Shown here: positions 1-64,000 of the stretch, piece by piece | Layout: the number at the start of each line of letters is the position of its first letter | How positions within the stretch are numbered: position 1 is the stretch's first letter | DNA from: Chamaelirium japonicum | Lineage: Eukaryota; Streptophyta; Magnoliopsida; Liliales; Melanthiaceae | DNA: 64,000 nt | Direction: 5' to 3' | NCBI GenBank assembly: GCA_947650365.1 | Contig: OX393550.1 | Span: forward strand, 120,530,374 to 120,594,373 | The notes under the pieces: model-generated | Told to the model about the DNA's origin: nothing | The model's database searches: none | What the model saw: only the letters and a program-made list of their open reading frames with translations | Position numbers and translations under genes: made by a program

Positions 1-2066
1 TGATGAATATTGCCAAGTGTACTACCTACCTTTTGGTGGGGTTGTACCTTAAAACAGTAGCTTATATCTGAAACTATCTCTCATCTAGATCAATGCCTCA
101 GACCTATAGAGAGCTATGGTCTAAGCGAAAGCTGACACTATAGTGTCTCGAGATATAGGATTGTCCTGGACTTGTGCAAAAGGACAAGAGGGATGAGATG
201 GAGATGTAGTTCCAGGTATATCTGTTTGTAGGTTATCCTTAGGAGGCATAAGGTGGACTGTTTTATGATCTTGAGGTTTGGAAGGTAATCGTTTCTACGA
301 ACACCATCTACCTAGACCAAGATTATATTATAGACCATAAGTTTATCAGTAAGGTAGTTCTGGGTAAACTACTGGGTACTGGTAGAGAGTGCGCATCTGA
401 AAACGTAGTGGGAGTAGATGATACAAGAAACTAGTACACCAGGTACTGTAAAAACGATTCATTTTTGTACCGCCACCACTTCGTCATTATGGGACCATCA
501 GAGCTCCTGAAAGATACTATGGAGAAACTTCGATAGTTAATCCAGAGTTTCAGGAGGATGATCCTTAGAGCTACGAAGAAGTAGTGGGAGCTTCCTTTGT
601 ACCACCACCACCTCGTCGTTGTGGGACCATCAGAGCTCCTGAAAAATACTATAGAGAAACTTCGATAGTTAATCCAGAGTTTCAGGAGGATGATCCTTAG
701 AGCTACGAAGAAGTAGTGGGAGCTTACGACAGCTCTGACTGACAAAAGACCATAGAGGCAAATTTGCATCAATGTCCCTTGGAACAGTCTTGACACTTAT
801 AGCACTATCACCCTTCAGGGTATAGGAGGTGTATAAAAAGAGCACCCGTTTAAGACTTAAGTCGCTAGATTAGATACCAAAGGAGAAGGGATTGACTATG
901 TCAAAACCATCTCAGTACTGGTAGCTATGCCTAAGTCTATTTCGGATCCTCTTAAATCCATCACAACCCATTATAGTTGGGAGATCTGGTTGATGGATGT
1001 CAAGACAGTTATTCCCTAACGGGAATTTGGAAAGGACATATGGATGATGTAGCCCCAGGGTTTGTGTCAGTAGGTCAAGAAGATATGGAATGCAAGTTGC
1101 AAAGGTCCATTTATGGACTGATGCAAGCTTCCAGGTTGGAATATCTATTTTGATCAAGGGAATCCGCTCACACGGATTTGATCAAAATGAGGATAAACCA
1201 AGTTGGTACAAGAAAGGTGAAATAGCTACAATGGTGTATTTAGTACTTTACATTAACAATATTCTACTGATTGAAAATGACGTAAGAATATTGTTTACGG
1301 TAAAGGTTTGTAGTCATCATAATTCGATGTGAAAGACCCTAGTGAGGCGAGTTATGCTCTGGGAATCAAGGTAACTCGAGATAACCAGAGCAAGGTTCTC
1401 TTGCTGTCACAGGCTACGCATGAAGATAAGATTCTAGCCAGATTCGTTTTACGAGGCTAGATATCTATTACGCAGCAGGATTCATGGGTCGGTTTCAGTC
1501 GAACCCGGGTCCAGATCACTGGACTAAAGTGAAGGGTATACTCAGAAATCCTCATTAAGTAAGGATTGTGAGTTAGCTTGCACTTCACAGGTCCTGATAT
1601 CGATTGGACACACAGGATCTGACTTTGGTGTCAGATGTGTGGTCTAGAGAATCAATTTCAGAGATTATTTTTATCTTGGGATTAGAAGCGGTAGTTGGTA
1701 GAGTGTGAAGCAATTGCATCACAGACTCTACCACAGTGGCTTAGCACGTTGTTGCGTGCGAGGTAGTATATCAGGTGGTAAGGCTTAGGAAGTTCTTAGA
1801 GAACTTGGGACGTGTACCAGAAGCTCAGTTATCTGTTGTTGCAACAGAAGAGCAGTAAGCAAGGTCCAAGGAGACTAGGCACCGCCGTGAGGGGAAACCC
1901 ATCAAGTACAAACTCCACTTGATCTGACAGTTATAGGAAGAAATGCAAGTAGCGGTACTGAGGTGGAATCTACAGACAATGTTGCCAATTCCTTTAAGGA
2001 ATCTTGCAAAGGCTTTTGGGCAGCATGTAGAAGCTACAGAGCTTAACACCGTTATTCCTCGTTAGA
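1..2066 (+). pseudogene. pol: copia pol remnant (integrase C-term, RT, RNase H)
   Basis: Short stretches in several frames match copia pol. At about 100-420 is the integrase C-terminal/linker region. A linker of the kind that precedes RT in copia (proline-arginine-rich, with the 'RAPEKYY' type motif) lies at 468-731 and is present twice. RT-type wording runs from about 730 to 1450, including NGNLE near 1018 and NNILLIEND (the region of the RT catalytic motif) near 1255. An RNase H/C-terminal region runs from about 1460 to 2045 and ends with the FGQHVEA-type tail usual just before the copia polypurine tract. It cannot encode a functional polyprotein. Breaks are numerous and spread over the whole length. 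Confidence 0.85.
468..731 (+). repeat. 132-bp tandem duplication in copia pol linker
   Basis: Two adjacent copies, offset by 132 bases (the same GTACC context at 467 and 599), cover the proline-rich segment before RT. The period is a multiple of three (44 codons). The copies differ at only a few positions, whereas the surrounding pol is badly decayed, so the duplication may be younger than much of the decay. Confidence 0.85.
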
Positions 2067-2070
2067 CCTA

Positions 2071-2079
2071 GTGGGAGAT
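2071..2079 (+). other. copia polypurine tract
   Basis: The purine run GTGGGAGA immediately precedes the TGTTAGA start of the LTR. This is the usual plus-strand priming site of plant copia elements. Confidence 0.8.
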
Positions 2080-3620
2080 TGTTAGAATTGGTGAGGTCTA
2101 CAGCTCGTAAAAACCTATAGTTTAGCTATGTATGGTTGATAGTATAAGATTGCATCTAGGTACGTACCTTAGTACGTGTTCTGATTACAGAACAGAGAGC
2201 TATGGCTACATGGTAATACTCTTGAGTGGGAGACTCAAGGGACTGGTCCTATGTAACCTAAATACGTTCGCAGCTCTGATTAGGGTTGGTCGCCCTATCA
2301 GGTTAAGCTGTTGGGATGACAGAGCGTGGGTGTCTCCACCACGGTCATTACCAGACATAGTTTCTGTGGCCGAACGGAACCAACACGGTGCACAGATAGG
2401 TGAGCAGACACCGGTGCGCTAAACCGTGTTTCTGCTTAGGGTAAAATGGTCCTAAACCCTAAGGAACCATGTCTGATGGACTAACCAGTTGTGTGGTGCT
2501 TTGGCGCACCAATGTGTGAGGATCCGGATGCAGTGATCCAAAACCACGGTGTACTGGGTTACCCGGCTGGCGTTGCATCAGCGTGTCACTCCTGCAGGCT
2601 ATCCACACCCCTAACAGGAGGTGCGTTCCTTGGTCTGACCTACGTCGTATTAAACCCTGGCCAGGTGGTCATCAGTTGGACTGGTGACGGATCCGGTTGC
2701 TTGGAAGAGTAATCGGAGGTACGATGTATGTGGTCAACCTGGAAGGAACCGAGTCAGATGAGCACTCGAGTCTGACAGTATTCTCCACCGCTCGAGTTGC
2801 GTTATGGCACCAGGTGGAGGGACAACGGGTTTACCATACTAAGCGGAGAGCAAGGGTATGAGGGAGAACATAGTAAGTCCGGGGGAATTGGAGTGCAGCC
2901 TGCGTCGCACTCTGGGTGGCTACGCAGGTTAACTCGGACTCAGAGGATCGATGGTATACTCGGGTAGTGTGTCGATCGAGTCTAAGTTGGAAGCCATGAA
3001 CCCTGGTCCCTGAAGGTTGCACCTTATCGACATTATGTACGGTTCTTATACCATCTCCTCGAAACACATAACGTAGTTAGAGGAAGTAAGAAGTCCAAGC
3101 ATACGCTCCGTGAGTGCTTTGCACTAGTGAATGGTAGATGCGTAGCTACGCGTGTGCACTAAGGGGAAACCCTAGGTTAGTGCAGAGACGCATGTAGCAA
3201 TTCCTTGTCATAAGTGGACTTTGCCACATTGGTGCGATGCACCGGGACATGTTGCGAGTTGACTAGTTGACTTCACTAGAGGCATCCTATGGGAACCTTA
3301 GAGAATAGTGAAATCACTGGTGCACTTCACTTATGTGTGCCTTGCAAAGTCTCGTACACAAGGAACGGCCAACTAGTGACATAAGGGCGTTTTGATCATA
3401 CCATGCGTCACTATGTACTAGGGGGGCCGGCCCTTAGTGTTGAGAGACTGGTCAAGGCCGGCCCTATTAGTTTCAGGAGGTTGGTGCCTCCGATGAAAGG
3501 GCCGGTCATGAGGCGCAGAAAACGGGCTGGTTTTGACCATTTTCGAAAACAAGGAAAAGATAGAGATAAAAGAAGAGATATATAGGGAGAGGTTTGAATC
3601 AGTCAATCCTATCCGCTAGG

Positions 3621-3638
3621 CTTATCCGTAAGGATAAG
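3621..3638 (+). promoter_or_regulatory. perfect hairpin just upstream of the LTR TATA box
   Basis: CTTATCC and GGATAAG form a perfect 7-bp stem with a 4-base loop (CTTATCCGTAAGGATAAG), ending nine bases before the TATA box. It may be a protein-binding palindrome in U3; the role is inferred only from position. Confidence 0.4.
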
Positions 3639-3646
3639 ACCGACCC

Positions 3647-3654
3647 TATATAAG
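3647..3654 (+). promoter_or_regulatory. TATA box of copia LTR
   Basis: TATATAAG follows a GC-rich U3 and precedes a CT-rich leader. Transcription would be expected to start about 30 bases downstream, near 3680. Confidence 0.6.
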
Positions 3655-4908
3655 GCATAGGGAGAGAGGGGGGGACGAAATTATTTGAGCCAAGCAAGCC
3701 CTAGGGCCGGCCCAAGCCATGGGGAAGCCCTAGCCACCCCCTCTCCTCTCTTCGCATCTTCTCTCTCGTCTCTCTCTCCCTCGCTTGCGCCATTGGATGG
3801 CGACTCGTCTTCCTCGCATGGTATTTCGTAGAAGGAGAAGGCTCGTCGTATAGAGGCACTCAGAGATCCATCGACGAGGTTCCGTGCATCGTGTGAGATC
3901 GGGTGAACTAGAAGGCGTCTCCCGCAACCTTTTGCTGTCCAGAATCTGCACAGCAAATCAGCGTTGTTTCTGTGATTCCGGGAGCTACATAAGTCCAAAC
4001 GACATCAAACTTGTTGCAAAAGTTGCGTCTCCAAGTTGGCTACCTGTAGTCCAAATTTCAGCCCAATCGGAGTTCGGAGAAGAAAGTTATGGTCGTCGCA
4101 CCGAAGCAATATCGAGCAGATCCGAGCTCGTCTCCATCGACAAAGAAGAAATTTGTCGCGGTGAAAGAATCCGCACGCAGGTATGATCTCTAACAAGTAG
4201 ATCAAACATAATTAGAACATGCATGCATGCTAGATTGTTCTTTCACGTTAGATCGTCGTTAGGGGTTCGTGTAGATGCCATGCTAGATTCATACACGCAC
4301 GTGTAGATCGTTTCGATGAAAAATTTGATATGTAACGCACACCGCTCACGGTCCTCGGACCTATCACTTTGCTTCCGCTGTGGGCCTCTGCCATGGATTT
4401 ATTTGCAACATGATTTGCTACACCACACCCCATCCTCAGATCTGCACACTCTCGGCCCCGATCCAGCCTCCACTCAAGCCGCAGCCCGTCCCCGATCAAG
4501 CCCCTCCACTCAAGCATATGGTGTTCGGTTTCAGATTTTTTTTTTCTTTTGGTGATCAAATATATGAATGGTTCATTTTTTTATGAGTGAGGAGGTGGCT
4601 GGGTGAATGAGTGTGATCTTTCCTGTCCATCGCCGTCACAGTAAGGAGGGAGATCTCCAGTCCGGCAGCCATGACCGCTGTAAAAAGGGAGTGCGTTGAT
4701 CTTCCTCCCTTCGAACCCATCTCAGCATTTTACTTTTTCTTTCTGTATCCATTACCCATTTATTTTGGGGTTTGTAAATAGTTCGAGGCATTAACGACTC
4801 AAGAGTTGGATCAGCGGATTCCCCTATTCAATCTCCCTTCCAAGATTCTATGTCATGTTCATGTTCAGCTGCAGGTGAACTGCTCTCTTCTCTTAGTTCT
4901 CTGTTTTG

Positions 4909-4965
4909 TTGATGGGTTAAAACTAAAGGGTTGATGGGTTTAACCTAAGCATTGATGGGTTTGCT
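4909..4965 (+). repeat. short tandem repeat, 3 copies of about 21 bp
   Basis: TTGATGGGTT recurs at 4909, 4931 and 4952, a spacing of 21-22 bases, with diverged sequence between copies. Confidence 0.6.
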
Positions 4966-5025
4966 CTCTGTTTCAACAGGAAGTAGGGGAGTTGACATGG
5001 AGAATGATGTGGAGGTTTGCTCAAG

Positions 5026-5340
5026 CTTGAAATTTTTTTTCCTGTAGTAAGAATTCTGGTTTTAAATTGGGTAAGGAAAGGTGATTTCGGCTTGATTCAA
5101 CACAGATAAGAAATTTCGCGAGAGAAGGTGAACGCGAACGGCTGCAGCTACACGCCTCGAACATTGTATTGCACTCGATTCTCCGGCAGCCACCCTCCAC
5201 CTCAATAGGTAAACCCTTTTAAACTGCGAATTGATCAAGTAGAGATCAAAAGAAAAAAAGAAAGAGAATTGTGTAACTTGAATTTTTTTTTCCCTGTAGA
5301 AAGTATTATGGGTTTGAATTGGGTAAAAGAGAATTTTGGG

Positions 5341-5345
<5 letters not shown>
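5026..5345 (+). repeat. diverged direct duplication, about 65 bp x 2
   Basis: A segment with a T-run, CCTGTAG, an A/T-rich middle and AATTGGGTAA occurs at about 5030-5080 and again at about 5280-5330. The copies are 250 bases apart and differ at several positions. Confidence 0.55.

Positions 5346-5376
<31 letters not shown>
5341..5376 (+). repeat. (CT)11(GT)7 microsatellite
   Basis: This is a pure compound dinucleotide repeat: CT from 5341 to 5362, then GT to 5376. A TGTTCC hexamer repeat (three copies) follows at about 5399-5420. Confidence 0.95.
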
Positions 5377-6000
5377 ATTTGAATGATGGGTTGGGCTTGT
5401 TCCTGTTCCTGTTCCTGTTCTTTTTCAAGGAATCGGTGAATCGCACTCAGCCTCGACCAGCAGGCGCTGCCATCATTGCCGCTCCCCTTCTGGATCGTTT
5501 TCCTTTTTTTTTTAGAAGCTATTTTCTATCTTTTTGAAAGGTTTTTTTTTTATCCCTCTCTTTGCAGCGAATCAATTGGGTAGAAAATTTGATGGGTGCT
5601 GTAACATCAGAATGAAGAGGAAGAGAGAGATCTCAATAGGAAGAGAAGTGTAGAGCGAAGCAGAGAAGAGATATGAACACGCAGGCACCCAGCGAGCTGT
5701 AAATCTCACTCAACCCCGACGCCGACCTTAAGCCACTCGCCCTCTGCAGATCGAGGTCTTTCGCAGAACTGCAGGTCGGAATCGTCTTCCTTTTTCTATT
5801 CCTTTTTCTATTTTATTCTTCTTCTCCCTCTCTGTTTGCTGACTTCGGGATAATAGACGGAGAGAGTGAGTCCATTAGAGGGTGAGGGAGTGGCAGTTTT
5901 TTTTTTTCCAGTTGCCTGGTTACAGAGAGAAAAGAGCAGGGGGGAAAGAGGGGGAGAGTGAGTTGGGTAGGCAGGGAAAGGCGAGTTTTTTCTATATTAT

Positions 6001-6073
6001 TTTTATTTTGTTGCCTGGAAACAGAAATTTTGGGGCTAATACCATCAATTTTTTTTATTTTGTTGCCTGGAAA
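6001..6073 (-). repeat. duplicated splice-acceptor-like segment
   Basis: TTTTATTTTGTTGCCTGGAA occurs at 6001 and again at 6053 (offset 52). Read on the minus strand each copy gives a pyrimidine-rich TTTCCAG, which resembles a 3' splice site. Both lie downstream of the kinesin exons on that strand. No kinesin-like reading follows either copy. Confidence 0.5.
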
Positions 6074-6293
6074 AGAAAGACACCAATATCTAAACACAGT
6101 CGATGCAAAATATGCTGAAAATGTAAGCTAAGACGCATTCGCTATTGAGGGAATGTTTCATGACCATTAAGAATTATGTTTGTAGCTATCAATTGATCCA
6201 TGAAAAGTTAACATATTCCAGTTCACCTAATATGTTATGTCCATCCTTGGATAATCCAAATGGATTCAAACGAAATATACATGGAATTGATAC

Positions 6294-6697
6294 CTTAACT
6301 AAAATTTGAGTGACATCCTCAACCATGGTAAGATACTCCTCAGTCAGATTCTCCACATGAAAACCATTCCTAGAATCATCACTTATCTGCCAAGATAGGA
6401 AGTTAACCCGATTTTACCAAATTCCTTACTAATAATTGGAACCTCCAATGTAGCAAGTATAAATAGACTTTTGCACGGAATGAAAACTGATCTACCTGAA
6501 GGTTTCTCTGAGTTGGATCAAGCAAGTCATTTATCTGGTTATTATATATCTGCAGAGGGAAAAGAAAAAAAAAAGGTGATTACCACTGCATACATAAGAT
6601 GCAAAAGAACTTCTTTGTTTGAAAAGAAATAGGTCAGCTCAAGAAAAGAACAATGACATTGATAGTGAACCTGTTTTTCTCTTGAACTTTCTTGGTT
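6294..6697 (-). pseudogene. kinesin-12 motor-domain fragment, three exons
   Basis: Three exons in motor-domain order read on the minus strand. 6697-6638 is 20 codons ending YQCHCSFLE. 6549-6496 is 18 codons, IYNNQINDLLDP then TQRNLQ. 6386-6294 is 31 codons including GFHVENLTEEYL and VEDVTQILVK. Together they match the plant kinesin-12 (phragmoplast kinesin) stretch from the end of the central motor strand through the LLDP region to just before the switch I segment. Introns are 88 and 109 bp, phase 0, with CAG acceptors. The second intron has a proper GT donor; the first begins CT instead of GT, so splicing there is probably impaired. The P-loop exon (GQTGSGKT) upstream and the NRxxGATSxN/SSRSH exons downstream are absent, so this is a truncated genomic copy rather than a processed pseudogene. 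No stop lies within any of the three exons. Identification rests on remembered family motifs. Confidence 0.8.
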
Positions 6698-7208
6698 CTG
6701 AACAAGCAGCAGCAGCAAAGAAAGTAATTGTAAGTTAAGTAGGATACTAGAGCGAAGAAGAAATTATCCAAATTGAAATCTGCAATAGTCTGACTTTATT
6801 CAATGCAGTCATTATCGTCTCTAGGTCATTATCTCTGTCTAGCTTTGATTCTCCGGTGTTTCCATGCCTAAGAATATTTGTTATCTTCATTGTTAAATAT
6901 ATTACTGATGGTGTGAACGAGCCTCATCGAGTGCGTTGAGCCTGGTGCATGTTGTAGGTAGGTTGAGAGCCTGAAAAGCCTGTTATCTAATGAGCTTGGC
7001 ATGGTTGAGGGGACTAGCAGTCTCCAGTTGTGTTGCTGATTTTTTTAAGGAAATTATAGATAGGAATTCATGAATCATAGAAGTCATTTTCTTTAATGAA
7101 CTCTATTTTTATATGTCTAAAACCTTATCATGGAAGAAAATAAAATATTAGCATTTTTGGGTGAACTTACTGTTCTATATCTTTGCTGAGTGAAAGGATG
7201 GTTTTTGG

Positions 7209-7457
7209 ATGATGGGCTTGCTTGATTTGCAGAGTACAAGTGGTGAGCTCAAATTGCAGCACATGGCCTCCCCAATCTTCAAGCCATTAGAGCTCAAACC
7301 CCATACAGTAGGAGCACAACTTTGGTTACCCCAAGGGAATCACTATAGAGTAGGACCATCTATTAGGAAATCACTTCTTTGGAGGCATCAACACGATCAA
7401 ATCCCTCGCGGCGAGAAAAAAAGATGGACAATTAACAAAGTTCTTGCAGAATATTAA
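7209..7457 (+). CDS. small uncharacterised ORF, 82 aa
   Basis: This is an open frame of 82 codons from an ATG in AT-rich DNA, ending about 100 bases before the satellite. A pyrimidine-rich stretch followed by TTGCAG near its start resembles a splice acceptor, so it could be an exon of something larger. The product is basic, has no membrane segment, signal peptide or motif that I recognise, and could be a chance ORF. Confidence 0.15.
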   Translation: MMGLLDLQSTSGELKLQHMASPIFKPLELKPHTVGAQLWLPQGNHYRVGPSIRKSLLWRHQHDQIPRGEKKRWTINKVLAEY

Positions 7458-10400
7458 GGGTACTATATATGAAGATGATTGGGACCATGTAAAATACGTT
7501 TTGAATATGTCGGGTATTGGATTTGTTAGAGTTCAAATTCACTTGATTCTTTGATCTTTCATTCGTACAATCCATTCTAATTCATTCGTACGATCCATTC
7601 TAATTCATTCGCACAATCCATTCTAATTCATTCATATGATCCATTCTAATTCATTCGTATGATCCATTCTAATTCATTCGCACGATCCATTCTAATTCAT
7701 TCGTACGATCCATTCTAATTCATTCGCACGAATATATCCATTCTAATTCATTCGTACGATCCATTCTAATTCATTCGTACGATCCATTCTAATTCATTCG
7801 TACGATCAATTCTAATTCATTAGCACGTGGATCAGACGAATGAAATATAATGGGTCGTACAAAGGAATTAGAATGGATCGTACGAATGAATTAGAATGAA
7901 TCGTGCGAATGAATTAGAATGGATCCGTATGAATGAAATTGAATGGATCGTATGAATTAGAATGGATCGTACGCGTACGAATGAATTAGAATGGATACAT
8001 TCGTGCGAATGAATTAAAAGGGATCGTAGAATGGATCGTATGAATGAATTAGATTGGATCGTATGAATGAATTAGAATGGATCGTATGAATGAATTAGAA
8101 TAGATTGTACGAAGGAATTAGAATGGATCGTACGAAGGAATTAGAATGGATACATTCGTGCGAATGAATTAGAATGGATCGTACGAATGAGTAAGAATGG
8201 ATCGTACGAATGAAATAGAGTGGATTGTACGAATGAATTAGAATGGATCGTACGAATGAATTGGAATGGATACATTCGTGCGAATGAATTAGAATGGATC
8301 GTATGAATGAATTAGAATAGTTCGTGCGAATGAATTAGAATGGATCGTGTGAATGAATTAGAATGGATTGTACCAATGAATTAGAATGGATTGTACGAAT
8401 GAATTCGAATGGATCGTGCGAATGAATTAGAATGGATCGTACGAATGAATTAGAATGGATACATTCGTGCGAATGAATTAGAATGGATCGTACGAATGAA
8501 TTAGAATGGATCGTAATAATGGATCGTACGAATAAAATAGAATGGAATTAGAATGGATCATGCAAATGAATTAGAATGGATCGTATGAATGAATTAGATT
8601 GGATCGTATGAATGAATTAGAATGGATCGTACGAATGAATTAGAATGGATCGTGCGAATGAATTAGAATGGATCGTATGAATGAATTAGATTGGATCGTA
8701 TTAGTGAATTAGAATGGATCGTACGAATGAATTAGAATGGATCGTATGAATGAATTAGAATGGATCGTGGGAATGAATTAGAATGGATCGTACGAATGAA
8801 TTAGAATGGATCGTACGAAGGAATTAGAATGGATCGTACGAATGAATTAGAATGGATCGTACGAATGAATTAGAATGGATACATTCATGCAAAAGAATTA
8901 GAATGGATTGTATGAATGAATTAGAATGAATCGAATGAATGAATTTGAATGGATCGTGCGAATGAATTAGATCGGATCGTATGAATGAATTAGAATGGAT
9001 CGTATGAATGAATTAGAATAGATTGTGCAAATAAATTAGAATGGATCGTACGAACGAATTAGAATTGATCGTACGAATGAATTAGAATAGATTGTGCGAA
9101 TGAATTAGAATGGATCGTACGAATAAATTAGAATGGATCGTACAAATGAATTAGGAAGGATCGTGCGAATGAATTAGAATAGATCGTGCGAATGAATTAG
9201 AATGGATCGTATGAATGAATTAGAATGGATCGTGCGAATGAATTAGAATGGATCGTATGAATGAAATAGAATGGATCGTATGAATTAGAATGGATCGTAC
9301 GAAGGAATTAGAATGGATCGTATGAATGAATTAGATTGGATCGTATTAATGAATTAGAATGGATCATACGAATGAATTAGAATGGATCGTACGTATGAGT
9401 AAGGATGGATCGTATTAATGAATTAGAATTGATCGTGCGCACGATCCATTCTAATTCATTCGTACAATCCATTCTAATTCATTCGCACGATCCATTCGAA
9501 TTCACTCATACGATCCATTCTAATTCATTCATACGATCCATTCTAATTCATTCGCACGATCCATTCTAATTCATTCATACAATCGATCCAATCTAATTCA
9601 TTCATACGATCCATTTTAATGGATCGTACGAATGAATTAGAATGGATCGTATGAATGAATTCGAATGGATCGTACAAAGGAATTAGAATGGATCGTACGA
9701 AGGAATTAGAATGGATCGTATGAATGAATTAGAATGGATCGTGCGAATGAATTAGAATGGATCGTATGAATGAAATAGAATGGATCGTATGAATTAGAAT
9801 GGATCGTACGGATCCATTCTAATTCATTCGCATGATCAATTCTAATTCATTCATACAATCCATTCTAATTCTTTCACACGATCCATTCTAATTCATTCGT
9901 ACGATCCATTCTAATTCATTCACACGAATGTATCCATCCTTTGTACGATCCATTCTAATTCATTTATACGATCAATTCTAATTCATTCGTACGATCCATT
10001 CTAATTCATTCGCACGATCCATCCTAATTCATTCATACGATCCAATCTAATTCATTCGTACTATCTATTCTAATTCATTCGTACGATCCATTCTAATTCC
10101 TTCGTACGAATGTATGGATTGTACGAATGAATTAGAATGAATCGTACGAATGAAATAGAATGGATTGTATGAAGGAATTAGAATAGATCATATGAATGAA
10201 TTAGAATGGATCGTACGAATGAATTTGATTGGATCGTATGAATTAGAATGGATACATTCGTGCGAATGAATTAGAACGGATCATACGAATGAATTAGAAT
10301 AGATCGTACGAATGAATTAGAATGGATCGTACGAATGAATTAGAATAGATTGAGCGAATGAATTAGAATGGATCGTATGAATGAATTAGATTACGATCCA

Positions 10401-12788
10401 TTCTATTTCATTCGTATGATCCATTATAATTCCTTCGTATAATGTAATTCATTCATACGATCCATTCTAATTCATTCGCACGAATGTATCTATTCTAATT
10501 AATTCGTACGATCCATTCTAATTTATTTGCACGATCCATTCCAATTCATTCATACGATCCATTCTAATTCATTTATACGATCTAATCTAATTCATTCATA
10601 CAATCCATTCTAATTCATTCGCACGAATTTATCCATTCTAATTCATTCGTACGATCCATTCTAATTCATTCGCATAATCTATTCTAATTCATTAGTACGT
10701 TCCATTCTAATTCACTCATACGATCCATTCTAATTCATTCGTACGGATCATACAAAGGAATCAGAATGGATCGTGCGAATGAATTAGAATGGATCGTACG
10801 AATGAATTAGAATGGATACATTCGTGCGAATGAATTAGAATGGATCGTACGAATGAGTAAATATGGATCAGACGAATGAAATAGAATGGATTGTACGAAT
10901 GAATTAGAATGGATCGTATGAATGAGTAAGAATGGATCGTACGAATAAAGTAGAATGGATTGTACGAATGAATTAGAATGGATCGTACAAATGAATTAGA
11001 ATGGATCGTGCGAATGAATTCGAATGGATCGTGCGAATGAAATAGAATGGATCGTACGAATGAATTAGAATGGATCGTGTGAATGAATTAGAATGGAACA
11101 TACGAATGAATTAGAATAGATTGTGCGAATGAATTAGAATGGATCGTACGAATGAATTAGAATGGATAAATTCGTGCGAATGAATTAGAATGGATTGTAT
11201 GAATGAATTAGATTGGATCGTATAAATGAATTAGAATGAATCGTACGTATGAATTAGAATGGATCGTAGGAATGAATTAGATTGGATCGTATGAATGAAT
11301 TAGAATGGATCGTGCGAATGAATTAGAATGGATCGTACGAATGAATTAGAATGGATCGTACGATGAATTAGAATGGATACATTCGTGCAAAAGAATTAGA
11401 ATGGATTGTATGAATGAATTAGAATTGATAGTGCTAATGAATTAGAATGGATCATACGAATGAATTAGAATAGATTGTGCGAATGAATTAGAATGGATCG
11501 TACGAATGAGTAAGAATGGATCGTACGAATGAAATAGAATGGATTGTACGAATGAATTAGAATGGATTGTACGAATGAATTAGAATGGATCATGCGGATG
11601 AATTAGAATGGATCGTACGAATGAATTAGAATGGATCATACGAATGAGTAAGAATGGATCGTACGAATGAAATAGAATGGATTGTACGAATGAATTAGAA
11701 TGGATCGTACGAATGAATTCGAATGGATCGTACGAATGAAACAGAATGGATACAAATGAATTAGATTGGATTATACGAATGAATTAGAATGGATCGTACA
11801 TAATGAATTAGAATGGATCGTGCAAATGAATTAGAATGGATCGTGCGAATGAATTAGAATAGATCGTATGAATGAATTAGAATGGATCGTATGAATGAAT
11901 TAGAATGGAATGTACGAATGAATTTGAATGGATCGTACGAATGAATTTGAATGGATACCTTCGTGCGAATGAATTAGAATGGATTATACGAATGAGTAAG
12001 AATGGATCGTACGAATGAAATAGAATGGATTGTACGAATGAATTAGAATGGATCGTATGAATGAAATAGAATGGATTGTATGAATGAATTAGAAGGGATC
12101 GTACGAATGAATTAGAATGGATCGTGCGAATGAATTAGAATGGATACATTCGTGCGAATGAATTAGAATGGATCGTACGAATGAGTAAGAATGGATCATA
12201 CAAATGAAATAGAATGGATTGTACGAATAAATTAGAATGGATCGTACGAATGAATTAGAATGGATCGTACGAATGAATTAGAATGGATACATTCGTGCGA
12301 ATGAATTAGAATGGATCTTACTCATTCGTATGATCCATTCTAATTCATTCGCAGAATGTATCCATTCTAATTCATTCGCACGAATGAATTAGAATGATTC
12401 GTACGAATGAGTAAGAATGGATCGTACGAATGAATTAGAATGGATTGTACGAATAAATTAGAATAGATTCATTCGTGCGAATGAATTAGAATGGATCGTG
12501 CGAATGAATTAGAATGGATCGTACGAATGAATTAGAATGGATCGCACGAATGAATTAGAATGGATACATTCATGCGAATGAATTTGAATGGATCATACGA
12601 ATGAGTAAGAATGGATCATACGAATGAAATAGAATGGATTGTACGAATGAATTAGAATGGATCGTACGAATGAATTAGAATGGAACGTACGAATGAATTA
12701 GAATGGATACATTCGTGCGAATGAATTAGAATGGATCGTACGAATGAGTAAGAATGGTTCGTATGAATGAATTAGAATGGATCATACA

Positions 12789-12832
12789 AATGAATTAGAA
12801 TGGATCGTACGTACGATCCATTCTAATTCATT
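12789..12832. repeat. 44-bp perfect palindrome at a strand switch
   Basis: The block to the left ends GGATCGTAC and the block to the right starts GTACGATCC. The two arms are exact reverse complements for 22 bases each side of 12810/12811, then diverge. Confidence 0.85.
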
Positions 12833-15800
12833 CATACAATCCATTCTAATTCTTTCACACGATCCATTCTAATTCATTCGTACGATCCATTCTAATTCTT
12901 TCGTACGATCTATTCTAATTCCTTCGTACGTACGCACGATCCTTTCTAATTCATTCGTACGATCCATTCTAATTTATTTGTACGATCCATTCTAATTCAT
13001 TCGCACGACTGTATCCATTCTAATTCATTTGTATGATCCATTCTAATTCATTCGTATGATCCATTCTATTTCATTCGTACAATCCATTCTATTTCATTTG
13101 TACGATCCATTCTTACTCATTCGTACGATCCATTCTAATTCATTCGCACGAATGTATCCATTCTAATTCATTCGCACGATCCATTCTAATTCCTTCATAT
13201 GATCCATTCTAATTCATTCGCACGAATGTATCCATTCTAATTCATTCGTACGATCCATTCTAATTCATTCGTACGATCCATTCTATCTCATTCGCACGAT
13301 CCATTCTAATTTATTCGTACAATCCATTCTAATTCATTCGCACGATCCATTCGAATTCACTCATACGATCCATTCTAATTCATTCGTATGATCCATTCTA
13401 ATTCCTTTGTATCCATTCTATTTCATTCGCACGATCCATTCGAATTCATTCGCACGATCCATTCTAATTCATTAATATGATCCATTCTAATTCATTCATA
13501 CAATCTATTCTAATTCTTTCACACGATCCATTCTAATTCATTCGTACGATCCATTCTAATTCATTCGTACAATCCATTCTATTTCATTCGTACGATCCAT
13601 TCTTACTCATTCGTATGATCCATTCTAATTCATTCGCACGAATGTATCCCTTCTAATTCATTCGTACGATCCATTCTAATTCATTAGTATAATCCATTCT
13701 AATTCATTCGTACAATCCATTCTAATTCTTTCACATGATCCATTTTAATACATTCGTACGATCCATTCTAATTCATTCGTACGATCTATTCTAATTCATT
13801 CGTACGATCCATTCTAATTCATTCGCACGAATGTATCCATTCTAATTCCTTCGTACGATCCATTCAAATTCCTTCGTACGAATCATTCTTACTCATTCGT
13901 ACGATCCATTCTAATTCATTCGCACGAATGTATCGATTCTAATTCCTTCGTACGATCCATTCTAATTCATACGATTCATTCTATTTCATTCGTACGATCC
14001 ATTCTTACTCATTAGCACGATCCATTCTAATTCATTCGTACAATCCATTCTAATTCATTCGCACGATCCATTCGAATTCACTCATACGATCCATTCTAAT
14101 TCAATCGTATGATCCATTCTAATTCATTTGTATCTATTCTATTTCATTCGCACGATCCATTCGAATTCATTCGCACGATCCATTCTAATTCATTCATACG
14201 ATCCCTTCTAATTCATTCATGCAATCCATTCTAATTCTTTCACACGATCCACTCTAATTCATTCGTACGATCCATTCTAATTCATTCGCATGAATGTATC
14301 CATTCTAATTCATTCGTACGATCCATTCTAATTCATTCGCACGAATGAATTAGAATGGATCGTATGAATGAATTAGAATGGATCGTACGAATGAATTAGA
14401 ATGGATCGTGTGAAAGAATTAGAATGGATTGTATGAATAAATTAGAATGGATCGTATGAATGAATTAGAATGGATCGTGCGAATGAATTCAAATGGATCG
14501 TGCGAATGAAATAGAATGGATACAAATGAATTAGAATGGATCATACGAATGAATTAGAATGTATCGTATGAGTGAATTTGAATGGATCGTACGAATGAAT
14601 TAGAATGGATCGTATGAATGAATTAGAATGGATCGTGCGAATGAATTAGAATGGATCGTACGAATGAATTAGAATGGATCGTATGAATGAATTAGAATGG
14701 ATCGTGCAAATGAATTAGAATGGATCGTACGTATGAATGAATTAGAATGGATCGTGCGAATGAATTAGAATAGATCGTACGAATGAATTAGAATGGATAC
14801 ATTCGTGCGAATGAATTCGAATGGATCGTACGAATGAATTCATTCGCACGAATGAATTAGAATGGATCGTACGAATGAAATAGAATGGATCTTACGAATG
14901 AATTAGAATGGATCGTGCGAATGAACTAGAATGGATCGTACGAATGAATTAGAATAGATTGTACGAATGAATTAGAATGGATCATACGAATGAGTAAGAA
15001 TGGATCGTAATGGATTGTACGAATGAATTAGAATGGATCGTACGAATGAATTAGAATGGATACATTCGTGCGAATGAATTAGAATGGATCATACGAATGA
15101 GTAAGAATTGATCGTACGAATGAAATAGAATAGATTGTACGAATGAATTAGAATGGATCGTACGAATGAATTAGAATGGATCGTTCGAATGAATTAGAAT
15201 GGATCATACGAATGAGTAATAATGGATCGGACGAATGAAATTGAATAGATTGTTCGAATGAATTAGAATGGATCTAAATCATTCGTACGATCCATTCTAA
15301 TTCATAAGTACGATCCATTCTATTTCATTCGTACGATCCATTCTAATGAAATAGAATGGATTGTTCGAATGAATTAGAATGGATCGTACAAATGAATTAG
15401 AATGGATCGTACGAATGAATTAGAATAGATTATGCGAATAAATTAGAATGGATCGTACGAATAAATTAGAATGGATCGTATGAATGAATTAAAATGGATC
15501 GTGCGAATAAATTAGAATGGATCGTACGAAGGAATTAAAATGGATCGTATGAATACTAATTCATTCGTACGATCCTTTCTTATTCATTCCCTTGAATGTA
15601 TCCATTCTAATTCATACGTACAATCCATTCTAATTCATTCATATACGATCTATTCTAATTCATTCGTACGATCCATTCATTCTAATTCATTCGTATGATT
15701 CATTCTAATTCCTTCGTACGATCTATTCTAATTCATTCGTACGATCCATTCTAATTCATTCGTATGATCCATTCTATTTCATTCGTACGATCCATTCTTA

Positions 15801-18800
15801 TACATTCGCACGAATGTATCCATTCTATTTCATTCGTATGATCCATTCTAATTCATTCGCACGATCCATTCTAATTCATTCGTACGATCCATTCTAATTC
15901 ATTCGCACGATCAATTCTAATTCATTGGATTGTGCGAATGAATTAGAATGGATTGTATGAATGAATTAGAATGGATTCATTCGTGCGAATGAATTAGAAT
16001 GGATCGTGCGAATGATGCACGATCCATTTTAATTCATTTGTACGATCCATTCTAATTTATTCGCATGATCAATTCTAATTCATTAGCACGATCCATTCTA
16101 ATTCATTAGCACGATCCATTCTAATTCATTCGTACGATCCATTTTACTCATTCATACGATCCATTCTAATTTATTCGTACGATCTATTCTAATTCATTCG
16201 CACGAATGTATCCATCCTTTGTACGATCCATTCTAATTCATTCATACGATCCATTCTAATTCTTTCGTACGATCCATTCTAATTCATTCGCACAATCCAT
16301 TCTAATTCATTCATACGATCCAATCTAATTCATTCGCACGATCCATTCTAATTCATTCATACGATCCATTCTAATTCATTCGTACGATCCATTCTAATTC
16401 ATTCGCATACGATCCATTCTAATTCATTCATACGATCCATTCTAATTCATTCGTACGATCCATTCTAATTCATTCGTACCATTCTAATTCCTTCGTACGA
16501 TCCATTCTAATTCCTTTGTTCTAATTCATTCATACGATCCATTCTAATTCATTCGTACGATTCATTCTAATTCAATCCATTCTAATTCATTCGTACGATC
16601 CATTCGAATTCATTCGTACAATCCATTCTATTTCATTCGTGTGATCCATTCTTACTCATTCGTATGATCCATTCTAATTCATTCGCACGAATGTATCCAT
16701 TCTAATTCATTCGTACGATCCATTCTAATTCATTCGTTTGATCCATTCTAATTCATTCATACGATCCATTCTAATTCATTCATACAATCCATTCTAATTC
16801 TTTCACATGATCCATTCTAATTCATTCGTACGATCCATTCTAATTCATTCGTACAATCCATTCTATTTCATTCGTATGAACCATTCTTACTCATTCGTAT
16901 GATCCATTCTAATTCATTCGCACGATCTATTCTAATTCATTCATAAAATCCATTCTAATTCTTTCACACGATCCATTCTAATTCATTCGTACGATCCATT
17001 CTAATTCATTCGTACAATCCATTTTATTTCATTCGTACGATCCATTCTTACTCATTCGTACGATCTATTCTAATTCATTCGTACGATCCATTCTAATTCA
17101 TTCATACGATCCATTCTAATTCATTCGTATGATCCATTCAAATTCATTCGCACGATCCATTCAAATTCACTCATACGATCCATTCTAATTCATTCGTATG
17201 ATCCATTCTAATTCATTTGTATCCATTCTATTTCATTCGCACGATCCATTCGAATTCATTCGCACGATCCATTCTAATTCATTCATACGATCCATTCTAA
17301 TTCATTCATACAATCCATTCTTACTCATTCGTATGATCCATTCTAATTCATTTGCACGAATATATCCATTCTAATTCAATGGATCATATGAATGAATTGG
17401 AATGGATACATACGAATGAATTAGAATGGATCGTATGAATGAATTAGATTGGATCGTATGAATGAATTAGAATGGATCGTGCGTCGTACGAATGAATTAG
17501 AATGGATCGTATTAATGAATTAGAATGGATCGTGCGAATGTATTAGAATGGATCGTACGAATGAATTAGTTTGGATCGTATGAATGAATTAGAATGGATC
17601 GTGCGTCTTACGAATGAATTCAATCCATTCTAATTCTTTTACACGATCCATTCTAATTCATTCGTACGATCCATTCTAATTCATTCGTACGATCCATTCT
17701 AATTCATTCGTACAATCCATTCTATTTCATTAGAATGGATCGTATGAATGAAATAGAATGGATCGTACTTATGAATTAGAATGGATTATACGAATGAATT
17801 AGAATGGATCGTGCGATCGTACGAATGAAATAGAATGGATTGTACGAATGAATTAGAATGGATCGTACGAATGAATTAGAATGGATCATACGAATGAATT
17901 AGAATGGATACATTCGTGCGAATGAATTAGAATAGATCATACGAATGAGTAAGAATGGATCGTAACAATGAAATAGAATGGATCGTACGAAGGAATTAGA
18001 ATGGATGATACGAATGAATTAGATTGGATCGTATGAATGAATTAGAATGGATTGTATGAATGAATTAGAATGGATCGTAGGATTGAGTAAGAATGGATCG
18101 TACGAATGAAATAGAATGGATTGTACGAATGAATTAGAATGGATCATACGAATGAATTAGAATAGATCGTACGAATGAATTAGAATAGATTGTGCGAATG
18201 AATTAGAATGGATACATTCGTGCGTAGAATGGATCGTACGAATGAATTAGAATGTATCCTGTGAAAGAATTAGAATGGATTGTATGAATGAATTAGAATG
18301 GATCGTATGAATGAATTAGAATGGATCGTACGAATGAATTAGAATGGATCATACGAATGAATTAGAATGGATATATTCGTGCGAATGAATTAGAATGGAT
18401 CATACGAATGAGTAAGAATGGATCGTACGAATGAAATAGAATGGATTGTACGAATGAATTAGAATGGATTATATGAATGAATTAGAATGGATACCTACGA
18501 ATGAATTAGAATGGATCGTCTGAATGAATTAGATTGGATCGTTTGAATGAATTAGAATGGATCGTGCGTCGTACGAATGAATTAGAATGGATCGTATTAA
18601 TGAATTAGAATGGATCGTGCAAATAAATTAGAATGGATCGTACGAATGAATTAGAATGGATCGTACGAATGAATAAGAATGGATCGTATGAATGAATGAG
18701 AATGGATACATACGAATGAATTAGAATGGATCGTATGAATGAATTAGATTGGATCGTATGAATGAATTAGAATGGATCGTGCATCGTACGAATGAATTAG

Positions 18801-21188
18801 AATGGATCGTATTAATGAATTAGAATTTATCGTGCAAATAAATTAGAATGGATCGTACGAATGAATTAGAGTGGATACATTCGCGTGAATGAATTTGAAT
18901 GGATCGTATGAATGAATTTGAATGGATCGTATGAATGAATTAGAATGGATCGTACGAATGAATTAGATTGGATCGTACGAATGAATTAGAATGGATACAT
19001 TCGTGCGAATGAATTAGAATGGATCATACGAATGAGTAAGAATGGATCGTAAGAATGAAATAGAATGGATTGTACGAATGAATTAGAATGGATCGTATGA
19101 ATGAAATAGAATAGATTGTACGAATGAATTAGAATGGATCGTACGAATGAATTAGAATGGATCGTGCGAATGAATTAGAATGGATACATTCGTGCGAATG
19201 AATTATAATGGATCATACGAATGAAATAGAATGGATTGTACGAATGAATTAGAATGGATCGTACGAATGAATTAGAATGGATCGTATGAAAGAATTAGAA
19301 TGGATACATTCGTGCGAATGAATTAGAATGGATCGTACGAATGAATTAGAATGGATCGTATGAATGAATTAGAATGGATTGTATGAATGAATTTGAATGG
19401 ATCGTATGAATGAATTAGAATGGATCGTACGAATGAATTAGAATGGATCGTACGAATGAATTAGAATGGATACATTCGTGCGAATGAATTAGAATGGATC
19501 ATTCAAATGAGTAAGAGTGGATCGCACGAATCAAATAGAATGGATTGTACGAATGAATTAGAATGGATCGTACGAATGAATTAGATTGGATCATGTGAAA
19601 GAATTAGAATGGATTGTATGAATGAATTAGAATGGATCATATGATTGAATTAGAATGGATCGAATGAATTAGATTACGATCTATTCTAATTCATTTGTAC
19701 GATCCATTCTAATTCATTCGTATGATCCATTCTAAATCATTCATTCGCACGAATGTATCCATTCTAATTCATTCGCACGAATGTATCCATTTTAATTCAT
19801 TCGTAAGATCCATTCTAATTCATTCGTACAATCTTTTCTAATTCATTCGCACGATCCATTCTAATTCATTCGTATGATCCGTTCTAATTCATTCGCAAAA
19901 TCTATTCTAATTCATTCGCACGAATGTATCCATTCTTATTCATTTATACAATCTATTCTAATTCATTCGTACGATCCATTCTAATTCATTCATACAATCA
20001 ATTCTATTTCATTCGTACGATCCATTCTTACTCATTCGTATGATCCATTCTAATTCATTCGCACGAATGTATCCATTCTAATTCATTCGTACGATCCATT
20101 CTAATTCATTCGCACAATCCATTCTAATTCATTCGTACGATATATTCTAATTCATTCGTACGATCCATTCTAATTCATTCGTACAATCCATTCTATTTCA
20201 TTCGTACGATCCATTCTTACTCATTCGTACGATCTCATTCATACAATCTATTCGTACGAATGAATTAGAATGGATACATTCGTGCAAAAGAATTAGAATG
20301 TATTTATTCGCACGATCCATTCTAATTCATTCGCACGATCCATTCTTATTCATTCATACGATCCAATCTAATTCATTCATACGATCCATTCTAATTCATT
20401 CACATAATCTATTCTAATTCATTTGTATGATCCATTCTAATTCATTCGTACGATCTTTTCTAATTCATTCGTACGATCCATTCTAATTCATTCGTACGAC
20501 GCACGATCCATTCTAATTCATTCATACGATCCAATCTAATTCATTCATACGATCCATTCTAATTGATACGAACAATCCATTCTAATTCATTCGTACGATC
20601 CATTCTAATTCATTGGCACGATCCATTCTAATTCATTCGCACGAATGTATCCATTCTAATTGATATGTACAATCCATTCTATTTCATTCGTACGATCCAT
20701 TCTTACTTATTCGTACGGTCCATTCTAATTCATTCGTACGAATGAATTAGAATGGATCGTACGAATGAATTAGAATGGATACATTCGTGCGAATGAATTA
20801 GAATGGATCATACGAATGAGTAAGAATGGATCGTACGAACGAAATAGAATGGATTGTATGAATGAATTAGAATGGATCGTACGAATGAATTAGAATGGAT
20901 CGTGTGAAAGAATTAGAATGGATTGTATGAATGAATTAGAATGGATCGTATGAATGAATTAGAATGGATCGTACGAATGAATTAGAATGGATACATTCGT
21001 GCGAATGAATTATAATGGATCGTACGAATGAGTAAGAATGGATCATACGAATGTAATAGAATGGATTGTACGTATCAATTAGAATGGATACATTCGTGTG
21101 AATGAATTAGAATGGATCGTGCGAATGAATTAGACTGGATCGTACGAATGAATTAGAATGGATCGCACGAAGGAATTAGAATGGATCG

Positions 21189-22004
21189 GATACATTCGTG
21201 CGAATGAATTCGAATGGATCGTGCGAATGAATTAGAATGGATCATACTAATGAATTAGAATGGATCATACGAAGGAATTAGAATGAATCGGATACATTCG
21301 TGCGAATGAATTAGAAGGGATCGTGCGACTGAATTAGAATGGATCGTACGAATGAATTAGAATGGATCGTACGAAGGAATTAGAATGGATCGGATACATT
21401 CGTGCGAATGAATTAGAATGGATCGTGCGAATGAATAAGAACGGATCGTACGAATGAATTAGAATGGATCGTACGAAGGAATTAGAATGGATCGGATACA
21501 TTCGTGCGAATGAAGTAGAATGGATCGTGCGAATGAATTAGAATGGATCGTACGAATGAATTAGAATGGATCGTACGAAGGAATTAGAATGGATCGGATA
21601 CATTCGTGCGAATGAATTAGAATGGATCGTGCGAATGAATTAGAATGGATCGTACGAATGAATTAGAATGGATCGTACGAAGGAATTAGAATGGATCGGA
21701 TACATTCGTGCGAATGAATTAGAATGGATCCTGCGAATGAATTAGAATGGATCGTATGAATGAATTAGAGTGGATCGTACGAAGAAATTAGAATGGATCG
21801 TATACATTCGTGCGAATGAATTGGAATGGATCGTGCGAATGAATTAGAATGGATCGTACGAATGAATTAGAATGGATCGTACGAAGGAATTAGAATGGAT
21901 TGGATACATTCGTGCGAATGAATTAGAATGGATCGTGCGAATGAATTAGAATGGATTGTACGAATGAATTAGAATGGATCATATGAATGAATTAGAATGG
22001 ATCG
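21189..22004 (+). repeat. 102-bp higher-order repeat, 8 copies
   Basis: The landmark GATACATTCGTGCG recurs at 21189, 21291, 21393, 21495, 21597, 21699, 21801 (first base variant) and 21903, a constant 102-bp period. Each unit is three 23-bp monomers plus one 33-bp monomer (the 28-bp variant with five extra bases, ATCGG). Copies differ at a few positions each, indicating recent local amplification. Confidence 0.92.
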
Positions 22005-22022
22005 TATGAATGAATTTGATTG

Positions 22023-24600
22023 GATACATTCGTGCGAATGAATTAGAATGGATCATACGATTGAGTAAGAATGGTTCGTATGAATGAAATAGAATGGATA
22101 CATTCGTGCGAATGAATTAGAATGGATCGTACGAATGAATTAGATTGGATCGTATGAATGAATTAGAATGGATCGTACGAATGAATTAGAATGGATCGTA
22201 CGAATGAATTAGAATAGATTGTACGAATGAATTAGAATGGATCTTGTGAGAGAATTAGAATGGATTGTATGAATGAATTAGAATGGATCGTATGAATGAA
22301 TTAGAATGGATCGTGCGAATGAATTAGAATGGATTGTACGAATGAATTAGAATGGATCGTATGAATGAATTAGAATGGATCGTATGAATGAATTAGATTG
22401 GATACATTCATGTGAATGAATTAGAATGGATCATACGATTATGTAAGAATGGATCGTACGAATGAAATAGAATGGATACATTCGTGCGAATGAATTAGAA
22501 TGGATCGTACGAATGAATTAGATTGGATCGTATGAATGAATTAGAATGGATCGTACGAATGAATTAGAATGGATCGTACGAATGAATTAGAATAGATTGT
22601 ACGAATGAATTAGAATGGATCGTGTGAAAGAATTAGAATGGATTGTATGAATGAATTAGAATGGATCGTATGAATGAATTAGAATGGATCGTGCGAATGA
22701 TGTAGAATGGATTGTACGAATGAATTAGAATGGATCTTATGAATGAATTAGAATGGATCGTATGAATGAATTAGATTGGATACATTCGTGCGAATGAATT
22801 AGAATGGATCATACGATTGAGTAAGAATGGATCGTACGAATGAAATAGAATGGATACATTCGTGCGAATGAATTAGAATGGATCGTACGAATGAATTTGA
22901 TTGGATCGTATGAATGAATTAGAATGGATCGTACGAATGAATTAGAATGGATCGTATGAATGAATTAGAATAGATTGTACGAATGAATTAGAATGGATCG
23001 TGTGAAAAAATTTGAATGGATTGTATGAATGAATTAGAATGGATCGTATGAATGAATTAGAATGGATCATGCGAATGAATTAGAATGGATCGTATGAATG
23101 AATTAGAATGGATCGTATGAATGAATTAGAATAGATCGTATGATTGAATTAGATTGGATACATTCGTGCGAATGAATTAGAATGGATCATACGATTGAGT
23201 AAGAATGGATCGTACGAATGAAATGGAATGGATACATTCGTGCGAATGAATTAGAATGGATCGTACGAATGAATTAGATTGGATCGTATGAATGTATTAG
23301 AATGGATCGTACGAATGAATTAGAATGGATCGTACGAATGAATTAGAATAGATTGTACGAATGAATTAGAATGGATCGTGTGAAAGAATTAGAATGGAAT
23401 GTATGAATGAATTAGAATGGATCTTATGAATGAATTAGAATGGATCGTGCGAATGAATTAGAATGGATCTGACAAATGAATTAGAATGGATCGTATGAAT
23501 GAATTAGAATGGATCGTATGAATGAATTAGATTGGATACATTCGTGCGAATGAATTAGAATGGATCATACGATTGAGTAAGAATGGATCGTACGAATGAA
23601 ATAGGATGGATATATTCGTGCGAATGAATTAGAATGGATCGTACGAATGAATTAGATTGGATCGTATGAATGAATTTGAATGGATCGTATGAACGAATTA
23701 GAATGGATCGTACGAATGAATTAGAATAGATTGTACGAATGAATTGGAATGGATCGTGTGAAAGAATTAGAATGGATTGTATGAATGAATTAGAATGGAT
23801 CGTATGAATGAATTTGAATGTATCGTGCGAATGAATTAGAATGGATTGTTCGAATGAATTAGAATGGATCGTATGAATGAATTATATTGGATACATTCGT
23901 GCGAATGAATTAGAGTAGATCATACGATTGAGTAAGAATGGATCGTACGAATGAAATAGAATGGATACATTCGTGCGAATGAATTAGAATGGATCGTACA
24001 AATAAATTAGATTGGATCGTATGAATGAATTAGAATGGATCGTACGAATGAATTAGAATGGATCGTACGAATGAATTAGAATGGATCGTGTGAACGAATT
24101 AGAATGGATTGTATGAATGAATTAGAATGGATCGTATGAGTGAATTAGAATGGATCGTGCGAATGAATTAGAATGGATTGTACGAATGAATTAGAATGGA
24201 TCGTATGAATGAATTAGAATGGATCGTATGAAAGAATTAGATTGGATACATTCATGCGAATGAATTAGAATGGATCATACGATTAAGTAAGAATGGATCG
24301 TACGAATGAAATAGAATGGATACATTCGTGCGAATGAATTCGAAACGATCGTACGAATAAATTAGATTGGATCGTATGAATGAATTAGATTGGATCGTAC
24401 GAATAAATTAGAATCGATCGTACGAATGAATTAGAATGGATACATTCGTGTGAATGAATTTGAATGGATCGTATGAATGAATTAGAATGGATCGTATGAA
24501 TGAATTAGAATGGATCGTGCGAATGAATTAGAATGGATCATATGAATGAATTAAAATGGATCGTATGAATGAATTAGATTCGATACATTTGTGCGAATGA
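22023..24600 (+). repeat. 378-bp higher-order repeat, about 7 copies
   Basis: The landmark GATACATTC that precedes an ATTGAGTAAG-type monomer recurs at 22023, 22401, 22779, 23157 and 23535 (period 378 each), then at 23890, 24245 and 24582 (355, 355, 337). The full unit equals fourteen 23-bp and two 28-bp monomers (322 + 56). The later units are shorter by one monomer (23 bp) or more. It follows directly on the 102-bp family in the same uniform block. Confidence 0.9.
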
Positions 24601-25794
24601 ATTAGAATGGACCATACGCGTGCGAATGAATTAGAATGGATTGTACGAAGGAATTAGAATGGATCGTACGAATGAATTAGAATGAATCGTACGAATGAAA
24701 TAGAATGGATCGTACGAATGAATAAGAATGGATCGTACGAATGTATTAGAATGGATACATTCGTGCGAATGAATTAGAATGGATCATACGAAGGAATTAG
24801 AATGGATCGTATTAATGAATTAGAATGTCTAATTCATTCGTACGATCCATTCTAATTCATTTGTACGATCCATTCTAATTCATTCACACAATCTATTCTA
24901 ATTCATTCGTACGATCCATTCTTATTCATTAGCACGATTCATTCTAATTCATTCGCACGATCCATTCTAATTCATTTGTACAATCCATTCTATTTCATTC
25001 GTACGATCCATTCTAATTTCATTCATACGATCCATTCTAATTCATTCGTACGATTCATTCTAATTCATTCGTACAATCCATTCTATTTCATTCGTATGAT
25101 CCATTCTAATTCATTCGTACGATCCATTCTAATTCCTTCGTACGATCCATTCTAAATCATTCGCATGATCCATTCTAATTTATTCGTACGATCCATTCTA
25201 ATTCATTCGCACGAATGTATCCATTATAATTCATTCTTACGATCCATTCTAATTCCTTCGTATGATCCATTCTAATTCATTCGTACGATCCATTCTAATT
25301 CATTCATACGATCCATTTTAACTCATTCATACAATCCATTCTAATTCTTTCACACGATCCATTCTAATTCATTCGTACGATCCATTCTAATTCATTCGTA
25401 CAATCCATTCTATTTCATTCGTACGATCCATTCTTACTCATTCATACGATCAATTCTAATTCATTCATACAATCCATTCTAATTCTTTCACACGATCCAT
25501 TCTAATTCATTCGTACGATCCATTCTAATTCATTCGTACAATCCATTCTATTTCATTCGTACGATCCATTCTTACTCATTCGTATGATACAATCTAATTC
25601 ATTCGCACAAATGTATCCATTCGTACAATCCATTCTAATTCATTCACATGATCCATTCAAATTTATTCGTACGATCCATTCTAATTCCTTCATACGAATG
25701 AATTACAATGGATTGTATGAATGAATTAGAATAGATCGTACGAATGAATTAGAATGGATCGTACGAAGGAATTAGAATGGATACATTCGTACGA

Positions 25795-26206
25795 TCCATT
25801 CTAATTTATTCAAATTCATACATACGATCCATTCTAATTCATTTATACGATCCATTCTAATTCATTCGCACAATCCATTCTAATTCATTTACTCATTCGT
25901 ACGATCCATTCTAATTGATCTATTCTAATTCATTCATACAATCCATTCTAATTCTTTCGCACAATCTATTCTAATTCATTCGTACGATCCATTCGTACGA
26001 TCCATTCTAATTTATTCAAATTCATACATACGATCCATTCTAATTCATTTATACGATCCATTCTAATTCATTCGCACAATCCATTCTAATTTATTTACTC
26101 ATTCGTACGATCCATAATAATTGATCTATTCTAATTCATTCATACAATCCATTCTAATTCTTTCGCACAATCTATTCTAATTCATTCGTACGATCCATTC
26201 TTACTC
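25795..26206 (-). repeat. 206-bp tandem duplication in the array
   Basis: An irregular segment containing TTTATTCAAATTCATACATA occurs at 25805 and again at 26011. The following irregularities (a TTTACTCATTCG junction, TTGATCTATTC, TTCTTTCGCAC) repeat in the same order, giving two copies of 206 bp. Confidence 0.85.
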
Positions 26207-26436
26207 AATCGTATGATCCATTCTAATTCATTCGCACGAATGTATCCATTCTAATTCATTCGTACGATCCATTCTAATTCATTCGCACGATCCATTCTAA
26301 TTCATTAATACGATCCAATCTAATTCATTCATACCATCCATTCTAATTCATTCGCACGAATGTATCCATTCTAATTCATTCATACGATCCATTCTAATTC
26401 ATTCGCACGAATATATCCATTCTAATTCATTCGTAC

Positions 26437-29400
26437 ATGTATGAATGAATTAGAATGGATCGTGCGAATGAATTAGAATGGATCGTACGAAAGAATTAGA
26501 ATGGATCATACGAATGAAATAGAATGGATTGTACGAATGAATTAGAATGGATCGTACGAATGAATTAGAATGGATCGTGCGAATGAATTAGAATGGATAC
26601 ATTCGTGCGAATGAATTAGAATGGATCGTGCGAATGAATTAGAATGGATCGTACGAATGAATTAGAATGGATCATGCTAATAAATTAGAATGGAACGTAC
26701 CAATGAATTAGAATGGATCGTGCGAATGAATTTGAATGGATCGTACGAATGAAATAGAATGGATCGTACGAATGAACTAGAATGGATCGTACGAATGAAT
26801 TAGAATAGATTGTATGAATGAATTAGAATGGATACATTCGTGCGAATGAATTAGAATGGATCATACGAATGAGTAAGAATGGATCGTACGAATGAAATAG
26901 AATGGATTGTACGAATGAATTAGAATGGATCGTACGAATGAATTAGAATGGATTGAACGAATGAATTAGAATAGATTGTGCGAATGAATTAGAATGGATT
27001 GTTCGAATGAATTAGAATGGATCATACGAATGAATTAGAATGGATCATACGAATGAGTAAGAATGGATCGTACGAATGAAATAGAATGGATTGTATGAAT
27101 GAATTAGAATGGATCGTACGAATGAATTAGAATGGATCATACGAATGAGTAAGAATGGATCGTACGAATGAAATAGAATGGATTATACGAATGAATTAGA
27201 ATGGATCGTACGAATGAATTAGAATGGATCGTGTGAAAGAATTAGAATGGATTGTATGAATGAATTAGAATGGATCGTATGAATGAATTAGAATGGATCG
27301 TACGAATAAATTAGAATGGATACATTTGTGCGAATGAATTAGAATGGATCATACGAATGAGTAAGAATGGATCGTACGAATGAAATAGAATGGATTGTAC
27401 GAAGGAATTAGAATGCATCATACGAATGAATTAGAATGGATCGTATGAATGAATTAGAATGAATCGTGTGAAAGAATTAGAATGGATTGAATTAGAATGG
27501 ATCGTACGAATGAGTAAGAATGGATCATACGAATGAAATAGAATGGATTATACGAATGAATTAGAATGGATCGTACGAATGAATTAGAATGGATCGTGTG
27601 AAAGAATTAGAATGGATTGTATGAATTAATTAGAATGGATCGTATGAATTAATTAGAATGGATTGTATGAATAAATTAGAATGGATACATTCGTGCGAAT
27701 GAATTAGAATGGATCTTACGAATGAATTAAAATGGATCGTGTGAATGAATTAGAATGGATCATACGAATGAATTAGAATGGATCGTACGAATGAATTAGA
27801 ATGGATACATTCGTGCGAATGAATTAGAATGGATCGTACGAATGAGTAAGAATGGATCGTATGAATGAAATAGAATGGATCGTATGAATGAGTAAGAATG
27901 GATCGTACGAATGAAATAGAATGGATTGTACGAATGAATTAGAATGGATCATACGAATGAATTAGAATGGATCGTGTGAAAGAATTAGAATGGATTGTAT
28001 GAATGAATTAGAATGGATCGTATGAATGAATTAGAATGGATCGTACGAATGAATTAGAATGGATCGTACGAATGAATTAGAATGGCTATATTCGTGCGAA
28101 TAAATTAGAATAGATCATACGAATGAGTAAGAATGGATCGTACGAATGAAATAGAATGGATTGTACGAGTGAATTAGAATGGATCATACGGATGAATTAG
28201 AATGGATCGTGTGAAAGAATTAGAATGGATTGTATGAATGAATTAGAATGGATCGTATGAATGAATTAGAATGGATCGTACGAATGAATTAGAATGGATA
28301 AATTCGTGCGAATGAATTAGAATAGATTGTGCGAATGAATTAGAATGGATCATACGAATGAATTAGAATGGATCGTGCGAATAAATTAGAATGGATTGTG
28401 CGAATGAATTAGATTGGATCGTACGAATGAATTAGAATGGATCGTACGAATGAATTAGAATGGATACATTCATGCAAATGAATTATGAATTAGAATGGAT
28501 CATACGAATGAATTAGAATGGATTGTGTGAAAGAATTAGAATGGATTGTATGAATGAATTAGAATGGATCGTATGAATGAATTAGAATGGATCGTATGAA
28601 TGAATTAGAATGGATACATTCGTGCGAATGAATTAGAATGGATCGTACGAATGAGTAAGAATGGATCGTACGAATGAAATATAATGGATCGTACGTATTA
28701 ATTAGAATGGATACATTCATAGGAATGAATTAGAATGGATCGTACGAAGGCGAATGAATTAGAATGGATCCTACGAATGAATTAGGATGGATACATTCGT
28801 GCGAATGAATTAGAATGGGTACATTCGTGCGAAAGAATTAGAATAGATCGTATGAATGAATTAGAATGGATCGTATGAATGAATTATAATGGATCGTACG
28901 AATGAATTAGAATAGATTGTGCGAATGAATTAGAATGGATACATTCGTGCGAATGAATTAGAATGGATACATTTGTGCGAATGAATTAGAATGGATCGTA
29001 TGAATGTATTAGATTGGATCGTATTAATGAATTAGAATGGGTTGTACGAATAAATTAGAATGGATCGTATGAATGAATTAGAATGGATCGTACGAATGAA
29101 TTAGAATGGATTGTATGAATGAATTAGAATGGATACATTCGTGCGAATGAATTAGAATGGATCGTACGAATGAGTAAGAATGGATCGTACGAATGAAATA
29201 GAATAGATTGTACGAATGAATTAGAATGGATCGCATGAATGAATTAGAATGGATCGTGTGAAAGAATTAGAATGGATTGTATGAATGAATTAGAATAGAT
29301 CGTATGAATGAATTAGAATGGATCGTGCGAATGAATTAGAATGGATCATACGAATGAATTAGAATGGATCGTATGAATGAATTAGAATGGATCGTGCGAA

Positions 29401-31378
29401 TGAATTCTAATTCATTCGTACGATCCATTCTAATTCATTCGTACGAATGTATCCATTCTAATTCATTCGTACAATCCATTCTAATTCATTCATACAATCC
29501 ATTCTAATTCTTTCACACGTCATACGATCCATTCTAATTCATTCGTACGATCCATTCTAATTCCATCGTACGATCCATTCTAATTCATTTACACGATCCA
29601 TTCTAATTCATTTATACGATCCAATCTAATTCATTCATACAATCCATTTTAATTCATTCGCACGAATGAATCCATTGAATTAGAATGGATCGTACGAATG
29701 AAATAGAATGGATTGTACAAATGAATTAGAATGGATCGTACGAATGAATTAGAATGGATACATTCGTGCGAATGAATTAGAATGGATCGTACGAATGAGT
29801 AAGAATAGATCGTACGAATGAAATAGAATGGATTGTATGAATCAAGTAGAATGGATCGTACGAATGAATTAGAATGGATCGTGTGAAAGAATTAGAATGG
29901 ATTGTATGAATGAATTAGAATGGATCGTATGAATGAATTAGAATGGATCGTATGAATGAATTAGAATGGATCGTACGAATGAATTAGAATGGATACATTT
30001 GTGCGAATGAATTAGAATGGATCATACGAATGAGTAAGAATGGATCGTACGAATGAAATAGAATGGATTGTACGAATGAATTAGAATGGATCGTACGAAT
30101 GAATTAGAATGGATCATGTGAAAGAATTAGAATGGATTGTATGAATGAATTAGAATGGATCGTATGAATGAATTAGAATGGATCGTACGAATGAATTAGA
30201 ATGGATACATTCGTGCGAATGAATTAGAATGGATCATTCGAATGGGTAAGAATGGATCGTACGAATGAAATAGAATGGACTGTACGAATGAATTAGAATG
30301 GTTCGTACGAATGAATTAGAGTGGATACATTCGTGCGAATGAATTAGAATGGATCGTGCGAATGAATTAGAATGGATCGTGCGAATGAATTAGAATGGAT
30401 CATACGAATAAAATTAGAATGGATCGTGTGAAAGAATTAGAATGGATCGTGCGAATGAATTAGAATGGATTGTATGAATGAAATAGAATGGACCATACGA
30501 ATGGGTAAGAAGGGATCGTACGAATGAAATAGAATGGATTGTACGAATGAATTAGAATGGATCGTACGAATGAATTAGAATGGATACATTCGTGCGAATG
30601 AATTAGAATGGATACATTCGTGCGAATGAATTAGAATGGATCGTGCAAATGAATTAGATAGGATCGTGCGAATGAATTAGAATGGATCGTACGAATAAAA
30701 TTAGAATGGATCGTGTGAAAGAATTAGAATGGATCGTATGATAGAACTAGAATGGATTGTATGAATGAATTAGAATGGATCGTGCGAATGAATTAGAATG
30801 GATCGTACGAATGAATTAGAATGGATACATTCGTGCGATTGAATTAGAATGGATCATACAAATAAGTAAGAATGGATTGTACGAATAAAATAGAATGGAT
30901 TGTACGAATGAATTAGAATAGGTCATACGAATGAATTAGAATGGATCGTACGAATAAATTAAAATGGGTACATTCGTGCGAATGAATTAGAATGGATCAT
31001 ACGAATGAGTAAGAATGGATCATACGAATGAAATAGAATGGATTGTACGAATGAATTAGAATGGATCGTACAAATAAATTCGAATGGATACATTCGTGCA
31101 AATGAATTAGGCTGGATCGTACGAATGAGTAAGAATGGATCGTACGAATAAAATGGAATGGATTGTACGAATGAATTAGAATGGATCGTACGAATGAATT
31201 AGAATGGATCGTGTGAAAGAATTAGAATGGATTGTATGAATGAATTAGAATGGATCGTATTAATGAATTAGAATGGATCGTACGAATGAATTAGAATGGA
31301 TCGTACGAATGAATTAGAATGGATACATTCGTGCGAATGAATTAGAATGGATCAAACGAATGAGTAAGAATGGATCGT
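26437..31378. repeat. dispersed 212/235-bp cassette family
   Basis: A fixed monomer order (GAGTAAG form, GAAATAG form with an ATTGTAC tail, ordinary form, GTGTGAAA form, ATTGTAT form, ordinary forms, 28-bp form) recurs with variations. GAGTAAG spacings measured by hand include 27147 to 27359 (212), 27890 to 28125 (235), 29797 to 30032 (235) and 30032 to 30244 (212). 212 equals eight 23-bp monomers plus one 28-bp monomer; 235 has one more 23-bp monomer. A reversed block (29408-29675) interrupts it. The same order appears reverse-complemented elsewhere, for example near 13070-13160 and 63300-63400. Confidence 0.75.
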
Positions 31379-34300
31379 ATCTAATTCATTCGTACGATCC
31401 ATTCTAATTCATTCGTACAATCTATTCTATTTCATTCGTACGATCCATTCTTACTCATTCGTATGATCCATTCTAATTCATTCGCACGAATGTATCCATT
31501 CTAATTCATTCGTACGATCCATTCTAATTCATTCGCATACGATCCATTCTAATTCATTCGCACAATCTATTCTAATTCATTCGTACGATCCATTCTAATT
31601 CCTTCGTACGATCCATTCTAATTCCTTCGTACGTACGATCCATTCTAATTCATTCGCACGATCCATTCTAATTCCTTCGCATGAATGTATCCATTCTAAT
31701 TCCTTCGTACGATCCATTCTAATTCCTTCGTACGATCTATTCTAATTCCTTTGTACGACCCATTCTATTTCATTCGTATGATCCATTCTAATTCCTTTGT
31801 ACGATCCATTCTAATTCATTCGTACGATCCATTCTAATTCATTCGTACGATCTATTCTAATTCATTCATACGATCCATTCTAATTCATTAATTAGAATGG
31901 ATCGTATGAATGAATTAGAATAGATTGTGCGAATGAATTAGAATGGATCGTGCGAATGAATTAGAATGGATACATTCGTGCAAATGAACTAGAATCGCAC
32001 AATCTATTCTAATTCATTCGCACGATCCATTATAATTGATTCGTATGATCCATTCTAATTCATTCGCACGAATGTATCAATTCTAATTCATTCGCACGAA
32101 TGTATCCATTCTAATTCATTCGTACGATCCATTCTAATTCATTCGTACGATCCATTCTATTTCATTCGCACGATCCATTCTAATTCATTCGCACAATCCA
32201 TTCTAATTCATTCGTACGATCCATTCTAATTCATTCGTACGATCCATTCTAATTCATTCGCACGATCCATTCTAATTCATTCGCACGAATGTATCCAATC
32301 CATTCTAATTCCTTCGTACGATCCATTCTAATTCATTCGTACGATCCATTCTAATTCATTCGCACGATCCATTCTAATTCATTCGCACGATCCATTCTAA
32401 TTCATTCGTACGATCCATTCTAATTCCTTCGTACGATCCATTCTAATTCCTTCGTACGTACGATCCATTCTAATTCCTTCGTACGATCCATTCTATTTCA
32501 TTCATACGATCCAATCTAATTCATTCATATGATCCATTCTAATTCATTCATACGATCCATTCTAATTCATTCGCACGATCCATTCTAATTCATTAATACG
32601 ATCCATTCTAATTCATTCGTACGATGCACGATCCATTCTAATTCATTCATACGATCCAATCTAATTCATTCATACAATCCATTCTAATTCATTCATACGA
32701 ACCAATCTAATTGATTCATACGATCCATTCTAATTCATTCGCACAATCAATTCTAATTCATTAGTACGATCCATTCTAATTCATTAGTACGATCCATTCT
32801 AATTCATTCGTACAATCCATTCTATTTCATTCGTACGATCCATTCTTAATCATTCGTATGATCCATTCTAGTTCATTCACACGAATGTATCCATTCTAAT
32901 TCATTCGTACGATCCATTCTAATTCATTCCGTACGATCCATTCTAATTCATTCGTACGATCGTACGAATGAATTAGAATGGATCGTACGAATGAATTAGA
33001 ATAGATTGTGCGAATGAATTAGAATGGATCTTACGAATGAATTAGAATGGATCGTACGAATGAATTAGAATGGATCATACGAATGAGTAAGAATGGATCG
33101 TACGAATGAAATAGAATGGATTGTACGAATGAATTAGAATGGATCATACGAATGAATTAGAATGGATACATTCGTGCGAATGAATTAGAATGGATCATAC
33201 GAATGAGTAAGAATGGATCGTACGAATGAAATAGAATGGATTGTACGAATGAATTAGAATGGATCGTACGAATGAATTAGAATGGATCGTACGAATGAAT
33301 TAGAATGGATACATTCGTGCGAATAAATTAGAATGGATACATTCGTGCGAAAGAATTAGAATAGATCGTATGAATGAATTAGAATGGATCGTATGAATGA
33401 ATTAGAATGGATCGTACGAATGAATTAGAATAGATCGTGCAATGAATTAGAATTGATCGTGCGAATGAATTAGATTGGATCATACGAATGAATTAGAATG
33501 GATCGTACGAATGAATTAGAATAGATTGTGCGAATGAATTAGAATGGATCGTATATAATGAATTAGAATGGAACGTACGAATGAATTAGAATAGATTGTG
33601 CGAATGAATTAGAATGGATCGTACGAATGAATTAGAATGGATAAATTCGTGCGAATGAATTAGAATGGATTGTACGAAAGACTTAGAATCGATCGTACGA
33701 ATGAATTAGAATGGATCGTACGAATGAATTAGAATGGATACATTAGTGCGAATGAATTAGAATGGATCATACGAATGAGTAAGAATGGATCGTATGAATG
33801 AAATAGAATGGATTGTATGAATGAATTACAATAGATCGTACGAATGAATTTGAATGGATACATTTGTGCGAATGAATTAGAATGGATCGTACGAATGAGT
33901 AAGAATGGATCGTACGAATGAAATAGAATGGATTATACGAATGAATTAGAATGGATCGTACGAATGAATTAGAATGGATCGTGTGAAAGAATTAGGATGG
34001 ATCGTATGAATGAATTATATGGATCGTATGAATGAATTAGAATGGATCGTACGAATGAATTAGAATGGATCGTACGAATGAATTAGAATGGATACATTCG
34101 TGTGAATGACTTAGAATAGATCGTACGAATGAGTAAGAATGGATCGTACGAATGAAATAGAATGGATTATACGAATGAATTATAATGGATCGTACGAATG
34201 AATTAGAATGGATCGTACGAATGAATTAGAATGGACACATTCGTGCGAATGAATTAGAATGGATCGTACGAATGAGTAAGAATGGATCGTACGAATGAAA

Positions 34301-37300
34301 TAAAATGGATTGTACGAATGAAATAGAATAGATTGTGCGAATGAATTAGAATGGATCGTACGAATGAATTAGAATAGATTGTGCGAATGAATTAGAATGG
34401 ATCGTATGAATGACTTAGAATGGATCGTACGAATGAATTAGAATGGATCGTACGAATGAATTAGAATGGATCGTACGAATGAATTAGAATAGATTGTGCG
34501 AATGAATTAGAATGGATCGTACGCACGAATGTATCCATTCTAATTCATTCGCACGAATGTATCCATTCTAATTCATTCACACGAATGTAACCATTCTAAT
34601 TAATTCGTACGATCGTGCTAGTGGATTAGAATGGATCGTACGAATGAATTAGAATAGATCGTACGAATGAATAAGAATGGATCGTACGAATGAATTAGAA
34701 TAGATTGTACGAAGGAATTAGAATGGATTGCACGAATGAATTAGAATGGATCATACGAATGAAATAGAATGGATCGTACGAAGGAATTAGAATGGTTCGT
34801 ACGAAGGAATTAGAATGGATCGTACGAATGAATTAGAATGGATCGTATGAATGAATTAGAATGGATACATTCGTGCGAATGAATTAGAACGGATCGTGCG
34901 AATGAAATAGAATAGATCGTATGAAGGAATTAGAATGGATCGTACGAAGGAATTAGAATGGATCGTATGAATGAATTAGAATGGATACCGATCCATTCAA
35001 ATTCATTCGATCTATTCTTACTCATTCGTAAGATCCATTATAATTCATTCATACAATCCATTCTAATTCTTTCACATGATCCATTCTAATTCCTTCGTAC
35101 GATCCATTCTAATTCATTCGTACAATCCATTCTATTTCATTCGTACGATCCATTCTTACTCATTCATATGATCCATTCTAATTCATTCGTACGATCCATT
35201 CTAATTCATTCGTACGATCCATTCTAATTCATTCGTACGATCCATTCTTACTCATTCGTATGATCCATTCTAATTCATTCGCACGAATGTATCCATTCTA
35301 ATTCATTCGTATGATCCATTCTAATTCATTCGTACAATCCATTTTATTTCATTCGTACGATCCATTCTTACTCATTCGTATGATCCATTCTAATTCATTC
35401 GTACGATCCATTCTAATTCATTCGCACGACCTATTCTAATTCATTCGTACGATCCATTCTAATTCATTCGTACGATCCATTCTAATTCATTCGTATGATC
35501 CATTCTAATTCATTCGCACGAATGCATCCGTTCTAATTCATTCGTACGATCCATTCTAATTCATTCGCACGATCCATTCTAATTCATTCATACGATTCAT
35601 TCAAAGTCATTCGCACGATCCATTCTAATTCATTCATACGATCCAATCTAATTCATTCGTACGATCCATTCTAATTCATTCGTACAATCTATTCGTACAA
35701 TCCATTTTATTTCATTCGTACGATCCATTCTTACTCATTCGTATGATCCATTCTAATTCATTCGTACGATCCATTCTAATTCATTCGCACGACCTATTCT
35801 AATTCATTCGTACGATCCATTCTAATTCATTAGCACGATCCATTCTAATTCATTCGTATAATCCATTCTAATTCATTCGCATGAATGTATCCATTCAAAT
35901 TCATTCGTACGGTCCTTTCTAATTCATTCGCACGATCCATTCTAATTCATTCATACGATCCATTCTAATTCTTGTATGAATGAATTAGAATGGATCGTAT
36001 GAATGAATTAGAATGGATCGTGCGAATGAATTAGAATGGATTGTACGAATGAATTAGAATAGATTGTGCGAATAAATTAGAATGGATCGTACGAATGAAT
36101 TAGAATAGATACATTCATGCGAATGAATTAGAATGGATCATACGAATGAGTAAGAATGGACCGTACGAATGTATTCGTGCAAATGAATTAGAATGGATCG
36201 TATGTACGAATGAATTAGAATGGATTGTACGAATGAGTAAGAATGGATCGTACGAATGAAATAGAATGGATTATACGAATGAATTAGAATGGATTGTACG
36301 AATGAATTAGAATGGATCTGGATCGTACGAATGAAATAGAATGGATACATTCGTGCGAATGAATTAGAATGGATCGTGCGAATGAATTTGAATGGATTGT
36401 ACGAATGAATTTGAATGGATCATATGAATGAATTAGAATGGATCGTGTATCTCATACGATCCATTGTAATTCATTCATACGATCTATTCTAATTCTTTCG
36501 CACGAATGTATCCATTCTAATTCATTCGTACGATGCATTCTAATTCATTCGTATGATTCATTCTAATTCATTCGTACGATCCATTCTAATTCATTCGTAC
36601 GATCCATTCTAATTCATTCGTACAATCCATTCTATTTCATTCGTACAAATGTATCCATTCTAATTCATTCGTATAATCCATTCTATTTCATTCGTACGAT
36701 CCATTCTTACTCATTCGTATGATCCATTCTAATTCATTCGCACGAATGTATCCATTCTAATTCATTCGTATGATCCATTCTAATTCATTCGTACGATCCA
36801 TTCTAATTCATAAGTACGATCCATTCTAATTCATTCATACGATCCATTCTAATTCATTTGGACGAATATATCCATTCTAATTCATTCATACGATCCATTC
36901 TAATTCATTCATACGATCTATTCTAATTCTTTCGCACGAATGTATCCATTCTAATTCATTCGTACGATCCATTCTAATTTCTTCGTACGATCCATTCTAA
37001 TTCCTTTGTATGACCCATTATATTTCATTTGTATGATCCATTCTAATTCCTTTGTACGATCCATTCTAATTCATTCGTACGATCCATTCGAATTCATTCG
37101 TACGGATCGTGTGAAAGAATTAGAATGAATTGTATGATTGAATTAGAATGGATCGTGCGAATGAATTAGAATGGAACGTACGAATGAATTAGAATGGATC
37201 GTATGAATGAATTAGAATGGATACATACGAAAGAATTAGAATGGATCGTATGAATGAATTAGATTGGATCGTATGAATGAATTAGAATGGATCGTGCGTC

Positions 37301-40300
37301 GTACGAATGAATTAGAATGGATCGTATTAATGAATTAGAATGGATCGTGCGAATGAATTAGAATGGATCGTACGAATGAATTAGAATGGATCGTATGAAT
37401 GAATTAGAATGGATACATACGAATAAATTAGAATGGATCATATGAATGAATTAGATTGGATCATATGAATGAATTAGAATGGATACATTCGTGCAAATAA
37501 ATTAGAATGGATCGTATGAATGAATTAGATAAGATCGTATTAATGAATTAGAATGGATCGTGCGAATGAATTAGAATGGATCGTACGAATGAATTAGAAT
37601 GGATATATTCATGCGAATGAATTAGAATGGATCATACGATTGAGTAAAAATGGATCGTACAAATGAAATAGAATAGATCGTACGAATGAAATAGAATGGA
37701 TTGTACGAATGAATTAGAATGGATCGTACGAATGAATTAGAATGGATCGTACGAATGAATTAGAATGGCTACATTCGTGCGAATGAATTAGAATGGATCG
37801 TACGAGTGAGTAAGAATGGATCGTACGAATGTATTCGTGCAAATGAATTAGAATGGATCGTATGTATGAATGAATTAGAATGGATCGTACGAATGAGTAA
37901 GAATGGATCGTACGAATGGAATAGAATGGATTGTACGAATGAATTAGAATGGATCGTACGAATGAATTAGAATGGATCGTGTGAATGAATTAGAATGGAT
38001 TGTATGAATGAATTAGAATGGATCGTACGAATGAATTAGAATGGATTGTACGAATGAATTAGAATGGATCGTACGAATGAATTAGAATGGATACATTCGT
38101 GCGAATGAATTAGAATGGATCATACGAATGAGTAAGAATGGATCGTACGAATGAAATTGAATGGATTGTACGAATGAATTAGAATGGATCGTACGAATGA
38201 AATAGAATGGATCAGAATCTAATTCATTCATACGATCCATTCTAATTCATTCGCACAATCTATTCTAATTTATTCGTACGATCCATTCTAATTCATTCGT
38301 ACGATCCATTCTAATTCATTCGTACGATCCATTGTAATTCATTCGCACGAATGTATCCATTCTAATTCATTCATACAATCTATTCTAATTCATTCGTACA
38401 ATCCATTCTAATTCATTCGTATAATCCATTCTATTTCATTCGTACGATCCATTCTTTCTCATTCGTACGATCCATTCTAATTCATTCGTATGATCTATTC
38501 TAATTCATTTGCACAAATATATCCATTCTAATTCATTCGTACGATCCATTCTAATTCATTCTAATTCATTCGTACGATCCATTCTAATTCATTCGTACGA
38601 TCCATTCTAATTCATTCGCACGATGCATTCTAATTCATTCGCACGAATGTATCCATTCTAATTCGATCCATTTTAATTCATTTGCACGATCCATTCTAAT
38701 TCATTCGCACGAATGTATCCATTCTAATTCATTCGTACGATCCATTCTAATTCCTTCGTACGATCCATTCTTACTCATTCGTATGATCCATTCTAATTCA
38801 TTCGCACGTGTACGAATGAATTAGAATGGATCGTATGAATGAATTAGAATGGATCGTATGAATGAATTAGAATGGATTATATAAATGAATTAGAATTGAT
38901 CATATGAATGACGATCCATTCTAATTCATTCGTACGATCCATTCTAATTCATTCGTATGATCCATTCTAATTCATTCGCACGAATGTATCCATTCTAATT
39001 CATTCGTACGATCCATTCTAATCCATTGGTACGATCCATTCAATTTCATTCGCACGATCCATTCTAATTCATTCGCACGATCCATTCTAATTCATTCGCT
39101 CGATCCATTCTAATTCATTCGTACAATCCATTCTAATTCATTCGTACAATCCATTCTATTTCATTCGTACGATCCATTCTTACTCATTCATACGATCCAT
39201 TCTAATTCATTCGCACGAATGTATCCATTCTAATTCATTCGTACGATCCATTCTAATTCATTCGTATGATCCATTCTAATTCATTCGTATGATTCATTCT
39301 AATTCATTCGTACGATCCATTCTTACTCATTCGTACGATCCATTCTAATTCATTCACACGAATGTATCCATTCTAATTCATTCATACGATCCATTCTAAT
39401 TCATTCGTACGATCCATTCTAATTCATTCGCACGAATGTATCCATTCTAATTCATTCGTACGATCTATTCTAATTAATTCGCATGATCCATTCTAACTTA
39501 TTGGATTGTGCGAATGAATTAGAATGGATCGTACTAATGAATTAGAATGGATTCATTCGTGCGAATGAATTAGAATGGATCGTGCGAATGAATTAGAATG
39601 GATCGTACACATGAATTAGAATAGATTGTACGAATGAATTAGAATGGATCGTGCGAAAGAATTAGAATGGATTGTATGAATGAATTAGAATGGATCGTGC
39701 GAATGAATTAGAATGGATCGTACGAATGACTTAGAATGGATCGTATGAATGAATTAGAATGGATCGTGTGAATGAATTAGAATGGATCGTGTGAATGAAT
39801 TAGAATGGATCGTATGAATGAATTATAATGGATCCTGCAAAAGAATTAGAATGGATTGTTTGAATGAATTAGAATGGTTCGTGCGAATGAATTAGAATGG
39901 ATCGTACGAATGACTTGGAATGGATCCGTACGATCCATTCTAAATCATTCGTACAATCCATTCTATTTCATTCGTACGATCCATTCTAATTCATTCATAC
40001 GATCCATTCTAATTCATTCATACGATCTATTCTAATTCATTCATACGATCCAATCTAATTCATTCATACGATCCATTCTAATTCATTCGTACAATCTATT
40101 CTAATTCATTCGTATGATCCATTCTAATTCCTTCGTACGATCCATTCTAATTCATTCGTACGATCCATTCTAATTCATTCGTAGAATCCATTCTATTTCA
40201 TTCGTACGATCCATTCTTACTCATTCATACGATCCATTCTAATTCATTCATACAATCCATTCTAATTCCTTCGTACGAATGAATTAGAATGGATCGTACG

Positions 40301-41136
40301 AATGAATTAGAATGGATACATTCGTCTGAATGAATTAGAATGGATCATACGAAGAAATTAGAATGGATCGTACGAAGGAATTAGAATGGATCGTACGAAT
40401 GAATTAGAATGGATCGTACGAATGAGTTAGAATGGATCGTACGAATGAAATAGAATGGATTGTACAAATGAATTAGAATGGATCGTACGAATGAATTAGA
40501 ATGGATCGTATGAATGAATTAGAATGGATCGTACGAATGAATTAGAATGGATCGTATGAATGAAATAGAATGGATTGTACGAATGAATTAGAATGGATCG
40601 TACGAATGAATTAGAATGGATCGTACGAATGAATTAGAATGGATCGTGTGAAAGAATTAATATGGATTGTATGAATGAATTAGAATGGATCGTAGGAATG
40701 AATTAGAATGGATCGTACAAATGAATTAGAATGGATCGTACGAATGAATTGGAATGGATACATTCGTGCGAAAGAATTAGAATAGATCGTATGAATGAAT
40801 TAGAATGGATCATATGAATGAATTAGAATGGATATGTTCGTGCAAATGAATTAGAATGGATCGTATGAATGAATTAGAATGGATCGTATGAATGAATTAG
40901 AATGGATACATTTGTGCGAATGAATTAGAATGGATCATACGAATGAGTAAGAATGGATTGTATGAATGAATTAGAATGGATCGTATGAATGAATTATAAT
41001 GGATCGTGTGAATGAATTCGAATGGATCGTGCGAATGAAATAGAATGGATATAAATGAATTAGAATGGATCATACTAATGAATTAGAATGGATCGTATGA
41101 GTGAATTCGAATGGATCGTGCGAATGAATTAGAATG

Positions 41137-41141
41137 GATTG
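41137..41141. repeat. target-site duplication, left copy (GATTG)
   Basis: GATTG lies directly before the left LTR and is repeated at 56491-56495 directly after the right LTR. Removing the element and one copy leaves an in-phase 23-bp satellite monomer. Confidence 0.95.
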
Positions 41142-41335
41142 TGTTTGGGGATCTCTTTCGCTGGTCCGCACGGTCTACCTGCAAGACAAAGAAAGAACGT
41201 GAGAACGACTGGCTCCCTTAGGAGCGCAGACCCTCCGACGCTCAAGTCAGTCTCAAGTGCTCAACGGCGTGCTATAGTAGACGAAAGTGGTAGGGATGAG
41301 GGTTTCCAACCTGTACTTTGGAGCCTGGGGGTGGG

Positions 41336-41343
41336 TATTTATA
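41336..41343 (-). promoter_or_regulatory. LTR TATA box (left LTR)
   Basis: TATAAATA on the minus strand, the sense strand of gag-pol. The same box in the right, promoter-bearing LTR is at 55606-55613. Confidence 0.65.
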
Positions 41344-41815
41344 GACATTGGCGACCTACCGCTGCCCAACACGTGGTGGTTCTTTCCAGCGCCTTCTAGT
41401 CCCCCACGTTCTGGCTCGCGTGGGTCTCTGACGGCCTTTGGAACTCGCGCCCCTGACATTCTTTGTCGTCGAGCCTGCCAGGCGGTTTGAGTGGGGGAGT
41501 GCATCTTAACCAACTCGGGCGGGCTTCCGTGGATTACAATTGTTCACGTAGCTTCAGTGGGGTTTTGACACCTGGCAACCCTTTATGCTGCTTTATTGCG
41601 GGCGACCTCGAGGGGGAAGCAAGGGCGAGCTTGCCCTTGGTCGCTCCGTCTTCTCCTCCACATCTATCAAGAGTCAGACCTCGCAGGAGCGACCTCTTCG
41701 ATAAGCAGGGGAGTCTTGGCGAGTTTGGGTGAGCTCCTGAGTGAGCTGGGGTCGTCTGTGGTGCCGGTGTCTTTGTATGCATGACGGTCTAACTCCCGCT
41801 GCCGCTACAAGTGAA

Positions 41816-41945
41816 CTCCTGTGCGAGCTTGGGCGAGCTCCTGTGCGAACTTAGGCAAGCTCCTGATCGAGCTTGGGCGGGCTCCTGAGCGAGCTTGGGC
41901 GAGCTCCTGAGCAAGCTTGGGCGAGCTCCTGAGCGAGCTTTGCAC
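41816..41945. repeat. 22-bp minisatellite in the LTR (left copy)
   Basis: About five to six units built on GAGCTCCTGAGCGAGCTTGG follow each other with a 22-bp period. The same block is in the right LTR at about 56086-56215. It predates this insertion because both LTRs have it. Confidence 0.85.
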
Positions 41946-42012
41946 TAAGATGCACAAAGGCCCCTTCAGCCCAATGTGGATCTCGCTCCCTGTTAAGATG
42001 ATTTGGTGAGCA

Positions 42013-42048
42013 CGGGGGGGGGGGGGGGGGGGGGGGGGGAGGGGGGGC
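42013..42048 (+). repeat. poly-G tract in the LTR (left copy)
   Basis: A run of nearly 30 G, an A, and seven more G lie in the LTR, on the strand opposite to gag-pol. The right LTR has an uninterrupted run of over 30 G at about 56284-56316. Run lengths in an assembly are unreliable. Confidence 0.85.
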
Positions 42049-42193
42049 GAGCTCCTGGGGTCTATGAGATCCATAGGCAAGGGCGAACTGGTGACGAGCG
42101 TGCGGAGCTAGGGGCGGGCCGTTGGCGAGCTAGGAGGCGAGCTCATACGGATAAGGGCCCCGACTCCTGGACGGATTTCAGCTACCCCCAACA

Positions 42194-42210
42194 TTACCCC
42201 CTCCTGAGGG
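42194..42210 (-). other. polypurine tract of the Tat element
   Basis: On the minus strand CCCTCAGGAGGGGGTAA immediately precedes the TGTTGGGG start of the 3' LTR. This purine-rich run is in the place of the plus-strand primer. Confidence 0.7.
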
Positions 42211-42336
42211 AGCGACCAAGGAGACTTTAACGCTCGCTCAGGAGTCTTATTGCACATGCCGGTCAGACTGGGAGCACTAGTTATTGGTGACCTCCATCCT
42301 GTGAGCTGCGGGCACCTGCCGTGGACGGTCTGCACC

Positions 42337-42620
42337 GAGAGTTTTGACTGCCAGTATTTCACAAACGCTGGGCGGTTTGGGAGCATCAGCCACGAGCGAT
42401 CTACGTCGAGAGTTTTGACACCCAGTATTTCACAAACGCTGGGCGGTCTGGGAGCATTTGCCACGAGCGATCTGCGTTGAGAGTTTTGACACCCAGTATT
42501 TCACAAACGCTGGGCGGTCTGGGAGCATCAGCCACGAGCGATCTGCGTCGAGAGTTTTGACACCCAGTATTTCACAAACGCTGGGCAGTCTGGGAGCATC
42601 AGCCACGAGCGATCTCCTTC
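42337..42620 (+). repeat. 71-bp minisatellite, 4 copies
   Basis: GAGAGTTTTGAC recurs at 42337, 42408, 42479 and 42550, an exact 71-bp period. Units include TTTCACAAACGCTGGGC and CCACGAGCGATCT. Tandem repeats near the 3' LTR are common in Tat elements. Confidence 0.93.
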
Positions 42621-42998
42621 CGGTGTGAATGTGCCACACACGGTCAGGGTCTGCTTCGGGCGAGCTTCGGGCACCTGCCGTGGGCGATCTTGTGACTCGG
42701 GTATCGCTCCAAATCTCCGACGGTCGTTTCATCTTAAATATGGTGCGAGGCTCGAGGTCGATACAATGAATCTCATCATGAGATCCCGATCAGCGTGGTA
42801 CACGCGTCGTGCTCCGATTTGTTCCTCTTTCTGCCAGCAAAAGATTGCGTCGGTGCCGGCACAGCCCTTTCCACATGTGGCCCACGTGGCGCTTTATTAC
42901 TAGAAAGAAGCGAGCTGTCGCTTCAACAACCGTCACATCGCCTCGTTGGGCGCGCTTGGGTATTAACTGCGGCCCGATTCACTCGCCTCTCGCCTGCC

Positions 42999-43006
42999 TA
43001 TAAATA
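42999..43006 (+). promoter_or_regulatory. TATA box for the antisense ORF
   Basis: TATAAATA lies 95 bases before the ATG at 43102, in a good core-promoter position with a likely start near 43030-43040. It is on the strand opposite to gag-pol, which suggests that the antisense ORF has its own promoter inside the element. Confidence 0.6.
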
Positions 43007-43101
43007 GGAGACGGGGGGGGTTACTTCCCTCACGCGCAAACAAGAAAACAGCTCTCCCTTCTCTCTTGATTTCGTGCTAGCTCGCTCTTTCACTTTCCCT
43101 C

Positions 43102-45608
43102 ATGGCCTCCGCTGCCGACGTCGCTGCTGCTGTTGCTGCTGCTGCCGCCGCCGCCCAAGCTTCTGAGCCCGCCGCTGAGAGAGCGGTGGTCTGGCTGCAA
43201 AACCCTATCGGGGTGCCCATCGGGGACAGTATCCGGGCGACGATCGATCTCCCTCAGGAGATCCTCGTCACCGAGATGCCACTCACGGGGAGGCCGCCCC
43301 AGGGCACAGTAGCCTCCGTCGGGCTGCTATGGTCCGGGCTACGGTTCCCCCTGAGTCATCTCGACGGGGAGCTCCTGGAGTTGATGGGGCTTTGCCCCGC
43401 CCAACTCTCAGGAAACTCCTGGGGGATACTCTACGGGCTGTCCCAGCTGGAGACTGCCCTGAAGGTGAGGATCCCACTGAGCTACTTGCTCAAGAAGTGG
43501 CTCTTCAAACCCGGGCCGGTCTTCAACACCGCGGGCTGCGGCTACTTTTACCTCGTCGGGCGGCCTGGCGAGGTGCTCCCCTTCTCCGCCATCGAGAACA
43601 AGGACCGCCACTGGAAGGACTATCCTTTCGTGGCGATCGGTGACTGGCACGGGCGGCACAGCGGAGTCCCGGCTTACCCCAGGGTTCCCACGATGGCGGT
43701 CTTCCGGGAGATCGCCTTCTTCCGGGCTGGGAAGAAGAAGTGCATCGCTCCTGATCGGGAGCGATCTCTGGACGAGGCGTTCCTCCACTACCTTGGTGGG
43801 CAACCCCGGAGAAGATCACTGCCCCGGACTTCGCCTTCCAGCTGAAGGACGGGAAGACCGGCACGATTCTGCCCAAGCAGAAGGCTATCCGGAAGAAGAA
43901 GGATGCCCCTCCTCCTTCCGAAGGGACCAGCAAGGGGGCAGGGAGCTCGGGGGGTAACCCCCGTAAGAAGGTGGTCCGCAGGCGGGCTTCGCCCATCCGC
44001 CTCAACGACCCCGACACAATGGAGATGCTCCGTGAGGAAGCGGCCTCCGCGCCTCCACCACCTCCTCGCCCAGACGCCGGCATAGGTCAGCGATCCGCCC
44101 CGATCCCCACTATCCGTCGCAAGCTTCAATTCCTCGAGCCCGACGATCCAAACGTCGAACTCCTGCTATCCATGGTGAAGGTCGAATCCGGGATGGCTCG
44201 AATACTCATGGGCCACTTCCCAGGCGATCTGACAGTCCCTCTCCGTGTGGCAGTGATGACGCCGGAAATGGAGGGTCGTGGGAAGAAGAAGGCGAAGCGC
44301 ACGAGGCCCGCGCCTTCGAGCGCCCAAGCGGAGCTGCGACGAAAAGCATTAGAGGAGGCGGGCTTGGACTCGGAGCCCGATTGGATGGACTCTGAGGAGG
44401 AGGCATCGGACTCCGAGGAGGAGGCATCGGACTCCGAGGAGGAAGAGCCCGCCCCTCAACCTTCCCGGATGGAGCCTGCCGCTTCTGCCCAAGTAGAGAA
44501 GCTTCCGGCTCCTCCAGCCCCCGCACCGGAGGCGGGTTCGAGCGGGCGGGAGCTTCCATCTTTCGCCGCCGGGGTAGGGGTCCAGCAGGGCAAAACCACA
44601 GCCACCGCTGCGACCTCTTCGCCGCCAGCAGCTCCAGCTCCCGTCCCTCCGGCCTCGCCTCCTGCAGGGGGCCAGGAGGGAACGGGCTCCCAGCAAGGCC
44701 TGGGGGACCTGGTCTACAGGTCCCCTAGCTTTGTGGACATTGGCTCCGACTCTGAGTCCTCCAGCTCGGAGTCGGAGGCCAAAGAGGCCAGGGCGGGCCC
44801 TCCCAGCCCGCCAGCAACCGGAGTTCGCCCGGGGGAGGTGCCGACCCCCACTTCTTCCCCCGGCGTGCCGCCTCCTACTGAAACTCCAGGGGGTCCCAGC
44901 GCGGGCTCCTCTGCGGAAGAGGGGAGGGCGCCCTACTACGTGCGGCAGCTGCTGGGCCGCAACGTCTTCGCCCGAGCCCCCTTCGCTTCCATAAGCGAAC
45001 GCCTGGCCGAGGTATCTCTCACTTTCTCCACCCCTACGCATAAAATCTCATTTTTTCGCTAACTTTTTCATCTTCCTTATACAGGCGGAGAAATAGAGCC
45101 AGGCGCTGGCCACGGAGGTCGCTGGGGCTGGGAAAGCACTGGCCGCCTTGTTCGACGATTCCCTTCGGGGGTCTGAGCGCAAGGTGGACGAGCACATTCA
45201 TGAGCTCCAGCGGGCTTCGCACACCGCGACGCTGAAAGAGGCGGAGGAGATTCGGTAGAGGGTCGTGACCCTCGTGTCGGGCATGGCCGAGCTGGAGACG
45301 GCCCAGCTCAAGACCTCCGACGACCTCCGAAAGGCCACGGCAGAGCGAGACGAGGTTGTGACCGCCAGAGAGACCGCTAGGAAGGAGGCGGCTGAACTTC
45401 AGAGCGAGGTTGCTGCTCTGAAGGCAGAGATCGTCGCTCTGAAGGAGACGCACGCCGAAGGCCTTCGGGCTCAACAAGGTCGCCTCCAAGCTTAGCTGGA
45501 TGATCTCCTCAAGAAAGGCGCCCTAGCCGCTGTGGAAAAATACAAGACCGAGAGGTCGAAGAAACGGCACCGAGGAGATGACAGCGGGGCGGAGACCAGC
45601 AAGCCTTG
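43102..45608 (+). pseudogene. antisense extra ORF (aORF) of the Tat element
   Basis: This coding region lies between the integrase end and the 3' LTR on the opposite strand to gag-pol, as known for several Tat lineages. A first open segment (43102-43845) starts with an alanine-rich N-terminus and continues into a domain like the plant 'putative gypsy type transposon' family (Pfam Transposase_28 as I remember it), with FPLSHLDGELLELMGLCPAQL near residues 75-95. A second segment (43971-45062) is low-complexity, rich in proline, serine and acidic residues, with a threefold DSEEEAS repeat. A third (about 45090-45608) is coiled-coil-like and ends lysine/arginine-rich. An 80-base GT-AG bounded gap between the second and third may be an intron. 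The region is broken in a few places. Its function in the family is unknown. Coding strength comes from strong GC bias and family similarity. Confidence 0.7.
44388..44450 (+). repeat. 21-bp coding repeat, 3 copies
   Basis: GACTCTGAGGAGGAGGCATCG is present three times in frame with one or two changes per copy, giving an acidic DSEEEAS repeat in the aORF middle part. Confidence 0.85.
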
Positions 45609-46611
45609 AGCTCACAAATTTTGTAACTTTTTTGTTTTGATCAATGAAATCTTTTATCTTTTTGAGCCCGTCTCTGTGTTCATTCCTTTCTGTGTTTCCT
45701 TCCTTTCTGTGTTTCCTTCCTTTCTTTCTGCGAGTCCGCTCATGAGTCCGTTCCAAAACCTTTCGCAGCGGCCTTGAGGGTCATACCCCGGGCGAGGCAG
45801 CTAATTCGATTCAACCATTTTATTTTAAAATATATGCAAACGAAAAACTCGGCATGCTCGCTAAAACTCGATATAGTCTCTGAGCCCGGAAAAGATAAGC
45901 GAACCAAATAACTTCAAAAACTTCCCTACACTCAGAGACTTAAATCATTTTTATTTTTGAAGAAAACTAATAAGTGCTAGCTGCCCCCTGCCCGGTTAAA
46001 TTCCCCCGAAGGTCCTGTTCACCAGACACGCCCTTAGAGGGGTTACCAAGGGAAGTTCGGGCTACCTGAAAGGGTGGTCGCCCTTCTCAAGTATCCCTAA
46101 TTCACGCCAGGATGCTTCCGTTCATGGCAGGTGAACGTGAAGGATCCTGGTTAGGTTTTGAGTCCACTAAACAGCGGACTACCCTGGAAATCTCAAGGTC
46201 GCTCATTTGCGGCCTCTGAGGATTCCAGTCTTGCTTTAAGTCCGCACAATGGCGGACTGCCCCGTGGATCTCAAGGTCGCCTACTGGCGGCCTATGAGGG
46301 TCCCGGTCTTGCTTTAAGTCCGCACGACGGCGGACTGTATTTTTCCGTAGATCATGCGTGCTCTTGCTATGCCGAGCTCCCGGGCTGAATTCTTTGGTGA
46401 AACCGCCATCGTTCATTTATAATTTCTTCAGAAAATGACTTACAAAAAACCACTGGTCTTATGCATAAAATTTCCGGAGGTGCAAAGCATTCCAAGGTCG
46501 CTCTAACGGGTCGCCTTCAGCGGTCATCAACTGGTAAGCCCCCTAGCCTCGTGCTTCGCGTACTATGTAGGGGCCTTCCCAGTTCGCCGCGAGCTTCCCT
46601 GCGTTAGGCTC
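45609..46611. other. spacer between aORF and integrase end, with 78-bp repeat
   Basis: There is no convincing ORF here. A possible polyadenylation region for the aORF (AATGAAAT near 45645, then T-rich) lies at the left. At about 46140-46340 a 78-bp unit containing TCTCAAGGTCGC and AGTCCGCACRAYGGCGGACT repeats two to three times (unit starts near 46140, 46218 and 46296). The inverted AGTCCGC...GCGGACT arms can form a hairpin in each unit. Confidence 0.6.
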
Positions 46612-47709
46612 CTATGTGTTCGCGAACACCTTTCTCATTACCATGTCACCGGCTTTGAATGCTCGATGGCGGACTCTTTTGTCGTATGCGTGCTTTATTT
46701 CCTGCCGGTACCCGGCGAGGTGCAGGTTGGTGCGCTCTCGTCTCTCTTCGAGCTGATCGAGGGAGTTGGCGAGCAGTTTGTCGTTGTCGACCTCCTTCGC
46801 CGCAAGCCTTCTTTCCGTGGGTAGCTCGGCCTCTACGGGCAACACGGCTTCGCAACCATAAGTGAGACTGAAGGGCGACTCGTTAGTTAAGCGACGTGGA
46901 GTAGTGCGGTAGGCCCATAGGACTCCATCGAGCTCCTGCTCCCATAGTCCCTTCTTTCCTTCCAACCTCTTCTTGAGGTTGTCCAGGATTACGCTATTTG
47001 TGGCTTCGGCCTGCCCATTGCTTTGGGGATACCTCGGGGAGGAAAACCTTAGGTCGACTCCATACCGAGCACAAAAGTTTTTGATCAAGTGATTGTCGAA
47101 CTGTCGGCCGTTGTCTGTGATAAGTATCCGGGGCAGGCCAAAACGACAGAAGATATTCTTCCAAAGGAAGTCTTTCACCTGCTTTTCACCTATCTTAGCT
47201 AGCGAGACCGCTTCCACCCATTTGGTGAAGTAGTCCGTAGCCACTAAGATGAATTTCTTTTGCCGGGCTGATACGGGGAAAGATCCCACAATGTCCAGTC
47301 CCCATTGCTGAAAAGGCCAGGGGCTTGCCAGCAGATGCAGCTCTTCTGCGGGCATGTGATTTGTTGTGGCGTGCTTCTGGCATTGGACGCAGCTTTGAGC
47401 GACCCTCAAAGCGTCTTGCTTCAGAGTGGGCCACCAATATCCCTGCCTTCGGACTTTCGCAGCCAGAGACCACCCTCCGGCATGGTTCCCCAGCTCGCCA
47501 GAGTGAATGCTATTTAAAACTTCTTCGGTTTCGGGGTGCTCGATGCAACGAAGATTTGGCCCGCCGAAGGATTTCCTGAAAAGACGATCCCATCGAATGA
47601 GATAGCGACCATCGCACTTCTCCATTCGCCGAGCTTCTTCTCTGTCTTCCGGGAGCTTGCCCCTTAGGAGAAAACAAATAATCGGCACGATCCATCCGCC
47701 TGGTGACAC
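46612..47709 (-). pseudogene. pol: integrase of the Tat element
   Basis: The open segment has an N-terminal zinc-binding HHCC region (HAGG, then CVQCQKH), a catalytic core with the first aspartate in LDIVGSFP, the second in ITDNGRQF, and the glutamate-containing YPQSNGQAEATN motif, then a C-terminal region ending in a GDMVMRKVF-type motif. This is a standard gypsy integrase without a chromodomain, as expected for Tat. It lies directly downstream of RT-RNase H on the minus strand. The integrase segment itself is long and looks well kept; the polyprotein as a whole is broken. Confidence 0.9.
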
Positions 47710-47781
47710 ATCGGCCGATACTTGGTTAACAGCGGGCTCCGCTACTTGGAGCCGAGACTGATTTTGGACTTCGATGAAAAT

Positions 47782-49650
47782 CTAGCGAGCTTCCGGTCCT
47801 TCTAGCAGGGAGGCGGCATTTGCCAATGCGTCAGCTCGCCTGTTATCGGCTCGCGGAATTTGCTCGAAGGAGATCTTTTCGAACTCCGCGGCCTTGCCTT
47901 TCACCAGATCCACGTAGCCCGCCATTCGCGTATCCCGGGAGGCATAATCTCCTTTGATTTGGCAAATGATCAGCTGGGAGTCGCTAAAGACTTTCAACCG
48001 TTTGGAGCCTACTTCTTGAGCGAGCTCTAGTCCGGTGAGCAGTGCCTCGTACTCTGCTTCGTTGTTGGTGGTAGCAAAATCCAGCCGGACCGATTTTTCA
48101 AGGAGTATCGACTGGGCGATCAGTGCGACCTTGATCCCTGCTCCTGAAGCGTTAGAGGATCCATCGACGAATAGCCCCCAGCCCGCTATTCCTGAATGCT
48201 TAGTTAGAGGAAGCTCGCTTTGACCGCCCAAGAACCTCGCTTTCCCAGGGTGTGCCTCAGTTGGCTCATCCTCCTGGTACTGGACCGGTTCTTCTATGGG
48301 GAAGTCCGCCAAGAAATCAGCGAGAACCTGCCCTTTGACAGCAACTCGAGGGACATACTCCAACCCATAGGCAGCAAGCTCGGTGGACCATCGATAGAGC
48401 CTGCCGGCTACCGAGGGTCTTGAGAGTGCGCTCTTCAAGGGGTGCTCCGTGATGACCTTGACGATGTGCGCCGAGAAGTAGGGGTGAAGTTTTCTCGCGG
48501 TAAGGACCAAGGCCAATGCGACCTTCTCGATTGGTCGATACCGGAGCTCCGCAGGAAGCATTGTGTGGCTTACAAAGTAAACAGGCCGCTCTATCTTTGC
48601 TTCTTCTACAACAAGGACCCCGCTTACCGCATTCTCCGTGACTGCGAGATACACGCCAAGCTCGGCGCTATCTTTTGGTGCTGCTAGGATTGGCGGGCTC
48701 GCCAAATAGTCCTTGATCTTTTGGAAAGCGCGCTCACACTTTTCATCCCAACAAATGCTCGCTCCTTTTCGAAGTAACTCGAAAAGAGGTCGGCAATTAT
48801 CTGAGGATTTGGAGATAAACCGGTTTAGTGCGGCAATTCGCCCGCTCAACCTCTGGACCTCCTGCCGGGTTCTTGGTGCAGGCATTTCGACAAGTGCTCG
48901 GATTTGCCCAGGGTCGGCCTCGATCCCCCTGTGGGTGACCAGGTACCCTAGGAATTTCCCAGAAGTCACCCCGAATGCGCACTTTGCCGGGTTTAGCCTC
49001 ATTTGGTACTTTCTCATCACTTCGAAGATTTTGCGGAGATCGGCAACATGCCCTTCTCGCTCTCGACTCTTTACCAGGAGGTCATCTACATAAACTTCGA
49101 CATTTCTGCCGATCTGATCCTTAAACATCTGAGTGACTAACCTTTGGTAGGTCGCTCCCGTGTTCTTCAGTCCAAACGGCATTACCTGATAGCAGAAAAG
49201 CTTCTGGTAGCCCGCCCCAGAATAGAAGGCGGTCTTCTCCTGATCTTCGATGTGGAGAGGTATCTGGTTATACCCTGAATATCCGTCCATAAAAGATAAG
49301 GCCCGAAACCCGACAGCTACGTCGACCAGCGTGCCTATTCGCGGAAGGAGGAATCCGTCCTTCGGGCATGCTTTGTTAAGGTCGGAGAAATCGATGCACA
49401 CTCTGACTGCTCCGCTCTTCTTGGGCACTGCCACGATATTAGAGATCCACTCGGGGAAGTGCGCCTTGCGTATGAAGCCAGCTCGCTCTAGCTTGTCTAT
49501 CTCCGCCGCCACTGCAATGGACTTTGCAGTAGGTATGTGCCGAGCTTTTTGCTTGACCGGCGGGAATTCTTTCATGGTGTGCAGACAATGACAGGCGACC
49601 TCTTGGGTCAATCCCTGGCATGTCCATGAAGCTCCAGGTGAATACGTCAC
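47782..49650 (-). pseudogene. pol: reverse transcriptase and RNase H of the Tat element
   Basis: RT motifs in order are VPKKSGAVRVCIDF, LNKACPKD, SFMDGYSGYNQI, MPFGLKNTGATYQ and YVDDLLVKS (the catalytic YVDD). Next come the gypsy RNase H-like connection region (CWDEKCERAFQKIK) and a second RNase H domain of the archaeal type (LFVDGSSNASGAG, NNEAEYEALL, VFSDSQLI, RADALAN). A duplicated RNase H is a hallmark of the Tat group. The open segment spans about 620 codons. The protease-RT boundary lies upstream, in a short stretch (49651-49921) not open in the same frame. Confidence 0.92.
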
Positions 49651-49921
49651 GGTATTCCCTGAGTATGTCGGTTAGGGCCAGGACCACGCCCTTGACCAGC
49701 GAGGTTCCAAGATGAACAACTCTTGGCCCTTCTTCGCCACCGATATCGATCTCTTGTAGTGGTTCGGCGATGGGAAAGCTTCTTTTCTTGGGGGTCGACA
49801 GGCGACCTTCCTCCTCCAACTTAAGATCCACACCGCTCCCATCCGGGGATGGAGTAGGGGACTTAAACGAGGAGGCCCCTAGTGGACTCCTAAGGAGCTC
49901 GCTCGCAACGGATGGTAATTG

Positions 49922-50908
49922 CTAGGAGGGCACCGGCCTCTTGGCCTCAGCGACCTCCGAATCCATGAGATGAAAGACGTCCTGCTCGCACCTGGTAGCA
50001 GCGACCTGGTCTCCTCGAATTACCACGACCCCTCTATCGGTGGGGAACTTGAGGGCCTGGTGATTAGGCGAGGACACCGCTTTCATCTGCCTCAACCAAG
50101 GTCGCCCTAGGATGGCATTGAAAGCGGACTGCCCATCCACCACCACGAAGCGGACTTGACGTACCTCCGGGCCCGCAGTTACGGTGAGGGTTATCTCCCC
50201 TGCCACCTTAGCGACCTCGCCCGTGAAACCGCTGAGCGAGCCCGTTGAGGGAGACAAATCAACTTGTCTCAGTCCCATTCGCTGGAAGGCCGACAAGAAC
50301 AGGATGTCCACGGCACTTCCTGGGTCAACCAGGACCCGCCTTACCTCGATGTTCGCCATCATAAGGCATATGACGAGGGGATCATTGTGGGGGGTAACAA
50401 CCCCAGCCATGTCCTCCTCCGAGAACCAGATGAAGTCTCGGGCTTCTACCCTTGGTGTTTGGAGCAATACAGGGTTTAAAGAAACGGAGAATACCTTCTG
50501 AGCCCGCTCCATCTCTCTAACTTGCCGATGAACCTCGTTGCTGGATCTCGGGCCGTTCAGGCGCCCGCTGATGGTGTGACAGACCGCCGGCCCTCCCGGT
50601 GGGGGTGGAGATAGAGCAGGCTCAGTGGGCCCCGGGCGGTCTCCCTCCCGAGGGGCCCATGCTGGTACCACCTCGAACCTCCTTGGGGGCGAAATGAACT
50701 GATCCAAATGGCCTTGGGCGACCAAGTCCTCCAGGTGGTTCTTCAGAGCCCGGCATCTGTTGGTGTGATGCCCGGGACTGCGATGAAAGGCGCACCTCCG
50801 CGTATTATCGGTAGAGCCGGGCTCCCCGACCTGCAGGGGTGGTGGATACTGAAAAAAAGGTTCATTCCGGAACTGGTGAAAGACTTGCCCTGGGGAGTGG
50901 GTTAGCAC
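49922..50908 (-). pseudogene. pol: gag C-terminus and protease of the Tat element
   Basis: Near the start of this 328-codon segment is a gag-type zinc-knuckle-like motif (CAFHRSPGHHTNRC), followed by a linker and a retropepsin-like region (RRVLVDPGSAVDILFLSAF, then AILGRPWL). This is the usual gag-protease junction of plant gypsy elements. It lies between the gag core and RT on the minus strand. Confidence 0.8.
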
Positions 50909-51478
50909 GGTGAAATCCCGCTCCCCGGGTCCCGGAGGCAGGTGCTAGTTCGCCGGCCTTCCAGCTACCACCGCGGGGACTTCAGCGGGCTATACTGCAG
51001 GAGCTGCAGGCGGTCCGGGCAAAGATACAACCGGGGGTGCCTCCCATCTTTCTACGGCTTTAACAACGAGAGGTCACAGAGCCGGCGGAGGTCGCTGCTC
51101 AACTGCCTTCCCCTTTCGGTCTAACACCGCATCTTCAAGCTTGATGTGTTGCTGGACAAGGGCGAAGAGCTCGACCATCGTGCGGGGATCCTTGATCACC
51201 AGCGCGTCATGAAGTTTGCTTCCCTCGGGGAGGGCATTCCAGAAAGCGCTCACCGTCGTGCGATCTTGATCGACCGCGTCCTCCAGGGTGAGGTAGGCGC
51301 TTCGAAAGCGCATCGTGAAGCTTCGAAGGGTTTCGCGGGCTCCAATGGCTAAGGTGAAGAGGGACTCGATCCTCTTAGGGGGTTGCCTGTTGCAGCGGTA
51401 CTGCTCCAGAAACAATCTGGAGAGAGTAGGGAAGTCTGGAATGGTGCCCGATGGCAATTTGTGGAACCAGTTTAACGC

Positions 51479-51483
51479 CGAGC
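51479..51483. repeat. target-site duplication of the nested insertion, left copy (CGAGC)
   Basis: CGAGC at 51479-51483 is repeated at 54386-54390, flanking the TG...CA-ended insertion in gag. Confidence 0.92.
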
Positions 51484-51904
51484 TGTTGTGATTTTAAATT
51501 ATTATACCGCAAGTGCACGGTGTCTATCTGATAGACAGTGCCAAATACAGGTCGATCCCACAGAGACTTGGATGAAAACTAATTAAAGGAAAATTTAACG
51601 CTAATTACTTTTATATTATAGTTTAATATGATGATTGATTTTTTTTTTGTGAAATTGTTTTGTAAAAGAAATATGGAAAGCAGAACTGAAAGCTAATTAA
51701 GGTTACGGTTGTAATCTATATGGAGAGACATTCTAAGCTCTAGAATCCGCACAAGTAGCGATCTAAACTATACTTTTAGATGATTTCCAGGATTCTCACG
51801 GAGATGCGAAGTCAATCTATCTCCGTGGATGATATTCAATGGAGCACTATTATGATCACGAATGTAGTGATCTTCCTCGCTTTAACGGAATAAGCCTGAA
51901 ATAC

Positions 51905-52045
51905 TTCTCCGTACTTCGGAGTAATAACAGAAGCTAACACTATGTAATGATTCTCCGTAAAACTACTCGTAATGACGAAGAATAAAACTATGAGATAAAC
52001 CTCTGTAGAACTCTGATAATAACGGAGAATAAAGCTAACTTATTA
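51905..52045 (+). repeat. degenerate 47-bp tandem repeat, about 3 copies
   Basis: Units beginning CTCCGTA, CTCCGTA and CTCTGTA occur near 51907, 51952 and 52000, each followed by GTAATRAC-like and GAAGCTAAC/AATAAARCT-like words. Confidence 0.5.
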
Positions 52046-52487
52046 TAGAAATTTTAATCAAGCATGAATGAACAAAGATCACTTTATTTTCATTAAACGC
52101 ACTAAAATATGGAAATCAAATAAGAGCATGGTTTAGATACAACTACAAGGCTTCATCCAGGTCTTAGAATAGGATGTTTAGCCTCGGATGGCCATGTGAT
52201 GCTGATGGCGGATGCTCCTTTGAAGATGACGAACCCGGCGACGATTGCGACGTGGATGGAGCTCGGCTTCGAGCGCAGTGGACGAGGTAGTCGGAGAAGA
52301 TTACGTGACCGGCGGAGATGGTGTAGTAGAAGCCCCGGGTCATCCTCCGCTTTCCGGTGTTGATGAGGATGAAGAAGTGGAGATGATGGCTTCGGTTTAC
52401 GGTGGTACCAAGAGCTCCGGGTTGGTGAAAGTGGTGATGGTTTTTGGTCGTCCGAACTCCCCCCTTTTTGTGTTTCGGACCCCCCCT

Positions 52488-52493
52488 TATATA
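52488..52493 (+). promoter_or_regulatory. TATA box in the nested LTR
   Basis: TATATA sits in a C-rich to GA-rich transition, similar in layout to the TATA region of the copia LTR at 3647. It suggests that the element's sense strand is +. Confidence 0.5.
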
Positions 52494-52499
52494 GGATAT

Positions 52500-53115
52500 A
52501 GAGAGAGAGAAAAGAGAGAGATGGTCGGTTGGCTTGGTCCCAAAATATAAGGAAAAGCAGTAAGAGAGAGAAGTTCGCAGAGAGAGAAAGACATCCGGAG
52601 GTCTGCTCTCAATCGGGTAGGGGCCGGGTTTTAGAGAGAGAATCGGAGGGCTGCGTGTATGACCCGGACGACTGCATGGGTTTTGAAGAGATCAGGTGGT
52701 TGGGTTAGAGAGAGAAAAGCAAGGAGGAGAGATAGAAGATCGGTGAAGAGAGAGAGAAAAAGAAAGAGAATCTGAGAGAGAGGAGTTCGGGAGAGAGAAT
52801 CAAGAAAAGAGAGAGAATATCGGTTGGGTTGTTAAGGAAAGAGAGAGAGATGGAAAGAGAGTCCGAGAGCTGCAGGAAACTAGGGGGAGGAGAGAGAGAT
52901 GTGCAGACTAGAGAGAGAAGTTCGATGTGTTTTAGAGAGAGAACCCAAGCCGATCGGGTAGAGAGAGATTCGGAGGAGAAGTTGGGCACGTAAGAGGGGA
53001 CGGCTGAGATCAAATGAGAAGAGAGAAAAAGAAGATCGGGCTAGAGAGAGGTGGGATGGGCGGTTAAGGAAAGAGAGGGAATTAGAGAGAGAAAATCAAG
53101 GAGGGAGAGAGAGAA
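52500..53115 (+). repeat. GA-rich low-complexity stretch
   Basis: GAGAGAGA and AGAGAGAGAA words recur throughout about 600 bases, interspersed with unique words. Downstream to about 53430 an ATCGGACGGCTG motif recurs (near 53176, 53222 and 53412). Confidence 0.8.
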
Positions 53116-55391
53116 TCCCGGATTTTAGTTGCATGTGTTCGGTTGCATGGATGATACACGGATGGGAGAGGGAAAACGGATCGGACGGCTGAAGGTAAGA
53201 GGCTGCATGGGTTTTGTATTTGGATCGGACGACTGGGTTTAGGTGGGATGGTGAGATGGTCGGCTGTGAGTGGTGGAATTGAGAGGTGGAGTGCTGGGTT
53301 GCATGCATTAAGTGGGTTCGGTGCATGCTGATGCACAGGATGGCCGGAGTTAAAGAGATGAGGGGGACGGATGGTTGGGTTCACATTCAAGCATGCATGG
53401 GTTTGGCTCTAGGATCGGACGGCTGTGATGTTGTCTCCGAGTTCATGGACGGGAAAGACACGGAGGCTAGGGACGGTTGTGATCTGATGAGAATGAAAGA
53501 GAATTGGGATCCGGAGGTTCGCGGTCGGGCCGGATGCACAAGTGGGGACTTGGGTGCCATGCATGCAAATGAGAGCTGTGATGGATCTCGATGGGGTGAG
53601 GTGCGTCGGTGATCAAGTGGGTTTGTACAAGGTTTGCACGAAGTGTTTTGGTTTTGCACGGCTATCTAGGCCATCGGATGGCTTTGATTAAATGAAAATA
53701 AAGAAAAGGAAGAGAATGAGGATATGAGGAGTTTGGGCGATTGGGATTGATTCGGATGCAAGGGATGACTCGGTTGGAATCATGATCGACGGGGTATTAC
53801 ACGGCTATGATGGAAAAAGAGAGTAAAATAAGGAGAAGAAAGGTGGTAGGTCATTCGGGTTCCACCATCCGGGCCATCTGATCTCGTCAACCTCCGTCAT
53901 TCCATTTGCATACGTGTAATCCTCCTCTATGTTTGAATCCCGCATTGCGCCGGCTCGATGAAGCCTTCCCTTGACTGAATCATCATAGATATTCTTTTTC
54001 CCCTTGATCTTCAGAAAAGCCTCCAAACAGCCTGTGCATGCTCCATCGACTCTCCATAAAAATGTTCATCACTCTATTATGATGCTCTTGAGCTAGCTTC
54101 GCCAAGAACCGGATTCATTCCCTGAAAGACACACGTGAAATGACACTTATCAGATTCAAATGCGATTATCGATAAAAGGATAATTTGGGCTATTGGGATC
54201 CGTATTTTTCATGCATGCAATGTATGAGAGCGAACCAATATGCCGTTGGGTTCGTATGAAAGTCTACTATATCATGGTGCAAAGAAACTCATGTAGTTTA
54301 CGTGTAGTATGAAAGTTTTACGTAGCAAACTGATGATATATGCATAATACTAAAAGGATAATTCGTACAAATTGGCCGCTCAACACGAGCCCGTCAAGCT
54401 ACTCGGGAAAGCCCAGCACAAGACATGGTCTTGGTCCCGAAAAAATAGCAGCTTCCGGTAAGCCAAGAGATGGTCGACAGGATCTTGCGATCCATCGAAC
54501 AGTACAAACTTGGGCGGGGTCCAATGGTGAGGGAAACCTCCTTGGTGCACTTCACTCGTGAAGGGCGAGCTGCCTCCGTGGGCGGCGAGGTCCTCCAGCA
54601 GGTCTACAGGCGCGTTAGGTCGCTGCTAGTGCCCGGGGATAATTCCCAGAGGCGGCTGCGCAAGTCCTAAGCGGTCATGCACGCTCCCTCGGGGTCCTCC
54701 CCCATGGTGACCTGAGAGGGTTCCTGCGGAGTGACCTCCTCGTCGATCTGCGGGCTCTCTTGGTACGATAGCGGGTCGATGAGAAGTGGTTGCCTCGCGA
54801 GCTCCATGTGGCAAAGCCACCGCAGGCTCCTTCCCCTGTCACCGATGACGCGGGTCGCGGTCTCTCTCCAGAGATCTCGCCTCAGATTCATCTGAATCGG
54901 TGCTTCTGTCGCGACGTCGGGGAATGGTTGCTTGCGAGGTCGCCCTGTTGCTTGACTGCTGGGTCACCAGCTTTTGCAATCTCGTAAGCGGGGTTTCCGG
55001 TTCCCCGCGCACGGCCGTTCTCTCAACCGGGGGTTCCCGGTGGGAGGCTTGCCGAGCCGGAATGGTCGCGGGCGGGCGCGATGTTGAAGCTGGTGGGCGC
55101 ACCGGAGATGCCGTCTTCGCCGGCCCGGACCGTCGGCTTGCCGCCGGAACCTGATGCAGTCGCGTCAGTTCCTCCATCATGGCCCGCTGGGTGGCCAACA
55201 TCTCCAACAGGAGCTGGTCACTGAGCGGGACATGGGGCTGGGGGGTCTCAGCAGGAGGTTCGCTGCGTGCAGACCTCGCACGGGTCCTCGGTCGCCTGCG
55301 TCCCCTCGTCGCCGGAGCCATCCTTGGGTTACGAGAGCCCCCGACGTTCAACCGCATGGTCGTGGGCGTCCTCGAAGGAACCAGTCGAAAG

Positions 55392-55409
55392 ATCCCACAG
55401 ACGGCGCCA
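55392..55409 (-). other. primer-binding site of the Tat element
   Basis: On the minus strand TGGCGCCGTCTGTGGGA begins two bases inside the 5' LTR. The TGGCGCC start is complementary to a GGCGCCA tRNA 3' end. I do not assign the tRNA. Confidence 0.8.
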
Positions 55410-55411
55410 AA

Positions 55412-56282
55412 TGTTTGGGGATCTCTTTCGCTGGTCTGCGCGGTCTACCTGCAAGACAAAGAAAGAACGTGAGAACGGCTGGCTCCCTTAGGAGCGCAGA
55501 CCCTCCGACGCTCAAGTCAGTCTCAAGTGCTCAACGGCGTGCTATAGTAGACGAAAGTGGTAGGGATGAGGGTTTCCAATCTGTACTTTGGAGCCTAGGG
55601 GTGGGTATTTATAGACATTGGCGACCTACCGCTGCCCAACACGTGGTAGTTCTTTCCAGCGCCTTCTAGGCCCCCACGTTCTGGCTCGCGTGGGTCTCTG
55701 ACGGCCTTTGGAACTCGCGCCCCTGACATTCTTTGTTGTCGAGCATGCCAGGCGGTTTGAGTGGGGGAGTGCATCTTAACCAACTCAGGCGGGCTTCCGT
55801 GGACTACAATTGTCCACATAGCTTCAGTGGGGTTTTGACACCTGACAACCCTTTATGCTGCTTTATTGCGGGCGACCTCGGGGGGGAAGCAAGGGCGAGC
55901 TTGCCCTTGGTCGCTCCGTCTTCTCCTCCACATCTATCAAGAGTCTGACCTCGCAGGAGCAACCTCTTCGATAAGCAGGGGAGTCTTGGCGAGTTTGGGC
56001 GAGCTCCTGAGTGAGCTGGGGTCGTCTGTGGTGCTGGTGTCTTTGTATGCATGACGGTCTAACTCCCGCTGCCGCTACAAGCGAACTCCTGTGCGAGCTT
56101 GGGCGAGCTCCTGTGCGAACTTAGGCAAGCTCCTGATCGAGCTTGGGCGGGCTCCTGAGCGAGCTTGGGCGAGCTCCTGAGCAAGCTTGGGTGAGCTCCT
56201 GAGCGAGCTTTGCACTAAGATGCACAAAGGCCCCTTCAGCCCAATGTGAATCTCGCTCCCTGTTAAGATGATTTGGTGAGCA

Positions 56283-56316
<34 letters not shown>

Positions 56317-56490
56317 CGAGCTCCTGGGCGAGTTCCCCATCCCTTGGAATCCTGGGGTCTATGAGATCCATAGGCAAGGGCGAACTAGTGACGAGCGTGC
56401 GGAGCTAGGGGCGGGCCGTTGGCGAGCTAGGAGGCGAGCTCATACGGATAAGGGCCCCGACTCCTGGACGGATTTCAGCTACCCCCAACA
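55412..56490 (-). repeat. 5' LTR of the Tat element (right copy)
   Basis: 1079 bp, same boundaries as the left LTR (TGTTTGGGG to CCCCCAACA on the + strand). About 23 base differences from the left copy, mostly transitions, were counted by eye, plus length differences at the G run and a segment of about 27 bp present only here. Confidence 0.95.
55606..55613 (-). promoter_or_regulatory. TATA box driving gag-pol (5' LTR)
   Basis: TATAAATA on the minus strand, about 200 bases before the primer-binding site, which leaves a short R-U5. Confidence 0.65.
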
Positions 56491-59400
56491 GATTGTACGA
56501 ATGAACTACAATGGATCATGCTAATGAGTAAGAATGGATCGTACGAATGAAATAGAATGGATTGTACGTGATCCATTCTAATTCATTCGTACAATCCATT
56601 CTAATTCATTCGCACGATCCATTCTAATTCATTCGCACCATTCTAATTCATTCGCACAATCTATTCTAATTCATTCGTACGATCAATTCTAATTCATTCG
56701 TACGATCCATTCTAATTCATTCGTACGATCTATTCTAATTCATTCGTACGATCCATTCTAATTCATTAATACGATCCAATCTAATTCATAAGTACGATCC
56801 ATACTTACTCATTCATATGATCCATTCTAATTCATTCGCACGAATGTATCCATTCTAATTCATTCGTATGATCCATTCTAATTCATTCGTACGATCCATT
56901 CTAATTCATTCGTACGATCCATTCTAATTCATTCATACAATCCATTCTAATTCCTTCGTACGATCCATTCTAATTCATTCGTACGATCCATTCTAATTCA
57001 TTCGTGCGATCCATTCTAATTCATTCGCACGAATGTATCCATTCTAATTGATACGTACAATCCATTCTATTTCATTTGTACAATCCATTCTTACTCATTC
57101 GTACGATCCATTCTAATTCATTCGCACGAATGTATCCATTCTAATTCATTCGTACGATCCATTCTAATTCATTCATACGATCCATTCTAATTCATTCATA
57201 CAATCCATTCTAATTCTTTCACATGATCCATTCTAATTCATTCGTACGATCCATTCTAATTCATTCGTACAATCCATTCTATTTCATTCGTACGATCCAT
57301 TCTTACTCATTCGTATGGTCCTTTCTAATTCATTCGTACGAATGTATCCATTCTAATTCATTCGTACGATCCATTCTAATTCATTCGTACGATCCATTCT
57401 AATTCATTCATACAATCCATTCTAATTCTTTCACTCCATTCTAATTCATTCGTACGATCCATTCTAATTCATTCGTACAATCCATTCTATTTCATTCGTA
57501 CGATCCATTCTTACTCATTCGTATGATCCATTCTAATTCATTTGCACGAATGTAACAATTCTAATACATTCGTACTATCCATTCTAATTCATTCGTACGA
57601 TCCATTCTAATTCCTTCGTACGATCCATTCTAATTCATTTGCACGATCCATTCTAATTCATTTATACGATCCAATCTAATTCATTCATACAATCCATTCT
57701 AATTCATTCGCACGAATGAATCTATTGAATTAGAATGGATCGTACGAACGAGTAAGAATGGATCGTACGAATTAAATAAAATGGATTGTACGAATGAATT
57801 AGAATGGATCGTATGAATGAATTAGAATGGATCGTGTGAAAGAATTAGAATGGATTGTATGAATGAATTAGAATGGATCGTATGAACGAATTAGAATGGA
57901 TCGTACGAATGAATTAGAATAGATACATTCGTCCGAATGAATTAGAATGGATCATACGAATGAGTAAGAATGGATCGTTCGAATGAAATAGAATGGATTG
58001 TACGAATGAATTAGAATGCATCGTACGAATGAATTAGAATGGATCGTGTGAAAGAATTAGAATGGATTGTATGAATGAAATAGAATGGATCGTATGAATG
58101 AATTAGAATGGATCGTACGGAATGAATTTGAATGGATCGTACGAATGAATTAGAATGGATACATTCGTGCAAATGAATTAGAATGGATCATACAAATGAG
58201 TAAGAATGGATCGTACGAATGCAATAGAATGGATTGTATGAATAAATTAGAATGGATCGTACGAATGAATTAGAATTGATCGTGCGAATGAATTAGAATG
58301 GATCGTACGAATGAATTAGAATGGATACATTCGTGCGAATGAATTTGAATGGATCATACGAATGAGTAAGAATGGATCGTACGAATGAAATAGAATGGAT
58401 TGTACGAATGGATTAGAATGGATCGTGCTAATGAATTAGAATGGATCGTACGAATGAATTAGAATGGATCATACGAATGAATTGGAATGGATACATTCGT
58501 GCGAATGAATTAGAATTGATCGTATGAATGAATTAGAATTGATCGTACGAATGAATTAGAATGGATCGTACGAATGAATTAGAATGGATACATTCGTGCG
58601 AATGAATTAGAATGGATCATACGAATGAGTAAGAATGAATCGTACGAATGAAATAGAATGGATTATACGAATGAATTAGAATGGATCGTATGAATGAATT
58701 AGAATGGATCGTACGAATGAATTAGAATGGATACATTCGTGCGAATGAATTATAATGGATCATACGAAAAAGTAAGAATGGATCGTACGAATGCAATAGA
58801 ATGGATTGTATGAATTAATTAGAATGGATCGTACGAATGAATTAGAATAGATTGTTTGAATGAATTAGAATGGATACATTCGTGCGAATGAATTAGAATG
58901 GATCGTACGAATGAATTAGAATAGATCGTACGAATGAATTAGAATGGATCGTACGAATGAATTAGAATAGATTGTGCGAATGAATTAGAATGGATCGTAT
59001 GAATGAATTAGAATAGATCGTACGAATGAATTAGAATGGATCGTACGAATGAATTAGAATAGATTGTGCGAATGAATTAGAATGGATCGTGCGAATGAAT
59101 TAAAATGGATCGTATGAATGAATTAGACTGGATACATTCGTGCGAATGAATTAGAATGGATTGTACGAATGAATTAGAATGGATCATATGAATGAATTAG
59201 AATGGATACATTCGTGCGAATGAATTAGAGTACGATCCATTCTTACTCATTCGTATGATCCATTCTAATACATTCGCACGAATGTATCCATTCTAATTCA
59301 TTCGTACGATCCATTCTAATTCATTCATATTATCTATTCTAATTCATTCGTACGATCCATTCTAATTCATTCGCACGATCCATTCTAATTCATTAATACG

Positions 59401-62400
59401 ATCCATTTTAATTCATTCGAACGACGCACGATCCATTCTAATTCATTCGCACTATCCATTCAAATTCATTCGTACGATCCATTCTAATTCATTCGCACGA
59501 ATGTATCCAGTCTAATTCATTCATACGATCCATTTTAATTCATTCGCACGATCCATTCTAATTCATTCGCACGATCCATTCTTACTCATTCGTATGATCC
59601 ATTCTAATTCATTCGCACGACTGTATCCATTCTAATTCATTCGTACGATCCATTCTAATTCATTCGTATGATCCATTCTATTTCATTCGTACGATCCATT
59701 CTAATTCATTCGCCCGATCCATTCTAATTCATTCGCACGAATGTATCCATTCTAATTCATTCATACGATCCATTCTAATTCATTCGCACCATCCATTCGA
59801 ATTCACTCATACGATCCATTCTAATTCATTCTTATGATCCATTCTAATTCATTTGTATCCATTCTATTTCATTCGCACGATCCATTCGAATTCATTCGCA
59901 CGATCCATTCTAATTCATTCATACGATCCATTCTAATTCATTCATACAATCCATTCTAATTCTTTCACACGATCCACTCTAATTCATTCGTACAATCCAT
60001 TCTAATTCATTCGTACGATCCATTCTAATTTATTCATACGATCTATTCTAATTCATTCGTATGATCCATTCTTACTCATTCATACGATCTATTCTAATTC
60101 ATTCGCACGAATGTATCCATTCTAATTCATTCGTACGATCCATTCTAATTCATTCGTACAATCCATTCTATTTCATTCGTATGATCCATTCTTACTCATT
60201 CGTATGATCCATTCTAATTGATTCGCACGAATGTATCCATTCTAATTCATTCGTACGATCCATTCTAATTCATTCGTACGATCCATTCTAATTCATTCGT
60301 ACAATCCATTCTAATTCATTCGCACGAATTTATCCATTCTAATTCATTCATACGATCCATTCTAATTCATTCGCACAATCTATTCTAATTCATTCGTACG
60401 TTCCATTCTAATTCATTACATACGATCCATTCTAATTCATTCGCACAATCTATTCAAATTCTTTCGTACGATCCATTCTATTTCCTTCGTATGATCCATT
60501 CTAATTCATTCGTATGATCCATTCTAATTCATTCGCACGATCAATTCTAATTCATCATGCGAATGAATTAGAATGGATCGTACGAATGAGTAAGAATGGA
60601 TCGTACGAATGAAATAGAATGGATTGTACAAATGAATTAGAATGGAACGTTCGAATGAATTAGAATGGATACATTCGTGCGAATGAATTATAATGGATCG
60701 TACGAATGAGGAAGATTGGATCGTACAAATGAAATAGAATGGATTGTACGAATGAATTAGAATGGATCGTACGAATGAATTAGAATGGATCGTGTGAAAA
60801 AATTAGAATGGGTCGTATGAATGAATTAGAATGGATCGTATGAATGAATTACAATGGATCGTACGAATGAATTAGAATGGATCATATGAATGAATTAGAA
60901 TGGATACATTCGTGTGAATGAATTAGAATGGATCGTACGAATGATTAAGAATGGATCGTACGAATGAAATAGAATGGATTGTACGAATGAATTAGAATGG
61001 ATCGTACGAATGAATTAGAATGGATCGTACGAATGAATTAGAATGGATACATTCGTGCGAATGAATTAGAATGGGTCGTACGAATGAGTAAGAATGGATC
61101 GTACGAATGAATTAGAATGGATCGTATGAATGAATTAGAATGGATACATTCGTGCGAATGAATTAGAATGGATCATACGAATGAGTAAGAATGGATCGTA
61201 CGAATGTATTCGTGCGTGTGAAAGAATTAGAATGGATTGTATGAATGAATTAGAATGGATCGTATGTATGAATTAGAATGGATCGTACGAATGAATTACA
61301 ATGGATCGTACGAATGAATTAGAATGGATACATTCGTGTGAATGAATTAGAATGGATCGTACGAATGAGTAAGAATGGATCGTACGAATGAAATAGAATG
61401 GATTGTACGAATGAATTAGAATGGATCGTAGATCCAATCTAATTCATTCATACGATCCATTCTAATTCATTCGCACGAATGAATCCATTCTAATTCATTC
61501 GTACGATCCATTCTAATTAATGAATTAGAATGGATCGTACGAATGAATTAGAATAGATCGTACGAATGAATTAGAATTGATCGTACGAATGAGTAAGAAT
61601 GGATCGTACGAATGAAATAGAATGGATTGTACGAATGAATTAGAATGGATTCATTCGTGCGAATGAATTAGAATGGATCGTGCGAATGAATTAGAATGGA
61701 TCGTACGAATGAATTAGAATGGATCGTACGAATGAAATAGAATGGATACATTCGTGCGAATGAATTAGAATGGATCATACGAATGAGTAAGAAGGGATCG
61801 TACGAATGAAATAGAATGGATTGTACGAATGAATTAGAATGGATCGTACGAATGAATTAGAATGGATCGTACGAATGAATTAGAATGGATACATTCATGT
61901 GAATGAATTAGAATGGATCGTACGAATGAATTAGAATGAATTAGAATGGATAAATTCGTGCGTACGAATTATAATGGACCGTACGAAGGAATTAGAATGG
62001 ATCATCGTACGAATGAATTAGAATGGATCGTGCGAATGAAATAGAATGGATTGTATGAATGAATTAGAATGGATCGTACGAATGAATTAGAATGGATTCA
62101 TTCGTGCGAATGAATTAGAATGAATTGTGCGAATGAATTAGAATGGATCGTATGGATTTATTAGAATGGATATATTCGTGCAAATGAATTGGAATGGATC
62201 GTATGAATGAATTAGAATGGATCGTACGAATGAATTAGAATGGATACATTCGTGCGAATGAATTAGAATGGATCGTACGAATGAGTAAGAATGGATCGTA
62301 CGAATGAAATAGAATGGATTGTACGAATGAATTAGAATGGATCGTGCGAATGAATTAGAATGGATCGTATGAATAAAATAGAATTGATCATATGAATTAG

Positions 62401-64000
62401 AATGGATCGTACGAAGGAATTAGAATGGATCGTACGAATGAATTAGAATGGATCGTGTGAAAGAATTAGAATGGATTGTATGAATGAATTAGAATGGTTC
62501 GTACGATCAATTCTAATTCATTCGCACGAATGTATCCATTCTAATTTCTTCGTACAATCAATTCTAATTCCTTCGTACGAATTATTCTTACTCATTCGTA
62601 CGATCCATTCTAATTCATTCGCACGAATATATCCATTCTAATTCCATCGTACGATCCATTCTAATTCATACGATCCATTCTATTTCATTCGTACGATCCA
62701 TTCCTACTCATTTGGACAATCCATTCTAATTCATTCGTACAATCCATTCTAATTCATTCGCACGATCCATTCGAATTCACTCATATGATCCATTCTAATT
62801 CCTTCGTATGATCCATTCTAATTCATTTGTATCCATTCTATGTCATTCGCATGATCCATTCGAATTCATTCGCACGATCCATTCTAATTTCCATTCTAAT
62901 TCATTCATACGATCCATTCTAATTCATTCGCACGAATGTATCCATTCTATTTCATTCGTACGATCCATTCTAATTCATTCGCACTATCAATTCTAATTCA
63001 TTCATACGATCCATTCTAATTCATTCGCACAGTCTATTCTAATTCATTCGTTACGATCCATTCTAATTCATTCGTACGATCCATTCTAATTAATGAATTA
63101 GAATGGATTGTACGAATGAATTTGAATGGATCGTATGAATGAATTAGAATGGATCGTGCGAATGAATTATAATGGATCGTACGAATGAATTAGAATGGAC
63201 ACATTCATTCTAATGAATTAGAATGGATCGTATGAATGAATTAGAATGGAAATTAGAGAATGAATTAGATTACGATCCATTCTATTTCATTCATACGATC
63301 CATTCTAATTCATTCGTACAATCCATTCTATTTCATTCGTACGATCCATTCTTACTCATTCGTATGATCCATTCTAATTCATTCGCATGAATGTATCCAT
63401 TCAAATTCATTCGTACGATCCATTCTAATTCATTCGTACAATCCATTCTAATTCATTCGTACGATCCATTCTAATTCAATCATACGATCCATTCTAATTC
63501 ATTCATACAATCCATTCTAATTCTTTCACACGATCCATTCTAATTCTTTCGTACGATCCATTCTAATTCATTCGTACAATCTATTCTATTTCATTCGTAC
63601 GATCCATTCTTACTCATTCATACATTCCATTCTAATTCATTCGTATGATCTATTCTAATTCATTTGCACGAATGTATCAATTCTAATTCATTCGTACGAT
63701 CCATTCTAATTCATTCGTACGATCCATTCTAATTTATTCATACGATCCATTCTAATTCATTCGCACGATCCGTTCTAATTCATTCTAATTCATTCGTACG
63801 ATCCATTCTAATTCATTCGCACGATCCATTCGAATTCACTCATACGATCCATTCTAATTCATTCGTATGATCCATTCTAATTCATTTGTATCGATTCTAT
63901 TTCATTCGCACGATCCATTCGAATTCATTCACACGATCCATTCTAATTCATTCATACGATCCATTCTAATTCATTTATACAATCCATTCTTACTCATTCG
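56491..64000. repeat. 23-bp satellite array, right part
   Basis: This is the same satellite as 7559-41141, resuming in phase at the GATTG duplication and running off the window. Forward blocks are at about 56491-56568, 57726-59228, 60556-61430, 61517-62503 and 63091-63268. Reversed blocks are at about 56569-57725, 59229-60555, 61431-61516, 62504-63090 and 63269-64000. The GAGTAAG/GAAATAG/28-bp cassettes seen on the left occur here too, so the Tat element split one array. Confidence 0.97.

Follow-up and report, generated by a model that had tools for sequence, protein, structure and literature searches.

The 64,000-bp stretch of DNA analyzed here (hereafter, the window) carries a satellite that, judged by its monomers and their arrangement, very likely belongs to the Chio family, to which CENH3 binds in the holocentric monocot Chionographis japonica (Kuo et al., 2023, PMC10264360), a lily relative that is filed by NCBI as Chamaelirium japonicum. 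The satellite changes strand 54 times in 41.1 kb. We are highly confident that the window comes from a Chio1/Chio2 centromere unit of C. japonica or of a close congener, in which such alternation is normal and most likely results from repair that is blind to orientation. Both the family and its strand-alternating organization are already known, and the finding is an independent rediscovery; the junction-level detail alone is perhaps new. An analysis of Chio switch points at the base level was not found in the available portions of PMC10264360 or PMC12722358, nor by title among the literature matches listed.

Identity of the satellite

The strict 23-bp consensus of the satellite, GGATCGTACGAATGAATTAGAAT, is present in 476 copies, and a strict 28-bp form, GGATACATTCGTGCGAATGAATTAGAAT, in 98 copies, the latter differing from the 23-mer by 5 inserted bases and one A-to-G change. 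The Chio1 and Chio2 repeats of C. japonica are satellites of 23 and 28 bp, and, relative to Chio2, Chio1 lacks 5 bp and has one substituted base (Kuo et al., 2023, PMC10264360). The 23-mer is dominant in the window while the 28-mer is less abundant and intermingled with it, both of which are traits of Chio, and the mixed forward and reverse orientation, a further Chio trait, was also found. Moreover, the 9-mer TTCGTACGA, which a 2025 study of the sister genus identifies as part of Chio (PMC12722358), has 517 occurrences across both strands of the 41 kb of satellite. That study describes the orientation of Chio as often alternating, and the original description reports arrays that mix forward and reverse monomers and predicts a hairpin-forming dyad (PMC10264360). 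Judged against the available portion of PMC10264360, the window and Chio have in common the intermingled 23- and 28-bp monomers with their 5-bp plus 1-bp difference, the hairpin dyad, the mixtures of forward and reverse arrays, and the insertion of transposable elements within arrays; no difference between the two was found in that portion of the source.

The assignment to Chio thus rests on the monomer lengths of 23 and 28 bp, the 5-bp plus 1-bp difference, the 9-mer, and the organization of the array, with the published monomers compared by description and not letter by letter. The strings TACGA and ATTC are absent from the main text of PMC10264360, in which the monomers are given in Figure 3b and the probes in the supplement. 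Similarly, a search of 5.39 million paper texts with four 12-mers from the monomer yielded five papers, of which none is by title a satellite paper, a result that would also be expected if the monomer were given in a figure or supplement and not in the text. The comparison by description and the blank text search would both be compatible with convergence, in which an undescribed satellite distinct from Chio has come to resemble it. However, Chio is matched in the lengths of 23 and 28 bp, in the exact 5-bp plus 1-bp difference, in the 9-mer, and in the alternating orientation, and we consider convergence to be very improbable. An earlier note on this DNA, made from the letters alone, knew of no described family with this monomer and held that a known satellite with the same organization would count against its reading; Chio, as described in print, is such a satellite (PMC10264360). 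CENH3 chromatin and kinetochore assembly on Chio are taken from the published work on the family and would apply to this array as a member of that family.

The Chama satellite of Chamaelirium luteum (PMC12722358) resembles the satellite in the window in carrying TTCGTACGA, and it is dyad-rich and bound by CENH3. Unlike the window, Chama is described as having a 60-bp monomer, consistently oriented arrays, and a higher-order structure that extends over hundreds of kilobases, and the available portion of that source identifies no retrotransposons in its arrays. Membership of the window satellite in Chama was rejected, since neither a 60-bp monomer nor uniform orientation was found.

Layout of the array and retrotransposons of the window

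Strand was assigned with a cyclic, 23-phase, two-strand Viterbi model that was trained on the window and that chooses among strand, phase, and background for each base. The satellite segments called by the model extend from 7558 to 41143 and from 56491 to the end of the window; the model takes in two bases at the left edge of the insert that lies between them, and the exact edges of the insert were set by the ends of its long terminal repeats (LTRs). The main features are as follows.

7558..41141, left part of the array, very likely Chio satellite: 46 alternating blocks, 45 switches
20736..24827, plus strand, block of 4,092 bp, the longest in the array, in which local higher-order repeats have offsets of 102 and 378 bp
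41137..41141, left copy of the target-site duplication GATTG
41142..56490, minus strand, LTR retrotransposon of 15.3 kb, Ty3/gypsy by its domains and presumably Tat-like, inserted into a plus block
41142-42193 and 55412-56490, LTRs of the insert, with ends TG...CA
56491..56495, right copy of the target-site duplication GATTG, a perfect 5-bp match to the left copy
56491..64000, remainder of the array to the right of the insert: 9 switches and 10 blocks, of which the first continues the last block of the left part; runs off the window

The 54 strand switches in the 41.1 kb of 23-bp satellite comprise 27 of each polarity and separate 55 alternating blocks with a mean length of 747 bp, a median of 510 bp, and a range of 47-4,092 bp, where the plus block that is split by the insert is counted once. 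A total of 25,074 bp is on the plus strand and 16,022 bp on the minus strand. The number of switches was stable at 54 when the switch probability was lowered from 1e-5 to 1e-13 (five values) and rose with looser settings, to 58 at 1e-4 and 140 at 1e-3. When every block was turned onto one strand as a control, 0 switches were called, indicating that the switches are not a product of monomer divergence. These measurements agree closely with the earlier estimate of about 55 switches in 41 kb and of blocks from under 100 bp to 4.1 kb that average about 750 bp. The span given at that time for the satellite, 7559-64000, does contain the array; the 15.3-kb retrotransposon inside it is not satellite.

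Open reading frames (ORFs) of the insert match the Pfam models RVT_1, RT_RNaseH, RVT_3 (a second RNase H-like domain), rve (integrase), and Retrotrans_gag, while aspartyl protease models match below the Pfam cut-off; by this domain content, the insert is a Ty3/gypsy element. Its placement as Tat-like is tentative and is based on the second RNase H and the length of the element; ORFs antisense near the 3' LTR are a further feature of that lineage. Two long ORFs on the plus strand (43102-43845 and 43971-45062) are present near the 3' LTR of this minus-strand element, and neither has a Pfam match. Over 1,052 aligned bases, the two LTRs show 24 transitions and 5 transversions, in addition to a 27-column gap, yielding a K2P distance of 0.028. 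If a grass rate of 1.3e-8 substitutions per site per year is assumed, the insertion would be about 1 Myr old, a value that should be taken as a rough guide only. Near-pure G runs of 33-34 bases are found in both LTRs (42014-42047 and 56284-56316). Shortly after the G run, the two LTRs differ by 27 bp that only one of them carries. Also inside the insert, at 42329-42615, a 71-bp unit is repeated four times in tandem (93% matches).

The window also includes the apparent remnant of a degraded copia-like element. As judged by eye, positions 2080-4195 represent its putative 3' LTR, with a purine tract followed by TGTTAGAATT ... ATCTCTAACA. An ORF at 1048-1332 likewise appears copia-like by eye and is without a Pfam match, and a 132-bp sequence is present inside the remnant in two tandem copies (464-725, 95% matches).

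Sequence and predicted folding at strand switches

The 20-bp scars at the switches recur more often than permutation predicts. When at most one mismatch and either orientation are allowed, 8 of the 351 pairs of minus-to-plus switches share a scar (permutation mean 1.9, maximum 7), as do 7 of the 351 pairs of plus-to-minus switches (permutation mean 1.2, maximum 6); in neither polarity did any of 200 permutations reach the observed number. With zero mismatches, 5 minus-to-plus pairs share a scar, which again was reached by 0 of 200 permutations, and 1 plus-to-minus pair does so, an unremarkable number that 46 of 200 permutations reach. Three individual switches are as follows.

10392..10393, switch whose 20-bp scar is identical at 63271 and is found with at most one mismatch at 19675
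15344..15345, switch whose scar is repeated inverted at 17731; top-scoring minus-to-plus pair (107.5; mean 65.0, s.d. 10.6, 702 comparisons)
20735..20736, minus-to-plus switch on the TCGTACGA palindrome axis, one of six (the others at 12381, 14342, 25695, 40272, and 57713)

Four of the 8 shared minus-to-plus scars are switches on this palindrome axis, for which an independent origin is possible; the remaining ones link 15344 with 17731 and join the trio of 31889, 61518, and 63091. A reading by eye in which several scars are plain copies of one another found weak support: scoring of the flanking sequence in 1,404 comparisons left only two pairs above the 99th percentile of the null (2.96), namely 15344/17731 (5.0) and 10392/63271 (3.5), and none above the 99.9th percentile (9.7). 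Recurrence of the scars may therefore reflect either copying or preferred breakpoints.

It is conceivable that the switches are artefacts of assembly in which satellite contigs were misjoined, given that the array is repetitive. However, alternation has been reported for C. japonica from a PacBio HiFi assembly, and the HiFi libraries, with mean lengths of 14, 15, 20, and 26 kb, can span many such blocks (PMC10264360). Moreover, the recurrence of distant scars exceeds permutation, which random misjoins would not produce, and the retrotransposon with its perfect 5-bp target-site duplication lies within a plus block that continues on both sides. We thus give misassembly very little credence.

The 8-bp palindrome axis TCGTACGA coincides with 6 of the 27 minus-to-plus switches (permutation mean 2.0; 23 of 5000 permutations reach this number), with the qualification that the axis was picked post hoc, after the list of junctions had been seen, and that copying may account for some of the six. 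A preference of minus-to-plus switches for the axis is thus suggestive only. None of the 27 plus-to-minus switches is on the axis (permutation mean 0.84). Consensus microhomology is 2.9 bp at minus-to-plus switches and 0.81 bp at plus-to-minus switches, where uniform phases give 0.77 bp. Since plus-to-minus switches do not use the axis and have microhomology at the level of chance, a palindrome rule would cover at most part of one polarity. Further, switches show no enrichment of Chio2: of 132 cores, 3 are within 30 bp of a switch, as compared to a mean of 10.7 after shifting, a deficit that is partly built in because a core cannot straddle a switch.

Folding was predicted as minimum free energy (MFE), with DNA parameters and 200-nt single strands, for the 39 of 54 switches with both arms of at least 100 bp (15 were left out). 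Mean MFE was -72.3 kcal/mol at 20 minus-to-plus junctions and -67.9 kcal/mol at 19 plus-to-minus junctions, as compared to -16.0 kcal/mol in 95 windows from block interiors. Far more stable folding is thus predicted for strands across switches than for block interiors, and the richness in foldback structures that had been anticipated for this DNA is borne out as a prediction (about -70 kcal/mol at switches versus -16 inside blocks). It should be noted that inverted blocks necessarily give strong folding at switches, and that the predicted energies bear on the strands as modeled and not on structures forming in the cell.

A comparable organization has been described for the macro-dyads of the TmSat1 and TmSat2 satellites of the beetle Tribolium madens (PMC13081366), which, like the window, comprise subarrays in opposite orientation, recurring sequences at inversion sites, and large predicted hairpins. 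Unlike the window, these satellites are described as having subunits of ~110 bp (the TmSat2 monomer is 704 bp) and predominantly two subarrays per array. TmSat1 inversion sites are reported to be 98.2-98.9% alike (PMC13081366), whereas the window has many irregular blocks with mostly different scars.

Cassette copies and the origin of the alternation

Plain BLAST self-comparison of the array was weakly discriminating (577 matches as compared to 146-378 in shuffled arrays, with a longest match of 2,591 bp versus 318 bp in the null), and a phase-aware score that rewards rare variants shared in phase was therefore used in its place, with a cut-off of log-odds at least 25. This cut-off was reached by 47 direct and by 27 inverted pairs of cassettes, as compared to 0 pairs in each of six monomer-shuffled arrays, for which the best null score was 22.5 (among the five shuffles with scores). 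The sharing of cassettes between strands to which the earlier note had drawn attention is confirmed. With the insert removed, pairs at least 4 kb apart include 20 direct and 22 inverted, while those less than 4 kb apart include 27 direct and 5 inverted. Wholly inside the plus block at 20736-24827 are 16 of the 47 direct pairs and 0 of the 27 inverted pairs, and the eight top direct scores are all within this block, at offsets that include 102 bp, 378 bp, and multiples. This 4.1-kb block is a locally expanded higher-order repeat. A 206-bp tandem duplication in a minus block (25784-26195) is smaller than that expansion. Plus blocks hold 61% of the bases, and copying that ignores orientation would yield near-equal numbers of direct and inverted pairs at a distance, as was observed. 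The cassette pairs thus support orientation-blind copying.

In the mechanism that we propose, the monomers, which are rich in dyads and have a consensus that includes the palindrome TCGTACGA, would form hairpins, and these would stall replication forks and lead to breakage. Repair would then copy cassettes of several monomers, irrespective of orientation, with another part of the array or a clustered unit as their source; the route would be ectopic gene conversion, break-induced replication, or template switching, with little homology or none. The copied cassettes may bring an older switch along. Dyad-seeded switching is supported only in part by the data described above. We infer the triggering of breakage by hairpins, the repair pathway, and the origin of recurrent scars as copies as opposed to reused preferred breakpoints.

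Alternating blocks would also be generated by in-place inversion of segments in an array that was formerly head-to-tail, and inversions with one breakpoint in satellite arrays have been put forward as a possible route for the spreading of centromere satellites (Kuo et al., PMC10264360). Only 2 of 53 blocks, however, carry the phase signature expected of a lossless flip (within 2 bp), as compared to 2.5 by chance, and the duplication of cassettes in both orientations goes beyond mere flipping. Flips of long standing could be masked by later insertions and deletions, and inverted pairs would likewise result if duplication were followed by inversion; with these points considered, in-place inversion appears unlikely. 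A separate candidate, insertion of blocks in register, was not supported: 14 of 53 blocks are within 1 bp of register, as compared to 6.9 under uniform phases, but this was not significant under permutation (minus blocks, 8 of 26, reached by 313 of 5000; plus blocks, 6 of 27, reached by 1195 of 5000).

Snap-back (foldback) duplication, in which a hairpin end is copied at the switch to leave mirror-image arms, is in keeping with the six minus-to-plus switches on the palindrome axis and with the mirror-arm scores at 31379 (16.8) and 14342 (13.4), which exceed the 99th percentile of the null (11.7). Across the 45 of 54 switches that were compared (9 with an arm of less than 80 bp were dropped), mirror-arm similarity nevertheless averages 5.7, versus 5.1 when arms from different switches are paired (189 such null comparisons, with a maximum of 22.4). 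Such duplication could be limited to a minority of events or to old, decayed ones, and we doubt that it accounts for the alternation. Neither in-place inversion nor snap-back duplication is supported as a general origin.

Returning to orientation-blind copying, a more specific form of it can be put forward tentatively. A limited founding set of switch scars might have been multiplied by cassette copying in both orientations, with minus-to-plus switches arising preferentially at the TCGTACGA dyad, such that switches are inherited units. In that case, alternation would be a by-product of dyad-seeded template switching and orientation-blind copying.

Chio underlies a holocentromere that is built of a few megabase satellite units (PMC10264360), and the sister genus is described as having uniformly oriented arrays with the same 9-mer, TTCGTACGA (PMC12722358). 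In the window, the published alternation is seen at the level of bases. The junction features described here (recurrence of scars, the palindrome axis, and orientation-blind copies) could be scored genome-wide on the 100 published Chio units, and would bear on how centromere repeats spread.
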